Source: an uncultured Psychroserpens sp. (lineage in GTDB: Bacteria > Bacteroidota > Bacteroidia > Flavobacteriales > Flavobacteriaceae). Taken from it: DNA of 64,000 bases. Below are positions 1 to 64,000 of this stretch, one piece after another (position 1 is the stretch's first letter; each line of letters opens with the position of its first letter). The DNA lies in contig NZ_CANMVN010000002.1 of the NCBI RefSeq assembly GCF_947501425.1, positions 310,001 through 374,000 of the forward strand. Direction: 5' to 3'. A program made the position numbers and the translations under genes. Below the pieces are notes generated by a model, which was not told where the DNA came from, made no database searches, and worked only from the letters and a program-made list of their open reading frames with translations.

Positions 1-152
1 ATTCCAGAGAAAAGGTATTGACATTCAATGAAACCATACGAGATAATGTTTCTGAAGAAGAACTTACCAATTTTTATAAAGTTGCTGAAGTCATTAATAA
101 TATGATTTCAAATAAACAGATATACAATCAAAAAGAACACATTTTAAAATAA
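1..152 (+). CDS. C-terminal end of a MarR-like transcriptional regulator (partial)
   Basis: An open frame enters from the left edge (codons in phase with base 3) and stops with TAA at 150-152, one base before the next ATG. The visible 49 residues are charged and helical, with a run TFNETIRDNVSEEEL followed by an FYKVAEVINNM helix, as in the C-terminal dimerisation helices of MarR-family repressors. The one-base gap to the beta-oxidation operon suggests co-transcription and a role as its acyl-CoA or fatty acid responsive repressor. The DNA-binding domain is outside the window, so the family call rests on a short tail and on context. Confidence 0.55.
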   Translation, partial: SREKVLTFNETIRDNVSEEELTNFYKVAEVINNMISNKQIYNQKEHILK

Positions 153-153
153 G

Positions 154-2562
154 ATGAGTAAACGAAGAATTAAAAAAATAGCCATTATTGGTTCGGGAAT
201 TATGGGAAGCGGTATTGCTTGTCATTTTGCTAATATTGGCGTTGATGTTTTATTATTAGACATCGTACCAAGAGAACTTAACGACAAAGAAAAAGCAAAA
301 GGTTTAACATTAGAAGATAAAGTGGTTAGAAATCGATTAGTTAACGATGCACTAACAGCTTCTATCAAATCTAAACCTGCACCTTTATATCATCCGTCAT
401 TTAAAAATCGAATCACCACAGGAAATCTGGAAGATGATATCGCTAAAGTGAAAGATGTAGATTGGATTATGGAGGTTGTTGTAGAACGATTAGATATCAA
501 GCAACAGGTATTTGAAAAACTTGAAAAATATAGAACTCCTGGAACCTTAATAACATCTAACACGTCTGGTATTCCTATTAAATTCATGAGTGAGGGACGA
601 AGTGAAGATTTCCAGAAGCATTTCTGCGGAACCCACTTTTTTAATCCTGCACGTTACTTAAAACTATTTGAAATTATTCCTGGACCTAAAACTGATGCTT
701 CGGTATTAGAATTTTTGAATGGATATGGTGAGCAATTTTTAGGAAAAACTTCAGTAGTTGCTAAAGACACACCTGCTTTTATAGGAAATAGAATTGGAAT
801 CTTCAGCATCATGAATGTGTTTCATGTTGTGAAAGAGCTAGGTATGACTATAGAAGAAGTTGATAAATTATCTGGCCCTGTAATTGGTCGTCCAAAATCA
901 GCTACATTTAGAACGGTTGATGTTGTTGGTTTAGACACTTTAGTTCATGTAGCCAACGGTATTAAAGACAATTGTCCTAATGACGAACGATTAGAGTTAT
1001 TTACACTCCCAGATTTTATCAATACCATGATGGAAAATAAATGGTTGGGAAGTAAAACTGGTCAGGGATTCTATAAAAAACATGTCTCTGCTGAAGGTAA
1101 AAAGGACATTCTTTCTTTAGACCTTGACACTCTGGAATACAGAGAAAAGAAGCGTGCTAAATTTGCAACATTAGAATTGACTAAAACTATAGACAATGTA
1201 GCAGATCGTTTTAAAGTTCTGGTTAAAGGAAAGGACAAAGCTGGTGAGTTTTATAGAAAACACCTCTCTGCTCTATTTGCTTACGTAACCAATCGTATTC
1301 CTGAAATCACAGAGGAACTTTACAAAATTGATGACGCCATGAAGGCTGGATTTGGTTGGGGACACGGACCGTTCCAAATTTGGGATGCCATTGGTGTAGA
1401 GAAAGGTATAGAAATGATGAAGGCTGAAGGTTTAGAACCTAATGCATGGGTTAATGAAATGCTAGAATCTGGAAGCAAGTCGTTCTATTCTGTAAAAGAT
1501 GGTGCTACATATGCTTACGATATTCCGAAGAAATCTCAGGAAAAAATTCCTGGCCAAGATAGTTTTATCATATTAGATAATATTAGACAATCAAACGAAG
1601 TATTTAAAAATTCTGGTGTTGTTGTTGAAGATCTAGGTGATGGTATTCTTAATGTTGAATTCCAGTCTAAAATGAATACTATTGGTGGTGATGTTCTTGC
1701 TGGCTTAAACAAAGCCATTGATCTCGCAGAAAAAGATTTTGAAGGATTAGTTGTAGGAAATCAAGCCGCAAACTTCTCTGTTGGAGCTAATATTGGTATG
1801 ATCTTTATGATGGCTGCAGAGCAGGAATATGATGAGCTAAATATGGCGATTAAATATTTCCAAGATACTATGATGCGTATGCGCTACTCTTCTATTCCAA
1901 CTATTGCGGCACCTCATGGTATGGCACTTGGTGGTGGATGTGAGTTGTCAATGCATGCTGACAAAGTAGTGGCTGCTGCTGAAACTTACATCGGACTTGT
2001 AGAGTTTGGTGTTGGTGTTATTCCTGGTGGTGGAGGTTCTAAAGAAATGGCTTTAAGAGCACAGGATACCTTCAGAAAAGGAGATGTTGAATTGAACGTA
2101 TTGCAAGAATATTTCTTAACGATTGGTATGGCTAAAGTTGCTACTTCTGCTTACGAGGCTTTTGATCTAGGTATTCTTCAAAAAGGAAAAGATATTGTTG
2201 TTGTTAATAAAGACCGACAAATAGCAACGGCTAAAGCACATGCTAAATTATTAGCCAATGCTGGATATACACAACCTGTAAAACGCAAAGACATTAAAGT
2301 ACTTGGTAAGCAAGCACTTGGTATGTTCTTAGTGGGAACAGATGCTATGGAAGCAAGCCACTACATTAGTGAGCATGACCAAAAAATAGCAAATAAATTG
2401 GCTTATGTTATGGCTGGTGGTGATTTATCAGAACCAACTCTAGTAAGCGAACAATACTTATTAGATCTTGAACGTGAAGCGTTCTTATCGCTGTGTACCG
2501 AACGTAAGACGCTGGAGAGAATTCAGCACATGTTAAAAACTGGAAAACCTTTACGTAATTAA
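154..2562 (+). CDS. fadN: 3-hydroxyacyl-CoA dehydrogenase / enoyl-CoA hydratase (FadN type)
   Basis: Bifunctional beta-oxidation enzyme: hydrates trans-2-enoyl-CoA and oxidises L-3-hydroxyacyl-CoA with NAD. The dehydrogenase comes first: the Rossmann dinucleotide motif is G13-S-G15-I-M-G18, followed by dehydrogenase C-terminal domains to about residue 430. A crotonase domain occupies about 480-700, with the oxyanion-hole stretch MALGGGCELSMHADK and the second catalytic Glu in LVEFGVGVIPGGGG. FadB and FadJ have the reverse order; this order and the length (802 residues) match Bacillus subtilis FadN (YusL). It starts one base after the MarR-like gene and is followed by thiolase and acyl-CoA dehydrogenase genes, the order of B. 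subtilis fadNAE. No signal peptide, so cytoplasmic. Function is confident; the symbol is by domain order and synteny. Confidence 0.93.
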   Translation: MSKRRIKKIAIIGSGIMGSGIACHFANIGVDVLLLDIVPRELNDKEKAKGLTLEDKVVRNRLVNDALTASIKSKPAPLYHPSFKNRITTGNLEDDIAKVKDVDWIMEVVVERLDIKQQVFEKLEKYRTPGTLITSNTSGIPIKFMSEGRSEDFQKHFCGTHFFNPARYLKLFEIIPGPKTDASVLEFLNGYGEQFLGKTSVVAKDTPAFIGNRIGIFSIMNVFHVVKELGMTIEEVDKLSGPVIGRPKSATFRTVDVVGLDTLVHVANGIKDNCPNDERLELFTLPDFINTMMENKWLGSKTGQGFYKKHVSAEGKKDILSLDLDTLEYREKKRAKFATLELTKTIDNVADRFKVLVKGKDKAGEFYRKHLSALFAYVTNRIPEITEELYKIDDAMKAGFGWGHGPFQIWDAIGVEKGIEMMKAEGLEPNAWVNEMLESGSKSFYSVKDGATYAYDIPKKSQEKIPGQDSFIILDNIRQSNEVFKNSGVVVEDLGDGILNVEFQSKMNTIGGDVLAGLNKAIDLAEKDFEGLVVGNQAANFSVGANIGMIFMMAAEQEYDELNMAIKYFQDTMMRMRYSSIPTIAAPHGMALGGGCELSMHADKVVAAAETYIGLVEFGVGVIPGGGGSKEMALRAQDTFRKGDVELNVLQEYFLTIGMAKVATSAYEAFDLGILQKGKDIVVVNKDRQIATAKAHAKLLANAGYTQPVKRKDIKVLGKQALGMFLVGTDAMEASHYISEHDQKIANKLAYVMAGGDLSEPTLVSEQYLLDLEREAFLSLCTERKTLERIQHMLKTGKPLRN

Positions 2563-2570
2563 AATTACTA

Positions 2571-2655
2571 AGCTATTCGCCTTTAGCTATTTGCTATTGG
2601 CAAATTGAATATTAAATCATAATCGCTAGAGGCCAAAAGCTAATAGCCAAAAGCT
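2571..2655. repeat. Intergenic imperfect inverted repeat (REP-like) between fadN and fadA
   Basis: The left arm (about 2571-2601) reads AGCTATTCGCC, TTTAGCTATT, TGCTATTGGC. The right arm (about 2632-2655) reads GCCAAAAGCTAATAGCC, AAAAGC, which is its imperfect reverse complement. Each arm is built from short AGCTATT/AGCTTTTGGC-like units. It could fold in the fadN-fadA transcript and modulate stability, or be one copy of a dispersed repeat family. I see no second copy in this window. Confidence 0.55.
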
Positions 2656-2663
2656 TTAAAAAA

Positions 2664-3854
2664 ATGAAACAAGCATATATAGTAAAAGCATATAGAACTG
2701 CAGTTGGTAAGGCACCCAAAGGAGTATTCCGTTTTAAAAGAGCCGATGAATTAGGCGCTGAGACCATTCAGCATATGATGAAAGAACTACCAAATCTTGA
2801 TGTATCAAGAATTGATGATGTTATCGTAGGAAATGCGATGCCAGAAGGTTCTCAAGGATTGAATATGGCACGATTTATTTCATTAATCGGACTCAATAGT
2901 GTTGATGTTCCAGGTGTAACTGTGAATCGTTTTTGCTCCTCAGGAATTGAAACTATCGGTATTGCTACAGCTAAAATCCAGGCAGGAATGGCAGATTGCA
3001 TTATCGCTGGAGGTTCTGAAAGTATGAGTTCTGTGCCAATGACCGGATTTAAACCAGAATTGAACTACGATACTGTAAAAGCTGGTCATGAAGAGTATTA
3101 TTGGGGAATGGGAAATACAGCTGAAGCTGTTGCAAATCAATTTAATGTCTCACGTGAAGATCAAGATGAATTTGCATATAATTCTCATATGAAAGCTTTA
3201 AGAGCACAAGCTGAAGATCGTTTTCAGGAACAAATTGTACCGATTACAGTGGATCAAACTTATATCGACGAGAACGGGAAAAAAGCTACTAAATCCTATA
3301 CTGTGACCAAAGATGAAGGTCCGCGTAAAGGTACCAACAAAGAAGCTCTGGCAAAATTACGTGCTGTATTTGCTCAAGGTGGAAGTGTTACTGCTGGTAA
3401 CTCTTCTCAAATGAGTGATGGTGCTGCATTTGTTATGGTCATGAGTGAAGATATGGTGAAAGAACTAAATATTGAACCTATTGCACGTTTAGTGAATTAT
3501 GCTGCTGCTGGTGTAGAACCACGTATCATGGGAATCGGACCAGTAAAAGCAATTCCGAAAGCGCTGAAGCAAGCAGGACTGAAACAATCAGATCTGGATT
3601 TAATTGAGCTTAACGAAGCCTTCGCTTCTCAATCCTTAGCTGTGATTAGAGAGCTAGATCTCAATCCTGAAATCATTAATGTTAATGGAGGTGCCATTGC
3701 ACTAGGTCATCCACTAGGTTGTACAGGAGCTAAATTATCTGTGCAATTATTTGATGAAATGCGAAAGCGAGACATGTCTGGAAAATATGGAGCAGTAACC
3801 ATGTGTGTAGGAACTGGACAAGGCGCTTGTGGTATATTCGAATTTTTAAACTAA
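2664..3854 (+). CDS. fadA: Acetyl-CoA C-acyltransferase (3-ketoacyl-CoA thiolase)
   Basis: Thiolytic cleavage of 3-ketoacyl-CoA to acetyl-CoA and a shortened acyl-CoA, the last step of the beta-oxidation cycle. The nucleophile is Cys91 in the motif VNRFCSSGIETIG. The thiolase C-terminal signatures are present: NEAFASQSLAV, the histidine motif GGAIALGHPLGCTGA, and the second active-site cysteine in CVGTGQGACG. The 396-residue length is normal for degradative thiolases. It lies 101 bases after fadN, separated by an inverted repeat, and 25 bases before fadE. All three genes read rightward and probably form one operon. Confidence 0.95.
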   Translation: MKQAYIVKAYRTAVGKAPKGVFRFKRADELGAETIQHMMKELPNLDVSRIDDVIVGNAMPEGSQGLNMARFISLIGLNSVDVPGVTVNRFCSSGIETIGIATAKIQAGMADCIIAGGSESMSSVPMTGFKPELNYDTVKAGHEEYYWGMGNTAEAVANQFNVSREDQDEFAYNSHMKALRAQAEDRFQEQIVPITVDQTYIDENGKKATKSYTVTKDEGPRKGTNKEALAKLRAVFAQGGSVTAGNSSQMSDGAAFVMVMSEDMVKELNIEPIARLVNYAAAGVEPRIMGIGPVKAIPKALKQAGLKQSDLDLIELNEAFASQSLAVIRELDLNPEIINVNGGAIALGHPLGCTGAKLSVQLFDEMRKRDMSGKYGAVTMCVGTGQGACGIFEFLN

Positions 3855-3879
3855 ACAAAGAACAAAACAAAATATAGCG

Positions 3880-5682
3880 ATGGAAACAACAGAAAAAGAT
3901 ATCCTAAGAGGAGGACAATTCTTAGTAAAAGAAACAAAATGCGAGGACGTATTTACTCCTGAAGATTTTTCAGAAGAACAAAACATGATGAAAGATGCGG
4001 TTATGGAATTTAATGACCGTGAAATTATAGCACATAGAGAACGATTTGAAGCTAAAGATTATGCCTTCACTGAAGAATGTATGGTCAAAGCTGGTCAACT
4101 CGGATTCCTTGGTGTTGCAGTTCCTGAAGCCTATGGCGGACTAGGAATGGGATTTGTATCTACAGTACTAACTTGTGATTATATTTCAAGTGGTACTGGT
4201 TCTTTCAGTACTGCCTTTGGTGCGCATACAGGTATTGGAACAATGCCAATCACCTTGTATGGAACTGAAGAGCAAAAGCAAAAATATGTGCCAAAATTAG
4301 CTACTGGCGAATGGTTTGGAGCTTACTGTTTAACTGAACCTGGAGCAGGATCAGATGCCAACTCTGGTAAAACTACTGCTGAATTATCAGCTGATGGAAA
4401 ATCGTATAAGATCAACGGACAAAAAATGTGGATCTCTAATGCTGGTTTCTGTAAGTTATTTATCGTTTTTGCACGTATCGAAGATGATAAAAATATCACC
4501 GGATTTATTGTTGAGAACGATCCGTCTAACGGTATCACAATGGGTGAAGAAGAGCATAAATTAGGAATTCGTGCAAGTTCTACACGTCAGGTATTTTTTA
4601 ATGATACAGTAGTCCCTGTTGAGAACATGCTATCTGAAAGAGGTAACGGTTTTAAAATCGCTATGAACGCCTTAAATGTTGGTCGTATTAAATTAGCTGC
4701 TGCGTGTTTAGATTCGCAAAGACGCTTATTAACTACAGCTGTCAAATATGCAAATGAGCGTAAGCAATTTAAAACGCCAATTGCCGATTTTGGAGCGATT
4801 AAGACTAAGTTAGCTCAAATGGCAACTAGTGCTTATGCTGGTGAATCTGCTACTTATAGAGCATCTAAAAATATCGAAGATCGTATTGCCATTCGTGAAG
4901 CTGCAGGAAATACACATCAGGAAGCAGAACTTAAAGGTGTAGAAGAATATGCTATTGAATGTTCTATCCTAAAAGTGGCTGTTTCAGAAGATGTACAAAA
5001 TTGTGCCGACGAAGGTATTCAAATCTTTGGAGGTATGGGATTCTCTGAAGAAACACCTATGGAAGCGGCATGGAGAGATGCTCGTATTGCACGTATCTAC
5101 GAAGGAACCAATGAAATTAACCGAATGTTAGCCGTTGGTATGCTTGTTAAAAAAGCAATGAAAGGACACGTTGATCTATTAAATCCTGCACAGGCTGTTC
5201 AACAAGAATTGATGGGTATTCCGTCATTTGAAACACCTGATTACTCTGAATTATTTTCAGAAGAAAAAGACATGATTGCTAAGCTTAAAAAAGTCTTTTT
5301 AATGGTAGCTGGTGCTGCCGTTCAAAAATTTGGACCAGATTTAGAAGCACACCAACAATTATTGATTGCTGCAGCAGATATCTTAATTGAGATCTACATG
5401 GCAGAATCAACTATTTTGAGAACAGAGAAAAATGCAAAACGCTTTGGAGAAGATAGTCAGAAAGTACAAATAGCCATGTCAAAACTATACTTGTATAATG
5501 CTGTAAGTATTGTTGAAGGTAAAGGAAAAGAGAGTATCATTTCTTTTGCTGAAGGTGATGAGCAACGTATGATGTTAATGGGACTCAAACGTTTCACAAA
5601 ATATCAAAACTATCCTGATATTGTTGATCTTAGAAATGAGATTGCTGAAAAAGTAAAAGCAGAGAACAAATATTGTTTCTAA
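3880..5682 (+). CDS. fadE: Acyl-CoA dehydrogenase (FadE type, about 600 residues)
   Basis: FAD enzyme for the first oxidation of acyl-CoA to trans-2-enoyl-CoA. The usual domains follow in order: an N-terminal helical domain, the middle beta-domain with YCLTEPGAGSDA (substrate/FAD region, about residue 150), the C-terminal helical domain with LGIRASSTRQVFF and IQIFGGMGFSEETPMEA, and the catalytic Glu in ARIYEGTNEINRM. An extra C-terminal helical region of about 170 residues makes it longer than a short-chain dehydrogenase (about 380) and similar to B. subtilis FadE and mitochondrial VLCAD. Last gene of the operon; a clear terminator follows. Electron acceptor (ETF) genes are not in this window. 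Confidence 0.94.
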   Translation: METTEKDILRGGQFLVKETKCEDVFTPEDFSEEQNMMKDAVMEFNDREIIAHRERFEAKDYAFTEECMVKAGQLGFLGVAVPEAYGGLGMGFVSTVLTCDYISSGTGSFSTAFGAHTGIGTMPITLYGTEEQKQKYVPKLATGEWFGAYCLTEPGAGSDANSGKTTAELSADGKSYKINGQKMWISNAGFCKLFIVFARIEDDKNITGFIVENDPSNGITMGEEEHKLGIRASSTRQVFFNDTVVPVENMLSERGNGFKIAMNALNVGRIKLAAACLDSQRRLLTTAVKYANERKQFKTPIADFGAIKTKLAQMATSAYAGESATYRASKNIEDRIAIREAAGNTHQEAELKGVEEYAIECSILKVAVSEDVQNCADEGIQIFGGMGFSEETPMEAAWRDARIARIYEGTNEINRMLAVGMLVKKAMKGHVDLLNPAQAVQQELMGIPSFETPDYSELFSEEKDMIAKLKKVFLMVAGAAVQKFGPDLEAHQQLLIAAADILIEIYMAESTILRTEKNAKRFGEDSQKVQIAMSKLYLYNAVSIVEGKGKESIISFAEGDEQRMMLMGLKRFTKYQNYPDIVDLRNEIAEKVKAENKYCF

Positions 5683-5718
5683 AATTTAGGCTAATTCAAA
5701 TTTTCTAAACAACTATGA

Positions 5719-5750
5719 AAGCCAATCCACTAACGGGATTGGCTTTTTTT
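5719..5750 (+). terminator. Rho-independent terminator after fadE
   Basis: A perfect 10-bp stem, AAGCCAATCC with GGATTGGCTT, a 7-base loop (5729-5735) and then a run of T to 5750. It ends the fadN-fadA-fadE transcript. Confidence 0.92.
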
Positions 5751-5787
5751 ATTTTACTATCTTTAGAACATTAATCTCCTTTATCAA

Positions 5788-7068
5788 ATGAAACAATACT
5801 TTTTAATTCTATTTACGCTCGTTTTTTCTGTTAGCTTTTCTCAATCCAATACTGAAGTGTTTTTATTCGACATAGAAACTCAGGGTTCAAAAATTGATGT
5901 GAAAAACGGAAAAAACCTCTCAAATAATGAAGGGTATGATAACCAGCCTACATTTCTTAATGATCGCTATATTTTATTCGCATCCACCAGAAACAACCAA
6001 ACAGACATTGCTAAATACGACATGCGCTATGATTCTAAGTCATGGTTGAATTTTTCTGAAGGTGGCGAATACACTCCTCTCAAAATCCCAAATAAAAATG
6101 CTGTATCTGCAGTACGTTTAGATCCAGACGGCAAGCAACGTTTATATACTTACAATATGAGTAATGGCGAATCTAGCGAACTCATAGAAGATATTGTTGT
6201 GGCTTATTACACTTGGTATGATGAACAAACTGTGGTTTCAGCAGTTATTGAAGACGATAATCTAAACTTATATGTGAGTAATCTTGAAGAAGGTAGAAGT
6301 CGAAAATATCAACTTAACGTCGGACGTTCATTTCATAAAATTCCTGGTTCAAATCTAGTGAGTTATATTTCCAAAGAAAATGAAAACAAATGGCAAATAA
6401 AGTCGCTAAATCCAATTTCCGGAACAACAAAAGTAATTGCCAATACTATGGAAGGTGTTGAGGATATATGCTGGTTGAACAGTAAAACCATTCTCTGCGG
6501 AAAAGATAATATACTGTATAAACTCACCTTACAAAAAGACAATAACTGGAAACAAGTTGCCGATTTATCCTCAAGCGGAATCACTAAAATCACACGTTTA
6601 GCAACCAATCCTGAGTCTGATAAATTATTGATTGCAGGAGATATTAGTACAACTACTAGCTCTACACCTACTGATGGTAAAACTACACCTGATGAAACAA
6701 CCACACCAGATGATACAACAACTGAAAGTTCAACTACAGTATCAGATGCAGAAACAATTGTACAAAGAAATTTAGATGCTTATAATGCCAGAGATATTGA
6801 TGCGTTTATGAAAGATTACGCTGATGATGTGAAACTGTATGCCTATCCAAACACCTTACAAACCGATGGTAAGGATGCTATGCGTAAAGGCTATAAGGAT
6901 TGGTTTGACCGCGTACCAGATTTAAGAGCTTACATCAAAAAACGTATTGTTATAGGGAATAAAGTTATTGACGAAGAACAAGTAACGGCTAACGGTCAGG
7001 TTTTTAATGCTGTTGCTATTTACGAAGTTGAAAATGGCAAGATTCTAAAAGTAACTTTTATTCAATAA
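5788..7068 (+). CDS. Secreted PD40-like beta-propeller protein with C-terminal SnoaL-like domain
   Basis: The 426-residue protein starts with a Sec signal peptide (MKQYFLILFTLVFSVSFSQ). The first 290 residues resemble the TolB/PD40 propeller class: repeats such as NQPTFLNDRYILFASTRNNQTDIAKYD and a regular series of W-, Y- and D-rich blades. A Thr/Pro/Asp-rich linker follows (about 292-325), typical of exposed spacers. The last 105 residues look like an NTF2/SnoaL domain (ETIVQRNLDAYNARDIDAF, then YADDVKLYAYP). SnoaL domains are small alpha+beta cones that bind or transform small ligands; the substrate cannot be read. It probably acts in the periplasm. The domain pairing is unusual and may reflect gene fusion. 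Confidence 0.7.
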   Translation: MKQYFLILFTLVFSVSFSQSNTEVFLFDIETQGSKIDVKNGKNLSNNEGYDNQPTFLNDRYILFASTRNNQTDIAKYDMRYDSKSWLNFSEGGEYTPLKIPNKNAVSAVRLDPDGKQRLYTYNMSNGESSELIEDIVVAYYTWYDEQTVVSAVIEDDNLNLYVSNLEEGRSRKYQLNVGRSFHKIPGSNLVSYISKENENKWQIKSLNPISGTTKVIANTMEGVEDICWLNSKTILCGKDNILYKLTLQKDNNWKQVADLSSSGITKITRLATNPESDKLLIAGDISTTTSSTPTDGKTTPDETTTPDDTTTESSTTVSDAETIVQRNLDAYNARDIDAFMKDYADDVKLYAYPNTLQTDGKDAMRKGYKDWFDRVPDLRAYIKKRIVIGNKVIDEEQVTANGQVFNAVAIYEVENGKILKVTFIQ

Positions 7069-7151
7069 ATCTATAAAAAAACTAAAAATGTGTCCTTAAA
7101 AACATAACTTCATACGTCTAGTTATTATAAGACATACAATTACATTATAAC

Positions 7152-7643
7152 ATGAAATATTTATTTATCATTACCGCATTGCTCTGTTTTTCTGGATGGT
7201 CTCAAAACGAAACCGAAACTAAAACACAGGATTCACTGGCACCAAAGCTTGAAAACATCAAATGGATTTCAGGAAACTGGAAGGGTGAAGCTTTTGGTGG
7301 TCAAACTGAAGAGAATTGGAGTGAACCATCAGGTGGCTCAATGATGGCGACCTTTAAATTGATTAATGATGGTCAAGTGTCTTTTTATGAAATAGAGATT
7401 ATAAGAGAGATTGAAAATTCGCTTGTACTGCAGTTGAAACATTTTGATAATGATCTCAAAGGATGGGAAACAAAAAATGAAACTGTTGACTTTCCGCTAA
7501 AAAAAATTACACCAACACAAGTGATCTTTGAAGGTATGAGTTTTGAGAAAGTGAGCGATACTGAAATGAATGTATATGTAGATATCAAAAATGAAGAAGG
7601 CCATACAGAAATGGTGAAATTCAATTATAAGAAAAGTCCATGA
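7152..7643 (+). CDS. Secreted DUF6265-like protein
   Basis: A 163-residue protein with a Sec signal peptide ending near GWSQ. The mature part carries the pattern LENIKWISGNWKGEAFGG and then EENWSEPSGGSMMATFK, which I recognise from the DUF6265 family of small lipocalin-like beta-barrels. Function is unknown. Its stop overlaps the start of the next gene by four bases (ATGA), so the two are translationally coupled. It is probably exported to the periplasm or outer membrane. Confidence 0.7.
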   Translation: MKYLFIITALLCFSGWSQNETETKTQDSLAPKLENIKWISGNWKGEAFGGQTEENWSEPSGGSMMATFKLINDGQVSFYEIEIIREIENSLVLQLKHFDNDLKGWETKNETVDFPLKKITPTQVIFEGMSFEKVSDTEMNVYVDIKNEEGHTEMVKFNYKKSP

Positions 7644-8392
7644 AAAACTTTCTGAGTTTTGTCCTCATTGTTATATCTCTTATTGGCTGTAACAGTAAAA
7701 TATCTAAAGAAGAGTCTTTAAAGTCTGATAAACAGCTTTTACAAATCAAACACGCAAAAACTGCGCCTGTAATAGATGGCATAGCTAATGAGGCAATTTG
7801 GGAGACATCTGCTTGGTATCCTTTAGATCAGGTTTGGTTGGGTGGAGCTTTAAATTCTGAAGATTTTCAAGGTAGATATAAACTCACATGGACTGAAGAT
7901 GCGCTTTTCCTTTTAGCTGAAATTAAAGATGATATCCTCCTCGATAAAGAATCAGACCCTTTAACAGCATGGTGGGACGATGATTGTCTTGAAATTTTTA
8001 TAGATGAAGATAATAGTGGTGGTGATCATCAATATACACACAATGCTTTTGCCTATCATGTAGCACTTGATGGAAATGTGGTAGACATGTCCCCTTCGGA
8101 AAAAGGAAAACTTTACAATTCGCATATAGAATCTAAAAGAATAACAACTAACAACATCTCGATTTGGGAAGTAAAAATCATGGTATTTGATGACACCTAC
8201 AGTGAGGTTATTGTAAGCACACCTGTAAAATTAAAAGCCGATAAAAAAATTGGATTTGCTTTAGCCTATTGCGATAATGACACCAGTGCACATCGAGAAC
8301 ACTTCATTGGGTCTATTACAGTTGAAGGTGAAGATAAAAACAGAGGTTGGATAGATGCAGATATTTTCGGAACTTTAGAACTCACAAAATAA
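7640..8392 (+). CDS. Lipoprotein with CBM9-like carbohydrate-binding fold
   Basis: A 250-residue lipoprotein: the signal ends in the lipobox LIGC (Cys about 17). The mature region matches the CBM9-like / DOMON-type sugar-binding family: APVIDGIANEAIWETSAWYPL, then KLTWTEDALFLLAEIKDD, WWDDDCLEIFIDEDNSGG, and a C-terminal block with IGFALAYCDND and a conserved WIDADIFGTLEL ending. No catalytic domain is attached. It probably binds saccharide at the cell envelope. The four-base overlap with the DUF6265-like gene suggests they function together, but no other polysaccharide-utilisation genes are adjacent. Confidence 0.78.
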   Translation: MKNFLSFVLIVISLIGCNSKISKEESLKSDKQLLQIKHAKTAPVIDGIANEAIWETSAWYPLDQVWLGGALNSEDFQGRYKLTWTEDALFLLAEIKDDILLDKESDPLTAWWDDDCLEIFIDEDNSGGDHQYTHNAFAYHVALDGNVVDMSPSEKGKLYNSHIESKRITTNNISIWEVKIMVFDDTYSEVIVSTPVKLKADKKIGFALAYCDNDTSAHREHFIGSITVEGEDKNRGWIDADIFGTLELTK

Positions 8393-8411
8393 TAGCAATT
8401 ACTCACATATT

Positions 8412-9758
8412 ATGAAACAATTTATCGTCTTAACGCTTTTAGCCCTTTGTACCACTACATATGCCCAAACCAATCAAAATATTTACGACATAATAGATGC
8501 TGTTTCAGAAGAACGTTTGCGTCAAGATGTTAAAACGCTCACCGGATTTGGAACACGAAACACCTTTAGTGACACCTTAAGTGATACACGAGGTATTGGA
8601 GCAGCTAGACGTTGGATAAAAAGTGAATTTGAAACCATTTCAAAAAACTGCAACAATTGTTTAAATGTGTTCTACCAAAAAGATTTCGTAACCAAGGAAG
8701 GTAATCGTCGTGTACCAAAAGATGCTTGGGTAGTGAATGTTGTTGCCGTTCAAAAAGGCACAAAATACCCTAATCGTTACATCATTATGAGTGGAGATAT
8801 TGACTCTCGTGCGAGTGACACTATGGATTTTACTACTGATGCTCCAGGTGCTAACGACAATGCATCAGGTATGGCAGGAGCTATAGAAGCAGCAAGAGTA
8901 TTGTCAAAATACCAATTTGAAAGCAGTATTGTCTATGTTGGTTTATCTGGAGAGGAACAAGGCCTATTTGGTGGAGCAGGCTTAGCAGCTTATGCTAAAG
9001 ACCAAGGTTGGGATATTATTGGCGTTTTAAACAATGATATGATCGGAAATATTGAAGGTGTGGATGGTGTGATAGATAATCGTACGTTTCGTATTTTTTC
9101 TGAACCTATTACCACTGCAGAAAAAGATCCGGAAATTTTAGCGCGCCAAGCCAGAAGTCGCCGTTTCTTTGGAGGTGAAGTCGACGGTATTTCTCGTCAG
9201 CTGGCACGTTATGTTCACAATACTGTTAAAACGTATATGCCTGAAATGAACCCGATGATGGTGTATCGCTTGGACCGATTTGGTCGTGGAGGTCACCATA
9301 GACCATTTAACGACTTAGGATATGCTGGTATTAGAATTATGGAAGCACACGAAAATTATACCCAACAACATCAAGACATAAGAACCGAAAACGGTATTAA
9401 TTATGGAGATACTTTTGAGCATGTCAATTTTGGATATGCCAAAAAACTTACAGCTGTAAATGCAATCAACATGGCAAGTCTGGCTTGGGCACCTCCTGCT
9501 CCAACTACTGTTGAGATTGGTGGTATTGTAGAAGCTTCAGTAAAATTAAAATGGAATGCTGTAGATGGTGCTAAAGGCTATAAAATTTATTGGAGAGACA
9601 CCACATCTCCAACTTGGGATCATAGTAGATACGTTGGTGATGTTACCTCATTTACCTTAGAAGGCATTGTTATTGACAACTTTTATTTTGGTGTTGCTGC
9701 CGTTGATGATGAAGGCAATGAGAGCGTTGTTGCATTTCCAAATAAGATTCTACGATAA
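8412..9758 (+). CDS. Secreted M28 family metallopeptidase with fibronectin type III domain
   Basis: A 448-residue protein with a Sec signal peptide (ends near TTYAQ). The M28 core has the bridging Asp in APGANDNASG, the general base and ligand in SGEEQGLFGG, another Asp ligand in LNNDMIGN, and the last His in ENYTQQHQD. The position normally held by the first metal-ligand His (HxD) is Asp129 in MSGDIDSR. Asp can bind zinc, so activity is not excluded. The C-terminal 95 residues form a fibronectin type III domain (VKLKWNAVDGAKGYKIYWRD). Likely an extracytoplasmic aminopeptidase scavenging peptides. It ends directly against the M23 peptidase gene with no gap. Confidence 0.88.
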   Translation: MKQFIVLTLLALCTTTYAQTNQNIYDIIDAVSEERLRQDVKTLTGFGTRNTFSDTLSDTRGIGAARRWIKSEFETISKNCNNCLNVFYQKDFVTKEGNRRVPKDAWVVNVVAVQKGTKYPNRYIIMSGDIDSRASDTMDFTTDAPGANDNASGMAGAIEAARVLSKYQFESSIVYVGLSGEEQGLFGGAGLAAYAKDQGWDIIGVLNNDMIGNIEGVDGVIDNRTFRIFSEPITTAEKDPEILARQARSRRFFGGEVDGISRQLARYVHNTVKTYMPEMNPMMVYRLDRFGRGGHHRPFNDLGYAGIRIMEAHENYTQQHQDIRTENGINYGDTFEHVNFGYAKKLTAVNAINMASLAWAPPAPTTVEIGGIVEASVKLKWNAVDGAKGYKIYWRDTTSPTWDHSRYVGDVTSFTLEGIVIDNFYFGVAAVDDEGNESVVAFPNKILR

Positions 9759-10577
9759 ATGCGTATCCTGCTTTGCCTTATCATTATCACTCTGTGCTTT
9801 TGGTCTTGTAAGGAAAAAGCAAAAAGACCGAGTTGGATTAATTTTGAATTTAGTGATGATTCTACTCATGTCTTTGGCTCAAATAAGAGAGTATATCCAT
9901 TCCAAGTCTACTTTAAGCAAAATGGGAATATAGTTTCTGATACCATTGTATTACGTGCTAACAGTTCTGTAAAATTACTGAGTTTTAAGACACAGGATAT
10001 GGATACTTTAAGTATTTTGAAATCCTATGAGTTTAAAGGTGCTTTTGGTGATCCAACTGATACTATATATGACTCCACATTTAACTATCAACTCCCATTT
10101 CCGAAGTATAAATCATATAAAGTCTTACAAGGAAACAATACCAATTTTACTCATAGTGATGCATTTTCTAGATATGCTATAGATTTTAGAATGCCTGTTG
10201 GTGATACCATTTGTGCTGCCAGAAGTGGTTATGTAGTAGGAATAGTAGAGAACTTCAATAAAAATGGTAATGATGAATCATATAGGGAATATGCCAATTT
10301 TATTACGATGTATCATGAAGACGGTACCTTTAGTCAGTATGTACATTTAAAACAGAATGGTGCTTTAGTGTCCTTAAATGAATATGTTGAGCAAGGTCAA
10401 CCCATTGCCTTATCAGGAAATACTGGTTGGTCTACTGAGCCACATTTACACTTTGCGGTATTTAGATCTGTTCCTTTAAATTTTGAATCGATTCCAATTA
10501 TAATTAACGGAAATCGAAGTCAAACCATTAAGAAATGGGATGTAGCGTCTCATGATATACAAAAAGACCATCCGTAA
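9759..10577 (+). CDS. M23 family metallopeptidase (LytM-type), lipoprotein
   Basis: A 272-residue protein with an N-terminal signal and a cysteine typical of lipoproteins (LCFWSCKEK). The C-terminal half is a LytM/M23 domain: the first zinc ligands are in FTHSDAFSRYAIDF (H and D), and the catalytic HLHF motif follows GNTGWSTEP. Both parts are intact, so it is predicted to be an active peptidoglycan or peptide endopeptidase. Its ATG immediately follows the M28 stop codon, so the two peptidases are probably co-translated. Its own TAA (10575-10577) falls inside the loop of the downstream terminator. Confidence 0.87.
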   Translation: MRILLCLIIITLCFWSCKEKAKRPSWINFEFSDDSTHVFGSNKRVYPFQVYFKQNGNIVSDTIVLRANSSVKLLSFKTQDMDTLSILKSYEFKGAFGDPTDTIYDSTFNYQLPFPKYKSYKVLQGNNTNFTHSDAFSRYAIDFRMPVGDTICAARSGYVVGIVENFNKNGNDESYREYANFITMYHEDGTFSQYVHLKQNGALVSLNEYVEQGQPIALSGNTGWSTEPHLHFAVFRSVPLNFESIPIIINGNRSQTIKKWDVASHDIQKDHP

Positions 10578-10588
10578 GGATAGTCTTT
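10563..10588. terminator. Bidirectional terminator between convergent genes
   Basis: The stem AAAGACCATCC pairs with GGATAGTCTTT around a four-base loop GTAA (10574-10577), with one C-A mismatch. The loop contains the stop codon of the M23 gene. On the other strand it ends the T9SS protein gene. A second hairpin with the same mismatch at the same stem position lies at 11871-11898. Confidence 0.8.
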
Positions 10589-10614
10589 AAGTTGACATAA
10601 AATAAAAAAACTAA

Positions 10615-11412
10615 CTAATTAACTAAAATCTTCTTTGAGTTGATCCCGTTATTGGTTCTAACGATTACAACATAAGTTCCCGTTGTCAATCGGTTTGTAT
10701 CGATATTCAACTCACTATTAGTATTAGGTGTGTTAGATCTGTGGACTGATTTACCTAAAATAGAATAGACTTCTACCGCTTCTATTTTTAAGTTTGTTTT
10801 ATTTGATATTTTAATTTGGTCTGCAGCAACATTAAATCTAATATCTAATGCATTTGCTGCTGTTTCAAATTCATTTGTTCCTAAAGTTTCAGGTTGCATG
10901 AACACAATTTTAAATCGGTTTAAATACACTCCAGAGTTTAAGTTCACCTCATATGGCCCTTCTTTTAGACTATGGTACTCATCTAAAGTTGTATCATGTA
11001 AAAAGATTTTCATTGAACTTGGGATATTTTCCAACTTGTCAATAGCTATAGTATTTAATCCGTTTGTACTTGTATTGATTCCTAATGAAAGAACAGTTTC
11101 TTCATTAATTTCTGTAATTCCTTGGTTTAAGTACTTTCCAGAGTCAATGACCCAATACATATCGTCTGCTTGAATATTATTCATTTCAGAATCGAAATCG
11201 GCATCATAACCTTCTGTTGCATTCTCATCGGCCATAACTAAAATTTCTCTCATGAATGAATTTGGAGAGTTATACTCTAATCTAATCTTCATTCTTAAAT
11301 CCTCACCTTGAGGATCATTGTCATTACTCTCAGGAGTAGTGTTTGCGAATAAACCAGTTGTACTGATCAACAAACAAAATAATAATAGTGATGCTTTAGT
11401 AATTTTTTTCAT
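10615..11412 (-). CDS. Short T9SS-sorted surface protein, truncated paralogue of the next gene
   Basis: I place the start at 11412 (265 residues): that ATG gives a clean signal peptide (MKKITKASLLLFCLLISTTG) and the same AACTATTATT-ATG context as its neighbour. The mature protein aligns along its whole length with the last 230 residues of the 1082-residue protein at 11923-15171, including RMKIRLEYNSPN, DDMYWVIDSGKY, LENIP and LKEGPYEVNLNSGVYL. It ends in a type A T9SS sorting domain (AVEVYSILGKSV, then LTTGTYVVIVRTNNG and KILVN). It lacks the LamG and middle regions of its paralogue. Function is unknown; probably a surface or secreted structural protein. Duplication followed by internal deletion explains it best. 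Confidence 0.85.
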   Translation of the reverse strand: MKKITKASLLLFCLLISTTGLFANTTPESNDNDPQGEDLRMKIRLEYNSPNSFMREILVMADENATEGYDADFDSEMNNIQADDMYWVIDSGKYLNQGITEINEETVLSLGINTSTNGLNTIAIDKLENIPSSMKIFLHDTTLDEYHSLKEGPYEVNLNSGVYLNRFKIVFMQPETLGTNEFETAANALDIRFNVAADQIKISNKTNLKIEAVEVYSILGKSVHRSNTPNTNSELNIDTNRLTTGTYVVIVRTNNGINSKKILVN

Positions 11413-11502
11413 AATAATAGTTTTTAATGATGTCATGCATCATAGCTTAGTTAAATTCTCTTACTTAAATTAAATGTTGTGATATAAAAACTTATAACAC
11501 TT

Positions 11503-11570
11503 TGAGGGAGAATACTTGACTATTATGAAAAGTATTTGGATTAATTAGATATTGAAAAAAATATTATGAA
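11503..11570 (-). repeat. Duplicated leader block 2, copy A (with dyad)
   Basis: It is near-identical to 15301-15368; the core GGATTAATTAGATATTGAAA is exact in both. It includes an inverted pair AATACTT (11511-11517) and AAGTATT (11530-11536) with a 12-base spacer. Copy B keeps the same geometry with a slightly degraded right arm. Conservation across a 3.8-kb duplication, in otherwise diverged intergenic DNA, suggests an operator or promoter for the leftward surface-protein genes. Confidence 0.7.
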
Positions 11571-11589
11571 GTATAAATAGGTATTTAAA

Positions 11590-11646
11590 TTTCATAGGCT
11601 TGGGGCCACATATTTAATTGTATGAACAAACACACAATTTCAATAA
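11590..11646 (-). repeat. Duplicated leader block 3, copy A
   Basis: It shares TTTCATAGGCTTGGGGCCA and the following ATATTTAATTGTA, then CACAATTTCAATAA, with 15488-15542. The G-rich core stands out in this AT-rich DNA. It lies about 180-230 bases upstream of the ATG at 11412, as an upstream regulatory element or the far 5' end of a long untranslated leader. Confidence 0.7.
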
Positions 11647-11870
11647 CACTTCAAATATAGAGTGCATACAATGCGACTGTTCAAATACTCGATTACATGA
11701 AAAAAATACTCGTTAAAGTGATACAATTTGCAAAAATTACCGATAAAAAGCACGTTTTCAAAACGCAAAGCCCCCTGTAACAACATACTGTATAACAGTA
11801 TTTTAACACCCTTAACCGTAGAATCATCTATCCTACGTTTATACTTGTTTTATAGAAGTAACCACATAAC

Positions 11871-11898
11871 AAAAAGACCGCCAAACGGCAGTCTTTTT
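11871..11898 (-). terminator. Terminator after the long T9SS protein gene
   Basis: A 12-bp stem AAAAAGACCGCC / GGCAGTCTTTTT with loop AAAC and one internal C-A mismatch, flanked by A/T runs on both sides. The following bases, GTTGACATAAAAT...AATTAACTA, match those after 10588, so this terminator is a sister copy of the one at 10563-10588. Confidence 0.85.
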
Positions 11899-11922
11899 GT
11901 TGACATAAAATTAAAAAACTAA

Positions 11923-14900
11923 TTAATTAACTATAACTTTTTGAGAGTAGTTTCCAGACTCTGTTTTAATTTTTACGATATATGCTCCAGTACTTAAAGT
12001 TGAAGCATCCAATTTGATTTCACTATTGGTTGTATTTTCATCTGATACCATAACAGACTGTCCGAGAATTGTAAATATTTCCACAGCATCAATAACAAGA
12101 TTTTTTGAGTTTACTATCGTAATGGTCTCATCGGTTTTATCGTGAAATATAGTCAAACCTGCTTCATTAGCTTCATGGTTTGAAACACTTAAAGAGTCTT
12201 GATTAGTAAACACCACTTCAAAACGACTTAAATAGACACCAGCGATCAAGTTAACTTCGTAACTACCTTCTTTAAGATTATGGAATACTCCCATGTCAAT
12301 ATCGTGTAAATAGATATCCATCTCCTCTGGTATATTTTCTAATTTATCAATTGAGATATCATTTATTCCGTTGCTATTGATATTAATACCTAATGGCAAT
12401 ACTGTTTCTGTATCTATTGTATTAATACCTTGAATTACATATTTACCCTGATCAATTAACCAGTACATATCATCAGATTGGTTATCATACAATTCTGCAT
12501 CATATCCCCAATCATAACCCATAGTTGCATTTTCATCTGCAGTAACAAGTATCTTTCTTACATAAGTGTTTACAGAATTAAATTTCAAACGAATTTTCAT
12601 TCTTAAATCAGTTTCTTCTTCAGTAGGTGGTGCTTCATCTTGTGAAATCTGCGGACCAGCCTGACGCATAAAGGTTGAAGCACTTGTGGCTTCGGTCATA
12701 AATACTCTCTGACTATTATTAAATCTGATGGTGCCTGTATTTTCTCCTACAACAAAGAATCCTTGTCCGACAGGAATATATCTACCTGGTAATTTTGTTC
12801 CTATTAAAACACTTTGATCAACATCTTCATCAGCGATACCATAAGCTACAGCAGGAACTGATCCAGCTAAATTATATGTCGCATATCCACCTTGATATTC
12901 AGATAAAATGTGTGATCCTCCTCCCCAATGCTCCCAGAAATATAAGGTACCAGTTGTGTTACCTGGCGCATCAATTGTTGGTGCATTATCCAGAATAAAC
13001 TCGTGCGCATCTATAGCAGAGGCGTAAGGATTTCCAACTAAGTAATCGTTACCAGCATTAAGCGGTAAAGTAATTGTACCATTATTAGGTTTTCCTTCTA
13101 CAGTATAGTTTTGTTCTAATGCTACATTTCCAGAGGTATTGGTAACACCTTTCATTGTAAAACCTTCTCCAGGACTTAATGAGCCTGTACTTCTAACATG
13201 TTGCCAAGCAGAGTAATCTCCGTCAGGTTGGTTTGCAAATTTCCATATCCAATAATCTGCTATAGTAATTGGATTACCAGCACTACCATTATAGCTATTA
13301 GTGACAAAATTTATGTTTTGAGGCGAAACCGGATTGGTACCATCTTTAAATACTGAGCCTACAGTATAACTTGTATTATTTGTAGTTACACTAGTCACTC
13401 CAACAGGAGACGCCCAATAATTATAAGTGTACATATCCCTGGTACCTTGCTGGTCTTTTTCTAAAGTACCAGAACTTGTAACATCTAATTCACTTTCTTC
13501 AGTCTGAATTAATTGAGACTCTCCATCTAAATCTATTTTTCCATCTAATTTCAAGTACCATGAATTATACAGACCTGAATCACCATTGATTATTAATTCT
13601 TTAGAATTATCTATTATCAAACCAATAGTTTCGTGGTCTTCATTTGTTTCCAAATCGTCTGAAATCTTTATAATAGCAGAAGCCGTATGAGAATCTGATA
13701 TATCCCAAACATCACCATGTACCCAGTTATTTTTATCTTTCCAATTTCCAGTACCTCCTGACTTAGTTCTATAAGGCAATGGTGCAGTGTAATCTTGATA
13801 TGTTCTCATACCATGTAAGTTTCCATTTTCACCAGAAATTGAGCTATCTGAAGTTTGGCCATTGTTTAAGATATCCATTTTGTAGTATAATATTAAATCA
13901 CTCCACAATAAACCATCTATATCTTTTGGAATTACTGTACCTCTTACTTTTCCAGCATTATTTTCTATTTCTTGATACACTTGTCTTTGTAATTGACGCT
14001 GTGTTAATGCCTTACTATAAACTCTGGTTTCATAAATGGACCCTTCAAAATAGTTATTGTCATTTTCAGTGTTTCTTCCTATTTCAAAATCGTAATTTGC
14101 ATTCCATGTTGCTGTATTATCCAGAGCAGTACCTGTCATTCCGCTAAATGTCCAGACCAAATCTCCATTCAGATACAATTTTAACTCTTGATTATTGCCA
14201 TCATAAATGGCCGCAACATGATACCATAAGTTTGTTGATAGTGTTGGTGCATAGATACTAGGCGTACCTTTCCCATATGATAGGGTTTTAGCATATGTTT
14301 TTAGTTTCATGTTTGAATCTACATAAATTCTAAAATTCCTTTGTCCCATGATTTCACCTCCATCAAAATTTGAATCTAATTTGACCCAAGACATCATAGT
14401 TACTTCAGATTCATTTCCTAAAAACGCTGCCCTATTAATATAATCGTCCTGACCATCAAAATCTAATGTTAAACCTTCTACCTTACTAAAAGCGATTTCC
14501 CATCTATCATTAATTGAGTTAGAACTAGAGGCAGCATCCATTGTCAACTCGAAGGTTATGGTTTGGAACACACCATTTAATCGAACACTTCCAGAAGCTG
14601 TTCCATCTAATGGTGGGCCACATTCTGAAGGTAAAGAGTTATAAGTTTGTCCTGCGCTTCTTCCCAATGATGTAGGAGTTACTACGAAATGAGTATCATT
14701 TCCTGACAACCTTGTAAATGTAATTCCTGGAGTAGCTATACTTACCAGTGTTGAAGTTGTTAAGTTAGCCATTTGCCCTCCTCCTAATCGGTCAAAATGC
14801 ATGACAGGATTTTCTACAGCTTTGCTAAACGTAAATTCTAAATATGCTTTATTTGGAAATGTATGCCTAATACTTAAAGAAGGATTACCAACAATAGTCG

Positions 14901-15171
14901 CATCACTATAAGCGCCATTATTACATCCCATGGTATCATTTGTTTGAAAATCATTTAATGTATAACCTGTACCGCTTCCATAATTAGATGCAGAAGCCGT
15001 AATATCTATACCACCAGCAGAAGTTGTCCAAGTTGTTGATGCTCCACTTCCTGAAGCCACCCATACACCAGAATTTTGTGCAAATACTGCAACAGTATTG
15101 AACACAAAAAAGATAATCAAAAGAAATAATTTTGCAATAGTAGGTGTTCCAAAATTCTTAATAGCTTTCAT
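11923..15171 (-). CDS. Large T9SS-sorted surface protein with LamG-like domain
   Basis: 1082 residues. A signal peptide (ends near AVFAQ) is followed by about 200 residues of beta-rich sequence. A concanavalin/LamG-like domain spans about 235-400 (LDFDGQDDYINRAAFLGNES, LWYHVAAIYDGNNQELKLYLNG, FEGSIYETRVYSKALTQRQL). A region with GTGNWKDKNNWVHGDVW and GNDYLVGNPYASAIDAHEF follows, as in Bacteroidota adhesin-like proteins. The end is a type A sorting domain (AVEIFTILGQSV ... LSTGAYIVKIKTESG ... KVIVN), so the protein should cross the outer membrane by T9SS and be attached or released. Likely roles are adhesion or glycan binding. The last 230 residues are duplicated in the gene at 10615-11412. 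No catalytic motif was found. Confidence 0.88.
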   Translation of the reverse strand: MKAIKNFGTPTIAKLFLLIIFFVFNTVAVFAQNSGVWVASGSGASTTWTTSAGGIDITASASNYGSGTGYTLNDFQTNDTMGCNNGAYSDATIVGNPSLSIRHTFPNKAYLEFTFSKAVENPVMHFDRLGGGQMANLTTSTLVSIATPGITFTRLSGNDTHFVVTPTSLGRSAGQTYNSLPSECGPPLDGTASGSVRLNGVFQTITFELTMDAASSSNSINDRWEIAFSKVEGLTLDFDGQDDYINRAAFLGNESEVTMMSWVKLDSNFDGGEIMGQRNFRIYVDSNMKLKTYAKTLSYGKGTPSIYAPTLSTNLWYHVAAIYDGNNQELKLYLNGDLVWTFSGMTGTALDNTATWNANYDFEIGRNTENDNNYFEGSIYETRVYSKALTQRQLQRQVYQEIENNAGKVRGTVIPKDIDGLLWSDLILYYKMDILNNGQTSDSSISGENGNLHGMRTYQDYTAPLPYRTKSGGTGNWKDKNNWVHGDVWDISDSHTASAIIKISDDLETNEDHETIGLIIDNSKELIINGDSGLYNSWYLKLDGKIDLDGESQLIQTEESELDVTSSGTLEKDQQGTRDMYTYNYWASPVGVTSVTTNNTSYTVGSVFKDGTNPVSPQNINFVTNSYNGSAGNPITIADYWIWKFANQPDGDYSAWQHVRSTGSLSPGEGFTMKGVTNTSGNVALEQNYTVEGKPNNGTITLPLNAGNDYLVGNPYASAIDAHEFILDNAPTIDAPGNTTGTLYFWEHWGGGSHILSEYQGGYATYNLAGSVPAVAYGIADEDVDQSVLIGTKLPGRYIPVGQGFFVVGENTGTIRFNNSQRVFMTEATSASTFMRQAGPQISQDEAPPTEEETDLRMKIRLKFNSVNTYVRKILVTADENATMGYDWGYDAELYDNQSDDMYWLIDQGKYVIQGINTIDTETVLPLGININSNGINDISIDKLENIPEEMDIYLHDIDMGVFHNLKEGSYEVNLIAGVYLSRFEVVFTNQDSLSVSNHEANEAGLTIFHDKTDETITIVNSKNLVIDAVEIFTILGQSVMVSDENTTNSEIKLDASTLSTGAYIVKIKTESGNYSQKVIVN

Positions 15172-15273
15172 AATAATAGTTTTAAATGATGTATCGCATC
15201 ATTGGGTTAAGTAAAATCCCTTACTTTTTTTTAGCACTAATTTTATTTATGCATTTCACATGCTGTGCCACAA

Positions 15274-15289
15274 ACTAACAATTGTTAGT
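15274..15289. promoter_or_regulatory. Perfect 16-base palindrome upstream of the large T9SS gene
   Basis: ACTAACAATTGTTAGT is exactly self-complementary and sits about 105-120 bases upstream of the ATG at 15171. It is absent from the paralogous leader upstream of 11412. Its form suits a dimeric regulator; which one is unknown. Confidence 0.5.
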
Positions 15290-15300
15290 AAGCGACATAA

Positions 15301-15368
15301 TGAGGGAAAATACTTCGTTATTACGAGAGGTATTTTGGATTAATTAGATATTGAAAAAATAATATGAA
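15301..15368 (-). repeat. Duplicated leader block 2, copy B
   Basis: Sister of 11503-11570. It retains TGAGGGA, the left dyad arm AATACTT, the 12-base spacer, a right arm AGGTATT and the exact core GGATTAATTAGATATTGAAA. It lies 130-197 bases upstream of the ATG at 15171. Confidence 0.7.
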
Positions 15369-15487
15369 AATGAAGTACCTATTTGGTTCTATGTGTATGA
15401 AAAAACAATCCGTAATAATCTGTATAACAGATTTGGAAAGAAAGAACATAACATTGCAGTAGAAACTGCTTTAAATAAGTATTTTTG

Positions 15488-15542
15488 TTTCATAGGCTTG
15501 GGGCCAAATATTTAATTGTAAAAAAATCACAATTTCAATAAT
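15488..15542 (-). repeat. Duplicated leader block 3, copy B
   Basis: Sister of 11590-11646: TTTCATAGGCTTGGGGCCA, ATATTTAATTGTA, then CACAATTTCAATAA. It lies farther from block 2 than in copy A (about 120 bases against about 20), because copy B carries inserted or retained sequence with two dyads. Confidence 0.7.
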
Positions 15543-15747
15543 CAGGGTAAATGTATGTTTACCTCCAATAACCAAAAAGACTTAATCGATTAAGTGTGCT
15601 ACATATTCGACGAAATACATGCAAATGTTAAAATAATCGCTGAAAAACAGTCTGAAATACCAAAAATGACAAAAAAACGTAATTCCAACAAAATCAATAC
15701 TTTAGAGTATTTGATAAATAAATATTGTCAGTGAAATCTTAAAAAAC

Positions 15748-16311
15748 ATGGAACATTATTTCAAAACTGACCAAGAATGGAGAAATTGGCTCATGGAACA
15801 CCACAATACGTCTAAAGGTATCTATTTGATCTTTTACAAAGTAGAAAACAAAGAAGTATCCATGCGTTGGGAGGAAGCTGTAAAAGTGGCCTTATGTTTT
15901 GGTTGGATAGATTCTACAGTTAAGAGTTTAGGAGGTGGAAAACGCAGACAGTATTTTTGTCCGAGAAAACCCAAAAGTGTTTGGAGTGCTTTGAATAAAA
16001 GATACATTAAAGAACTTATATCACTTGATCTTATTCACGAAAGTGGATTACGATGTATAGAACTAGCAAAGCAAAATGGAAGCTGGACTGCATTAGATGA
16101 TGTAGAAAAAGGTATTATTCCAGAGGCATTACAACTGGCTTTCGACAAAAATCCAGAAGCTTTCAAAAATTATAACAACTTTGCACCATCCTATAGAAAG
16201 AGTTATCTGTATTGGTTAAATCAGGCCAAACGAGAAGCTACACGCGAAAAGCGTATTAAGGAAATTATCAGATTATGTGTCAATAACACCAAAAGCAGAG
16301 ATACATGGTAA
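15748..16311 (+). CDS. YdeI/OmpD-associated family protein
   Basis: A 187-residue cytoplasmic protein without a signal. It starts with the family pattern FKTDQEWRNWLMEHHNTSKGIYLIFYK, has the core WEEAVKVALCFGWIDSTVKSLGGGKRRQYFCPRKPKSVWSALNK in pieces, and ends with the C-terminal helix YRKSYLYWLNQAKREATREKRI. Members are annotated as YdeI/OmpD-associated or bacteriocin-protection proteins; the biochemical role is not established. It stands alone between the T9SS leader and a small membrane protein. A second gene with the related C-terminal domain is at 47547. Confidence 0.85.
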   Translation: MEHYFKTDQEWRNWLMEHHNTSKGIYLIFYKVENKEVSMRWEEAVKVALCFGWIDSTVKSLGGGKRRQYFCPRKPKSVWSALNKRYIKELISLDLIHESGLRCIELAKQNGSWTALDDVEKGIIPEALQLAFDKNPEAFKNYNNFAPSYRKSYLYWLNQAKREATREKRIKEIIRLCVNNTKSRDTW

Positions 16312-16349
16312 AAAATTATTAGTATTTTTAATTTAAAATACTAAATAAG

Positions 16350-16925
16350 ATGTCTGAAGAAACCCAAGCTGAAAAACATAAGTGGAAGATCAATTGGACT
16401 ACAGATAAAATAATGAGTACGTCGGCTCTTTTTATAAGTGTCATCTCATTAATTGCACTCTTATACCAATCATATCTGGCACGTGAAGAAAATAAACTCA
16501 TTCAAAAACAACAGAGTGCTAGTGTTTTACCTTATCTGAACCAATGGTATACTGATAGTAATGAAAAATTCCAACTGGTTATTGGTAATAAAGGTGTTGG
16601 CCCAGCTTTTATAACTAAAGTAGAACTCACCTTAGATTCTATTTATAAATTTGACAACTCAGATGATTTATTCAGAAAACTGTTTAAAGATCATGAAGGT
16701 ATGGATACCATTCCTTATACAACCAGCACCTTAATTAAAGGCTTTGTATTACCAGCAAACGATCAAATAAATATCATTGAAATTCGAGGTCAGGATAATA
16801 TAGCTGCCTTTGGAAAAGCAATGTCTAAGTCAGATATACAATACGAAATCACCTATGAGGATGTATATGGCACTATGTGGATACTAAATGATAAAGAGAA
16901 TACGCCAATACTATTACCTGAGTAG
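16350..16925 (+). CDS. Hypothetical protein with one N-terminal membrane helix
   Basis: I do not recognise a family. The 191 residues have a short hydrophilic N-terminus, one transmembrane helix at about 27-47 (ALFISVISLIALLYQSYLA), a charged stalk (REENKLIQKQQ) and a soluble domain of mostly beta character (FQLVIGNKGVGPAFITKVEL). The pattern of a single helix followed by a beta domain beginning LPYLNQWY is seen in uncharacterised bacterial membrane proteins. Orientation is uncertain. It is 38 bases after the YdeI-like gene, possibly co-transcribed, and a terminator follows. Confidence 0.65.
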   Translation: MSEETQAEKHKWKINWTTDKIMSTSALFISVISLIALLYQSYLAREENKLIQKQQSASVLPYLNQWYTDSNEKFQLVIGNKGVGPAFITKVELTLDSIYKFDNSDDLFRKLFKDHEGMDTIPYTTSTLIKGFVLPANDQINIIEIRGQDNIAAFGKAMSKSDIQYEITYEDVYGTMWILNDKENTPILLPE

Positions 16926-16939
16926 CATTAGCCCTAAAT

Positions 16940-16969
16940 AAAAGGTAAGCTAATTGCTTCCCTTTTTTT
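16940..16969. terminator. Bidirectional terminator between convergent genes
   Basis: AAAGGTAAGC pairs with GCTTCCCTTT (one mismatch) around TAATT, with A-rich flank on the left and a T-run on the right. It separates the hypothetical membrane gene from the leftward ATPase gene. Confidence 0.75.
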
Positions 16970-16972
16970 AAT

Positions 16973-18439
16973 TTATATCCCACTTATATAACTTCCATAA
17001 GGATCTTTAAATTGAATGCCTTCAGTAAAACGATATTTACTCAACTGTTTAAATTCTACTAATGCCCAGAGCACAAACTCTTTTACAAAATAACTATCCT
17101 CCTTTTTGAGATTGGGTTGATATTCGCCTAAGAGATCGCCTAATGGAGAGATTGCATCTAAAAGGGCTTTATATTCTTTATCTCTAAGATCATCCAGAAT
17201 TTCAAAGCCATCTTGCTGGTTAAAAAACCAGGATATAATATCATCATAAGGTGTGTCTTCGTCTTCCTTTTTGAGTTTTTCTATCTTCGGAAAGAACTCA
17301 GGAAACAAACTTTTCACGGCTTCACCAATTAAGTTATAGGCAACCATAGCTGCACCTTCCTGCTCGCCTTCGTACACCAATTCTACCTTTCCAGTAATGG
17401 AAGGGATGATTCCAACAAAATCACTCAAACGTAACATCGTTTGTTCATCACCTGCTTTTAATGCTCTTCGTTCTGCAGTACTTAATAGATTTTCAAGCGC
17501 TGTGATACTCAGTCGTGCACTCACACCACTTTTAGCATCAATATATTCGCTCTCTCGTGCTTCAAAAACAATTTGTTCCAATAGATCACGTGCAAGATCA
17601 GGAACAGTAACAGAATCTTTCTGACTTTCTAACACTTTGGCTTCCTGTTCGGTAATCAGTCTTGCTGTTTCGATATCTACAGGATAATGGGTTAGAATCT
17701 GACTCCCAATACGATCTTTCAAAGGAGTAACTATACTTCCTCTGTTGGTGTAATCTTCTGGATTTGCAGTAAATATAAACTGAACATCTAAAGGCAATCT
17801 CAGTTTAAATCCACGAATTTGAATATCACCTTCCTGCAAAATATTAAACAAAGCCACTTGAATTCTTGCTTGAAGATCAGGCAATTCATTAATAACAAAA
17901 ATGCAACGATTGGCTCTTGGGATCATTCCGTAGTGAATGACGCGATCATCAGCATAACTCAATTTTAAATTTGCGGCTTTTATAGGATCAACATCACCAA
18001 TAATATCAGCAACCGTTACATCTGGAGTGGCAAGCTTTTCTGCAAAACGTTCACTTCTATGTAACCACGAAATAGGTGTATCAGCTCCCCTTTCAGCAAT
18101 GAGTTCGGTAGCAAAACGTGAAATAGGATGAAAAGGATCATCATTAATTTCAGAACCACTTACTATTGGAATATACTCATCTAGTAAATTCAGCATTAAG
18201 CGCGCTAATCTTGTTTTTGCTTGTCCGCGAAGTCCTAACAAATTAATATTATGTCGCGATAGGATGGCACGTTCCAACTCAGGAATTACCGTATTTTCAT
18301 AGCCATGAACACCTTCAAAAGCGGTTTGTCCATTCCTGATTTTTTCAATAAGGTTATCACGCAATTCGTCCTTTATGGATTTTGATTGGTATCCTGTAGT
18401 CTTTAATTCACCTAAGGTTTTTATAGTTTCTATTTTCAT
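16973..18439 (-). CDS. MoxR/magnesium-chelatase-like AAA+ ATPase
   Basis: A AAA+ ATPase of the ChlI/MoxR class. Visible motifs are Walker A (GLRGQAKTRLA), Walker B-like (CIFVINELPDL) and the sensor-1 region (QFIFTANPEDYTNRG), then DRIGSQILTHYP and an arginine-containing lid region (ARLSITALENLLS). I start it at 18439 (488 residues): that ATG is 7 bases past the VWA stop codon, whereas the longer start at 18490 overlaps the VWA gene and adds a Lys-rich tail. MoxR ATPases work with VWA partners as metal-chelatase-like or chaperone remodellers. The partner is the gene immediately upstream. Substrate unknown. Confidence 0.87.
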   Translation of the reverse strand: MKIETIKTLGELKTTGYQSKSIKDELRDNLIEKIRNGQTAFEGVHGYENTVIPELERAILSRHNINLLGLRGQAKTRLARLMLNLLDEYIPIVSGSEINDDPFHPISRFATELIAERGADTPISWLHRSERFAEKLATPDVTVADIIGDVDPIKAANLKLSYADDRVIHYGMIPRANRCIFVINELPDLQARIQVALFNILQEGDIQIRGFKLRLPLDVQFIFTANPEDYTNRGSIVTPLKDRIGSQILTHYPVDIETARLITEQEAKVLESQKDSVTVPDLARDLLEQIVFEARESEYIDAKSGVSARLSITALENLLSTAERRALKAGDEQTMLRLSDFVGIIPSITGKVELVYEGEQEGAAMVAYNLIGEAVKSLFPEFFPKIEKLKKEDEDTPYDDIISWFFNQQDGFEILDDLRDKEYKALLDAISPLGDLLGEYQPNLKKEDSYFVKEFVLWALVEFKQLSKYRFTEGIQFKDPYGSYISGI

Positions 18440-18446
18440 AAGTTTT

Positions 18447-19574
18447 TTATCCTCTAATTCTTTTTTTTCTGTTTGTTTCGTAATCTTCAAAAATCATTTC
18501 ACCAAGTCCTTTCAATCCTGTATAAAAAGCTTTGCCCTGATTAGCTCTGGTAAACTCCTGAACAAATTGCATCAAATAACGATCTTGAGCAATCATAAAT
18601 GTTGTAATGGGAATATGTAATTTTCTAGCTTGTTGTGCCATAGCATAACACTTATTCGTAATGTATGGATTGAGTCCGTTACTATCTTTATAATATTGTC
18701 CGTCGGGTAAACGCAGGCAACTTGGCTTTCCATCGGTAATCATAAAAATTTGCTTATTGGTATTACGCTTTCGTCTTAACAAATCCATTGCTAATTGTAG
18801 ACCTGCAACGGTATTGGTATGGTATGGTCCAACCTTTAAATATGGTAAGTCTTTGATTTCTATTTGCCAGGCATCATTTCCGAAGACAAGAATGTCAAGA
18901 GTATCTTTTGGGTAACGAGTGGTAATAAGTTCTGCCAAAGCCATGGCTACTTTTTTGGCTGGAGTGATGCGATCTTCACCATAAAGAATCATACTATGAC
19001 TGATATCGATCATCAATACTGTACTCATTTGCGATTTGTGCATGGTTTCTTCTACCACAAGATCATCTTCAGTTAAACTGAAATCACCAATACCATGATT
19101 AATTTGAGCATTTCGTAAACTCTCGGTCATTGAGACTTTATCGAGTGGGTCTCCAAATTGGTAATTTCTGAAATCTCCTGTATGTTCGTCTCCAAGTCCA
19201 GGGCTTTTACTCTTGTGATTGCCTTGCCCGCTACGTTTTATTTTTCCGAAGATATGATCTAATGCTTGTTGCCTGATAGCACGTTCGGTTTTTGCAGTAA
19301 TAGCCATACTTCCTTTACCATCAGGATCGATCTCTTCTTTGATATACCCTTTCTTTTTTAGGTCTTCAATAAAATCGTCTATAGTATATTCGGCAGTTGT
19401 AAGCTTGTATTCTTTATCGAGTTCTCTAAGCCAGTCAATAGCTTCATCAAAATCGCCAGATGTATGTGTAATCAACTCTTTGAAGATTTCAAAAAGTTTT
19501 TCAAAAGGAGATTGATTAGGTGCTTCGTAAGGTTTAAAAACAAAGCCTTTTCTAAAATTATTTTTCTGTTTCAT
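18447..19574 (-). CDS. VWA domain protein, partner of the MoxR-like ATPase
   Basis: About 375 residues from the ATG at 19574 (MKQKNNFRKGFVFKPYE); an ATG nine codons upstream is possible but less likely. An N-terminal helical region precedes a von Willebrand A domain at about 190-365. The MIDAS motif is intact: DISHS (DxSxS), a Thr in the TNTVAGLQ loop, and the Asp in ITDGKPS. Such proteins bind a metal ion and a client and are driven by the adjacent MoxR ATPase. The pair lies 54 bases downstream of the Fnr-like gene on the same strand, so read-through from that promoter is possible. Confidence 0.87.
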   Translation of the reverse strand: MKQKNNFRKGFVFKPYEAPNQSPFEKLFEIFKELITHTSGDFDEAIDWLRELDKEYKLTTAEYTIDDFIEDLKKKGYIKEEIDPDGKGSMAITAKTERAIRQQALDHIFGKIKRSGQGNHKSKSPGLGDEHTGDFRNYQFGDPLDKVSMTESLRNAQINHGIGDFSLTEDDLVVEETMHKSQMSTVLMIDISHSMILYGEDRITPAKKVAMALAELITTRYPKDTLDILVFGNDAWQIEIKDLPYLKVGPYHTNTVAGLQLAMDLLRRKRNTNKQIFMITDGKPSCLRLPDGQYYKDSNGLNPYITNKCYAMAQQARKLHIPITTFMIAQDRYLMQFVQEFTRANQGKAFYTGLKGLGEMIFEDYETNRKKRIRG

Positions 19575-19628
19575 TGCACTATAAAAATAATGCTTTTTCA
19601 ACTGAAAAATATTAAAGCAATTATAAAA

Positions 19629-20306
19629 TTACTCTACGAATTTTAATTTTTGAAGATTTTCGATTTTGATCTGCTTTCCTTGAGTAGAAATGAGTCCTTC
19701 TTTTTTAAACTGAGATATGATTCTAATTGCCGATTCGGTAGCAGTTCCAACAATATTAGCATAATCTTCTCTGGATAATACTATTCTTAAAAATCCGTGA
19801 TTATCGGTACCAAAACTATTATGAATGTAGATTAAAATATCAGCCAGACGTTGCTTTACTGATTTTTGCGCCATATTAACAATGATATCTTCAGAATCTT
19901 TAAGGTCTTTGGTCATTTTCTTGAGTACTTCCATAGAGAAATCTGGATTCTTTTCAAGGTCATTAAGAATCTCACGTTTTGGTATAAAACACACCTGCAT
20001 ATCATTTAGGGCTGTAGCCGTTAAATTTGTAGACTCCTCTCTAATCAATGAGTTCTTTCCAAGAAGATCGCCTTTAACAACTAGCTTGACAATTTGATCT
20101 TTACCATTAGCACTTAACTTAGACAATTTACAAATACCATCTTTGACACAATAGATGCCGTTAAGGTGTTCACCTTCTTCAAAAATGACATCACCTTTCT
20201 TGATCATTTTTGATGTTTTACATCCTGAAATTCGCACTAGTTCATCTTTTGTTAGCGCTTTCAAAGAACTAAACTGCCTAACAATACACTGCTCGCATTT
20301 ACTCAT
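19629..20306 (-). CDS. Crp/Fnr family transcriptional regulator (Fnr-like)
   Basis: 225 residues. A cyclic-nucleotide-binding-type beta-barrel spans about 15-130 (IKKGDVIFEEGEHLNGIYCVKDG), followed by a long dimer helix and a winged HTH at about 150-215. Cysteines C4, C7, C29, C53 and C59 sit in or near the N-terminal domain, and a KCEQC start suggests an oxygen-sensitive cluster as in FNR, though the spacing differs. The recognition helix TESAIR keeps the E and R (191 and 195) of E. coli FNR (E209 and R213) but has Ile where FNR has Ser212. It is divergent from ccoI, and five dyads suited to this regulator occur in the window. Probably the activator of low-oxygen respiration here. Confidence 0.9.
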   Translation of the reverse strand: MSKCEQCIVRQFSSLKALTKDELVRISGCKTSKMIKKGDVIFEEGEHLNGIYCVKDGICKLSKLSANGKDQIVKLVVKGDLLGKNSLIREESTNLTATALNDMQVCFIPKREILNDLEKNPDFSMEVLKKMTKDLKDSEDIIVNMAQKSVKQRLADILIYIHNSFGTDNHGFLRIVLSREDYANIVGTATESAIRIISQFKKEGLISTQGKQIKIENLQKLKFVE

Positions 20307-20343
20307 ACCTAAGTTTTAATCTAATAGTAAAAATACTAAAAAC

Positions 20344-20357
20344 ATGACAAATATCAT
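20344..20357 (+). promoter_or_regulatory. Fnr-like box upstream of ccoI
   Basis: aTGAC-AAAT-ATCAt, centre 20350.5. A -7-like element GACTTTTG (20380-20387) starts exactly 29.5 bases past the centre, as at the four other boxes. No matching -7 exists on the opposite strand at that spacing, so it points to ccoI rather than to autoregulation. Confidence 0.8.
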
Positions 20358-20379
20358 ATTTTGTTCGCACTTCTTTTGT

Positions 20380-20387
20380 GACTTTTG
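20380..20387 (+). promoter_or_regulatory. Predicted -7 element of the ccoI promoter
   Basis: GACTTTTG, seven of eight to TAnnTTTG. The untranslated leader to the ATG at 20414 would be about 20 bases, which argues against the GTG start at 20378 that overlaps the element. Confidence 0.65.
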
Positions 20388-20413
20388 TTACAGGTATAAA
20401 TGAGCAAATAATT

Positions 20414-22792
20414 ATGGAACAAACTTCTTGTTTCCACTGTGGTGATGATTGTAGTATATCAATTATTTCCTATGATGATAAAAACTTCTGCTGTAATGGC
20501 TGTAAGACTGTTTATGAGATTTTCTCAGAAAACGACTTAACTTGTTATTACGATTTAGAAGCGTCTCCAGGTGCTGTTCCAAAAGAAATTCAAGGTAAAT
20601 ATGACTTTTTATCTCAGGAGAATATTATTGAAAAATTAACCGAATTTAACGATGGCAACACACAAATTGCTACGCTTTATATTCCTCATATTCATTGTAG
20701 CTCCTGCATATGGATTCTTGAAAATCTCAACAAATTAAATGCTGCAATTACCTCATCTCAGGTTAACTTCGGAAAGAAAACTGTTCGGGTCACTTACAAT
20801 TCTAATGCGTATTCATTAAAGGATGTCGTGCTGCTTTTAAGTGCTATTGGTTACGAACCTTATATCTCACTGGACGACTTTAAAACAGGCAAGCAAGATG
20901 TGAACAGACAACTCATATATAAACTGGGTATTGCTGGTTTTGCCTTCGGAAATGTGATGTTCTTGTCATTTCCTGAGTATTTTGAAGTTGGAGAATTCTG
21001 GTTAGAAAAATACAAACACCTTTTTAGATGGATCATGTTTGCGTTTTCATTACCTGTGGTTTTTTATGCAGGTCAGGATTATTTCATTTCAGCTTACAAA
21101 GGACTGCGTTCAAAACTATTAAATATTGATGTCCCAATAGCATTAGGTATTGCGGTGTTATTCATAAGGAGTACTGTAGAAATTATTTTTGATCTGGGTT
21201 CTGGCTTTTTTGATAGCCTGACAGGATTGATCTTCTTCTTACTTCTCGGTAAATTCTTCCAGCAAAAAACCTATACCTTCTTATCATTTGAACGCGATTA
21301 TAAATCCTATTTTCCAATTGCTGTCACTAAAATAAACACCACTGGTGAGGAAACTCCAATTCAGGTATATGATATCAAAAAAGGAGACCGACTCTTAATC
21401 AGAAATGAAGAACTGATTCCTGTTGATGGTATATTAATTAACGGAAAAGCAAGAATCGATTATAGTTTCGTAACAGGAGAATCAGAAACTGTAAGTAAAG
21501 TGTCTGGAGACAAACTCTTTGCTGGAGGCAAACAAACTTCAGGTGTAATAGAAATGGAAGCTATCAAATCTGTAGAACAAAGTTACCTCACTCAATTGTG
21601 GAGTAATGATGTGTTTAGTAAAAACAAAGAAGACAGTTTTACAACCTTGACCAACACCATAAGCAAACGATTTACTATTGCTGTTTTAAGTATTGCAGTA
21701 ATTGCCACAACATTTTGGTTATTTACCGATGCTTCAAAAGCAATGAATGTATTTACAGCTGTATTGATTATTGCTTGTCCGTGTGCTATTGCTTTGTCTG
21801 CTCCTTTTACCTTCGGAAATTTGCTGCGTATCTTCGGAAAGTTAAAATTCTATGTAAAAAATGCTGGTGTTATTGAGCAATTGGCTGCTATCAATACGAT
21901 TATCTTCGATAAAACCGGGACCATAACATCAAATAAAAAGAGTACAGCAAACTATGAAGGTGAAACTCTAACTGTTTCCGAAGAAACCCTCTTAAAGAAT
22001 ACACTTCGGGGTTCAAACCATCCTCTAAGCAGAACATTGTATGATATTTTAGATGCTCATAATATCATTTCGCTCAATCATTTTGAAGAGCATTTGGGTA
22101 AGGGAATTGAAGCTAGTCATAATACAGATCATATCAAAATAGGATCAGCAAGCTTTGTTGGAGCTACAGAAACCTCATTATTAAACACAACTGTTCACAT
22201 CAGTACTAATGATAAGTACAAAGGCAAATTTACATTCTATAACTCTTATAGAAAGGGCTTATCAAAATTATTCAATACACTAAAAAAACAATACGACCTT
22301 GTTATTCTTTCTGGAGATAATGAAGGTGAGTATGAGAACCTTAAAAAACTATTGCCTTCAAAAACCAAATTGATCTTTAATCAAAAGCCTGATGACAAAT
22401 TAGAATACATAAAATATCATCAAACTGAAGGTGCTAAGGTTTTGATGATTGGCGACGGACTTAATGATGCAGGAGCTTTGGCACAAAGTAATGTTGGCAT
22501 TGCATTGTCAGAAAATGTAAATGTATTTTCTCCAGCTTGTGATGCAATTTTAGATGCTTCAAAATTTAATACGCTAGATCAGTTTATAAGTGCATCAAAA
22601 AGTGCTATAAGCATTATAAAATGGAGTTTTATTCTGTCATTTATTTATAACATTATTGGCCTCTATTTTGCTGTAACCGGACAATTATCACCAGTGATAG
22701 CAGCTATTCTGATGCCTTTAAGTTCAATTAGCATTGTAGTTTTTACAACCATAGCTACCAATTTTTTAGGTAGAAAATTGAACACAAAATAA
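20414..22792 (+). CDS. ccoI: CcoI/FixI-type copper-translocating P-type ATPase
   Basis: A P1B-type ATPase of about 792 residues that exports copper for cbb3 oxidase and NosZ maturation rather than for detoxification. The N-terminus has a cysteine-rich metal-binding region (CFHCGDDC, CCNGCK, residues 6-30) and a heavy-metal-associated domain with C95-SS-C98. Eight predicted helices include the CPC motif (IACPCAIALSAPF, about 453). The phosphorylation motif DKTGT is at about 499, and the ATP-binding HP motif is SNHPLSR. I use ATG 20414: the upstream GTG frame lies inside the promoter. It sits between the Fnr-like gene and the cco operon, as in other Bacteroidota. Confidence 0.93.
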   Translation: MEQTSCFHCGDDCSISIISYDDKNFCCNGCKTVYEIFSENDLTCYYDLEASPGAVPKEIQGKYDFLSQENIIEKLTEFNDGNTQIATLYIPHIHCSSCIWILENLNKLNAAITSSQVNFGKKTVRVTYNSNAYSLKDVVLLLSAIGYEPYISLDDFKTGKQDVNRQLIYKLGIAGFAFGNVMFLSFPEYFEVGEFWLEKYKHLFRWIMFAFSLPVVFYAGQDYFISAYKGLRSKLLNIDVPIALGIAVLFIRSTVEIIFDLGSGFFDSLTGLIFFLLLGKFFQQKTYTFLSFERDYKSYFPIAVTKINTTGEETPIQVYDIKKGDRLLIRNEELIPVDGILINGKARIDYSFVTGESETVSKVSGDKLFAGGKQTSGVIEMEAIKSVEQSYLTQLWSNDVFSKNKEDSFTTLTNTISKRFTIAVLSIAVIATTFWLFTDASKAMNVFTAVLIIACPCAIALSAPFTFGNLLRIFGKLKFYVKNAGVIEQLAAINTIIFDKTGTITSNKKSTANYEGETLTVSEETLLKNTLRGSNHPLSRTLYDILDAHNIISLNHFEEHLGKGIEASHNTDHIKIGSASFVGATETSLLNTTVHISTNDKYKGKFTFYNSYRKGLSKLFNTLKKQYDLVILSGDNEGEYENLKKLLPSKTKLIFNQKPDDKLEYIKYHQTEGAKVLMIGDGLNDAGALAQSNVGIALSENVNVFSPACDAILDASKFNTLDQFISASKSAISIIKWSFILSFIYNIIGLYFAVTGQLSPVIAAILMPLSSISIVVFTTIATNFLGRKLNTK

Positions 22793-22836
22793 TATGATGT
22801 ACAAAAGACTAAAAAAAGAAAATTATTTAATCAAAC

Positions 22837-22850
22837 ATGACATAAATCAT
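22837..22850 (+). promoter_or_regulatory. Fnr-like box upstream of the cco operon
   Basis: aTGAC-ATAA-ATCAt, centre 22843.5, within a longer near-perfect dyad AAACATGA-N6-TCATGTTT (22833-22854). The -7 element TAATTTTG begins 29.5 bases from the centre. Confidence 0.85.
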
Positions 22851-22872
22851 GTTTTAAGAACGTGTTCAAACG

Positions 22873-22880
22873 TAATTTTG
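22873..22880 (+). promoter_or_regulatory. -7 element of the cco operon promoter
   Basis: TAATTTTG is an exact match to TAnnTTTG, 20 bases before the ccoS ATG (22901). It is the same octamer as at the nos and hemN promoters. Confidence 0.8.
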
Positions 22881-22900
22881 AACCATAACTTCAAATAGGT

Positions 22901-23089
22901 ATGAGTGTTATATATATTTTATTGAGTATCAGCATTATTGTTGCTATTGTATTTTTTATTGCGTTTATAACTGCAGTAAGACAAGGGCAGTTTGATGATA
23001 GCTATACACCATCTGTTAGAATGCTTTTCGAGGACGAACTCGTTAAAGAGCAACCAAAACCATCTGTTAAAATCAAAAAGACTAATTAA
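22901..23089 (+). CDS. ccoS: cbb3-type oxidase assembly protein CcoS
   Basis: A 62-residue protein with one N-terminal membrane helix (IYILLSISIIVAIVFFIAFI) and the CcoS pattern AVRQGQFDDSYTPSVRML. CcoS is required for cofactor insertion, including copper and haem b, into cbb3 oxidase. It is first in the operon, six bases before ccoN, with an Fnr-like box upstream. Confidence 0.93.
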   Translation: MSVIYILLSISIIVAIVFFIAFITAVRQGQFDDSYTPSVRMLFEDELVKEQPKPSVKIKKTN

Positions 23090-23095
23090 ATTATT

Positions 23096-25285
23096 ATGGA
23101 AGTTCAACAGTTTCATTACGATAACAAAATCGTTAAAAATTTCCTCTATGCAACCATGCTTTGGGGAGTTGTAGGAATGCTAGTAGGATTAATCCTCGCA
23201 TTCATGTTTTTATTCCCAAATATGACCGACGGTATTTCGTGGTTGAGTTTTGGTCGATTAAGACCATTACACACTAATGCTGTAATCTTTGCATTTGTGG
23301 GAAATGCCATTTTTGCTGGTGTGTACTATTCTACACAACGTTTATTAAAAGCAAGAATGTTTAATGATACACTAAGTAAAATCAATTTCTGGGGTTGGCA
23401 ATTAATCATAGTTGGTGCTGCAGTAACACTTCCTTTGGGTTATACAACATCAAAAGAATATGCAGAACTGGAATGGCCTTTTGATATTGCCATTGCAGTA
23501 ATCTGGGTTGTTTTTGGTTGGAACTTGATTGGAACTATATTAAAAAGAAGACAACGTCATTTATATGTGGCTATTTGGTTTTACATCGCCACATTTGTAA
23601 CCGTTGCTGTATTACACATATTTAATAGTTTGGCATTACCTGTAAGCGGACTTAAGAGTTACTCAGTTTATGCAGGTGTTCAGGATGCTTTGGTACAATG
23701 GTGGTATGGTCATAATGCAGTAGCATTTTTCTTAACAACACCATTCTTAGGATTAATGTATTACTTCGTTCCTAAAGCTGCAAATAGACCAGTATATTCC
23801 TATAGATTATCTATTGTTCACTTCTGGTCATTAATCTTTATATACATCTGGGCAGGACCTCACCACTTATTGTATACAGCACTTCCTGGTTGGGCGCAAA
23901 GTTTAGGTGTTGCCTTTTCTGTGATGCTTATTATGCCATCTTGGGGAGGTATGATCAACGGACTCCTTACCCTTCGTGGTGCTTGGGATAAAGTGAGAAC
24001 AGATCCTGTTTTAAAATTTATGGTTGTTGCAATTACTGGTTATGGTATGGCAACCTTTGAAGGACCAATGCTATCTCTGAAAAGTATGAATGCCATGGCG
24101 CATTTTACAGATTGGATTATTGCACACGTTCACGTTGGAGCATTAGCATGGAATGGTTTCCTAACCTTCGGTATGATCTATTATTTAGTTCCGAAGTTGT
24201 TCAAAACAAAATTACACTCTGTAGCACTTGCAAATTTACACTTCTGGATTGGCACCCTTGGAATTATTTTCTACGCACTACCAATGTATGTAGCAGGTTT
24301 TCAACAATGGGCTATGTGGAAGCAATTTAATCCAGATGGAACATTAGTATATGGTAACTTCTTAGAAACCGTAACTGAAATTATGCCGATGTACTGGATG
24401 CGTGCTATTGGAGGTACATTATACATTACTGGTATGCTCATCTTAGTGGTAAATATTATCATTACAATTAGAAATGGTAGTAAAGTTACCGATGAATTAG
24501 CTGAAGCTGCTGCACTTAAACGTGTATCAAAAAGACGTGTTGCTGGTGAAGGATGGCATACATGGTTAGAACGTAAGCCAATCAAATTGACCATATACGC
24601 TACAGTAGCTATCTTAATTGGTGGTATGGTACAAATTATTCCAACACTACTAGTAAAATCTAATATTCCAACCATTACAAGTGTACAACCTTACACACCT
24701 CTTGAACTTGAAGGTAGAGATATCTATATCAGAGAAGGATGTGTTGGCTGTCACTCTCAAATGGTGAGACCATTTAGAAATGAGGTTGAACGTTATGGCG
24801 AATATTCAAAAGCAGGAGAATTTGTTTATGATCATCCATTCCTCTGGGGAAGTAAGAGAACTGGACCAGATCTACATCGTGTAGGTGGTAAATATTCAGA
24901 CAACTGGCATTTAAGTCATATGTACAATCCACAAAGCACCTCATCTGGTTCCATTATGCCAGCTTACCAATGGTTAATTAGAAATGAATTGGATAAATCG
25001 CAAACCGAAGCTAAGATGAAAGCCATGGTATCATTAGGTGTTCCTTATTCCGATGAAGATATTGCCAATGCGCAACAAAGCATGTTAGAACAAGGGACTC
25101 AGATAGAACAGAATTTATACTCAGATCCAGATTTCGTGGCCTCTTATGAAGCTGATAAAGAAGCTGGTGGTGAAGCATTTGTAGAAATGCGAAATAGAGA
25201 AATTGTAGCTATAATAGCGTATTTACAACGTCTTGGTACTGATATTAAGGTAGAAGATCAGGAAGTAACAACAACTCAAAACTAA
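23096..25285 (+). CDS. ccoNO: cbb3-type cytochrome c oxidase, fused subunits I and II (CcoN-CcoO)
   Basis: A 729-residue fusion. The N-terminal 480 residues form the multi-helix catalytic subunit, with His ligands in LRPLHTNAVIFAF, GHNAVAFFLT, AGPHHLLYTALPGWAQ and DWIIAHVHVGALAWNG for haems b and b3 and CuB. The C-terminal part (about 530-729) is a CcoO-like mono-haem cytochrome: CVGCHSQMVRP at about 549, a distal Met region SGSIMPAYQWL, and the GPDLHRVGGKYSD block. Proteobacteria encode these as two genes; the fusion is usual in Bacteroidota. It reduces O2 at very low concentration and pumps protons in the cytoplasmic membrane. Confidence 0.95.
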   Translation: MEVQQFHYDNKIVKNFLYATMLWGVVGMLVGLILAFMFLFPNMTDGISWLSFGRLRPLHTNAVIFAFVGNAIFAGVYYSTQRLLKARMFNDTLSKINFWGWQLIIVGAAVTLPLGYTTSKEYAELEWPFDIAIAVIWVVFGWNLIGTILKRRQRHLYVAIWFYIATFVTVAVLHIFNSLALPVSGLKSYSVYAGVQDALVQWWYGHNAVAFFLTTPFLGLMYYFVPKAANRPVYSYRLSIVHFWSLIFIYIWAGPHHLLYTALPGWAQSLGVAFSVMLIMPSWGGMINGLLTLRGAWDKVRTDPVLKFMVVAITGYGMATFEGPMLSLKSMNAMAHFTDWIIAHVHVGALAWNGFLTFGMIYYLVPKLFKTKLHSVALANLHFWIGTLGIIFYALPMYVAGFQQWAMWKQFNPDGTLVYGNFLETVTEIMPMYWMRAIGGTLYITGMLILVVNIIITIRNGSKVTDELAEAAALKRVSKRRVAGEGWHTWLERKPIKLTIYATVAILIGGMVQIIPTLLVKSNIPTITSVQPYTPLELEGRDIYIREGCVGCHSQMVRPFRNEVERYGEYSKAGEFVYDHPFLWGSKRTGPDLHRVGGKYSDNWHLSHMYNPQSTSSGSIMPAYQWLIRNELDKSQTEAKMKAMVSLGVPYSDEDIANAQQSMLEQGTQIEQNLYSDPDFVASYEADKEAGGEAFVEMRNREIVAIIAYLQRLGTDIKVEDQEVTTTQN

Positions 25286-25291
25286 TTAATC

Positions 25292-25477
25292 ATGTTAAAA
25301 TTCGTAAAAAATCATATGGAAAGCATCACAGGCATAGAAATCTATCCTTTGATCTCCCTAATCATATTTTTCAGTTTTTTCGTCATCTTATTTTGGTGGG
25401 TAATTACTGCAAAAAAAGACTACATCACCAAGGTGAGTAATATTCCGTTAGACAACCAAAATCCATCAGAATTATGA
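25292..25477 (+). CDS. ccoQ: cbb3-type oxidase small subunit CcoQ-like
   Basis: A 61-residue protein with one helix (YPLISLIIFFSFFVILFWWVITA) and the charged tail KKDYITKVSNIPLD typical of CcoQ in this phylum. It stabilises the oxidase complex. Its stop overlaps the ccoP start by four bases. Confidence 0.88.
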   Translation: MLKFVKNHMESITGIEIYPLISLIIFFSFFVILFWWVITAKKDYITKVSNIPLDNQNPSEL

Positions 25478-26424
25478 GAAATATACCATCATGGATAAGA
25501 ATACCTGTAGTATTCTTTATCATTTTCGGACTTACAGAATACGTTATAGATTCTGGTGATCAACCAGCATTTATGGAACAACCTATTATATTACTATTCT
25601 TAGCATTAGTATTATTAATACTCATAGCTATTGAAGCCATAGTAAACTCAATAGATAATGTTTTATATCAAAGTTTAGATGCTGAGGCAAAAGCTAGATA
25701 TGATGCTAAGCGTAGTGCACCATCTAAATTAGTGGCCTGGATCAATGGGCTTTATAATAAATCGTTAGGTCAAAAACCTATTGAAGAAGAACACGAAATC
25801 ATCTTAGATCATAACTATGATGGGATTAAAGAACTTGATAACGATTTACCACCTTGGTGGCTATATGGCTTCTACGGAACAATAATCTTTGCTTTTATCT
25901 ATTTAGGCAAATACCATGTATTCAATGGAGACACTCAATTCGATGAATTAGATGCTGAAATCGCTCAGGCTAAAATTGATATTGAAGAGTATAAGAAAAC
26001 AGCTAAAGATTTGGTCGATTTCAATACAGTAACAGTATTGACCGACGCAGGAGATCTAAATGCAGGTAAGAAAATTTTTGAACTCAACTGTGTCGCATGT
26101 CATAAAGCCGATGGTGGAGGCGGTATTGGACCTAACCTAACCGACAAACACTGGATCTTAGGAGGCGGCATCAAAAATGTCTTTAAAACAATATCAGAAG
26201 GTGGCCGTGACGGAAAAGGAATGGTGGCCTGGAAACAGAGTTTAAAACCATCAGAAATGGCTCAGGTTGCTAGTTATGTATTGCAATTTCAAGGGACAAC
26301 ACCTGCCGAACCTAAAGCTCCTGAAGGGGATATTTGGGTGAGTGAAGATGCACCTGCTGAAGCTATACCAACCGAAGCTATTGAAGTAAAAACTGATTCT
26401 GTAATTACTGTAGAAGAAGAATAA
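25474..26424 (+). CDS. ccoP: cbb3-type oxidase subunit III (CcoP), mono-haem form
   Basis: 316 residues. Two N-terminal hydrophobic segments (IRIPVVFFIIFGLTEYVI and LLFLALVLLILIAIEAIV) precede a soluble region, then the CcoP core helix PPWWLYGFYGTIIFAFIYLG and one cytochrome c domain with CVACHKADGGGGIGPNLTD at about 207. Proteobacterial CcoP has two haem c motifs; only one CxxCH is seen here, with the C-terminal end an acidic Ala/Pro/Glu tail. It feeds electrons from c-type cytochromes to CcoNO. Within the cco operon. Confidence 0.93.
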   Translation: MRNIPSWIRIPVVFFIIFGLTEYVIDSGDQPAFMEQPIILLFLALVLLILIAIEAIVNSIDNVLYQSLDAEAKARYDAKRSAPSKLVAWINGLYNKSLGQKPIEEEHEIILDHNYDGIKELDNDLPPWWLYGFYGTIIFAFIYLGKYHVFNGDTQFDELDAEIAQAKIDIEEYKKTAKDLVDFNTVTVLTDAGDLNAGKKIFELNCVACHKADGGGGIGPNLTDKHWILGGGIKNVFKTISEGGRDGKGMVAWKQSLKPSEMAQVASYVLQFQGTTPAEPKAPEGDIWVSEDAPAEAIPTEAIEVKTDSVITVEEE

Positions 26425-26428
26425 ACAC

Positions 26429-27853
26429 ATGGAAACGCCCGAAAACGAAACCTTTAGAGATTCTATTGGAACTATAACTGAAGAAGGAAAACGTGCCTGG
26501 GTATTTCCTAAGAAACCTAGTGGACGCTATTACGAGAAACGAAAGATTGTAAGCTACATTCTATTGGCATTTTTATTTGCCGCACCTTTCATTAAAGTTG
26601 GTGGGAATCAATTTTTAATGTTCAATGTACTGGAACGTCGTTTCAATATTTTCGGTTTTCCGTTTTGGCCACAAGATTTTTACCTATTTGTCATTTCTAT
26701 GATTATAGGTGTCATCTTTGTCACACTATTTACAGTAGGTTTCGGACGTATTTTTTGTGGATGGATTTGTCCGCAGACCATATTTATGGAAATGGTTTTC
26801 CGTAGAATAGAATATTGGATTGATGGTGATAGAAATAAACAACGTAAACTGCAAAGACAGAAATGGGATGCAGAAAAAATTAGAAAGCGCCTTTTAAAAT
26901 GGTTTATATTTTTAGTGATCTCATTTTTGATTGCTAATGTATTTCTAGCTTATTTAATTGGAAGTGATAAACTCATAAAGTACATAACTGATGGTCCTTT
27001 AGAGCATCTTAGCACTTTGTTTCCGCTACTTATTTTTACCGCTGTTTTCTATTTTGTATTTGCATGGTTTAGAGAGCAGGTATGTATTATAGCTTGTCCT
27101 TACGGAAGACTACAAGGTGTATTATTGGATAACAAATCTATTGTAGTGGCTTATGATCATAAACGTGGTGAAGGTGAAAACGGGCGTAAAAAATTTAGAA
27201 AAAATGAGGATAGAGAAGCTCTTGGACATGGTGATTGTATTGATTGTTTACAGTGTGTTCATGTGTGTCCGACAGGAATTGATATTAGAAACGGTACACA
27301 ATTAGAATGTGTTAATTGTACGGCTTGTATTGATGAGTGCGATCACATTATGGAAAGTATCAACTTGCCTAAAGGATTGATTCGTTATGCTAGTGAAGAT
27401 AATATTGAGAAGAAAAAGAAATTTGAATTCACACCAAGATTAAAAGGTTATACAGCTGTATTAGTAATTTTAATTGGTGTATTGTCAGGGATGCTTTTAC
27501 TAAGAAATGATGTAGAAGCCAGAGTATTAAGATTACCTGGTCAGTTGTATGAGCGTAAAGATGGTAATATTATTAGTAACGTGTTTACCTATAAATTGAT
27601 AAATAAAACAACTGACACTATAAGCAATGTGAGTTTCAAATTACGAAAATATAAAGGTGAAATAAAACTTGTTTCTACAACAGATGATTTTATAGTGCCA
27701 GCTCAAGGTTTAGCTGAAGGCACCTTGTTTATAGAAATAAATAAAAGTGAGCTTAAAGGCAATAAGAATAAATTAATGATTGAGGTTTACAATGATGATG
27801 AACTCATCGAAACCACTACTGTTAATTTCTTAGGGCCAGCAAGCTATAATTAA
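26429..27853 (+). CDS. ccoG: CcoG: membrane ferredoxin-like protein for cbb3 assembly
   Basis: 474 residues. Helices near the N-terminus are followed by GRIFCGWICPQTIF, a further helix and ACPYGRLQGVLLD, then two [4Fe-4S] clusters in CIDCLQCVHVCPTGIDI and CVNCTACIDECD. A last helix and a periplasmic IG-like tail follow (GKIISNVFTYKLINKTTDTI type). CcoG homologues (RdxA/FixG) reduce Cu(II) to Cu(I) for oxidase assembly. Five bases after ccoP. Pairing with CcoI makes biochemical sense, since P1B pumps move Cu(I). Confidence 0.94.
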   Translation: METPENETFRDSIGTITEEGKRAWVFPKKPSGRYYEKRKIVSYILLAFLFAAPFIKVGGNQFLMFNVLERRFNIFGFPFWPQDFYLFVISMIIGVIFVTLFTVGFGRIFCGWICPQTIFMEMVFRRIEYWIDGDRNKQRKLQRQKWDAEKIRKRLLKWFIFLVISFLIANVFLAYLIGSDKLIKYITDGPLEHLSTLFPLLIFTAVFYFVFAWFREQVCIIACPYGRLQGVLLDNKSIVVAYDHKRGEGENGRKKFRKNEDREALGHGDCIDCLQCVHVCPTGIDIRNGTQLECVNCTACIDECDHIMESINLPKGLIRYASEDNIEKKKKFEFTPRLKGYTAVLVILIGVLSGMLLLRNDVEARVLRLPGQLYERKDGNIISNVFTYKLINKTTDTISNVSFKLRKYKGEIKLVSTTDDFIVPAQGLAEGTLFIEINKSELKGNKNKLMIEVYNDDELIETTTVNFLGPASYN

Positions 27854-27866
27854 AATATAGATTGTT

Positions 27867-28313
27867 ATGAAATTTAACTGGGGAACAGGAATTGTATTAG
27901 CTTTTATAGGCTTCATTGCCTTCATTATGTATTTCGTTATCAATATGAATACAGTAAAAAAGTACGATACCGATTTAGTCACTGAAGATTATTATAAAGC
28001 CGAATTAGAATATCAAAATGATATCGACAAAGAGAGTAATGCTAAAAATTTAGCATCAAATGTCTCTTGGAAACGAACTGAAAACGGTTTAGAAATCTCG
28101 TTCCCTGAGGAAATGAATACAAAAGAAATCACTGGAAAAGTGTTCCTATATAGACCATCTAATAAACAATTAGACTTTGAAACTGCAATTTCTTTGTCTA
28201 ACCACAATTTGCTCATACCTGACAAACGTTTGTTAGATGGTCGTTGGAACATAAAAGTTGATTGGCAATATAAAGGAAAATCATATCTCTTCAAAGAGGA
28301 GATCTCTTACTAA
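27867..28313 (+). CDS. ccoH: FixH/CcoH family protein
   Basis: 148 residues with an N-terminal helix (GIVLAFIGFIAFIMYFVINM) and a periplasmic beta domain. FixH landmarks are DLVTEDYYKAELEYQ and the block GRWNIKVDWQYKGKSYLF. CcoH stabilises the assembling oxidase. It lies 13 bases after ccoG in the cco operon. Confidence 0.9.
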   Translation: MKFNWGTGIVLAFIGFIAFIMYFVINMNTVKKYDTDLVTEDYYKAELEYQNDIDKESNAKNLASNVSWKRTENGLEISFPEEMNTKEITGKVFLYRPSNKQLDFETAISLSNHNLLIPDKRLLDGRWNIKVDWQYKGKSYLFKEEISY

Positions 28314-28322
28314 CCTTAAACT

Positions 28323-29024
28323 ATGCTTTGGTCTGCACTCATATTTGGTCTTTTAGGAAGCTTTCATTGCATTGGAATGTGCGGTCCTATTGCCTTTATG
28401 CTTCCTGTAGACAGAAGTAATTCAACCAAAAAAGTTTTCCAAATTTTAACATATCACTTCGGAAGACTTCTCGCTTACAGTCTTATTGGTTTAGTCTTTG
28501 GATTAGTTGGTAAAGGGTTGTACCTCTTTGGTGTACAACAGCAATTATCCATAGTGATTGGAATTTTAATGATTGTTATCGTTCTTATTCCAACTCAAAC
28601 ATTCAACAGGTATAATTTTTCAAAACCAATCTATAAAGTGATTTCTAAAGTTAAATCATCTTTAGGGCAAGCTTTAAAAAAGAAATCGGCAGACACCTTT
28701 TTAACGATTGGTTTTCTTAATGGATTTTTACCATGCGGATTAGTCTATATGGCGGTTATAGCCTCTATAGCTACACAAAATGCTGTGCAGAGCAGTCTAT
28801 ACATGTTTTTATTTGGTATAGGAACCATACCGTTGATGACCACTGCAATTTATCTGGGTAAATTTTTAAATGCTACAGTAAAGCAACGCATTCAAAAAGC
28901 CATTCCTGTATTTGTAATCATTATCGGACTACTATTCATTATTAGAGGTATGGGATTAGGAATTCCTTATTTATCTCCTACTCCAGTCGTAGAGATGGCA
29001 TCAAGTACTATAGACTGCCATTAA
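28323..29024 (+). CDS. Sulfite exporter TauE/SafE-like membrane protein in the cco operon
   Basis: A 233-residue polytopic protein with about six helices. It starts FGLLGSFHCIGMCGPIAFMLPV and repeats the internal motif FLNGFLPCGLVYMA, each half with a Cys/Gly-rich turn (CIGMCGP; LPCG), as in the SafE/DsbD-like class adjacent to ccoG and ccoH in many genomes. It may carry metal or redox equivalents for oxidase maturation; sulfite export is unlikely to be the true role. It is last in the operon, 10 bases after ccoH. Confidence 0.86.
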   Translation: MLWSALIFGLLGSFHCIGMCGPIAFMLPVDRSNSTKKVFQILTYHFGRLLAYSLIGLVFGLVGKGLYLFGVQQQLSIVIGILMIVIVLIPTQTFNRYNFSKPIYKVISKVKSSLGQALKKKSADTFLTIGFLNGFLPCGLVYMAVIASIATQNAVQSSLYMFLFGIGTIPLMTTAIYLGKFLNATVKQRIQKAIPVFVIIIGLLFIIRGMGLGIPYLSPTPVVEMASSTIDCH

Positions 29025-29075
29025 ATGTTAATCATTACACTTTTTAACCTATTCATATCCATCTTTTACATTTAA

Positions 29076-30551
29076 ATGATGTCTAACAACTTAATTAATA
29101 ATCATAAACTACAATTATCAAAAGAAGACATGAAAGCCTATGGTTATCAAGTTATTGATGCCATTGTAGAACATTATGACACAAAGCACAATAAAAAACC
29201 TGTAGCTTCAGGATCTCGTGAAGAGATGGATACACTATTCAATATAGATGTCCCAAATTCTGGAACTAATTTTCAGGATGTATTCAGTTTTGTTGTCAAC
29301 AAAGTATTACCAAATAGTACTATTGTTTCTCATCCAAAAGCCTATTCATTTGTACCTGGACCTAGTAACTATGTTAGTGTTATGGCAGATACATTAGCAA
29401 CTGGTTTTAATATTTTTTCAGGAGGCTGGGCTGCTTCTCCTGCAGCTGCAGAACTTGAAATAGTAACCATGAACTGGTTGTTGAAGCTATTCAAATTTCC
29501 AACAAAAAAAGGCGGTGGAATTTTTACTAGTGGTGGTTCTATGGCTAATCTTACAGCTCTGGTAACAGCAAGAAGACAACATTGTGGTGATGATTTTTCA
29601 AAAGCAATCATTTACATGTCAGACCAAACACATTCTTCAAATATAAAAGCAATAAGAGTACTTGGTTTTAAGAAAGAACAGGTTAGAATCATCCCAACAG
29701 ATCTAGAATTCAAAATGGCAATTAACAAACTCAAAAACGCCATAGCAAAAGACAAATTGGAAGGATATCACCCCTTTTGCATCATTGCATCTGCTGGCAC
29801 GACTAATACCGGAAGTGTTGATCCGTTGAATGATATCTCAAAAATTTGCAAAGCTGAAAACCTATGGTTTCATGTTGATGGTGCATATGGTGGAGCTGCC
29901 ATACTATCTAAAACAGGAAAAACATATCTAAAAGGTATAGAAAAAGCCGACTCTCTTACTATTGACCCTCATAAATGGTTATTCCAACCTTATGAAATGG
30001 GATGCCTTCTTGTACGTGATCATCGATGGCTAAAACAAACATTTAGTGAAAAACCAGAATACCTCAGAGATATTGAAGGAAACACATCAGAAATCAACTT
30101 TTATGATCATGGCATTCAATTGACTAGACGTTTTAGAGCACTTAAGTTTTACATGTCTATAAAAACCTTTGGCTTGAATGCTTTTAAATCTGCAGTCACC
30201 TACTCCATCGATCTTGCTGAGCAGGTAGAAGCGCATCTGAGAAAAAGTTCACGATGGGAAGTTATTTCTCCTGCAACGTTGGCTGTTATCAATTTTAGAT
30301 ATAACCCAATTAACAAAGCATTTGATGAAAAACGATTAGATAGTCTTAATCAGGATATATCAAAAAAAATAGTCGCTTCCAGAGAAGCTTTACTCGTCAC
30401 CACTGTGTTACAAAACCAAGTAGTATTGCGTATGTGTTTAATCAATCCAAGAACTACATTTAAAGATGTTCTTGAGACCTTAACGCTTTGTGAATCTATA
30501 GCTGATGAGATTGTGAAGAGTAACTCAGTATCAAAAAACCAGTTTTGCTGA
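29076..30551 (+). CDS. PLP-dependent group II decarboxylase
   Basis: 491 residues, cytoplasmic. It matches aromatic-L-amino-acid/glutamate-type decarboxylases: FVPGPSNYVSVMADTLATG, GGIFTSGGSMANLTALVTAR, CIIASAGTTNTGSVDPL, and FHVDGAYGGAAIL, with the PLP Lys in TIDPHKWLFQPYE. Substrate cannot be deduced (tyrosine, tryptophan, DOPA, glutamate and 2,4-diaminobutyrate enzymes share these motifs). It is 51 bases downstream of the cco operon without an obvious terminator between, so read-through is possible. Its last codons overlap the Fnr-like box of the next gene. Confidence 0.88.
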   Translation: MMSNNLINNHKLQLSKEDMKAYGYQVIDAIVEHYDTKHNKKPVASGSREEMDTLFNIDVPNSGTNFQDVFSFVVNKVLPNSTIVSHPKAYSFVPGPSNYVSVMADTLATGFNIFSGGWAASPAAAELEIVTMNWLLKLFKFPTKKGGGIFTSGGSMANLTALVTARRQHCGDDFSKAIIYMSDQTHSSNIKAIRVLGFKKEQVRIIPTDLEFKMAINKLKNAIAKDKLEGYHPFCIIASAGTTNTGSVDPLNDISKICKAENLWFHVDGAYGGAAILSKTGKTYLKGIEKADSLTIDPHKWLFQPYEMGCLLVRDHRWLKQTFSEKPEYLRDIEGNTSEINFYDHGIQLTRRFRALKFYMSIKTFGLNAFKSAVTYSIDLAEQVEAHLRKSSRWEVISPATLAVINFRYNPINKAFDEKRLDSLNQDISKKIVASREALLVTTVLQNQVVLRMCLINPRTTFKDVLETLTLCESIADEIVKSNSVSKNQFC

Positions 30552-30560
30552 TATTTGTCA
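30549..30560 (+). promoter_or_regulatory. Fnr-like box upstream of the CBS-domain gene
   Basis: cTGAT-ATTT-GTCAt, centre 30554.5, overlapping the decarboxylase stop codon. The -7 element TAACTTTA starts 29.5 bases downstream of the centre. Confidence 0.72.
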
Positions 30561-30583
30561 TAGTTTTTCGACTGATCTAATAG

Positions 30584-30591
30584 TAACTTTA
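30584..30591 (+). promoter_or_regulatory. -7 element of the CBS-gene promoter
   Basis: TAACTTTA, seven of eight to TAnnTTTG, 24 bases before the ATG at 30616. Confidence 0.65.
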
Positions 30592-30615
30592 GTAAAGAAT
30601 TTAAAACAGAAGATC

Positions 30616-31035
30616 ATGGATAAGAGTACTCCAATTTCAGAAATAATGACCACTGATGTTATCACGTTAAACCGTTCTGATAATTTAGATACAGCAGAAA
30701 TACTATTTAAGAAACATAAAATACGTCATATTCCAGTTGTTAGTGGACATGAAATTTTAGGCATGTTAAGCTATACTGATTTATTAAGAATTAGTTTTGC
30801 AGATGCCGTAGATGAGCATGAGCAGGATGTAGACACTGTGGTTTATAATATGTTTACGATTGAACAAGTGATGGCTAAAAACCTCATAAGTGTCAATTCA
30901 GACTCAACAATAAAAGAAGTTGCTGAAATACTATCAAAAAGAGAATTTCACGCATTACCTGTAGTAGATAACAACTCATTGGTTGGTATTGTGACTACTA
31001 CAGATTTAATAAATTTCTTGATTGAACAGTTTTAA
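30616..31035 (+). CDS. Tandem CBS-domain protein
   Basis: 139 residues made almost entirely of two CBS domains, each starting with an I/V-M-T or V-M-A motif (EIMTTDVITLNRSD and QVMAKNLISVNSDS) and ending with SYTDLLR and TTTDLINFL. Stand-alone CBS pairs bind adenine nucleotides or other ligands and act as sensors or inhibitory subunits. No enzyme domain is fused. It has its own promoter with an Fnr-like box and a terminator, so it is a single-gene unit predicted to be induced at low oxygen. Partner unknown. Confidence 0.92.
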   Translation: MDKSTPISEIMTTDVITLNRSDNLDTAEILFKKHKIRHIPVVSGHEILGMLSYTDLLRISFADAVDEHEQDVDTVVYNMFTIEQVMAKNLISVNSDSTIKEVAEILSKREFHALPVVDNNSLVGIVTTTDLINFLIEQF

Positions 31036-31054
31036 TGTGTCATCATTAAAACGG

Positions 31055-31095
31055 CAAATCCTGGAAGGCAATTGATCTTTCAGGATTTGTTTTGA
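31055..31095 (+). terminator. Terminator after the CBS gene
   Basis: CAAATCCTG (31055-31063) pairs perfectly with CAGGATTTG (31081-31089), followed by TTTTGATT. The loop is 17 bases and may form a small inner stem. Confidence 0.72.
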
Positions 31096-31131
31096 TTAAG
31101 ACGATATAAATTAAAATATCATTTAATATTT

Positions 31132-31143
31132 GTAATATATTAC
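31132..31143 (+). promoter_or_regulatory. Palindrome GTAATATATTAC before the Rrf2 gene
   Basis: A perfect 12-base palindrome 11 bases upstream of the ATG at 31155, directly after a -7-like AATATTTG. That position suits an autorepressor blocking initiation, as usual for Rrf2 regulators. Confidence 0.6.
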
Positions 31144-31154
31144 CCGATTAAAAT

Positions 31155-31589
31155 ATGTTTTCCAAAGCCTGCGAATATGCCATTAGAGCATCTATTTTTA
31201 TTGCCAAAAACTCCTTTGAATCCAGACGTGTAAGTCCGAAGAAAATTTCCGAAGAAATAAATTCTCCACAGGCGTTTACAGCTAAGATCTTACAAGCATT
31301 AGTTAAGTATAATATTGTCAATTCTGTAAAGGGTGCCTATGGTGGTTTTGAGATTAATAAAGAAGATATTTCAAAGATTAAACTACTACAAATAGTTCAA
31401 GCCATTGATGGAGAAAAGACTTTTAAAGGCTGTGCATTAGGTTTAGAAGCTTGCAACGAAGAACACCCTTGTCCGCTACATGATAAATTCAAGGATGTGA
31501 GAAATGATCTAAAAGACATGCTTGAACATACGAGTTTAGAAGAATTAGCTTTAGATTTGAAAAGTGGATCAGCATTTTTAAAAGTATAA
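31155..31589 (+). CDS. Rrf2 family regulator with NsrR-like cysteines
   Basis: 144 residues: N-terminal winged HTH (FSKACEYAIRASIFIAKNS, then ISEEINSPQAFTAKILQALVKYNIVNSVKGAYGGF) and three cysteines C93, C100 and C106 in the effector region (GCALGLEACNEEHPCPLH). NsrR, IscR and RsrR use three such residues to hold an iron-sulfur cluster sensing NO, Fe-S status or redox. It lies between the cco and nos clusters, so sensing of NO or cluster state is plausible. It is followed 31 bases later by deoD, probably without a functional link. Confidence 0.9.
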   Translation: MFSKACEYAIRASIFIAKNSFESRRVSPKKISEEINSPQAFTAKILQALVKYNIVNSVKGAYGGFEINKEDISKIKLLQIVQAIDGEKTFKGCALGLEACNEEHPCPLHDKFKDVRNDLKDMLEHTSLEELALDLKSGSAFLKV

Positions 31590-31620
31590 ATCCATAACTT
31601 AGAACACTTAATACAAACTT

Positions 31621-32319
31621 ATGAGCATACATATTGAAGCAAAAAAAGGAGAAATCGCAGAGACTGTATTACTACCAGGTGATCCTATGAGAGCCAAATG
31701 GATAGCAGAAACATTTTTTGACAACCCTAAGCTATATAATGATGTAAGAGGAATGTTAGGCTACACAGGTACTTACAAAGGTAAACGTGTATCTGCACAA
31801 GGCACAGGAATGGGAATTCCCTCTACATTGATTTATTGTCATGAACTCATCAATGAATACGGTGTTAAAAACTTGATTCGGGTGGGTTCAGCAGGATCTT
31901 ATCAACGACATGTGAAAATTAGAGATATTGTCATTGCAATGGCTGCTTCTTCTACTTCTGGAATTAATAACTCAAGATTTATAAATGCTGATTATGCTCC
32001 AACTGCTGATTTTGAGTTGTTCATGAAAGCTGCAGCGTATGCCAAAGACAACAATATACCTATCAAAGCTGGAAATGTATTATCATCTGATGAATTTTAT
32101 GAAGATGAATTTGAGGACTATAAGAAATGGGCTGACTTTGGCGTCTTGTGTGTTGAAATGGAAACTGCAGGATTATATACAATTGCTGCAAAACACAATG
32201 TTAAAGCGCTTTCGGTATTAACCATTTCTGACTCGCTGGTTACCAAAGAAGCCACCTCAGCAGATGAGCGTGAATCTACATTTAATACCATGATTGAGAT
32301 AGCTTTATCTACATTATGA
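31621..32319 (+). CDS. deoD: Purine-nucleoside phosphorylase (DeoD type)
   Basis: 232 residues, the usual length for the hexameric DeoD class. Motifs include LLPGDPMRAKWIAETFF (phosphate binding), QGTGMGIPSTLIYCHELI, LIRVGSAGSYQ, GVLCVEMETAGLY (Met/Glu ribose contact), and LTISDSLVTKE with the catalytic Asp. It cleaves purine (deoxy)ribonucleosides to base and sugar 1-phosphate for salvage. Convergent with the end of the nos operon; no clear terminator hairpin in the 25-base gap. Confidence 0.94.
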   Translation: MSIHIEAKKGEIAETVLLPGDPMRAKWIAETFFDNPKLYNDVRGMLGYTGTYKGKRVSAQGTGMGIPSTLIYCHELINEYGVKNLIRVGSAGSYQRHVKIRDIVIAMAASSTSGINNSRFINADYAPTADFELFMKAAAYAKDNNIPIKAGNVLSSDEFYEDEFEDYKKWADFGVLCVEMETAGLYTIAAKHNVKALSVLTISDSLVTKEATSADERESTFNTMIEIALSTL

Positions 32320-32344
32320 TATCAACCTATACTAAAGTTATGAA

Positions 32345-32806
32345 TCAAATTGAAAAGTACTTAAAATAAGCACTACTTAATTGTTCCAAATTATAAAGTG
32401 CAGACTTGGCCTTTTCATTGTTGTTTTCCTCTTTTAAAACTGAAATCTCATCAAGCATTGGAATTAAAATAACATGTAATTGGTCATGAGCTTCCCCTTT
32501 CATACTACAATGCTTGATAATAAAACCTGTTTGCTCTGAGAGCTGATTTCCTAATTCAATATAATCAGTTTTATTTTCTGCTCTAAATTTGGTGATGATG
32601 GAATCCATTTTTCTGAAGCCTAGATGGGTTTCCGCATTAGCAATCCATTTCCCATTGGGATTTTGTGTTATAGAAAAGGTATCTAGAATTGAGACACGCT
32701 CTATTTCAGAGGGATTACCCGTGTCTATGGTGTTAGCACTATTCTTACAAGCAAGTATCAAAACTCCAACTAAAAGCAATAAAATATATCGTTTCATAAT
32801 GTTCAT
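32345..32806 (-). CDS. Hypothetical lipoprotein at the end of the nos operon
   Basis: 153 residues, lipobox LILAC near residue 20 (the ATG at 32797 is an alternative start). The mature part is a small helical domain with HLGFRKMDSIITKF, QTGFIIKHCSMKGEAHDQLHVILIPMLDEI and one further Cys plus several Met/His. I do not recognise a named family. The single Cys next to His (KHCSMKGEAHDQLH) could bind copper or haem. It begins one base after the nosY stop, so it is almost certainly co-transcribed with nos. A role in copper-centre maturation is a guess. Confidence 0.72.
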   Translation of the reverse strand: MNIMKRYILLLLVGVLILACKNSANTIDTGNPSEIERVSILDTFSITQNPNGKWIANAETHLGFRKMDSIITKFRAENKTDYIELGNQLSEQTGFIIKHCSMKGEAHDQLHVILIPMLDEISVLKEENNNEKAKSALYNLEQLSSAYFKYFSI

Positions 32807-32807
32807 A

Positions 32808-33590
32808 CTAAAAATCTTTTTTTCTCGATTTGAACACGATACGCAAAACAGGTAATATAACCCAAATACTCAACATTAAAAAAGAGATGATTAATCCAAA
32901 ACTGGTTCCGAAGAATTGTTTAAAAACAGCTCCAGTATATCCCAATAACGCAGAAATATCTAATTTCAACAAGATAAGTGTTCTTGAGAGATCTATAGGA
33001 TTAAGCATGGTACCAACCAGCGATAATTTATCAAGTGGATAATCTTCAAACAAAATAAGAGACATCAAAAACAAACCGTCATATATGATGGCCAAAAATA
33101 ACCACATCAAAATAGCATAACCAAACCCCTTAATTTTATTCTCATTAGACAACGCAATATTGAATGCCAGCGCACAAAAAATGAAAGTAAGAAACACTCC
33201 TGTTATTAATAATAATGAAAAATCCCAAATAGCAGACGATTTAAACAAACCGTAAGCAATAAACGGCAAGCCTAAACCTAGTATTAAACTCATAGATAAA
33301 GAAATAGCTACGCCTAAATATTGCCCTAAAAAGATAGAGCTTCGTTTTAATGGCTGTGCTAATAAAAGTTCGGTAAACTCTTTTGAATTGTAATAATACA
33401 TCACACCAAAAACGGTTCCTATTAAAGGTACTAACACAATAATAACGTTCATTAAAGTGATGACAGCTTTTGACAGGTCATTATTAAGAAATAACAATAC
33501 TATACCCAATAACAAATAAAATGCAAAATAGACATAGCTCCAGCTACTTCGCATAAGATCAAAAAAACTATATTTTAATATTTTAAGCAT
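32808..33590 (-). CDS. nosY: NosY: permease of the Nos ABC transporter
   Basis: 260 residues with six predicted helices and the ABC-2 permease pattern VMYYYNSKEFTELLLAQPLKRSSIFLGQYLG. With NosF and NosD it forms the complex needed for CuZ-site assembly in NosZ, by analogy to Pseudomonas stutzeri NosDFY. Its start overlaps the nosF stop by eight bases. Confidence 0.93.
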   Translation of the reverse strand: MLKILKYSFFDLMRSSWSYVYFAFYLLLGIVLLFLNNDLSKAVITLMNVIIVLVPLIGTVFGVMYYYNSKEFTELLLAQPLKRSSIFLGQYLGVAISLSMSLILGLGLPFIAYGLFKSSAIWDFSLLLITGVFLTFIFCALAFNIALSNENKIKGFGYAILMWLFLAIIYDGLFLMSLILFEDYPLDKLSLVGTMLNPIDLSRTLILLKLDISALLGYTGAVFKQFFGTSFGLIISFLMLSIWVILPVLRIVFKSRKKDF

Positions 33591-34290
33591 GGTTTTCGGT
33601 TAGGATATTAGCAATAGCATGTTCAAAATCTTGTTCTTGGGTTTTATTCTTTAATTCTGAAATACTGCCTTTAAAGTATATTTTTCCTTCTAAAATAAAC
33701 ACAATCTCGTCGGCTACTTCTTCAACAAAACTCATGATATGAGAGGTGATCAAAATGGTTTTACCCTTAGCCCTTTCTGCATGAATTAATTCTTTTAATC
33801 TAATTAGAGAAATAGGATCTAAACCTGTTGTAGGCTCATCTAGAATAATGATTGGGCTATCAAACATAAATGTTAATACAATATTCACTTTTTGCTTTGT
33901 ACCTCCAGAAAGGGTTCCTAGCTTTTTATTTAAAAAGGGTTCAATCTTAAATGTTTTGATGAGATCTTGATCTGCGTTTGTTTGCCCTCTCAGGTCTTTG
34001 ATCATTTTAATAAGTTCACTAACTTTTAAGTTACTGGGAAAGTTTGCTATTTGAGGCAAATAATCAATTTTGTGCCTGTATTCAGAGTTTTTTTTAACTG
34101 AGGTTTCAAAAACCTTTATAGAACCTGAATCTGGTATAACCATACCCAAAATAGATTTTATAATGGTGGTTTTGCCAGAACCATTTGGTCCTAATACAGC
34201 AAAAATACCACCTTTATTGATGTTTAGGTTGATACCATTTAGCACCTTATTTTTTCCAAAACTTTTGTATAGATCAGTAATTTCTACCAT
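33583..34290 (-). CDS. nosF: NosF: ATPase of the Nos ABC transporter
   Basis: 235 residues, a standard ABC ATPase: Walker A GPNGSGKTT, Q-loop region YLPQIANFP, signature LSGGTKQK (degenerate third position), Walker B IIILDEPTTGLDP, and the switch His in ILITSHIMSF. Energises sulfur or copper-centre delivery to periplasmic NosZ with NosY and NosD. Overlaps nosY by eight and nosD by seven bases. Confidence 0.94.
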   Translation of the reverse strand: MVEITDLYKSFGKNKVLNGINLNINKGGIFAVLGPNGSGKTTIIKSILGMVIPDSGSIKVFETSVKKNSEYRHKIDYLPQIANFPSNLKVSELIKMIKDLRGQTNADQDLIKTFKIEPFLNKKLGTLSGGTKQKVNIVLTFMFDSPIIILDEPTTGLDPISLIRLKELIHAERAKGKTILITSHIMSFVEEVADEIVFILEGKIYFKGSISELKNKTQEQDFEHAIANILTENHA

Positions 34291-35534
34291 GTTGCTTTTG
34301 TCATTAGAGGCTTATTATCTATCAGGTTTTCAGGAGTAAAAACGGGAGATACTTTTTCAGAAAAATCAATGATATCTATAAATAAACTCCGTAAAAGCAC
34401 GATACTCTCTGGTGTTCGATTTACCAGATAAGAAAACAATTTTACTGGTCTGTAGGGTACATCTCCAATGCCATCTTTATCAAGATCATAGCCTGTGTAA
34501 TTACTCCAATAATTATTCTCAAACTCATTGCTATTTAGGTTTCCAGCATATGACAAATCAAATGAGTTATAAAGAAAATTGTTTCTCGAATAGATATTAT
34601 CGTAACATGCGCCGTGAACTTTTATAGCATAACCATTGTTCTCAAACGTATTTTCTGTATATGTAATTCTATTGGTGCCATCAGCATTGATACCAATAGT
34701 ATTGTTTTCAAACCGGTTGTGCTTCAACTCGGCATCATTAATTTCTTTTAGCAGTATTCCGTAAGATGCAGTTCCCCAATTTTTTTTAAACACATTGTTA
34801 TACATCTTTATTTTTTTTGAAAACATAACAGCTACACCTGCTCCATTGGCTTCAAAGACGTTATTTTCATATATATTATCATTAGAAAACATAAAATGTA
34901 AACCATAACGCAAGTTTTCAGTAGAATAATTATTGGAAATGTACGAGTTACTTCCAAATTCTAAATAAATACCATCACGCATTCGTCTCACATCATTATT
35001 GGTAATAGTCACATTCTCACAATGCCATAAATGAATGGCATTTCCAGAATCAGCTTCCGCTGAACCTTCTCCCGAAATTGTATTGTTATGCACTTTTCCG
35101 TCTTTAGATTTTTGAATTAAGAACCCGAAAAATGCATTTTCAACAGTAATATTCTCAATAACAAAATCATAAGATTTAAATAATAATATAGCAGCATACT
35201 CCTTAGTATAGCTTACTTTAATGTTCTTTATTTTAAGATTTTTAATTACAATATCTGTAGCTTCAACCGAAAATCCGTAACCCTTATATTGGGTATCGAT
35301 TACTGCTCCTTCTTCTCCAATAATGTGAAGTGATTTTTTGTAGATGACAATGTTTGACTCTTTGTAGAATCCAGATTTTATATAGAGAGTATCACCACTT
35401 TTAGACTGGTCTATAGCCTTCTGGATACTTTTAAAATCACAACCTGATTCACAAATTGTTAGTGTACCAGCACTTACTAGCCAGGTTGAAATTATAAAAA
35501 TTATAATACTGAAATAGATCTTCATTCTATTCAT
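34284..35534 (-). CDS. nosD: NosD: periplasmic beta-helix protein of the Nos complex
   Basis: 416 residues; signal peptide MKIYFSIIIFIISTWLVSA from a second ATG at 35525 or the one at 35534. The body is a right-handed parallel beta-helix with repeated NxI/NxF turns (HNNTISGEG, ITNNDVRRMRDGIYLEFGSN, YENNVFEANGAGVAVMFSK) and the NosD ending ENNYWSNYTGYDLDKDGIGD. It docks on NosFY and hands its cargo to NosZ. One Cys pair near the N-terminus (CESGCDF). Confidence 0.94.
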   Translation of the reverse strand: MNRMKIYFSIIIFIISTWLVSAGTLTICESGCDFKSIQKAIDQSKSGDTLYIKSGFYKESNIVIYKKSLHIIGEEGAVIDTQYKGYGFSVEATDIVIKNLKIKNIKVSYTKEYAAILLFKSYDFVIENITVENAFFGFLIQKSKDGKVHNNTISGEGSAEADSGNAIHLWHCENVTITNNDVRRMRDGIYLEFGSNSYISNNYSTENLRYGLHFMFSNDNIYENNVFEANGAGVAVMFSKKIKMYNNVFKKNWGTASYGILLKEINDAELKHNRFENNTIGINADGTNRITYTENTFENNGYAIKVHGACYDNIYSRNNFLYNSFDLSYAGNLNSNEFENNYWSNYTGYDLDKDGIGDVPYRPVKLFSYLVNRTPESIVLLRSLFIDIIDFSEKVSPVFTPENLIDNKPLMTKATW

Positions 35535-35958
35535 TTAGTTTAATAAAAATACGTTCCCAGTCATAGTAGTTGGCTTGGTCATCGTTGATGGTTTGCTTAG
35601 CTGTATCAATAGAATTAAATCCTGAAAGGTTAGCTCCCATTGGACTAGTAATTTTTGAACTCACCAAATAGCCTGCGGTTTTTGCGTCAATCATTGTCCC
35701 AGGAGTTTTATAATCAGTAATTAAGAGTTGGCTCTTAGACAAAAGGTCTTGCTTGTCTTGTAGAAAATGAATCATACATTCAATAGCGTCAAATTTATAT
35801 TGTTTGCCTTTATCCGTAACCATTTGTGCAGCATGTGTCTTGGTTACTATAGTCATTTGACAAAAATTACACATATCAGCTCCATAAACAATAGGCTCGG
35901 GAATTTTACTACATGCCAATGCAAGACTCACAATTAATAAAAGACAAATACGTTTCAT
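35527..35958 (-). CDS. nosL: NosL: copper chaperone lipoprotein
   Basis: 143 residues; lipobox ALAC near residue 16. The NosL copper-binding motif MCNFCQM (CxxCxM) is intact, followed by DAIECMIHFL. NosL delivers Cu(I) to NosD/NosZ. Overlaps the upstream membrane protein gene by four bases and the long nosD start by eight. Confidence 0.94.
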   Translation of the reverse strand: MKRICLLLIVSLALACSKIPEPIVYGADMCNFCQMTIVTKTHAAQMVTDKGKQYKFDAIECMIHFLQDKQDLLSKSQLLITDYKTPGTMIDAKTAGYLVSSKITSPMGANLSGFNSIDTAKQTINDDQANYYDWERIFIKLNE

Positions 35959-36572
35959 GTGTTTACAATTTTCGTTTTTTTAATGCCTAGCCAATAAGCC
36001 ATAAAGGTCAAAAACATTCCGAATCCCATCATATAAGCTCCTGTACTTGGATACGAATGTGCTACAAAATTTAATATGTGCCTAGTACCAAATAATGGTG
36101 GTTTATAACTCAACGGGTTTCCATCTGCATCTGTCATCTTCATAATGGCTTTAGGATCTAAATTAGTTCCGTAGTCAACCATCCAATTATTGAAGTCATA
36201 CATACCCAATACTCCTAAAATAACCATTAAAACCAACCAAGCCAAGAACCATTTTGGTGATATGGATTTAAAAAGACTAATTAAACCTATCACTATACCC
36301 AAAACTGCCATTGCTCCAATGACTTTAGGAAAGGTACTAAATTCCCACATTTCATCTGCCTTTGGTAATTTACGCATTCCAATGTAATGGTTAAGACCAT
36401 CAATATTTTGTAAGTCATGCTTCTCTCTACCCTGTAAACCATCTAAGTGAATATTCATACCAATACCATTAGGATATTGCGGTGCTTCTAATTCTATACT
36501 CCATAAAGGGAAGACAAATAATCCCAAGAGCATAGCTGATCCAATGATCATAATAATGCTTGCAGATTTCAT
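35955..36572 (-). CDS. Membrane protein between nosZ and nosL (possible NosB equivalent)
   Basis: 205 residues with four helices: MIIGSAMLLGLFVFPLWS, the pair VIGAMAVLGIVIGLISLF and FLAWLVLMVILGVLGMYDF, and YMMGFGMFLTFMAYWLGI. The loops carry several His and Met (MNIHLDGLQGREKHDL, GLNHYIGMRKLP, GTRHILNFVAHSYPS). Clade II nos clusters often hold a membrane protein gene (nosB) next to nosZ; this is in the right place, but I cannot confirm homology. It may take part in electron or copper transfer. Confidence 0.75.
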   Translation of the reverse strand: MKSASIIMIIGSAMLLGLFVFPLWSIELEAPQYPNGIGMNIHLDGLQGREKHDLQNIDGLNHYIGMRKLPKADEMWEFSTFPKVIGAMAVLGIVIGLISLFKSISPKWFLAWLVLMVILGVLGMYDFNNWMVDYGTNLDPKAIMKMTDADGNPLSYKPPLFGTRHILNFVAHSYPSTGAYMMGFGMFLTFMAYWLGIKKTKIVNT

Positions 36573-36584
36573 AAAAAAGTTGTT

Positions 36585-36616
36585 TAAAAATGGGCGAGCA
36601 ATTTTTACTCGCCCAT
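36585..36616 (-). terminator. Intra-operon hairpin between nosZ and downstream nos genes
   Basis: ATGGGCGAG (36590-36598) pairs perfectly with CTCGCCCAT (36608-36616); on the transcribed strand a T-run follows. The unusually GC-rich stem in an 89-base gap suggests partial termination, or 3'-end protection of the nosZ message, giving more NosZ than accessory proteins. Confidence 0.7.
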
Positions 36617-36661
36617 AATAAGTTAAATATTCTTTTATAACACTAAAACGTATTTAACTCT

Positions 36662-38617
36662 TTATTCATCATCTAATGTGAATTTTAAAGGGGTATTTGA
36701 ATTAGCTGCAGATACTCTAATATATCCCTGCATCTCCTGGTGTAATGCAGAACAGAAATCTGTACAGTAGAATGGCCATACACCTTCACGCTTTGGTTCC
36801 CAAACAATTGTTTTGGTTTGACCTGGCATCACAAGTATTTCAGATGTGTTAGCGCCAATGATTGAGAATCCATGAGGCACATCAAAATCTTGTTCCAAAT
36901 TAGTCATGTGGAGGTAGACTTTATCTCCAACTTTAACACCTTCAATATTATCAGGTGAGAAATGACTACGAATCATAGTCATACTAATATGAACTTCATT
37001 TCCATTACGCGTTACTTTGGCTTCACTTTCGCTCTTAGCAACATAAGGGTGTTCATTTTCAGATAATTCATAATACTTTTTACTCTTATCTTTAATGATA
37101 TCTGCTCGTATTCCAGCTGCGTAATGTGGTTCACCATGTGTAGGAAAATCAGAAAGTAATTCCATTTTTTCTCCTGAAATATCATATAGCTGAGCCGAGT
37201 GCTCTAACTCTGGTCCTGTTGGCAAATAGCGATCTTTTGTGATCTTATTCATTGCGACCATATATTTACCAAATGGTTTACGTGAATTACCTCCAGGAAT
37301 CATCAAGTGACCAACCGAATAGAATGTAGGTTGTCTATCAACGACTTCCCATGTTCCTAATTTCCATTTTACAACTTCAGAAGAAATAAAGAATGTGGTA
37401 TAGGCATTTCCTAGTCCGTCAAACTCAGTATGTAAAGGGCCTAAACCTGGTTGAGCAACAACACCAGCAATGGTATTTTCATAACTTAATACAGGAATTC
37501 CATAAGAATCGTCTACAAAGTCCTCTTTTTCAATCGCTGCTAATATTTTATCAAACGAATACACACTTAAGTCGGTAGATAATTTACCACTACCAACAAT
37601 ATATTCTCCAGATGGATCTACATCACAACCATGAGGTGACTTAGGAATTGGAATATAAAATACAGCACCTTTAACGTCTCTTGGATCAACAGTGATCACA
37701 CCATCTTTAATGGTTGATGTTGCTGTATGCGTTTTCTCATCATAAACATTATGAGCATATTTTCCTGCCATTTTAGTTCCGCCACCATTTTTAACGAAGT
37801 CGGCAATTTTCTGCCAGTTAACTGCTGCGATATAATCCTTATCATTCTGAGATGCATTCACTTCCATTAGTGTATTAGCTTCTTCAGTGTTATAACTTGT
37901 AAAGAAGAACCAACCATGTGATTTATTTCGTCCTGGATGGGCTAAATCGTAATTAAAACCGGGCATATTCAATTGGAATTCCAAATTCATACGACCATTG
38001 TCAGCTATACTTACAAAAGATAAAGGTCCTTTAAACTGACCTTTCATTTCACTAATTGGCATATCACGTTGCGGATTAGGAACTGCAAAACGGGTACCCG
38101 CTACTATAAATTCTGTATTCTCAGTAACAAAAGAAGAAGCATGATTCCCTGCACTATTAGGAAGCTCTATGATCTCCTCAGTTTCAAAGGTTTCAAGACT
38201 TACACGAGCAATTCTTGGTGTATTGTTTTCATTAATAAAAATCCATCGACCATCAAGTTCCCCATTAGTCTGTGAGATATCTGGGTGATGAGCATCACCC
38301 CATGGTACAAATCCGAAAGAAGTATTTAACATCGGTTTGGTTTCTTCAGAATAACCATAACCTGAGGTAGGAAATTGTGAAAACACAGGAATCTCTTTTA
38401 ACATTCGTCCACTAGGAAGACCAGCAACAGTAATATTACCACTATATCCTCCTGAAAAAAATGCGTAATATTCATCATGTTCTCCAGGTGCTACATATAC
38501 TTTTTCAGCTTTGCTGGAGTTCATTGCTCCAGTATTGCCCGAATTGTTATTATTACCGCAACTTGTTATTAGAACAAAAGCGATAATACTAAACATATAT
38601 TTACTTATTGTATTCAT
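36662..38617 (-). CDS. nosZ: Nitrous oxide reductase, clade II, Sec-dependent lipoprotein
   Basis: 651 residues. The N-terminus is a Sec lipoprotein signal (VLITSC, Cys about 20) rather than the twin-arginine signal of clade I NosZ. The seven-bladed propeller carries the His ligands of CuZ in GDAHHPDI, NSAGNHASSF, KSPHGCDVDP, GPLHTEFDG, ELEHSAQL and GEPHYAAG. The C-terminal cupredoxin has the CuA site FYCTDFCSALHQEM (about 615-630) and DFDVPHGFSI. It reduces N2O to N2, ending denitrification; no nitrite or nitric oxide reductase is visible in the window. Third gene of the operon. Confidence 0.96.
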   Translation of the reverse strand: MNTISKYMFSIIAFVLITSCGNNNNSGNTGAMNSSKAEKVYVAPGEHDEYYAFFSGGYSGNITVAGLPSGRMLKEIPVFSQFPTSGYGYSEETKPMLNTSFGFVPWGDAHHPDISQTNGELDGRWIFINENNTPRIARVSLETFETEEIIELPNSAGNHASSFVTENTEFIVAGTRFAVPNPQRDMPISEMKGQFKGPLSFVSIADNGRMNLEFQLNMPGFNYDLAHPGRNKSHGWFFFTSYNTEEANTLMEVNASQNDKDYIAAVNWQKIADFVKNGGGTKMAGKYAHNVYDEKTHTATSTIKDGVITVDPRDVKGAVFYIPIPKSPHGCDVDPSGEYIVGSGKLSTDLSVYSFDKILAAIEKEDFVDDSYGIPVLSYENTIAGVVAQPGLGPLHTEFDGLGNAYTTFFISSEVVKWKLGTWEVVDRQPTFYSVGHLMIPGGNSRKPFGKYMVAMNKITKDRYLPTGPELEHSAQLYDISGEKMELLSDFPTHGEPHYAAGIRADIIKDKSKKYYELSENEHPYVAKSESEAKVTRNGNEVHISMTMIRSHFSPDNIEGVKVGDKVYLHMTNLEQDFDVPHGFSIIGANTSEILVMPGQTKTIVWEPKREGVWPFYCTDFCSALHQEMQGYIRVSAANSNTPLKFTLDDE

Positions 38618-38645
38618 ATAAATTGATTTTATTAGTTATTAAGAA

Positions 38646-39230
38646 TTAATCTTTTGGTAGCATGACATCTTCTAAGACATGCACCCAGCCATTACTTACA
38701 TTGACAGTTCCAATAATCCTGTTCCCATCAACATAAATATTACCGTCTTTGGTAGTAACTTCCAGATATTTACCAGATGCCATGTAAAGTTTTCTATTCT
38801 TCTCTGCGTTTTTTTCAAGAGTCTCAATTGGGTAGTTACTAGGTGCTACATGATGGGTTAAGATAAAAGCTAATTTTGCTTTATTTTCTGGCTTTAATAA
38901 ATCATTTAAAGTTGTTTCATCAATTTTTGCAAAAGCCGCATCATTGGGTGCAAATACTGTTAAAGGACCAACATTAACTAAGGCATTTTCAACACCAGCT
39001 GCTTGAACTGCTGCAACCAAAGTGGTATGATCTTCAGATTGTATTGCTAATTGCAGTGCATTTGGTGTACCACCTTCATCTTTAATGAAAGCCTGACCTG
39101 TTTTTTCTTGTGCTGATTTTTCAGTTTCAGTAACTGTTGTAGTCGATGAGGCATCTTTGGTTTCTGTTTTGCACGACGCTAGTAAAGCGATTAATGCAAA
39201 ACATAAAAATAGTTTTTTGGTTATCTTCAT
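38646..39230 (-). CDS. Fasciclin (FAS1) domain lipoprotein in the nos operon
   Basis: 194 residues; lipobox LLASC near residue 20, a Ser/Thr/Glu-rich spacer, then one FAS1 domain (about 58-194) with the characteristic TVFAPNDAAFAKI, FILTHHVAPSNY and NGWVHVLEDVML. FAS1 domains mediate protein contacts at the cell surface; bacterial copies are poorly understood. It lies 28 bases upstream of nosZ and 9 bases after the cytochrome c, with no separate promoter, so it is co-expressed with N2O reductase. It may tether partners or assist copper loading (it has a HH pair). Confidence 0.88.
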   Translation of the reverse strand: MKITKKLFLCFALIALLASCKTETKDASSTTTVTETEKSAQEKTGQAFIKDEGGTPNALQLAIQSEDHTTLVAAVQAAGVENALVNVGPLTVFAPNDAAFAKIDETTLNDLLKPENKAKLAFILTHHVAPSNYPIETLEKNAEKNRKLYMASGKYLEVTTKDGNIYVDGNRIIGTVNVSNGWVHVLEDVMLPKD

Positions 39231-39239
39231 AATGTGGTT

Positions 39240-39737
39240 TTATAATGTTCTAAAATATTCTAATACTGCTCTGGCTTCTTTTTCGGTTAGATTTTGATTA
39301 GCCATTGGAGAGCCATTAAACTCGATTAGCAATTCTTTTGCTAATGGATCATTTTTTACCATGCCCTCTGGATCTAATATCATATTCATAATCCACTCAG
39401 GTGAACGTCGTTCAAGAAGTCCTTGTGGTGACGGACCAATAAACTTTTTGTTTGGTCTGTGACATGCTGTACACATCTTCTTAAAAATCTCTTCTCCCTC
39501 TGCAGCCATAGCTGTATCAATTTCACCTAAAGAAATGGATGAAATTGGTCCAACACCCTTATTGGTTAGATCTATCTTTTTTGATGCAGGAGTAGCTTTT
39601 TCTTTTGCTGATTCTGTCTTAACTGTAACCTCTTTCTTTCCATAAGAAATCGGCTCTTTTTTTTGTTCTTCTTTGCCTCCACAACTTATTAGTAGTGTTA
39701 CAAATAATACGGTCAATAGTTTTAGTGTTATCTTCAT
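39240..39737 (-). CDS. Lipid-anchored mono-haem cytochrome c, first gene of the nos operon
   Basis: 165 residues; lipobox LLISC (Cys19), a Lys/Glu-rich linker, then a class I cytochrome c domain with C89-TA-C92-H and a Met ligand in FNGSPMANQNL. It is the likely electron donor to NosZ, since no NosR or NosGH genes are present. An Fnr-like box with a perfect -7 element lies upstream; the predicted leader is only about 13 bases. Confidence 0.92.
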   Translation of the reverse strand: MKITLKLLTVLFVTLLISCGGKEEQKKEPISYGKKEVTVKTESAKEKATPASKKIDLTNKGVGPISSISLGEIDTAMAAEGEEIFKKMCTACHRPNKKFIGPSPQGLLERRSPEWIMNMILDPEGMVKNDPLAKELLIEFNGSPMANQNLTEKEARAVLEYFRTL

Positions 39738-39756
39738 AATGAAATTGATTTGTTAA

Positions 39757-39764
39757 CAAAATTA
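39757..39764 (-). promoter_or_regulatory. -7 element of the nos operon promoter
   Basis: On the minus strand it reads TAATTTTG, an exact TAnnTTTG, 19 bases before the cytochrome c ATG (39737). Confidence 0.82.
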
Positions 39765-39786
39765 GTGACTAAAAAGACCAATTATT

Positions 39787-39800
39787 ATGATATATATCAT
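39787..39800 (-). promoter_or_regulatory. Fnr-like box upstream of the nos operon
   Basis: aTGAT-ATAT-ATCAt, centre 39793.5, a perfect dyad; the nos -7 element begins 29.5 bases from the centre on the minus strand. No TAnnTTTG at that spacing on the plus strand, so it points to nos rather than the gene to the right. Confidence 0.85.
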
Positions 39801-39928
39801 ATTTAGGATAAAAATATCTTAATTAATTTTTGAATAAGGCTTTAGATGATTTTTGTTAAAGCATTGCTCACTTTTTACTTCGCAATATCTTTTGCTTATC
39901 TTTAATGCAACTAAACCAAACTGTAATG

Positions 39929-42900
39929 AAAAAATCACTATTCCTGATGCTTTTCTTAGCATCACTATCTCTTTTTTCTCAAGACATTTCTCTTGATGTA
40001 TTAAAAAACATGACACCGCGAAATATAGGTCCTGGAGGTATGTCTGGACGAGTTACTGCAATAGATGTGGTGCATTCAAACCCTGACATCATGTATGTTG
40101 GCACTGCTTCTGGTGGTTTGTGGAAAAGTGAGTCTGGAGGCATAACTTGGACACCAATTTTTGATGATCAGGTAACAGCTTCAATTGGAGCTGTGGCTAT
40201 CCAACAATCTAATCCAAGTGTTATATGGGCTGGAACTGGAGAAGGCAATCCAAGAAATAGTTTAAATGGTGGCTATGGAATTTTTAAATCATTAGATGGT
40301 GGCAAGAGCTGGAAATCTATGGGATTAGAAAAAACAAGACATATACATCGTGTAATTATCGATCCAATCAATCCAGATGTTGTTTATGTTGCTGCTATTG
40401 GATCTCCATGGGGTGAACATCCTGAACGTGGTGTCTTTAAAACGACTGATGGTGGTGAGACCTGGAATAAAATTCTATTTGCCAATAATAAAACTGGAGC
40501 TGCAGACCTGGTCATGGATCCAACCAATCCAAACAAACTAATTGCTGCTATGTGGGAACATAAACGTGATCCCTGGTTTTTCAATTCAGGTGGTGAGGGC
40601 TCAGGATTACACATCACTCACGATGGTGGAAAAACCTGGAAAAAGGTCACTGATAAAGATGGGTTTCCTAAAGGGAACCTCGGACGTATTGGTGTTGCCA
40701 TTGCGCCCAACAAACCAAATGTTATTTATGCTTTAGTTGAAGCCAAGAAAAATGCATTATATAAAAGTGTAGATGGCGGATTTAACTGGACCATGATCAA
40801 TAATAAGAGTGATATTGGTAACAGACCTTTTTATTATTCTGAAATATATGTCGATCCTCAAAATGAAAATCGTGTGTATTCGGTATTTACTTATGTCAAT
40901 GTTTCCGAAGATGGAGGAAAGAACTTTACACAATTAATGCCTGCCTATGGTGTAAGTAATGGTGTACATCCTGATCATCATGCCTGGTGGATTCATCCTG
41001 ACGATGGAAGTTTTATGATTGATGGAAATGATGGTGGAATGAACATCACAAAAGATGGTGGACAATCGTGGCGATTTATAGGTAATCTGCCTGTCGCACA
41101 ATTTTACCATATCAATGTAGATAACGAAATTCCATACAACGTTTATGGTGGAATGCAGGATAATGGCTCATGGAGAGGACCAGCTTATGTTTGGAGAGCT
41201 CAAGGCATTCGAAATAGCTACTGGCAAGAAATTAGTTTTGGTGATGGTTTTGATGTGGTTCCAGATAAAGACGATTCCAGATACGGATGGTCTATGAGTC
41301 AACAAGGTTATGTGAGTCGCTACGATTGGCAAACTGGAAACAATTATGGTGTAAGACCTACGCATCCAGATCCTGATGTTAAATTGCGGTTCAACTGGAA
41401 TGCTGCTATAAATATTGATCCTTTTAATAACAGTACTATTTACTTCGGAAGTCAATTTGTGCATAAGTCAACAGACAAAGGTGATACCTGGACAGTGATT
41501 TCACCAGACTTGACTACCAACGATCCTGAAAAACAAAAACAATCTGAAAGTGGTGGTCTAACCATGGATGCCACAGGAGCAGAAAATCATACCACTATTT
41601 TAGTCATCGAACCTTCACCTCTAGAACGAAACATGATGTGGGTTGGAACTGACGACGGAAAAGTACACTACACCACTAATGGTGGTGAGTCATGGAGTGA
41701 CGTCTCAAAAAATCTGAAAGGCCTACCAACTGGAAGTTGGATAGCACAGATCAAAGCGTCTAATAAAAATAAAGGAGAAGCTTTACTCATTGCTAACGAT
41801 TACAGAAGATTTAATTATACTCCTTATGCCTACAGAACTACAAATTATGGTAAAACTTGGGAACGCATAGTTGATGCTAATGACGTTGAGAGCTACACCT
41901 TATCCATAGTTGAAGATCCAATTGAAAAAAATCTTATGTTTTTGGGTACAGATGACGGACTATATATCTCTTTTGATGCTGGAAACAAATGGACAAAATG
42001 GACTAATGGTTTCCCTACAGTTTCAGTTAAAGATCTCGTGATTCATCCTAGAGAACACGACTTAATTATTGGTACGTTTGGTCGTGCAGCATGGGTATTA
42101 GATGATATTCGACCGTTACGTGCGCTAGCCAAAAACAAACAAATAATCAATCAAAAGCTAGAGCTTTTTGAACCACCTACAGCATATCAAGCTGCTTACC
42201 AACAACCTACAGGTAGTCGTTTTGGAGCTGATGCTATGTATCACGGCGAAAACAGAGGTTATGGTGCAAGACTTTCCTATTTTGTAAGTATTGACACTAT
42301 GAAAAAAACCAAAGGAGATAAAACATCTAAAAAGACTGATAAAAAGGAGGAGGTTTCCGAAGCAAAAGAAACTAAAGTGAAATGGGACTCTATTCATTTA
42401 AAACTATATGATAGTGATCGTCTGATTAGAAGTTTAAAACGAAATGCTCCAGATTCTACAGGATTGTATAAATGGACTTGGTTTATGGATGAAGCAGGTG
42501 TGGATCGTCCTTCAAAACGTATTAGACCAAGACGTGGAGAGCCAGGAGGTATGTCTGTTAAACCAGGAACTTATAAAGCTGTAATGACTTTTGGCGACCA
42601 AACTTCAGAAAAAATGATAACTGTAAAATCAGACCCTAGAGTTAATGTATCTCAGGCGAATATTAATCAGGTTTATGATCACTATAAAAAATTGGAAGGT
42701 ATGCAGCAAACGGCTGCAGATGCTGTAAAGCAATTGATAGAAAGCAAGACTATTGCAAAAGATTATCAATCACTATTAAGCAAACTCGATAAAGACAAAT
42801 ACAAAGATGATATCAAAGCTTCAAAAGAGATCATTAAGAGCATCGATAGTATTGTTGACAAGTTCTTAGGCAAAGATGACAAACGTCAAGGTATAACTAG

Positions 42901-43138
42901 AAATCCTGAAGTGACAGTAATGCAGCGTTTAGGTTTGGCCAGAAATTATGTAAGTTCCAGACAAAACGGAATTACCGAAACTGAAACCACACTAATCAAA
43001 AATGCTAAAGAGGCAATGGAAGCTGTACTTAATGAAACTAATACCTTCTTTAATGACATCTGGGCACCTTACAGAAGTAAGATGGAACAATTGCAAGTAA
43101 GTCCGTTTAAAGACATAAAGACATTCAAAATAGATTAA
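39929..43138 (+). CDS. Secreted VPS10/sortilin-like beta-propeller protein
   Basis: About 1069 residues; I use ATG 39929 because a Sec signal (MKKSLFLMLFLASLSLFSQ) starts there and a TATCTTTA -7-like element (39897-39904) overlaps the ATG at 39905. The first 740 residues are a repeated propeller of the BNR/Asp-box type (SESGGITWTPIF, SLDGGKSWKSM, TTDGGETWNK, THDGGKTWKK, TKDGGQSWRF, TNGGESWSDV). The C-terminal 330 residues are Lys-rich and helical (KKTDKKEEVSEAKE), with a beta domain near 830-900. Such proteins are often annotated as glycosyl hydrolases or sortilins; no catalytic residue can be claimed. 20 bases before an S9 peptidase. Confidence 0.87.
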   Translation, partial: KKSLFLMLFLASLSLFSQDISLDVLKNMTPRNIGPGGMSGRVTAIDVVHSNPDIMYVGTASGGLWKSESGGITWTPIFDDQVTASIGAVAIQQSNPSVIWAGTGEGNPRNSLNGGYGIFKSLDGGKSWKSMGLEKTRHIHRVIIDPINPDVVYVAAIGSPWGEHPERGVFKTTDGGETWNKILFANNKTGAADLVMDPTNPNKLIAAMWEHKRDPWFFNSGGEGSGLHITHDGGKTWKKVTDKDGFPKGNLGRIGVAIAPNKPNVIYALVEAKKNALYKSVDGGFNWTMINNKSDIGNRPFYYSEIYVDPQNENRVYSVFTYVNVSEDGGKNFTQLMPAYGVSNGVHPDHHAWWIHPDDGSFMIDGNDGGMNITKDGGQSWRFIGNLPVAQFYHINVDNEIPYNVYGGMQDNGSWRGPAYVWRAQGIRNSYWQEISFGDGFDVVPDKDDSRYGWSMSQQGYVSRYDWQTGNNYGVRPTHPDPDVKLRFNWNAAINIDPFNNSTIYFGSQFVHKSTDKGDTWTVISPDLTTNDPEKQKQSESGGLTMDATGAENHTTILVIEPSPLERNMMWVGTDDGKVHYTTNGGESWSDVSKNLKGLPTGSWIAQIKASNKNKGEALLIANDYRRFNYTPYAYRTTNYGKTWERIVDANDVESYTLSIVEDPIEKNLMFLGTDDGLYISFDAGNKWTKWTNGFPTVSVKDLVIHPREHDLIIGTFGRAAWVLDDIRPLRALAKNKQIINQKLELFEPPTAYQAAYQQPTGSRFGADAMYHGENRGYGARLSYFVSIDTMKKTKGDKTSKKTDKKEEVSEAKETKVKWDSIHLKLYDSDRLIRSLKRNAPDSTGLYKWTWFMDEAGVDRPSKRIRPRRGEPGGMSVKPGTYKAVMTFGDQTSEKMITVKSDPRVNVSQANINQVYDHYKKLEGMQQTAADAVKQLIESKTIAKDYQSLLSKLDKDKYKDDIKASKEIIKSIDSIVDKFLGKDDKRQGITRNPEVTVMQRLGLARNYVSSRQNGITETETTLIKNAKEAMEAVLNETNTFFNDIWAPYRSKMEQLQVSPFKDIKTFKID

Positions 43139-43158
43139 CAACACTAAAACAAATCATT

Positions 43159-45114
43159 ATGAGAACAAAAATTTTAGGACTGTGTATCGCTGTTCTGATG
43201 GTGTCCTGTAAAAAAGACACTAAAGAACAAGCCAATGCAGAAAGGGAGATTCAGCAATACACTATCGATCAGTTCATGGATAACGAAGCCGTTGGAGGTG
43301 GGAGCTTTTCGGCTGATAACAGCAATTTATTAGTGTCTAGTAACCGTTCTGGTATTTACAATGTGTATACCATTCCTGCGGAAGGTGGCGATATGACTCC
43401 AATTACAAAATCAGATAGCACATCTATTGTTGCACAATCTTATTTTCCAAATGATAATAGAATGCTTTTAAGCGCTGATGGAAATGGCGATGAAATTGAT
43501 CATCTGTTTGTAAGAGAACTGGATGGAATGATTAAAGATATCACACCTGATAAAGGTGCGAAATCTAACTTCTATGGCTGGTCTGAAGATGATAAATCAT
43601 TGTATTACGGGTCAAATAAACGCGACCCTCGTTATTTTGATGTCTATAAAATGTCTATTGATGACTATACTTCGGAAATGATCTATCAGAATAATGACGG
43701 ACTTGATTTTGGAGGTATGACCAGTGACGAACGCTATTTTGCCCTTTCAAAGAATTTAAATACTAACGATAGTGATCTTTTTCTTTATGATGTAAAGACA
43801 AAAGACATGACGAAAGTGAATGACTCACAGAGTGGTAATTCGGCACAGGATTTTTCTAAAGACAATACTACATTTTATTATACCACAGATAACGGAAATG
43901 AATTTTCATACTTAATGTCTTACGACTTGGCAACAAAAGAGAAAAAGAAAGTCGTTGAAAAATCTTGGGATATCATGGGAAGCGGTTTTACTTCTGAAGG
44001 GAACTATATGGTAGTATATGTCAACGAAGATGGGAAAAATGCCATAGAAGTTCTAAATGCTAAAACAATGACACCTATTGACCTTCCCGATTTTAAAGGC
44101 AAAAGCATAACCAGTGTTGGGTTTAGTGATGATGAAAAATGGATGCGTATGTATGTAGGTGGTTCTAACTCACCTTCTGATTTGTACACCTATAATTTGG
44201 AAACTAAAGAACAACATAAGCTTACCGATGTTCTCAATGATGAGATCAACGCTGATGACCTTGTAACTGCAAAAGTGATTCGATTTAAATCGTTTGATGG
44301 TGTAGAGATTCCAGCTATTTATTATTTACCTCACCAAGCATCTGCCGAAAACAAAGTACCTGCAATGGTATGGGTTCATGGTGGTCCTGGAGGACAAACA
44401 CGTCAAGGGTTTAGCTCTTTAATTCAGTATATGGTCAATCATGGTTATGCTGTTCTTGCTGTTAATAATCGCGGAAGTAGTGGCTACGGAAAAACGTTTT
44501 ATCAAATGGACGATCTTAACCATGGAGAAAAAGATTTACAAGATTGTGTAGAGGGTAAAAACTGGTTAGCAACTCAAGCTGAAATTGATGGAGACAAAAT
44601 AGGTATTATAGGTGGATCTTATGGTGGTTACATGACTATGGCAGCACTTACCTACACTCCTGAAGAGTTTGATGTTGGTGTCAATTTATTTGGTGTAACC
44701 AATTGGATACGTACATTGAAAAGTATTCCTCCGTATTGGGAATCATTCAGGGAATCACTTTACTTAGAACTAGGTGATCCATTTTCGGCAGATTCTGTTC
44801 GTTTAAAACGTATCTCACCATTGTTCCATACAGATAAAGTAACTAAACCACTTATTGTACTTCAAGGTGCTCAGGACCCAAGAGTATTACAAGTAGAATC
44901 TGATGAGATAGTAGCAGGTGTTAGAAAAAATAACGTACCTGTAGAATATGTCTTATTTGAAGATGAAGGACACGGATTTGTAAAAAAGGAAAATCAGATT
45001 GAAGCTTACAGCCGAATTCTTAAATTTTTAGATAAACATCTCAAAAAAGAAAACATGCCAATTGATGGGGAAACAGAATCTAAAGAAATTGAAGTAGAAT
45101 ATGAAGATCAATAA
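43159..45114 (+). CDS. S9 family prolyl-oligopeptidase-like lipoprotein
   Basis: 651 residues; lipobox MVSC (Cys14). A beta-propeller cap (about 40-380: TSDERYFALSKNLNTNDSDLFLYD, WSEDDKSLYYGSNKRDPRYFDVY) precedes an alpha/beta hydrolase domain. The catalytic Ser lies in IGGSYGGYMTMAA (about 487), the Asp in LQGAQDPRV and the His in EDEGHGFVKK. Predicted to cleave short peptides at the cell envelope. Twenty bases after the propeller protein, likely the same operon. Confidence 0.92.
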   Translation: MRTKILGLCIAVLMVSCKKDTKEQANAEREIQQYTIDQFMDNEAVGGGSFSADNSNLLVSSNRSGIYNVYTIPAEGGDMTPITKSDSTSIVAQSYFPNDNRMLLSADGNGDEIDHLFVRELDGMIKDITPDKGAKSNFYGWSEDDKSLYYGSNKRDPRYFDVYKMSIDDYTSEMIYQNNDGLDFGGMTSDERYFALSKNLNTNDSDLFLYDVKTKDMTKVNDSQSGNSAQDFSKDNTTFYYTTDNGNEFSYLMSYDLATKEKKKVVEKSWDIMGSGFTSEGNYMVVYVNEDGKNAIEVLNAKTMTPIDLPDFKGKSITSVGFSDDEKWMRMYVGGSNSPSDLYTYNLETKEQHKLTDVLNDEINADDLVTAKVIRFKSFDGVEIPAIYYLPHQASAENKVPAMVWVHGGPGGQTRQGFSSLIQYMVNHGYAVLAVNNRGSSGYGKTFYQMDDLNHGEKDLQDCVEGKNWLATQAEIDGDKIGIIGGSYGGYMTMAALTYTPEEFDVGVNLFGVTNWIRTLKSIPPYWESFRESLYLELGDPFSADSVRLKRISPLFHTDKVTKPLIVLQGAQDPRVLQVESDEIVAGVRKNNVPVEYVLFEDEGHGFVKKENQIEAYSRILKFLDKHLKKENMPIDGETESKEIEVEYEDQ

Positions 45115-45134
45115 GTAATCTTTCTAATTGAAAT

Positions 45135-45169
45135 AAAAAAAGCTTGAGCATTAGACTCAAGCTTTTTTT
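45135..45169. terminator. Strong bidirectional terminator
   Basis: AAAAAAAGCTTGAG-type 13-14 bp stem, perfectly paired with CTCAAGCTTTTTTT around a 7-base loop (45149-45155). It separates the S9 peptidase gene from the convergent UspA gene and serves both. Confidence 0.93.
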
Positions 45170-45190
45170 ATTATATATATTAAAATGATA

Positions 45191-46012
45191 CTAGATCTTA
45201 AATGTCATTACAGGAATTGTGGCATGATTGGCCACATCTTCAGACACACTTCCAGAGAAGAAATGCGCTAATCCTTTTCTTCCATGAGTAGGAACAGCAA
45301 TAAGATCGGCTCCTAGAAGATTAGATGAATTTAAAATCCCTTTTTCAACCGTATAATCAGACGTGTAATGCACATCATTCAATTTATCTAAATTACCATC
45401 TGCTTTCTTTAAAAAGTTAGCCACTGTAGTTTCCATTTCTGTAGAACTTCTAAATCCTTCACCTGGAACATTAACATGAATCAGTTTGACATTGTCAAAT
45501 AATTGACGTGCTTTTAGGTAAGGCTCCACCATTTCTTCCGAAAAATCACTGGCAAAAGTGACTGTTTCAAAATTTAAATTTGTTGGCTTCTGCTTCACAA
45601 CCAAAACTGGAATCTCAGAATGTCTCACAACACGTTCAGTGTTTGAACCTACGAATATTTCGGATAAACCACTAGAACCATGAGAACCCATAACAATCAT
45701 ATCTGCATTCTGCTCTTCAGCAACTTCAGCAACTTCACTAAATACTTTAAAGTGTTTTACAATTGGAGTGACGTTTACCCCTTCTAAAAAATCTTTAGCT
45801 AAAAATTCATCAAACTTCTGTTCGGCTAGTTTTAGAAAGAAAACTACCTTTTCATTATGAGCATTTGCAGAATCTGTTACACTTCCTCTATCTAGGTCTA
45901 ACATATGTAATGCAATTAATTCAGCATTATTCTTTTTTGCTAGAATTGCTGCTGTTTCTAGAGCGTATTCAGAGAATTCAGAGAAATCTATTGGTACAAT
46001 GATCTTATTCAT
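45191..46012 (-). CDS. Universal stress protein, two UspA domains
   Basis: 273 residues with tandem Usp domains. Domain 1 ends in the ATP-binding pattern GSHGSSGLSEIFVGSNTE (G-x2-G-x9-GS); domain 2 has PTHGRKGLAHFFSGSVSE of the same pattern. ATP-binding Usps help survival under energy or oxidative stress. It lies downstream of hemN on the same strand; the 83-base gap holds a dyad, so it may have its own promoter. Confidence 0.92.
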   Translation of the reverse strand: MNKIIVPIDFSEFSEYALETAAILAKKNNAELIALHMLDLDRGSVTDSANAHNEKVVFFLKLAEQKFDEFLAKDFLEGVNVTPIVKHFKVFSEVAEVAEEQNADMIVMGSHGSSGLSEIFVGSNTERVVRHSEIPVLVVKQKPTNLNFETVTFASDFSEEMVEPYLKARQLFDNVKLIHVNVPGEGFRSSTEMETTVANFLKKADGNLDKLNDVHYTSDYTVEKGILNSSNLLGADLIAVPTHGRKGLAHFFSGSVSEDVANHATIPVMTFKI

Positions 46013-46064
46013 GATTTTAGTTTTTTAGTTTTAAGTCCGTTAAATTACAAGTTTTGATTTAGTA

Positions 46065-46080
46065 TCGAAAACATTTTCGA
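46065..46080. promoter_or_regulatory. Dyad TCGAAAA-ca-TTTTCGA between hemN and the UspA gene
   Basis: Seven-base arms with a two-base spacer, flanked by a second inverted pair TGATTT (46055-46060) and AAATCA (46083-46088). No T-run follows in the leftward direction, so it looks more like an operator for the UspA gene than a terminator. Confidence 0.45.
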
Positions 46081-46095
46081 CCAAATCACAAAATT

Positions 46096-47460
46096 TTACA
46101 CAGTCATTGAAAATAATCGTGTACTGGGTTGTTTGCGTTGAAGTAATACATCAAAGGCCATACACACATTCCTAACGTATGGCTGTCCCTTTGGTGTGAC
46201 TTTAATGCCATGGGTTTGAAATGTCACCAAACCATCAGCTTCCATCTCTCTCAGTTTAAAAACGATATCTTTAAATTCTTCAATGTATAACGACTGATCA
46301 TTCCAGCTTGTTTCAAAGTGACACATTAAATTCAAAATATGTTTCCTGACAATAAGATCTTCAGAATTTAAAATATGCCCACGATATACAGGGATGATAT
46401 CTTGATCAACTAAATGGTAGTATTCTTCTATACCTTTCACATTTTGTGCAAACCCATACCAGCTATCACTAATAGAAGACACACCTAAGCCAATCATAGC
46501 TTGAGTTTTTGATGCTGTATAACCCATAAAATTTCTATGCAACTCATTAGCTTGCATGGCTTTGAAAAGTGAATCACCCTCTAATGCAAAATGATCCATT
46601 CCAATTTCATGATACCCTGCTTTACTCAGTAGTTTCTTTCCCAATTCGTATTGTGCTCGCTTAGATGCTCCTGAAGGAAGATCCTCATCCTTGTAACCAC
46701 GCTGTCCATTTCCTTTAAGCCATGGCACATGTGCATAACTGTAAAAAGCAATACGATCTGGCATTAACGCCTTAGTAAGTTCTACAGTTTTGGCGACATG
46801 TTCCTCGGTTTGAAATGGTAGACCAAAAATAATATCGTGACCAATAGAAGTATATCCAATCTCCCGAGCAGTGAGTGTGGCTTGTTTTACATTCTCAAAA
46901 GGCTGAATACGATTGATTGCTTTTTGAACAGCTTCATTATAATCCTGAACGCCAAAACTCACACGAGTAAATCCAAGATTATATAGCGTTTCAAGATGAG
47001 CTCGGGTGGTATTATTTGGGTGACCTTCAAAGCTAAACTCGTAATCTTTTGCAAGATTAGCTCGTCGTAAAATACCTTTGATCAAAAATTCTAAATTCTC
47101 TGGAGAGAAAAAAGTTGGAGTTCCACCTCCAAGGTGAAGCTCTTTTATTATTGGTCGTCCTTTTAAAAGTTTACAATACAGACTCCACTCTTTCAATACT
47201 GCTCTAACATAGGGCTCTTCAACATCATGTCGTTTTGTGATACGTTTATTACATCCACAAAACGTACACATACGCTCACAAAATGGCAAATGAATATAAA
47301 GGCTTATACCTTCGGAAGCATTGCTTTCTTCAAAGGATTTAGATAGCGACGCTTTCCATTGTTTTAATGAAAACGATGCATCATCCCAATAAGGAACTGT
47401 TGGATAAGATGTATAACGTGGTCCTGCCACATTATATTTATTGACTAATGAACTGCACAT
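46096..47460 (-). CDS. hemN: Oxygen-independent coproporphyrinogen III oxidase
   Basis: 454 residues, radical-SAM enzyme. The cluster motif is C61-ERM-C65-TF-C68, followed by GC and the HemN-specific GGGTPTFF, FEGHPNNTT and FGVQDYN. It converts coproporphyrinogen III to protoporphyrinogen IX without oxygen, so it supplies haem for cbb3 oxidase and cytochromes at low oxygen. Its promoter carries the Fnr-like box described at 47506. The length fits HemN rather than the shorter HemW. Confidence 0.95.
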   Translation of the reverse strand: MCSSLVNKYNVAGPRYTSYPTVPYWDDASFSLKQWKASLSKSFEESNASEGISLYIHLPFCERMCTFCGCNKRITKRHDVEEPYVRAVLKEWSLYCKLLKGRPIIKELHLGGGTPTFFSPENLEFLIKGILRRANLAKDYEFSFEGHPNNTTRAHLETLYNLGFTRVSFGVQDYNEAVQKAINRIQPFENVKQATLTAREIGYTSIGHDIIFGLPFQTEEHVAKTVELTKALMPDRIAFYSYAHVPWLKGNGQRGYKDEDLPSGASKRAQYELGKKLLSKAGYHEIGMDHFALEGDSLFKAMQANELHRNFMGYTASKTQAMIGLGVSSISDSWYGFAQNVKGIEEYYHLVDQDIIPVYRGHILNSEDLIVRKHILNLMCHFETSWNDQSLYIEEFKDIVFKLREMEADGLVTFQTHGIKVTPKGQPYVRNVCMAFDVLLQRKQPSTRLFSMTV

Positions 47461-47477
47461 ACCTGATTAATTTTCAC

Positions 47478-47485
47478 CAAAATTA
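47478..47485 (-). promoter_or_regulatory. -7 element of the hemN promoter
   Basis: TAATTTTG on the minus strand, exact TAnnTTTG, 17 bases before the hemN ATG. Confidence 0.82.
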
Positions 47486-47505
47486 CTCGCTTTTGTTTGG
47501 ATAAA

Positions 47506-47523
47506 ATATGACTTAAGTCATAT
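47506..47523 (-). promoter_or_regulatory. Fnr-like box upstream of hemN
   Basis: ATATGAC-TTAA-GTCATAT is an 18-base perfect palindrome with core TGAC-N4-GTCA, centre 47514.5. The hemN -7 starts 29.5 bases away. The rightward gene at 47547 has no -7 at this spacing. Confidence 0.85.
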
Positions 47524-47546
47524 CTTGGAGATTCATTGATAAATCT

Positions 47547-48041
47547 ATGTTTATGTTAAAAAGCGAGCCATTTGAAGTGACACTTGCTACCAAACAAAGT
47601 ATAATTTTACCTGAAGCTATAGCTAAATTATTTACAGACAACAATCATAAAAGAGTCAAGGTTACGGCTTCTCATCAAGGAACATCTATATCCTATCATG
47701 CTGCATTACTTCCGAAGAAAAATGGATTAACAACCATGTACTTTAGTAATGAAAAACAAAAAACCTTAGGCATCTTCATGAATGATTACTTCAGCATACA
47801 ACTTATTGAAGACCAGACAAAGTACGGTGTTGAAATGCCAGAAGAACTGGATGCGGTATTGATGAGTGATCACGAAGCGTTTTCTGTTTTTGAAAGCCTG
47901 ACACCAGGTAGACAACGCAGTATCATCTATACCATTAAACGCTATAAATCCATACAGACCAGAGTAGATAAAGCGCTAATCCTTACCGAAAATCTAAAAC
48001 GAGGGATTACAGATCCCAAATTGTGGCTCAAACAATTTTAG
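47547..48041 (+). CDS. DUF1905 / YdeI-OmpD-associated domain protein
   Basis: 164 residues, no signal. The N-terminal half resembles DUF1905 (a small beta-barrel: KSEPFEVTLATKQSIILP, then FMNDYFSIQLIEDQTKYGVEMPEEL). The C-terminal half is the YdeI/OmpD-associated helical domain (FESLTPGRQRSIIYTIKRYKS, then TRVDKALILTENLKRGI). Function is not known. The second ATG at 47553 is also possible. It is divergent from hemN. Confidence 0.78.
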   Translation: MFMLKSEPFEVTLATKQSIILPEAIAKLFTDNNHKRVKVTASHQGTSISYHAALLPKKNGLTTMYFSNEKQKTLGIFMNDYFSIQLIEDQTKYGVEMPEELDAVLMSDHEAFSVFESLTPGRQRSIIYTIKRYKSIQTRVDKALILTENLKRGITDPKLWLKQF

Positions 48042-48119
48042 TGAATTTTAAACCAATTATTTTCTATCATTTCAAATAATGATTATCTTTCAACTCCAAT
48101 AAAACTTAAAACAAAACCA

Positions 48120-48755
48120 ATGAAACGTTCTATTTTATATATTTCAATTTTAGCCTTATGCTTAAGTGTATCATGTAAATCTGATAAAAAAGAAGATGCT
48201 ACTGAAAACACCGAAACTACAACAACTGAGGTTGAGACTAAAGCTGAAGATAAATCAAGAGAAACAGCTAATCCAAAAGATGAGCCTGCATATTATGCCG
48301 ACAAGAAAAAGGCAACCGTTACCTTAGACCCTAAAAGTAATAGTGGTGTAAGTGGAAGTGTTGTTTTTACTCAAGATCAAGGTGTAGTGACCATGATTGC
48401 TGTGTTAGATGGCTTGTCTCAAGGACAACATGCTATTCATATTCATGAAAAAGCAGATTGTACTTCAGACGACGGAAAATCTGCCGGCGGACATTGGAAC
48501 CCTACAGGACAACCTCACGGAAAATGGGGAGATGAAGCTGGATATCATAAAGGTGATATAGGTAATGTAACTGCAGATGCCAATGGACATGCAACTATTA
48601 CTATGATTACAGACCAATGGTGTATAGGTTGTGGTGATGAGACCAAAGATATTCTTGGAAAAGCCATCATCGTTCATCAAGGAGTAGATGATTTTAAATC
48701 ACAACCATCAGGTGCTGCTGGTAGTCGTGTAAGCTGTGGTGGTATCATCCAGTAA
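48120..48755 (+). CDS. sodC: Cu,Zn superoxide dismutase, lipoprotein
   Basis: 211 residues; lipobox LSVSC (Cys about 19) followed by an acidic/Thr-rich linker, so anchored in the envelope. The SodC fold starts near residue 65. Metal ligands are AIHIHEKADC (HxH), GGHWNP, GQPHG and GYHKGD, with VIVHQGVDDF-type ending (residues IIVHQGVDDF) and the disulfide Cys in SRVSCGGII. It removes superoxide outside the cytoplasm. Monocistronic with a following terminator. Confidence 0.94.
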   Translation: MKRSILYISILALCLSVSCKSDKKEDATENTETTTTEVETKAEDKSRETANPKDEPAYYADKKKATVTLDPKSNSGVSGSVVFTQDQGVVTMIAVLDGLSQGQHAIHIHEKADCTSDDGKSAGGHWNPTGQPHGKWGDEAGYHKGDIGNVTADANGHATITMITDQWCIGCGDETKDILGKAIIVHQGVDDFKSQPSGAAGSRVSCGGIIQ

Positions 48756-48774
48756 TTCAAAAAAAACTTAACAG

Positions 48775-48800
48775 AAAGGCTACCGTTGTGTAGCTTTTTA
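48775..48800 (+). terminator. Terminator after sodC
   Basis: AAAGGCTAC with GTAGCTTTT around CGTTGT, one bulged G, followed by T-run. Confidence 0.8.
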
Positions 48801-48831
48801 TTTAATCTTTAGCACAAATCAAATTCTCTAG

Positions 48832-49362
48832 ATGCAATTAGAAACGCTCATTTCCCAATTTCAAAACAAAGATGAAAAGGCTTTTGAGCAATTGTACCAT
48901 ATGTATAAAGAAAGTATGCATGGTGTCATCTATAACATTGTACGAGATCATGATATTGCTGAGGAAGTCATGCAAGATGTATTTATTAAAGCATGGAACA
49001 AAGCTAGTACCTATAACTCCAGTAAAGGTCGTTTTTTTACATGGCTTTTGAATATCGCCAGAAATGCTGCCATAGACAAAACACGATCTAAAGCTTTTAA
49101 AAATTCTGGTAAAAACCTCAATGCCGAATTTTTCGTAGATATCTTAGAAACCAGTGATAATTTGAATACTAAGACAGATGCCATTGGTGTTAAAGGATTC
49201 GTTAAGAAATTAGCTAAAACATGTATCGAAGTTATTGAGCTTCTTTATTTTAAAGGCTACACTCAAAAAGAAGCCTCGGAAACCTTAGATATGCCTCTAG
49301 GTACTATCAAGACAAGAAATAGAAATTGTATCAAAGAATTAAGACACATGTTGTTGGAATAA
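48832..49362 (+). CDS. ECF-type RNA polymerase sigma factor
   Basis: 176 residues. Region 2 is FEQLYHMYKESMHGVIYNIVRD-HDIAEEVMQDVF in pieces, continuing FIKAWNKASTYNSSKGRFFTWLLNIARNAAID; region 4 has VIELLYFKGYTQKEASETLDMPLGTIKTRN (HTH). It directs core polymerase to a small regulon, under control of the adjacent anti-sigma factor. The nearest candidates are the envelope genes to the right. The ATG at 48832 is the only reasonable start. Confidence 0.93.
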   Translation: MQLETLISQFQNKDEKAFEQLYHMYKESMHGVIYNIVRDHDIAEEVMQDVFIKAWNKASTYNSSKGRFFTWLLNIARNAAIDKTRSKAFKNSGKNLNAEFFVDILETSDNLNTKTDAIGVKGFVKKLAKTCIEVIELLYFKGYTQKEASETLDMPLGTIKTRNRNCIKELRHMLLE

Positions 49363-49363
49363 A

Positions 49364-50167
49364 ATGGATATTAACGCTTACATAGAGTCAGGTATACTGG
49401 AATTGTATGTTTCAGGTCAACTTTCTGAAAAAGAAAATCAGGAGGTCTATGAATTGATGCGTCAACATCCTGAAATTTTACAAGAAGTATTGGAGATTGA
49501 AGCGGCTATGATAAAACTCGCTGAAGGCGTAGCTCCAAATACTCATACTGTGCTATTACAACGCATAAAAGATGAATTACAGTTTGACAATGACGACAAT
49601 AAGGTTCTTACTATGCCTAAATCTAGAACCAATTGGTTTGCATACACTGGATGGGCAGCAGCTCTTATTGTTGGTGCTGGATTACTATGGACTCTAAATC
49701 AAAATCAACAACTGGAATCTCAGGTTTCTGATATGGATCTTGAAAATCTATATCTGGAGCAGCAGATAGAAAAAGCTAAAACCGATCTTGCAGTCAAAGA
49801 AAACTTATTGAATGTATTACGTGATCGGGATATTATTTCGGTACCATTAGGTGGTCAGGGTAATTTCACCGATAGTTACGCTAAGGTATATTGGAATAAA
49901 GCAGACAATAGTATTTATCTTGATGCTCAAGGTTTACCAGAAGCACCAGAAGGTAAAGTATGGCAAGTATGGTCTCTGACATTAAACCCATTAACACCAA
50001 CTAGTTTAGGAACTATTGATAATTTTAATACTGACCAAAACAAAATTTTTAATATTGCTAACACCAATGAAAGTCAGGCCTTTGGTATCACTTTAGAGCC
50101 AGCTGGTGGAAGTGAATCTCCAACTATGGAACAACTTCATACACTAGGTGTTGTTGCTCAACCTTAA
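49364..50167 (+). CDS. RskA-type anti-sigma factor
   Basis: 267 residues, one base after the sigma gene stop. The N-terminal cytoplasmic helical domain (IESGILELYVSGQLSEKENQEVYEL) lacks the HxxxCxxC zinc motif. A single helix at about 88-107 (FAYTGWAAALIVGAGLLWTL) follows, then a coiled coil (about 108-145) and an RskA-like periplasmic domain (AKVYWNKADNSIYLDAQGLP, VWQVWSL, FGITLEPAGGSESPT). It should hold the sigma factor at the membrane until a periplasmic signal. Confidence 0.92.
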   Translation: MDINAYIESGILELYVSGQLSEKENQEVYELMRQHPEILQEVLEIEAAMIKLAEGVAPNTHTVLLQRIKDELQFDNDDNKVLTMPKSRTNWFAYTGWAAALIVGAGLLWTLNQNQQLESQVSDMDLENLYLEQQIEKAKTDLAVKENLLNVLRDRDIISVPLGGQGNFTDSYAKVYWNKADNSIYLDAQGLPEAPEGKVWQVWSLTLNPLTPTSLGTIDNFNTDQNKIFNIANTNESQAFGITLEPAGGSESPTMEQLHTLGVVAQP

Positions 50168-50191
50168 AAATAAAGTCAATAATTTATTATG

Positions 50192-50222
50192 AAGCGCCAG
50201 ATGAATATTTGGTGCTTTTTTT
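50192..50222 (+). terminator. Terminator after the anti-sigma gene
   Basis: AAGCGCCAGA pairs with TTTGGTGCTT (two G-U pairs), loop TGAATA-like, then T7 to 50222. Confidence 0.8.
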
Positions 50223-50301
50223 ATTTTGAAATTTACGTAGTACTACGTATGCATTCGTATTTGATATTGTCATAAATTTAAGGAAATCAATACCTAATGC
50301 C

Positions 50302-50991
50302 ATGATATCCTTTTTAAAAAAATTACCAGTATCAATAAAAATATGTTTGATAGCTGTTATTGTGATAACAATAAATTGGATAATGTTTAACAGGTTTAAA
50401 GCATCGTTTGAGCTATTGAATAATGAAAATGTAGTAGCAATCAAACAAATAGACAAATCTCGGATTGACTTATTCGAGAAAACCGAGAATATCAATTTGA
50501 ATATAGAACAGAAAGATATCTTAAGACAGAAGATTCACATTTTAAATCAGCAACGATACCAATACATGAACCTTATAAGTCTTCTTTACAAAAACTACTA
50601 TGCCTTACTAAGTTTATTTCCTTACATCTCTGGTTTAACAGGTGTATTTGTATTTATCATACTACAAGATGGCTGGAAAAACACAAATATTTACATCAAA
50701 TCTATATTTCTAATTTTAGCATTACTTACTGCTATTACTGGTATCTTTCCTGAGGTTTACCAACAAAAAGAAAACATTGATCGCTACTCCAGTCATTACA
50801 CAAAATTCAGCAAAGTACAACGTGATATTTTTAATTACAATTTAACTTCACCATATACTAAGCTTGACGACACGCTAAGCTTTAATAAGTTTTTACTTAA
50901 AATCAATGCTCAGGAAAAAGAACTCATCGATTTACATTTTGGATTGGAAAAAAAGGAAATTTCAAAAGATGCTTTTGAAATAACTAAGTAA
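50302..50991 (+). CDS. Hypothetical membrane protein
   Basis: I do not recognise this family. 229 residues with three helices: about 10-28 (VSIKICLIAVIVITINWIMF), about 100-122 (LFPYISGLTGVFVFIILQ) and about 132-150 (IFLILALLTAITGIFPEV). A long soluble stretch between helices 1 and 2 is helical and may form a coiled coil (KQIDKSRIDLFEKTENINL). The C-terminal 75 residues are soluble and charged. Its own transcription unit: a terminator precedes it. No conserved catalytic motif. Confidence 0.68.
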   Translation: MISFLKKLPVSIKICLIAVIVITINWIMFNRFKASFELLNNENVVAIKQIDKSRIDLFEKTENINLNIEQKDILRQKIHILNQQRYQYMNLISLLYKNYYALLSLFPYISGLTGVFVFIILQDGWKNTNIYIKSIFLILALLTAITGIFPEVYQQKENIDRYSSHYTKFSKVQRDIFNYNLTSPYTKLDDTLSFNKFLLKINAQEKELIDLHFGLEKKEISKDAFEITK

Positions 50992-50997
50992 TTAGAT

Positions 50998-51030
50998 AAA
51001 AAAACACCCACTCTTGAAGAGCAGGTGTTT
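50998..51030 (-). terminator. Terminator after the TonB receptor operon
   Basis: On the minus strand AAACACC/GGTGTTT outer stem (51002-51008 with 51024-51030) plus an inner CTC/GAG pair, followed by a T7 run. About 97 bases past the receptor stop, near the stop of the convergent membrane gene. Confidence 0.75.
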
Positions 51031-51126
51031 CCACTAACAAAAAAACTCTAAAAATATCATAGTGACCTATGATAATCAATCAAAAACTCAAATCAATTTC
51101 ATGTTAGTGTTCACCAATCAACAACC

Positions 51127-53358
51127 CTAAAAATTATAACTTATACGTCCTTTGATAAAAAAGGGAGTTCCAGGTGTAAAATGTATTTCTTCCACACTCT
51201 GTGGTTCATTTTGTAATCTGGATTCTGTTGCAAACTGTGTTTCGTTCCATTCAACATCAAATAAATTTTCAATTTGTAAACCCAGTGTGATATTGTCGAA
51301 ACTGTAATTGATATTGAAATCTGTTACAAAGTATCCTTCAGCAATTATACTATTGGTTTCATTGGCTGGTCTATCATCGATATATCTATATCGTATTCCT
51401 CCCGAAAATCCATCCAAATCTGAAACTGATAATCCTCCAGCTAATGTAAAGTCTGGTGCTAATGGAATGTAATTTTCTCCTTCTGCAGCTTCCAGGCTTC
51501 TTGCTCTGGTGTAAGTGGCATCTGTATCAAGATATAACCAATCATTCAGTTGGTAACGCAAGCCTAAATCAATACCATAACGCTCTGTTTCCCCACTTGG
51601 CTCAACAATTCCAGCATCTCCAACATAAACAAATTCCTGTTCTAAAAACAGATACCACAGAGCTGTATTAATGATAAATTTTTTATTAGGTTTCCATATC
51701 GAACCTACGTCAAGACCGTAAGCTCTGGGCAGTATATCTCGACCAGAATTATTGACAACAACTCTTGTATCATTGGAATGAAAACCAATACCTGATTTCA
51801 TATAAAGTTGTAAATTATTTTGAACGTCATAAAAAACATTAAGTTTCGGACTAACGATAGTTTTAGTTTCCGATTGAACTGAATAGGCTGTTTGCAGCTT
51901 ATCATTATACAGGAATTTAAAATAATCTAGTCGCAATGCTGGAGCAATCCGCAGTTTTCCAAAATCGAAAGTGGTATTGATAAACGCATCAATGTTAGTT
52001 TGATTGATATCTCCCAACTGAACATTTTCTAATGTCGTCTGACGGTTTAACGTTCTTGATAATTCAACATCATTAATAATATCATGTCGAAACTCAAGAC
52101 CAGCATCAAAACTCACATTTGTATTTCCAAGATACATTGATTTTGAAAGCATAGTATTGACACCAAAAATATGTCGTTCCTCTTCTTGCTTTATTTGGTC
52201 TCCGTTTATAGGATCCTCTAAAAAGAAGGTAAAGTTTGAAAAGAGTTTAAAGTTATAGTTAGAGTAAAACGCATTGGTTTTTAATTGTGTATCATCTGAC
52301 ATATACTTACTGAACTCTACATTAAAGTTTGTACGCGATGTTTCTCCTCCTTCAGTATCGTCTATAGCACCAAATCGCGTTATATTTCCGTTATCAACTT
52401 CGCGTTGCGGTATTTGCCCTGAAGCATCCCAGCGACTTGTAAAATGAGAAGCTGATAGTGTTAACTTATCATTATCAGGTGAGAACATCACATACTTCCC
52501 AAATAGATTTAAACGGTTAAAGTTTTGCGGCGATTCAAAAGGTCCATCAGTAGCAATATACTCCATTGCTAAATAGGCATTTTGTCGTTTTGTGTTTTCA
52601 AGTAAATTGAACATTCCCAATGTTCTCAGTGAATTAAAATCACCCACGGAAAGACTAATCTGACTATCTTTTAAATAGTCTTTTGTAGAGAAGTCTACAT
52701 AACCAGCAGTATTAAAATCTCCTTGCTGTCCATAATAGGGTCCTTTACCAAAATCAATTTTATTAATGGTCTCTGGAATCAAAAAATGTAAATCGCTATA
52801 ACCTTGTCCATGAGCATGAGACACCATATTTACTGGCATACCATCTACCGAAATAGAAACGTCAGTTCCATGATCAACATCAAACCCTCTGAGAAATAAT
52901 TGTTCTGCTTTACCTCCTCCTGCATGTTGTCCTATAATTAAACCAGGAACTTTACGAAGTATTTCCTGTGAAGAATTTACTGGTGTTGTGCTTAAATCTA
53001 GCTTTGAAATTGTATGTAATGCATTGAGTTCTTCAGTAATTACCAGTTCTTCCAATTGATAGGCTTGTTCTTCTAAAACAATAACAAACAATGCGTCAAA
53101 ATATGAATCATTCAATACCAGTGCTTTTGTTTTATATCCTAAAAGTCTAACCCTAATAGAATCTCCAACTTTAGTTTCTTTAAGCGCAAAAACTCCATTA
53201 TCTGAAGAGTGAGCATGACTTTCAGAATTTATATTATAAATGTAAGCAGCTTCAATAGGTTGATTAGATGCATCAATGACTTTACCTTTCAGTTCTTGTG
53301 AAAACAAGAAACCAGTACTAAGTACAAATAGTATGCATATTATAAGTTGTTGTCTCAT
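51127..53358 (-). CDS. TonB-dependent outer membrane receptor
   Basis: 743 residues. Signal peptide (ends near FLFSQ), a carboxypeptidase-D regulatory-like domain (LKGKVIDASNQPIEAAYIYN), a plug domain (ILRKVPGLIIGQHAGGGKAEQLFLRGFDVDHGTDVSISVDGMPVN), then a beta-barrel ending in FIKGRISYNF. The plug has an unusually His-rich loop SHAHGQGYSDLHFL, also present in receptors linked to metal uptake. No SusD partner, so the substrate is probably not a large glycan. Last gene of the DUF4331 operon; 2 bases after the TPR gene. Confidence 0.93.
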   Translation of the reverse strand: MRQQLIICILFVLSTGFLFSQELKGKVIDASNQPIEAAYIYNINSESHAHSSDNGVFALKETKVGDSIRVRLLGYKTKALVLNDSYFDALFVIVLEEQAYQLEELVITEELNALHTISKLDLSTTPVNSSQEILRKVPGLIIGQHAGGGKAEQLFLRGFDVDHGTDVSISVDGMPVNMVSHAHGQGYSDLHFLIPETINKIDFGKGPYYGQQGDFNTAGYVDFSTKDYLKDSQISLSVGDFNSLRTLGMFNLLENTKRQNAYLAMEYIATDGPFESPQNFNRLNLFGKYVMFSPDNDKLTLSASHFTSRWDASGQIPQREVDNGNITRFGAIDDTEGGETSRTNFNVEFSKYMSDDTQLKTNAFYSNYNFKLFSNFTFFLEDPINGDQIKQEEERHIFGVNTMLSKSMYLGNTNVSFDAGLEFRHDIINDVELSRTLNRQTTLENVQLGDINQTNIDAFINTTFDFGKLRIAPALRLDYFKFLYNDKLQTAYSVQSETKTIVSPKLNVFYDVQNNLQLYMKSGIGFHSNDTRVVVNNSGRDILPRAYGLDVGSIWKPNKKFIINTALWYLFLEQEFVYVGDAGIVEPSGETERYGIDLGLRYQLNDWLYLDTDATYTRARSLEAAEGENYIPLAPDFTLAGGLSVSDLDGFSGGIRYRYIDDRPANETNSIIAEGYFVTDFNINYSFDNITLGLQIENLFDVEWNETQFATESRLQNEPQSVEEIHFTPGTPFFIKGRISYNF

Positions 53359-53360
53359 AA

Positions 53361-54656
53361 TTACAGATTATTTATTTCAACTTCCATAGTTGGTCCTAGC
53401 TCATAGATACTTGCCAGAAGCTCATCTTTAAGCGGCTTTATCTTTTCTGTTTCACCTGCTGCTTTATAGATCTCAGCTACGTGATATAAGATTGCAGGTT
53501 CAAAGGTTTTTTCAATAATGTGTTCTTCCGTAATCTGTAGTGCAGCATCTAAATTGCCGTTACTAAAATAAGCCCAAGCCAAAAGATCGTATGATTGAGG
53601 TGTTGGCCTGTTCTCTACTTCTGTTTGTGCAATTGCAATTGCCTCATCCAAATTTGAGTTTTTATCAGTGTACAACAGGACATTATAAGCATTATACATA
53701 TCACCATAGGCTTCATTCTTTACAGCCATTTCGTATAGTTCTAATTGTTTTTCAGCAATGGCATCGTAGCCAGCATAATCGGCTATTTCTGATTTCAAAA
53801 GGTAGTAGTCTGGTGCTTGATAGTTCTCAGTCACTGCGTTTAAAATACGTAATGCTTCATTTGGGTTCTTTTCATATGAATAAACAATCCATGCAATTCC
53901 TTTCTTAGCATAGGCATCGTTAGGATCTAAGGTTAGGGCTTTTAAATAGTGTTGGTATGATTTTTCAATCTTTCCGGCATGACCGTAGAAATCAGCAATA
54001 TTAGTGTAAGACCACTGTTTTAAGTCTTTAAGATTTGAAGCCTCTGCTATGACCATGGCTTGCTCCATATATTTGATAGCAGCATCGAGATTACCTTTAT
54101 GGTCACTAAGTTTTGACAAACGAATGAGATAATCAAAATCACTAAAATTTTCGAAGTTATTCAAGTAAGTTTGAGCCTCATTATAGTTTCCTAATTCTAG
54201 ATGAACATCAAATAACATTTTTTGAGTCATTTGCAGGTTTTCTCTCAATAGTTCAGCTTTTGTGAGTAATTCTAAAGCCTCTTTGAATCTGTGTTGTGAA
54301 ATGTAGTTGTATGCTAAACTTCTTAGATAAGAAGGGTTTTCATACCTTGTAATTTCATTAACTTCCAGTAATTTTTGTTCAGCTTCAATAAGATAATTCA
54401 CATCTCCTGTTGCCGAAAAATAATTAGTATAAGTAGATGCTAATTTTCCTAAGTAAGGAAACTGATCTGGAGATTCTTCTAATTTTTCAGACCAAAAGAT
54501 TTTATTTTGTTCAGCTTGTTTCAGAGATTGGTTTTCCGAAGGATACAAAAAGACATTATAATCATTATGATCTGTGATTTGAGTAGTTGTAGACGTGCAA
54601 TTTGTGACAAGAGCAACTATCAACACAACCATTAGGCATGTGTATTTAGAGTTCAT
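53361..54656 (-). CDS. TPR-repeat lipoprotein
   Basis: 431 residues; lipobox VTNC (Cys about 20). At least seven TPR-like helical pairs can be read: RSLAYNYISQHRFKEALELL, DLKQWSYTNIADFYGHAGKIE, KALTLDPNDAYAKKGIAWIV, LLAWAYFSNGNLDAALQI. A scaffold for protein contacts in the periplasm. Two bases before the TonB receptor, so translationally linked. Upstream, a terminator-like hairpin separates it from the DUF4331-type genes. Confidence 0.88.
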   Translation of the reverse strand: MNSKYTCLMVVLIVALVTNCTSTTTQITDHNDYNVFLYPSENQSLKQAEQNKIFWSEKLEESPDQFPYLGKLASTYTNYFSATGDVNYLIEAEQKLLEVNEITRYENPSYLRSLAYNYISQHRFKEALELLTKAELLRENLQMTQKMLFDVHLELGNYNEAQTYLNNFENFSDFDYLIRLSKLSDHKGNLDAAIKYMEQAMVIAEASNLKDLKQWSYTNIADFYGHAGKIEKSYQHYLKALTLDPNDAYAKKGIAWIVYSYEKNPNEALRILNAVTENYQAPDYYLLKSEIADYAGYDAIAEKQLELYEMAVKNEAYGDMYNAYNVLLYTDKNSNLDEAIAIAQTEVENRPTPQSYDLLAWAYFSNGNLDAALQITEEHIIEKTFEPAILYHVAEIYKAAGETEKIKPLKDELLASIYELGPTMEVEINNL

Positions 54657-54694
54657 TGTTGAGTGTGTTTTGAGTTTTTTAGAGTGATTTTATT

Positions 54695-54733
54695 AAAAAC
54701 TCTGAAATGAGATGGACTAATCCCATTTCAGAG
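54695..54733 (-). terminator. Intra-operon terminator after the DUF4331 pair
   Basis: CTCTGAAATG (54700-54709) pairs perfectly with CATTTCAGAG (54724-54733), with an inner GGA/TCC pair, and on the transcribed strand a T5 run follows. It ends or attenuates transcription before the TPR and receptor genes. Confidence 0.82.
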
Positions 54734-54744
54734 CTATAAGCGGT

Positions 54745-55296
54745 TTAGTGAGGTGTTGCCAAATAAGGGAATGATGTTAAGAACGGCTTATCATTTCCAT
54801 CGACATTATCATCTGTTAATCCAGGATTTTCTGAACCATCTGGACCACCAAAAATGAGCAATAACTCTGTTGAGATAACATCATCAGCCAGCGCACGACC
54901 CGTTAATACATTGGTGCCATCAAAAAATGTAGTAGTACCATTTAAAGACACTGTCAATACATCTGTTGCCAAAGCTCCTGTAAATGTTGGTGCGTCAAAT
55001 CCTAAAGCATTTGTTGTATATCCAGGATTTAAGGCTAATAATTTAGCTTCAAACTTGGTTTGAAATGCTGCATTTTGATCTGATGGTACAGTGGTGTTAA
55101 AACTATTTTTATCTGCCATATCTACAAAAACTGTATTAATTGCAGGTCGACCCATTTGATCTTGCTGAGTAAAAGTCCCTGTAAAGTTTGGCCCTGTTGG
55201 ACCTGTTGGTCCGTTATCGTCATCGTTACTACAGTTGTATGCTGAAAAGGATACAAGCAGTGCGATGGCTATTAATTTTATATTATTAAGTTTCAT
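54745..55296 (-). CDS. Lipoprotein, C-terminal-half DUF4331-like
   Basis: 183 residues; lipobox SAYNC (Cys about 22), a Gly/Pro/Thr-rich spacer, then a domain beginning FTQQDQMGRPAINTVFVDMADKNSFNTTVPSDQ. That matches the later part of full-length DUF4331 proteins (conserved QxDRMGRPxxN and kxxFNxxxPxxD). No N-terminal half is present; the preceding gene supplies it. Function unknown; exported and lipid-anchored. 25 bases after the first DUF4331 gene. Confidence 0.75.
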   Translation of the reverse strand: MKLNNIKLIAIALLVSFSAYNCSNDDDNGPTGPTGPNFTGTFTQQDQMGRPAINTVFVDMADKNSFNTTVPSDQNAAFQTKFEAKLLALNPGYTTNALGFDAPTFTGALATDVLTVSLNGTTTFFDGTNVLTGRALADDVISTELLLIFGGPDGSENPGLTDDNVDGNDKPFLTSFPYLATPH

Positions 55297-55321
55297 AATG
55301 TTCTATTTAAAAGATTTATAA

Positions 55322-55975
55322 TTATTGTTTTCTTTTTGATTCTACCCAAATGTTTACTGAATCACCTGTACCTACCATAGCTTTTGGAACTTCAACCACA
55401 ACAGATAGTACATTTGTACCAGCAAAAGTGTCTGATCCAGGATCATTGAACATGGTTTCGTTTCCAGCGATAATTTCTCCATAACGTGCAAAATCCATAA
55501 AGAATGGATCATCACGAGGTCCAGCAAAAAAGCTCATTCCATTATTAGTCTCAACAATGGCATTTGCGCCATAAGATGTAATATCCACTTCGTTACGCAT
55601 TGCTGTATCTGCTAAGATTGTACTATTTAAACCTGACTGCGAAGGTGCTGTTGGTCCAAAAAAGTACATCTTACCATCTCTTGGAATAGCTTGAATCACT
55701 AAATCTTCAATGGCATCGCCATCATTGTCAATATTGAATTCTAATAAGACGTTCTCATCAAATGATGCTCCAGCTGTACTTGCTGGACTTAGTAATCCTT
55801 GTAGATTCGCAACAAACACAATGTTGTCGGTGTTTTGACCTTGAAAGCCATAAATGTCAGTGATATCACTTGTACCACCAGCAACTGCAGGAGCATCAAT
55901 ATGATCTGCTGCGATTGCAAAAAAGCCAGCAATGGTCAACACTGCAGCTCCAATTAAAATTTTTGATTTTTTCAT
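55322..55975 (-). CDS. DUF4331 protein, N-terminal-half form
   Basis: 217 residues. A Sec signal peptide without a lipobox precedes the DUF4331 start DHIDAPAVAGGTSDITDIYGFQGQNTDNIVFVANLQG. The centre has ENVLLEFNIDNDGDAIEDLVIQ and IPRDGKMYFFGP, and it ends FARYGEIIAGNETMFNDPG-SDTFAGTNVLSVVVEVP followed by NIWVESKRKQ. It thus covers only the first half of longer DUF4331 proteins. A soluble periplasmic or extracellular beta-rich protein, first gene of the operon. Confidence 0.85.
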   Translation of the reverse strand: MKKSKILIGAAVLTIAGFFAIAADHIDAPAVAGGTSDITDIYGFQGQNTDNIVFVANLQGLLSPASTAGASFDENVLLEFNIDNDGDAIEDLVIQAIPRDGKMYFFGPTAPSQSGLNSTILADTAMRNEVDITSYGANAIVETNNGMSFFAGPRDDPFFMDFARYGEIIAGNETMFNDPGSDTFAGTNVLSVVVEVPKAMVGTGDSVNIWVESKRKQ

Positions 55976-56098
55976 AATACTTTTGAGATTTTGTTAATTA
56001 ATGTTTTGTCTCTGCTAACACTTACGCAAATATTAACATAGCGGTTTTGTTAAAATTTTGTTAACGTAATTAAAACGTCGATTTTCAAAAGAAAAAAT

Positions 56099-56106
56099 TA
56101 ACTTTG
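56099..56106 (+). promoter_or_regulatory. -7 element before the LETM1-like gene
   Basis: TAACTTTG, an exact TAnnTTTG. It overlaps the TTG that would otherwise be a start at 56104, and supports the ATG at 56128. Confidence 0.65.
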
Positions 56107-56127
56107 CATGTCTTTAAAAATGATGTA

Positions 56128-57315
56128 ATGAACCCATCTACTAATGGTTGGATTGAAAAGTTTTGTTCTCAACTCTCTAAGAAAGGAGTTGCCTTTGAGA
56201 CCTATGACCAACTGTATGATAATCTGAAGGATTTTGGATTTATCTACGGTGTAAATGTTAGAGTTACAGATAAAATTGAACAGATTCATAAATATTCTGA
56301 AGACGAACTAGCCAAGATGAATCTCATCACTGGTTTATACCATATTTACTTATTTCACCGACAAAAATTCAGTACTAACGTATTTATTAAAGATCTACTT
56401 AACTTCTATAAAATGTTGGAAGTTTCAGATTTGTCATTATGGGATAAGTTAGTGATTGGTAAAAGTGATAATTCCATGTTGGAACGCTTAATTCATGATC
56501 GAATTCAGATAGATGATAATTTACTGACCAGAAATTTCAACAAGTCAATTACAAACTCTTTACTTTTTGTTGATGTACTAACCTTTGACGAGTATCTTTC
56601 AAAAACTATAGATCCAAAATCATATGCTGCCAACCTAGAAAGCATTATAGTTGGAACCTTATACCAATCTTTAAATTCGAAAAGTAAGATTACTGATTAC
56701 GATAAAGGGATTATTAATATCATTGAATCCTCAACTGCCTTTTTAGAGGAAGACACCACTGTAATTGAAGACCTCATCTACGATATTGATTACGATATTA
56801 ACACTAATGAAAAAAAATATCTGATTGATCTCATGTGCTTATCCGTTTGGGATGATGAGATCTTGGAAAAATCGGAGTATCAGTTTTTAAAACAGTTGGC
56901 AAAACGATTGGATATAGATATTTCCGAAGTTAGAAGTTCTATCATGTGTGTGGCTAATTTTCATACAGAACATAAAAAAGAGGTCATGCTTTTTCAGCAA
57001 ACCAATCCGATTAATAATTTTTATGAAAATTCTTCTCAATTGGTAAATAAGCTGATTAGGCGTAATAGTAAACGTTTGGTAAAAGAACTCAAACAGAGTA
57101 AAGATCTGATGCTACTGATAAGTAAATCTACCCATTCTGATCTTACGAAAGAAGAACAAAAACAAATGCAAAGTCAGTTGCTGGATATTTTAAAATCTAT
57201 ACCAAGCTTGGCTATTTTTATGCTACCTGGTGGTGCTATTTTACTACCAATTTTTGCAAAATTAATCCCAAACTTATTGCCTTCGTCTTTTGATGATAAT
57301 CGTATTGAAAAGTAA
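56128..57315 (+). CDS. LETM1-like protein (biofilm-associated family of Flavobacteriaceae)
   Basis: 395 residues from ATG 56128. Middle part resembles TerB-like helical folds (KKYLIDLMCLSVWDDEILEKSEYQFLKQLAKRLDIDISEV). The C-terminal end resembles the LETM1 segment: LLDILKSIPSLAIFMLPGGAILLPIFAKLIPNLLPSSF, with one hydrophobic helix. I recall this family as LETM1-related biofilm-associated protein; its biochemical role is not established. Mitochondrial LETM1 is a cation exchanger, but the conserved part here is short. Followed by a membrane protein and a J-domain protein on the same strand. Confidence 0.8.
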   Translation: MNPSTNGWIEKFCSQLSKKGVAFETYDQLYDNLKDFGFIYGVNVRVTDKIEQIHKYSEDELAKMNLITGLYHIYLFHRQKFSTNVFIKDLLNFYKMLEVSDLSLWDKLVIGKSDNSMLERLIHDRIQIDDNLLTRNFNKSITNSLLFVDVLTFDEYLSKTIDPKSYAANLESIIVGTLYQSLNSKSKITDYDKGIINIIESSTAFLEEDTTVIEDLIYDIDYDINTNEKKYLIDLMCLSVWDDEILEKSEYQFLKQLAKRLDIDISEVRSSIMCVANFHTEHKKEVMLFQQTNPINNFYENSSQLVNKLIRRNSKRLVKELKQSKDLMLLISKSTHSDLTKEEQKQMQSQLLDILKSIPSLAIFMLPGGAILLPIFAKLIPNLLPSSFDDNRIEK

Positions 57316-57340
57316 TTTTTTAAATAGTCTGATAAAAACG

Positions 57341-57348
57341 TAACTTTA
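57341..57348 (+). promoter_or_regulatory. Possible -7 element before the polytopic membrane gene
   Basis: TAACTTTA, seven of eight to TAnnTTTG, 47 bases before the ATG at 57396. This suggests a separate promoter, at least partly, from the LETM1-like gene. Confidence 0.5.
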
Positions 57349-57395
57349 GTTATCATAAAACGTCCTATAGTTGATGTTAAAATGTGAGAACTAAG

Positions 57396-58415
57396 ATGAC
57401 TAAACAAGTACTATTAAAACCACAGTTGATTGCGTTTTTAATTCCAACAATCCTTTTATTATCATTAGTTCTACTCATCAATTCAAGCCTCTTTACAGAA
57501 CATCAAAGCAAGCTATCTACCTTCATTACCATTGACTTTATTATCACGATTCCACTAATCTATTTTCTACTCATTAGAAAAACAAAGATTTCAAATCTAA
57601 CCATAGCGCCTTTTCTCATAGTATGTGTTGTGATTGCCTCATATACCATTCCAATGGCTAATCAGGATATACTGAATCTTGCAAAAACTTGGTTAATCCC
57701 AATTGTAGAATTGAGTGTACTAACATTTATCATTCTCAAAGTAAGAAAAGCTATTAAGGCATATAAAGAAGTTGCAACAACTCACAAAGATTTTTATAGC
57801 ACACTTACAGAAACTTGTAAATCGATATTTCCAGATACTGCAGCTAAACTTGCGGCTAATGAAATTGCATTGATCTATTATGGATTTTTTAATTTCAAAA
57901 CAATAAGCTTAAAGGCTAACGAATTTACCAACTATAATGGTTCAGGAATTTTGTCAACCTTAGGTGCTCTTATTTTGGTGGTTGGCATCGAAATGGTTAC
58001 TATTCATTATTTGGCTTCTAAATGGAGTATTACCTTTGCCTGGATTATGACCGGATTGAGCATATACTCAGCGCTTCAACTCATTGGTATTATAAGATCT
58101 GTTCCTAAACGTCCAATTGTGATTAATAGTGATCATCTATTATTGCGATTTGGTATCTTGAGTGAGACAACCATTCCTTTAGATGTCATTGAAAGCATTC
58201 AATTGGCAGATTCATCAGATTTCAATAAAGAAAAAGGCACCAGAACATTATCGCTTTTGGGTGAGATGGAACATAGTAATATTATGATTCACTTAAAAAC
58301 ACCACAACATATTGAATTCATCTACGGAAAACCAAAACTTTATACTAAATTATTATGTTTTGTAGACGATAATCAACGATTTAAAACTGAAGTAGAGCAG
58401 CTGCTTTCAAATTAA
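57396..58415 (+). CDS. Polytopic membrane protein with PH-like C-terminal domain
   Basis: 339 residues from ATG 57396 (the GTG at 57384 is less likely). About six helices fill residues 10-235 (IAFLIPTILLLSLVLLIN, FIITIPLIYFLLIR, IAPFLIVCVVIASYTIPM, WLIPIVELSVLTFIIL, LGALILVVGIEMVTIHYL, FAWIMTGLSIYSALQLIG). The last 100 residues form a beta domain like bacterial PH domains (VINSDHLLLRFGILSETTIPLDVIESIQ). No named family recognised. Function unknown. Four bases before the J-domain gene. Confidence 0.7.
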   Translation: MTKQVLLKPQLIAFLIPTILLLSLVLLINSSLFTEHQSKLSTFITIDFIITIPLIYFLLIRKTKISNLTIAPFLIVCVVIASYTIPMANQDILNLAKTWLIPIVELSVLTFIILKVRKAIKAYKEVATTHKDFYSTLTETCKSIFPDTAAKLAANEIALIYYGFFNFKTISLKANEFTNYNGSGILSTLGALILVVGIEMVTIHYLASKWSITFAWIMTGLSIYSALQLIGIIRSVPKRPIVINSDHLLLRFGILSETTIPLDVIESIQLADSSDFNKEKGTRTLSLLGEMEHSNIMIHLKTPQHIEFIYGKPKLYTKLLCFVDDNQRFKTEVEQLLSN

Positions 58416-58419
58416 TGCT

Positions 58420-58869
58420 ATGGTAGAATTAACTAATTATTATCAATTATTGAATATTGATAGATCAGCAGATCTAAATACTATTAAAAAAGCATTTAGA
58501 ACAGAAATTGCATTGTATCATCCAGACAACAATTCATCTAAAGGTGCCAGAGCTCGTTTTGACCTGCTTGTAGAAGGTTTTGATATTTTATCGCATCCAA
58601 AAAAAAGAGAAACTTATGATGCGATGCTTAGAGATTCAGACTTTAATAAACCAGTTATTATAAAGCGAAAGGTTGAGCCTGAATATCAAGAATGGCAAAA
58701 AGAAGCTAAGAAAAAATCAGATTCGTATTGGGATAGTTCTCTAGCTGAAGTATTAGTCCTTGATATATTTTTAGAAGCTGGATTTAGTGGATTATTTTCA
58801 GGAACCGAAGATCTACTAGACAGTCTTGGCGATTCGCTTGGTGATATATTAGATATTGATATCTTTTAA
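58420..58869 (+). CDS. J-domain (DnaJ-like) protein
   Basis: 149 residues. A complete J-domain occupies 5-67 with the HPD motif at 34-36 (ALYHPDNNSSKGA), so it can stimulate DnaK ATPase. There is no Gly/Phe region, zinc-finger or substrate-binding domain. The C-terminal 70 residues have a Lys-rich helix (WQKEAKKKSDSYW) and an acidic, hydrophobic tail (TEDLLDSLGDSLGDILDID). A class C cochaperone probably dedicated to one client or site, perhaps the membrane protein encoded just before it. Its stop overlaps the convergent response regulator gene by four bases. Confidence 0.88.
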   Translation: MVELTNYYQLLNIDRSADLNTIKKAFRTEIALYHPDNNSSKGARARFDLLVEGFDILSHPKKRETYDAMLRDSDFNKPVIIKRKVEPEYQEWQKEAKKKSDSYWDSSLAEVLVLDIFLEAGFSGLFSGTEDLLDSLGDSLGDILDIDIF

Positions 58870-59621
58870 GCTAACCACTGTTTAAAGTCTTTAACACGTT
58901 CTCTAGCCACAATAACGTCCTGTTCATTATAAGTGTTTAGCTTAATCTGGAGTCTGGAATTGGTATAGCTTACCATATCTTTTATAGCATTCACATTCAC
59001 AAAAAACTTTCTACTAATTCTAAAGAATTTATGAGGTTCTAACTCATCTTCAAGCTGCTCGAGAGTAGTGTCTAGCAAATAATTTCGCCCTTCTGATGTA
59101 TGAGCATAAGTGCCTTTGTTTTCACTATAAAAACATTCGATATCATCAATATTGATGAGCTTTAAATGTTGTCCGACTTTTACTGAAAATCGCTTTTTAT
59201 ATTCTCGTTCTATTGGATTAACCAAAAGTTTTTTAATATCGTCAAAATCTAAAGTTACCGATTGTTGTTGAGGCGCGCGGTCTTTGAATTTTAACACTGC
59301 TCTTTCAAGATCTTCTTCATCAATAGGTTTTAACAAATAGTCAATACTATTGAGTTTAAAAGCTTGCAAGGCATATTCATCATAAGCTGTTGTAAAAATG
59401 ACTGCCGAATTAATATCTATAGTATCAAATATTTCAAATGACAGACCATCACTTAACTGAATATCTAAAAAGATCAAGTCTGGATGTTGGTTATTTTGAA
59501 ACCATTCTATTGACTCTTCAACAGAATGAAGCATAACTTCAACATCCATTTGTAATTCTGTTAGCATACGCTGCAAGCGTCTTGCCGATGGCTTTTCGTC
59601 TTCAATAATGATGATATTCAT
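58866..59621 (-). CDS. LytTR-family response regulator
   Basis: 251 residues. Receiver domain with phosphoacceptor Asp53 (DLIFLDIQLSD), acidic pocket IIEDEKPSA, and a Lys in DYLLKPID. A LytTR DNA-binding domain fills 145-250 (FSVKVGQHLKLINIDDIECFYSE, FRISRKFFVNVNAI). It is phosphorylated by the histidine kinase encoded three genes upstream and controls transcription. Last gene of the operon, tail to tail with the J-protein gene. Confidence 0.93.
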   Translation of the reverse strand: MNIIIIEDEKPSARRLQRMLTELQMDVEVMLHSVEESIEWFQNNQHPDLIFLDIQLSDGLSFEIFDTIDINSAVIFTTAYDEYALQAFKLNSIDYLLKPIDEEDLERAVLKFKDRAPQQQSVTLDFDDIKKLLVNPIEREYKKRFSVKVGQHLKLINIDDIECFYSENKGTYAHTSEGRNYLLDTTLEQLEDELEPHKFFRISRKFFVNVNAIKDMVSYTNSRLQIKLNTYNEQDVIVARERVKDFKQWLA

Positions 59622-59662
59622 TTCTTAAATTTATGTTTTCTTATTAAATATTTTGAGAGACT

Positions 59663-59986
59663 TTATTCCCAATGTTGATCTTCTTGTTCAATATATTTTT
59701 TTATTCTACGTGCTTCCCAGCCTTTACCAAAAATTATATTTGGAAGAAACACAGATGCAGCGTGTGATACTAAAAACAGACCCCAAATAGAAAATGTAAA
59801 GAAATTATGCCATTGAAAATAGCTCTCACCAACCTCTAAGCTTCTGTAATTCATTATTGCAATTATGATATTTATTATTAAAAAGATCAACAAATGAAAG
59901 TAGAATCCTTTAAGTTGCTTTACTCTTTTAGCTGCCAGTTCATAACGTTCTCGACGTAATAGTTTATTTGCTTCCATCATTCCCAA
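59663..59986 (-). CDS. 2TM domain protein
   Basis: 107 residues: two helices (GFYFHLLIFLIINIIIAIMNY and FFTFSIWGLFLVSHAASVFL) framed by R-rich N-terminal (RRERYELAAKRVKQLKGF) and C-terminal (FGKGWEARRIKKYIEQED) segments typical of the bacterial 2TM domain. Role unknown; often next to LytTR systems. Overlaps the preceding 2TM gene by ten bases. Confidence 0.88.
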   Translation of the reverse strand: MGMMEANKLLRRERYELAAKRVKQLKGFYFHLLIFLIINIIIAIMNYRSLEVGESYFQWHNFFTFSIWGLFLVSHAASVFLPNIIFGKGWEARRIKKYIEQEDQHWE

Positions 59987-60315
59987 TGTTTTTTATCCTT
60001 ATCCATCATTTCTTTTATTTTACGCTCTTCCCAGTTTCTTCCGAAGAAAAAATCTGGACCATACACTCCAAGGAAATGAAAAAAGAGTCCTATTCCCCAA
60101 AATAGTGCTGTTGCAAATGTTCCAAAGCTCCATAATCGTCCGCCATTAATTACAATCATACTGATGATAAAAATATTAACAATGATATATGAAGCCAGAT
60201 GCCAGTAAAATCCAATAAGTGCTTTAACTTTTTTCTGAGCTCTTAGGTAAGCCTCTTCTCTTTCAAAAGCTCTTTTATGGTTGTTACTATCGTAAGGTTC
60301 TATCTTGTTTTCCAT
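59977..60315 (-). CDS. 2TM domain protein
   Basis: 112 residues, paralogous in layout to its neighbour: REEAYLRAQKKVKALIGFYWH, two helices (SYIIVNIFIISMIVING and FATALFWGIGLFFHFLGVYG), and FGRNWEERKIKEMMDKDKKHWE. It lies 12 bases after the histidine kinase gene and overlaps the next gene. Its C-terminal motif is shared with the kinase tail. Confidence 0.88.
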   Translation of the reverse strand: MENKIEPYDSNNHKRAFEREEAYLRAQKKVKALIGFYWHLASYIIVNIFIISMIVINGGRLWSFGTFATALFWGIGLFFHFLGVYGPDFFFGRNWEERKIKEMMDKDKKHWE

Positions 60316-60327
60316 GATATTTATATT

Positions 60328-61674
60328 TTAATTCCAACGTTGTTCCTCTTCCTCTTGCATGAATTTTTCAATTTTGCGCTGCTCCCAACTTTTTCCTAAA
60401 ACACCGTCATTTACATAGACTTTATAAGCGTGAAATGCTATTCCCATTCCCCATCCCAACATAGGAAACCAAAACCATTGTATGGTATTAGGAGTGTAAC
60501 GATACCAGATAAAAATTAGGAATGGTATCACTAAACAATAGGAAATTAATCCATAATAAAATTCTTTCATCTCTTCTACACGTTTGCGTGCTCTTACATA
60601 TCTGTCGTCAAAATCTGACTTAGGTTCTATTGCTTTCATAATTGATACTTGTTTTGTAAGCATTGGAATTGCTACTGCAAAACTGTTTGCTTGTTGATTG
60701 ATTGATACTGTTCTACTTGATAATAATTTGTAGCGTTGTTTAATATTTTCTAATCCTACTCCACTACTCTTTTTTACAATTTGTTTGGGCTGAAGGTTAT
60801 TCTCTACAACGAGCATACTCCCAGCTTCATATATTTTAATGTGCAACGGTTTACTACTCGTTACCATATTGTGCTTAACTGCATTTTCTAAAAGCAATTG
60901 TAATGACAATGGAACTACTTTACTTTCAGGATTTGACGCTTGATCCGGAATTTCAAAAATGATACTATCTTCAAAACGCATTTTTAAAAGTGACATATAG
61001 GTTCTGGCAAATTTCAACTCCTCGTCAACGGTTACCAGATCCTTATTTTTTTGCTCTAAAACGTAGCGATATACTTTTGATAAAGACGTTGTAAACTTTT
61101 GAGCATTCTTTGGATTTTCCTCAATTAAACTCGTTAATACATTTAAACTATTGAATAAAAAATGAGGATCTAATTGATTCTTTAAAGCGTCAAATTTCGC
61201 ACTTGCTGTTCCTGCTATAACCTTTTGCTCTTTGATCTTATTACGCTGATATCTATTATAGAATGCTGCAATATGAAAAATGGAAACAATTATTAAAGTG
61301 ATCCATAAACCGAAAGAATAGCCTTGCCAGGAATCATATCTTAGGAAATCTTCAATTGACACACCTTCATAAAAAACAGCAATTCCAAGTCTTAAACAAA
61401 AGATACCTACTAAGGTTAATATGGTTGCACCTAATATGCCAAGTACAATACGCTTTAATGTATCTCCTTTCTGCCATCTACGACGTTCCATGTAATTAAA
61501 AAACTCAGTGTTGATATATCCAAGTACAAAAGTATACAACTGATAGAATGCAAAATTTATTAAAAACTCATTGACCGATTTATAATTAAATCCTGTTGAA
61601 AGTGCAGTACCTATAACATAGATTACACATCCAATCAAAAAAGTAACAATGATATTTTTAAAGAATTTTGTCAT
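60328..61674 (-). CDS. LytS-like histidine kinase with C-terminal 2TM domain
   Basis: 448 residues. Four N-terminal helices form the sensor (FFKNIIVTFLIGCVIYVIG, FAFYQLYTFVLGYINTEFF, LGILGATILTLVGIFCLRL, FGLWITLIIVSIFHIAAFY). A His_kinase-type domain follows: KNQLDPHFLFNSLNVLTSLI with the phospho-His (about 170), QLLLENAVKHN (N box) and SSGVGLENIKQRYKLL (G box). A 2TM domain ends the protein (VRARKRVEEMKEFYYGLI, helices, GKSWEQRKIEKFMQEEEE), as in the two next genes. Likely phosphorylates the LytTR regulator. Confidence 0.93.
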   Translation of the reverse strand: MTKFFKNIIVTFLIGCVIYVIGTALSTGFNYKSVNEFLINFAFYQLYTFVLGYINTEFFNYMERRRWQKGDTLKRIVLGILGATILTLVGIFCLRLGIAVFYEGVSIEDFLRYDSWQGYSFGLWITLIIVSIFHIAAFYNRYQRNKIKEQKVIAGTASAKFDALKNQLDPHFLFNSLNVLTSLIEENPKNAQKFTTSLSKVYRYVLEQKNKDLVTVDEELKFARTYMSLLKMRFEDSIIFEIPDQASNPESKVVPLSLQLLLENAVKHNMVTSSKPLHIKIYEAGSMLVVENNLQPKQIVKKSSGVGLENIKQRYKLLSSRTVSINQQANSFAVAIPMLTKQVSIMKAIEPKSDFDDRYVRARKRVEEMKEFYYGLISYCLVIPFLIFIWYRYTPNTIQWFWFPMLGWGMGIAFHAYKVYVNDGVLGKSWEQRKIEKFMQEEEEQRWN

Positions 61675-61682
61675 AACTGTTT

Positions 61683-62306
61683 TTACTCTTTACAAGATTT
61701 TACAACCTGTTCTGCACGCTCTAATCCCCAATTAGGATGCAAATTGCTTTCTGGTTTAAAGGTAGCAAAAAGTTCAATTGATTTTTCTATTTCAGAACAA
61801 AACGGCTTTGTGTCTTGCCCAAAATAACGTGCGCTGCCCATAGCCCAATCTGCCTTACTAAATGCAACTCTTGGGTTTTCAGGAGCCAATTTGTAAGCTT
61901 TATTGTATAACTCTGTTATTTTTCCTGCGTACTTCATTCCGTAAGTCGCTCCATCATAAGCCACCCAATTCGTAAAAATCTGAGCTTGCATGACTATAAT
62001 TTCAGGATTGTTTTCACTTATTGCCATTGCGCTGTCCAAATGTTTCTGAGCTTTCTCGAGTTGCACTTTTAGAACGTTTATATCTTTAATATTCCAGCTT
62101 TTTAAACTATTGATCTGAGCTATATAATAATGAGGCAACCATTGATCTGTTTCAGCGTTAGAAATGCGTTCAAACATATTTTCTGCTTCGTCTACTTTAT
62201 TGTCTTGCCAAAGCTCAAACGCTTTTTGCATTCCTTTTTCAAAATTGCTTTGAGCATAGTTAATACCCGAAACTAATAGGAGTGTGATAATGATCACTTT
62301 TTTCAT
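61683..62306 (-). CDS. Secreted TPR-like protein
   Basis: 207 residues with a Sec signal peptide (MKKVIIITLLLVSGINYAQ). Two to three TPR-like units (KAFELWQDNKVDEAENMFERI, DSAMAISENNPEIIVMQAQIF, ELYNKAYKLAPENPRVAFSKADW) and one Cys pair near the end (KPFCSEIEK, VKSCKE). Family not named with confidence. It overlaps the DUF2141 gene by four bases and precedes the kinase by 8 bases. Confidence 0.78.
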   Translation of the reverse strand: MKKVIIITLLLVSGINYAQSNFEKGMQKAFELWQDNKVDEAENMFERISNAETDQWLPHYYIAQINSLKSWNIKDINVLKVQLEKAQKHLDSAMAISENNPEIIVMQAQIFTNWVAYDGATYGMKYAGKITELYNKAYKLAPENPRVAFSKADWAMGSARYFGQDTKPFCSEIEKSIELFATFKPESNLHPNWGLERAEQVVKSCKE

Positions 62307-62728
62307 AATGTTATAGTTTTTGTTACTGATTTATTATGTAATTCAAATTTTGCATCTTTCCATTTTGGTGGTCCCATAAACCCTCTCGCATTATTAGAGC
62401 AACCGTAATCCTCCTTAGGGATTCCTAGAAAATTACTATCTAATCTATTATTTCCATTTTCATCATGAAACATAGATATAGCATAAATCCCATTGGGTAC
62501 ATTTTTAAAAACAACTTCGCAACTGTTATTTTCAATATACGTGAATGATGCTTTATACCCTTTATCCAAAAATGTGTCCTGAGAATTATAAAGTGCTACA
62601 TACACTTTACCCTTATTATTATCAAGATTATCGATTTTGACAATAATATCTTGCCCTTTTAACTCTTGAGCATTAAGTACTGTATGACTCAATACAAAGA
62701 AAATTATGATTTTAACTAATGTGCTCAT
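62303..62728 (-). CDS. DUF2141 protein, secreted
   Basis: 141 residues, signal peptide ends near VLNAQ. The DUF2141 pattern is clear: IVKIDNLDNNKGKVYVALYNSQDTFLDKG, FKNVPNGIYAISMFHDENGNNRLDSNFLGIPKEDYGCSNNARGFMGPPKWKDAKFEL, in pieces. A small beta-sandwich of unknown function exported to the periplasm or surface. First gene of the six-gene LytS/LytTR operon. A -7-like GATATTTG (62776-62783, minus strand) lies 48 bases upstream. Confidence 0.9.
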   Translation of the reverse strand: MSTLVKIIIFFVLSHTVLNAQELKGQDIIVKIDNLDNNKGKVYVALYNSQDTFLDKGYKASFTYIENNSCEVVFKNVPNGIYAISMFHDENGNNRLDSNFLGIPKEDYGCSNNARGFMGPPKWKDAKFELHNKSVTKTITL

Positions 62729-62926
62729 AATGATTTATTTTTTTACTGAAAATTTGTTCAGCTTGATTGATGAGACAAATATCATACAGAAGTTAAGATT
62801 CTTAAAAAGCGAATGACCGAATTGTGATTTTTTATGGACGAATTGTAAAAAACTAAAAAAAGAGTAACTTATTTACATACTTTACTACTAATGAAGTATG
62901 TATTCACTAACTTAAAATCTGATACA

Positions 62927-64000
62927 ATGAAAACATTAGCTTTAGCTCTCTTTAGTTTATTAATCTGCACTACTGTTGATGCCCAAGACAAACGTCTTAA
63001 AGGCATTGATAAAGAACTCAACAAAATTCTTGAAACCACTAATGCTGCAGGTTTTGCTGTAGCTGTAGTAGAAGGCGATAAGATAATTTATGCAAAAGGA
63101 TTTGGTTATAGAGATTATGAAAATAAAGTTCCTGCCGATGCCAACACACTATTTGCTATTGGGTCATCAACAAAAGCATTCACTTCTTCTATTCTAGGTT
63201 TACTTAGAGAGGATGACAAATTATCTTTTGACGATAATCCCAGAAAATATATTCCAGAATTAGAGTTTTACAATAATGATCTTAATAACAATTTGATCAT
63301 TAAAGATCTTATGCGACATAGTTCTGGTATACCAAGACATGATGGGTCGTGGTACTTTTTTCCAACCCATGACAAAGACAGTTTAATTATGCGATTAAAA
63401 TATCAAGAACCCTTTACAGGCATAAGACAACAATGGTATTATAACAATTTCGGATTTTTAATTCAAGGAGTTATAGCTGAAAAGATTACTGGTAAAAGCT
63501 GGGAAGATAATATTAGAGACCACTTCTTCAAACCCTTAGGAATGAACCGATCAAATGCTACCATTGCCGAAATGAAAGCAAGTTCAAATGCTGCATTTGG
63601 ATATGAGCTCAAGGAAAATGGCTCAATACGTAAAATGGATTATTACGATATTGCTGCGATGTCTCCTGCTGGAAGTATTAACAGTAGTGTAAATGACATG
63701 AGCAAATGGATTACACTGTGGTTGCAAAACGGAAAATTTAATGACGAGCAAATCCTTTCTGAAAATTATATAAAGGAAGCCATGAGTGCGCAAATGGTTA
63801 TGGGTGGAGGCGTTCCAGATGAAAAATTTCCAGATATTCACTTTTCAAGTTATGGATATGGTTGGATGATGCAATCTTATAAAGGACATTATCGTGTTGA
63901 ACATGGTGGCAATATTGATGGTTTTTCAGCTAGTGTTGCTTTTTACCCAACAGATAATATAGGCATTGTTGTTTTGGCTAACCAAAATGGGTCTTCTGTT
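62927..64000 (+). CDS. Beta-lactamase-fold serine hydrolase (partial at right edge)
   Basis: The frame from ATG 62927 stays open to the last base (358 codons), so the C-terminus is outside the window. A signal peptide (MKTLALALFSLLICTTVDAQ) favours this start over the in-frame ATG at 62891. Class C beta-lactamase / esterase motifs are complete: SSTK (SxxK) in FAIGSSTKAFTSSIL, YNN (YxN) in WYYNNFGF, and HGG in VEHGGNIDGFSA. This family includes D-aminopeptidases, esterases and beta-lactamases; the substrate cannot be told. Divergent from the LytS/LytTR operon. Confidence 0.9.
   Translation, partial: MKTLALALFSLLICTTVDAQDKRLKGIDKELNKILETTNAAGFAVAVVEGDKIIYAKGFGYRDYENKVPADANTLFAIGSSTKAFTSSILGLLREDDKLSFDDNPRKYIPELEFYNNDLNNNLIIKDLMRHSSGIPRHDGSWYFFPTHDKDSLIMRLKYQEPFTGIRQQWYYNNFGFLIQGVIAEKITGKSWEDNIRDHFFKPLGMNRSNATIAEMKASSNAAFGYELKENGSIRKMDYYDIAAMSPAGSINSSVNDMSKWITLWLQNGKFNDEQILSENYIKEAMSAQMVMGGGVPDEKFPDIHFSSYGYGWMMQSYKGHYRVEHGGNIDGFSASVAFYPTDNIGIVVLANQNGSSV

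Follow-up and report, generated by a model that had tools for sequence, protein, structure and literature searches.

Five promoters in the window (the whole stretch of 64,000 nucleotides from an uncultured Psychroserpens sp. analyzed here) carry a Crp/Fnr-type palindrome at one identical distance from the -7 element: in all five, 29.5 bases separate the dyad centre from the first base of the -7 octamer. The non-random feature is this spacing, not the frequency of the box. The spacing itself, its enrichment across the genome, its conservation in relatives and its co-occurrence with a regulator gene are visible in the sequences compared. We are fairly confident that all five depend on the Bacteroidota primary sigma factor and are activated in the class II manner, by a Crp/Fnr dimer that would bind at low oxygen. 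The elements are the following.

19629 to 20306, minus strand: Crp/Fnr-family regulator gene (Fnr-like, 225 aa) with cNMP_binding and HTH_Crp_2 domains
20328 to 20335, minus strand: predicted -7 element of fnr, TATTTTTA, predicted start 20323, with a gap of 9 bases to the shared box
20345 to 20356, unstranded: shared palindrome TGACAAATATCA, putative class II site for ccoI and predicted autorepression site for fnr
20380 to 20387, plus strand: ccoI -7 element GACTTTTG, predicted start 20392
20414 to 22792, plus strand: ccoI-like heavy-metal P-type ATPase, named ccoI from its gene position, with ATG 20414 chosen as start
22838 to 22849, unstranded: box of the ccoS/ccoNO operon, TGACATAAATCA
22873 to 22880, plus strand: ccoS -7 element TAATTTTG, predicted start 22885
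22901 to 23089, plus strand: ccoS (FixS family)
30549 to 30560, unstranded: box of the CBS-domain gene, TGATATTTGTCA
30584 to 30591, plus strand: CBS gene -7 element TAACTTTA, predicted start 30596
30616 to 31035, plus strand: CBS-domain protein
39788 to 39799, unstranded: box of the nos operon, TGATATATATCA
39757 to 39764, minus strand: nos -7 element TAATTTTG, predicted start 39752
39240 to 39737, minus strand: cytochrome c gene, first of the nos operon (nosZ at 36662-38617)
47509 to 47520, unstranded: hemN box TGACTTAAGTCA
47478 to 47485, minus strand: hemN -7 element TAATTTTG, predicted start 47473
46096 to 47460, minus strand: hemN, oxygen-independent coproporphyrinogen III oxidase (TIGR00538, above cut-off)

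A first-pass annotation of this DNA had reported boxes at these five positions, all of which are present, and an identical spacing, which holds for each of them. It had also assigned a TAnnTTTG -7 element to every promoter. This is exact in ccoS, nos and hemN, whereas GACTTTTG of ccoI and TAACTTTA of the CBS gene are each one off among the six specified bases. The strict octamer is also too narrow for the orthologs: at gap 23 (23 bases between box and octamer) the first base of the ccoI element is T in only 2 of 75 loci and another base in the other 73, and 17 of 20 CBS elements have a final A. The distances from the -7 element to the ATG are 26 (ccoI, to ATG 20414), 20 (ccoS), 24 (CBS), 19 (nos) and 17 bases (hemN), in line with the range of 17-26 given earlier. 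A conserved block in the ccoI leader, AGGTATAAATGAGCAAA, might have encoded a leader peptide; we rejected this, as the ATG is absent in several relatives.

Taken alone, TGAYN4RTCA is not enriched in the window (10 matches for 6.26 expected; at least as many in 13 of 100 shuffles), and its remaining five matches (19001, 38286, 42877, 52871, 62285) show at most three of the six -7 bases at 29.5 bases on either strand. Across the whole genome, the exact pattern box-N23-TAnnTTTG has 10 matches and the reversed control none. Over gaps of 9 to 37 bases there are 18 box/TAnnTTTG pairs, 10 of them at gap 23 and 8 across the other 28 gaps (binomial probability of the peak about 8e-11); the reversed control has 9 pairs in total and 0 at gap 23. 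A relaxed scan at this spacing, with the flanking T and at most one mismatch, gives 44 sites versus 2 in the control. Hence, the genome-wide scan that the annotation had proposed as a check finds the spacing to be non-random, and its view that equal distances exceed chance is borne out.

The commonest departure among the relaxed sites is TTTG to TTTA, the change of the last G to A being the sole one in 17 of the 35 one-mismatch sites; the -7 element of the genome-wide set is better rendered as TAnnTTT[G/A]. Nine of the 35 have their mismatch inside the 12-base box, a class that we treated as background because six of these nine lie within long reading frames. Two sites with a -7 mismatch (C3:309047 and C8:241241) also lie within reading frames. 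We judge that about 30 of the 44 sites are real. When TAnnTTTR elements in the window are sorted by their gap from the box, four are found at gap 23, one at 9 and one at 25.

The comparison with related genomes, also proposed earlier, recovers the spacing at the orthologs of ccoI, ccoS, hemN, nos and the CBS gene. The box between fnr and ccoI, conserved as ATGAY-N4-RTCAT, is present in 77 of 80 loci and absent in 3; it stands at gap 23 in 75 of them and at gap 22 in the other two. The ccoS layout is kept in 69 of the 78 loci with enough flank, and the other 9 have no site in the flank available. Ortholog boxes are at gap 23 in 21/21 cases for hemN (30 loci), 18/19 for nos (28 loci) and 20/24 for CBS (30 loci), the box being absent from the searched stretch in 9/30, 9/28 and 6/30 loci, respectively. 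Altogether, 57 genomes were scanned and gave 333 matches versus 5 in the control. An Fnr ortholog, taken as a best E no higher than 3.3e-46, is present in 40 genomes, which have a mean of 7.95 sites; the 10 without any match to the Fnr query have a mean of 0.30. Same-genus genomes of similar size that lack the ortholog have 0 (G006) and 1 site (G014). One genome (G052) has an Fnr-like protein with 39% identity, and the exact site was not found in its genome scan.

The regulator gene that the annotation had pointed out in the window is indeed Fnr-like and lies beside ccoI. Its best matches among solved structures are FNR-type regulators (e.g. 5e44, 8qto), and Cys 4, 7, 29, 53 and 106 are invariant among 81 sequences, as is the recognition-helix pair expected for TGA, Glu191/Arg195 (81/81). 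The role of this Glu position is described in PMC1274295, in the part considered here. FNR cysteines are matched by C4, C7 and C106, and the third canonical position is Ser13; the protein lacks the canonical set of four cysteines, and its NCBIfam Fnr score is under the cut-off (PRK11161; 103.9 vs 228 bits). It is a putative Fe-S oxygen sensor. On the fnr side of the shared palindrome, the best TAnnTTTR is at gap 9 (two ties) in 68 of the 77 orthologous loci with a box, and the palindrome is predicted to mediate fnr autorepression. The first-pass annotation did not have this dual role of the ccoI box.

The start-site map of Flavobacterium psychrophilum, in the parts considered, places TAnnTTTG (the sigma-A octamer) at -12 to -5 (PMC9723704), and on this ground the dyad centre would be at -41.5, in agreement with the earlier estimate of about -42. 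Provided that starts lie as in F. psychrophilum, this corresponds to class II activator geometry. A Crp/Fnr-family dimer, most likely the Fnr-like protein (19629-20306) at the five window promoters, would bind ATGAY-N4-RTCAT under low oxygen. Centred at -41.5, it would span the -33 region and abut RNA polymerase on TAnnTTT[G/A] at -12 to -5, and this contact would activate ccoI, the ccoS/NO operon, the CBS protein, nos and hemN. The ccoI palindrome falls near -28 of the fnr promoter, where the dimer would block it and give negative feedback. We infer here that the proteins bind, in which direction they regulate, that oxygen is the signal and which regulator serves which sites. Under oxygen limitation, F. 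psychrophilum induces cbb3 and heme genes; according to the same source, in the parts considered, its hypoxia genes respond to iron scarcity too (PMC9723704), which counts against the activator reading because a simple Fe-S activator predicts otherwise. A further caveat to this reading is that a site at -41.5 could in principle repress. The missing third cysteine, the low NCBIfam score, the outer A..T pair of the box, genome G052 and the loci that have no box likewise weigh against it.

The annotation had seen here the promoter architecture of low-oxygen and N2O respiration. The cbb3, nos and hemN targets fit this description, but 17 of the 44 relaxed sites fall in one further cluster (C5) of stress and fermentation type, with a D-lactate-type dehydrogenase, ribonucleotide reductase, universal stress proteins and Hsp20. 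TAnnTTTR elements in this cluster number 14 at gap 23 and 5 in the other 60 gaps (0 to 60). The cluster encodes a receiver-cNMP-HTH_Crp fusion of 349 aa (C5:300,666-301,715; Response_reg, cNMP_binding and HTH_Crp_2) that adjoins a PAS/HisKA/HATPase histidine kinase. The same arrangement occurs in another genome (G029), down to the order of kinase, fusion, gap-23 box and universal stress protein. The fusion probably reads the larger C5 cluster with the same geometry, and it is a further candidate reader besides the Fnr-like protein to which the window sites had been ascribed.

A rival reading accepts the architecture but assigns the window promoters chiefly to the receiver-Crp two-component regulator, or to both proteins, the signal being relayed by the kinase instead of sensed by Fnr. 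The HTH recognition segments are similar by eye (TETLIR in the fusion, TESAIR in the Fnr-like protein), and G029, which has two receiver-Crp fusions and no Fnr ortholog, shares the above gene order with our genome and keeps 10 sites, including hemN and nos. However, G030, whose Fnr ortholog is its sole match to the Fnr query, keeps 6 sites, and the two sets of boxes differ. The centre is all A/T in 198 of 205 window-type ortholog boxes and A or G stands two bases past the box in 185 of 205 (ccoI 77/77, ccoS 52/69, hemN 19/21, nos 17/18, CBS 20/20), whereas of the 17 C5 boxes 7 have an all-A/T centre and 14 a T as second following base. The G029 centres are all A/T in 1 of 10, as if the sites had changed along with the regulator. 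We consider this rival reading unlikely, albeit of some weight.

It is much less probable that the fixed spacing reflects repressors overlapping promoters, such as those binding TetR-type operators. TGAC-N4-GTCA does resemble TetR-family operators, and site C6:99946 lies upstream of a TetR-family gene and C3:319503 divergent from another. Yet a repressor has no need of one fixed distance, the window targets are cbb3, nos and hemN, and the 10/18 peak, the co-occurrence with Fnr and the conserved weak -7 elements of ccoI and CBS fit activation better. We reject TetR operators as a general explanation; they may account for C6:99946 and C3:319503, both counted as insecure. Site C5:130936 is weak too, its gene being nearly leaderless with 5 bases from the -7 element to the ATG. 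Finally, the lack of enrichment of the box alone might suggest that five cases were picked out by chance from AT-rich DNA rich in TAnnTTTG near short palindromes, a possibility of negligible weight that the distribution of gaps across the genome has refuted and that is at odds with the sharp excess at a single gap in the genome, relaxed-site, ortholog and cluster counts.

The preferred reading, that of class II activator promoters, can be extended tentatively. One low-oxygen promoter grammar of box, exactly 23 bases and TAnnTTT[G/A] may be common to the Flavobacteriales and, less clearly, to other families of the class. In it, the Fnr-like and receiver-Crp routes would recognize their own targets from the centre of the box and the second following base. 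Departures in the -7 element (ccoI position 1 not T, CBS position 8 A) would set activator dependence, and upon loss of Fnr the fusion would take over hemN and nos with the spacing unchanged. We find this extension plausible, if somewhat doubtful. The primary sigma factor of Bacteroidota is divergent and their activators are little studied; our results suggest that activators retained their -41.5 geometry even as the sigma recognition elements changed. The spacing rule lets low-oxygen, nosZ/N2O-reduction and fermentation promoters be predicted from flavobacterial sequence, and it ties oxygen to N2O reduction in flavobacteria in a way that can be tested.

In the class II FNR and CRP promoters of Escherichia coli, the activator is centred at -41.5 and overlaps the upstream promoter element, with the same 29.5 bases from its centre to the first base of the sigma element. 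That element is TATAAT in E. coli and TAnnTTT[G/A] here, the FNR box is TTGAT-N4-ATCAA there and ATGAY-N4-RTCAT here (outer pair T..A versus A..T), and our promoters have promoter-specific -7 departures common to related species. The Fnr-like protein shares with the FNR oxygen sensor (5e44, 8qto) the domain layout, N-terminal CxxC, beta-roll Cys and recognition-helix Glu/Arg, but the third canonical Cys is Ser13, and the invariant Cys29 comes 16 residues later. HcpR2 and MalR of Bacteroidota belong to the same family and phylum (PMC1274295, PMC8510549, in the parts considered), but HcpR2 has the motif GTAAC-N4-GTTAC and a predicted regulon of only hcp genes in most Bacteroides (PMC1274295). 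A metatranscriptome study including a Flavobacteriales MAG treats homologs from Flavobacteriales, Ignavibacteria and Saprospiraceae as MalR-like and, in a passage concerning Ignavibacteria, states that evidence for CRP/FNR factors controlling denitrification was not found in "these organisms" (PMC8510549, in the parts considered). We found no description of the present promoter architecture in the titles and abstract starts of the papers that our searches of the open-licence PMC literature listed. The F. psychrophilum promoter map does not describe it in the parts considered, its main text having 0 occurrences of FNR or Crp, and it supplies the position of TAnnTTTG, -12 to -5, and a hypoxia response in cbb3 and heme genes (PMC9723704).

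The spacing between box and octamer follows a single rule in the window. In its five promoters (ccoI, the ccoS operon, the CBS-domain gene and, on the minus strand, the nos operon and hemN), the dyad centre of the box TGAY-N4-RTCA lies 29.5 bases from the first base of the octamer TAnnTTTG, on both strands, by script and by direct reading, as stated in the first-pass annotation. This distance leaves 23 bases between box and octamer (gap 23). The box by itself is unremarkable (10 matches in the window vs 6.26 expected), and the remaining five matches have at most 3 of the 6 octamer bases at this distance. The genome (3,697,590 bases, 40 contigs) contains 10 exact matches to the pattern with gap 23, and none to the reversed pattern, scanned as a control. 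Gaps of 9 to 37 together give 18 matches, these 10 plus 8 across the other 28 gaps, and the control gives 9 over all gaps, from which we estimate a background of about 0.3 per gap. Equal spacing by chance, already doubted in the first-pass annotation, does not account for these numbers. Among the 150 matches listed for relatives (ten of 57 genomes), at least 46 are at gap 23, 8 at gap 22 and 10 at gap 24; the first count is if anything low, since in at least one case (G056:C1:59207, in a relative's genome) a shorter gap is listed although gap 23 fits too.

The arrangement is conserved at orthologous promoters. We analyzed the best 80 of 360 protein-search matches to the regulator, in named Flavobacteriaceae and relatives. 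The fnr-ccoI intergenic region has the box in 77 of these 80 loci, with a -7 element of at least 5/6 bases at gap 23 in 75 and a perfect one at gap 22 in the other 2. Upstream of ccoS, a perfect TAnnTTTG occurs at gap 23 in 69 of the 78 loci with enough flank (it was too short in 2) and no gap-23 site is present in the other 9. For the other promoters we scanned up to 320 bases upstream in relatives, window included, requiring at least 5/6 octamer bases. The box is present in 21 of 30 hemN loci (from 36 matches), always at gap 23, in 19 of 28 loci of the nos cytochrome c (from 28), 18 of them at gap 23, and in 24 of 30 CBS loci (from 37), 20 of them at gap 23. Related species being non-independent, these ortholog counts represent constraint and not separate events.

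The consensus -7 element prevails at ccoS, hemN and nos. That of ccoI (window 20380) is conserved but non-consensus, with T as first base in 2 of the 75 gap-23 loci and in both gap-22 loci, and that of CBS ends in A in 17 of 20 orthologs. These departures may make the promoters inherently weak and so reliant on the activator. The ccoI leader also contains a AGGTATAAATGAGCAAA block (window 20392-20408), conserved position by position over the 77 loci, in which the reading frame is not consistent among loci. An Rrf2-family regulator gene (window 31155-31589) lies just 3' of the CBS gene, in the stretch that separates the cbb3 cluster from the nos cluster.

Class II activators of E. coli are centred at -41.5. 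In the start-site map of F. psychrophilum, the sigma-A octamer TAnnTTTG spans -12 to -5 (PMC9723704), and taking its first T as -12 places the dyad centre at -41.5. The same paper reports that oxygen limitation strongly induces the cbb3 oxidase and induces heme biosynthesis enzymes; its main text does not mention FNR or Crp. Sequence, conservation and an independent start-site map all give good support to the class II geometry proposed in the first-pass annotation, for starts that are here predicted.

The ccoI palindrome seems to have a second, autoregulatory use, which is absent from the first-pass annotation. Towards fnr, 68 of 77 loci have their best match to TAnnTTT[A/G] at 9 bases past the box (two are ties), and the window has TATTTTTA at this place. 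A dimer on the box would occupy the space between the fnr -33 and -7 elements, such that the fnr product should repress its own gene and activate ccoI, a direction we infer from sequence.

The regulon is larger than the first-pass annotation shows. Searching the genome for the box and octamer with a T following the box and one mismatch allowed gave 44 sites vs 2 in the control. Among the 35 with one mismatch, 17 differ solely in having A for the final G of the -7 element and 4 have A for the third T in TTTG; in 9 the mismatch falls inside the 12-base box, and 6 of these are within long reading frames. The working -7 element is thus closer to TAnnTTT[G/A]. We estimate about 30 genuine promoters, a judgement and not a computed figure. 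The boxes at C6:99946 and C3:319503 lie at gap 23 next to genes of the TetR family, one at the head of an efflux-like operon and one adjoining OmpW, and could be TetR operators instead of Fnr sites.

Of the 44 sites, 17, on 15 palindromes, fall within 276-320 kb of one contig (C5), in a cluster with these features:

C5:274000-321773, cluster with 17 gap-23 sites
Downstream gene, D-2-hydroxyacid (lactate-type) dehydrogenase
Downstream gene, CBS protein
Downstream genes, small phasin-like protein (below the Pfam cut-off), then ABC1 kinase
Downstream gene, MlaE
Downstream gene, ArsC-like protein (below cut-off)
Downstream genes, several universal stress proteins
Downstream gene, Hsp20
Downstream gene, citrate-type transporter
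Two sites about 100 and 260 bases upstream of ribonucleotide reductase
Outside the cluster, PPK2 and OmpW targets

The region has 14 TAnnTTTR elements at gap 23 vs 5 at the remaining gaps between 0 and 60 combined. A -7 element stands at gap 23 on either side of two palindromes (C5:279460-279471 and C5:292454-292465), which are possible two-way class II promoters. The cluster resembles a dormancy or low-oxygen regulon.

The number of sites varies with the presence of the regulator. The 57 genomes have 333 gap-23 matches vs 5 in the control. With a best E of 3.3e-46 or lower (our own cut), 40 have an Fnr ortholog, the match beginning past the N-terminal cysteines in two. Mean matches are 7.95 in these 40, 1.71 in 7 genomes with weaker family members only and 0.30 in 10 without any match to the Fnr query, with genome size and relatedness as confounders between the groups. 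Two genomes of the same genus and similar size lacking the ortholog have 0 (G006) and 1 (G014). Another, G052, encodes an Fnr-like protein (39% identity) yet has 0, and one of the 7 intermediate genomes, G029, has 10. In a phylum-wide sample of 118 genomes, the 11 members of the family, the window's own genome among them, gave 93 matches vs 2 in the control. Two genomes from the order gave 6 and 10 vs 0, another 16 from the class gave 51 vs 3, and the 89 others gave 35 vs 3. Hence, the pattern thins outside the class without vanishing.

A second regulator, missed in the first-pass annotation, is probable. Four HTH_Crp_2 proteins of the genome are above the family cut-off, and one, a 349-aa receiver-cNMP-HTH_Crp fusion, is encoded in the C5 cluster beside a PAS histidine kinase. 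Kinase, fusion, gap-23 box and universal stress protein follow one another in this order both here and in G029. The latter genome has two receiver-Crp fusions and no Fnr ortholog, and its hemN and nos promoters retain boxes at gap 23, with G/C in the box centre. Among 205 window-type ortholog boxes, 198 have an all-A/T centre and 185 have A or G two positions past the box, where ccoS is the loosest (C in 13 and T in 4 of 69). An all-A/T centre occurs in 7 of 17 distinct C5 boxes, 14 of which have T two positions past the box, and in 1 of 10 G029 boxes. This suggests two readers of one common geometry, with a putative assignment of sites to each, and a possible regulator swap at hemN and nos in G029.

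In one study, the CRP/FNR homologs of Flavobacteriales, Ignavibacteria and Saprospiraceae were treated as MalR-like, and a passage on Ignavibacteria states that there is no evidence of denitrification regulation by such factors in "these organisms" (PMC8510549). The motif given for Bacteroides HcpR2 differs from the present box (PMC1274295), and the term class II is unused in the available text on the Porphyromonas gingivalis Crp homolog (PMC12040651). We found no description of such a promoter architecture in titles and abstract openings of open-licence PMC papers.

The regulator combines a cNMP-binding domain with a Crp-type HTH, and among solved structures it matches FNR-type regulators best. 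Its recognition segment keeps Glu191 and Arg195, which fit a TGA half-site given the correlation described in PMC1274295. Three cysteines (Cys4, Cys7 and Cys106) align with those of FNR, whereas Ser13 stands in place of the third canonical one; Cys29 is invariant in 81 sequences. It is thus an Fnr-like protein, set apart from FNR proper, that probably works like FNR, and the whole represents a known mechanism, on promoters of an unusual kind.
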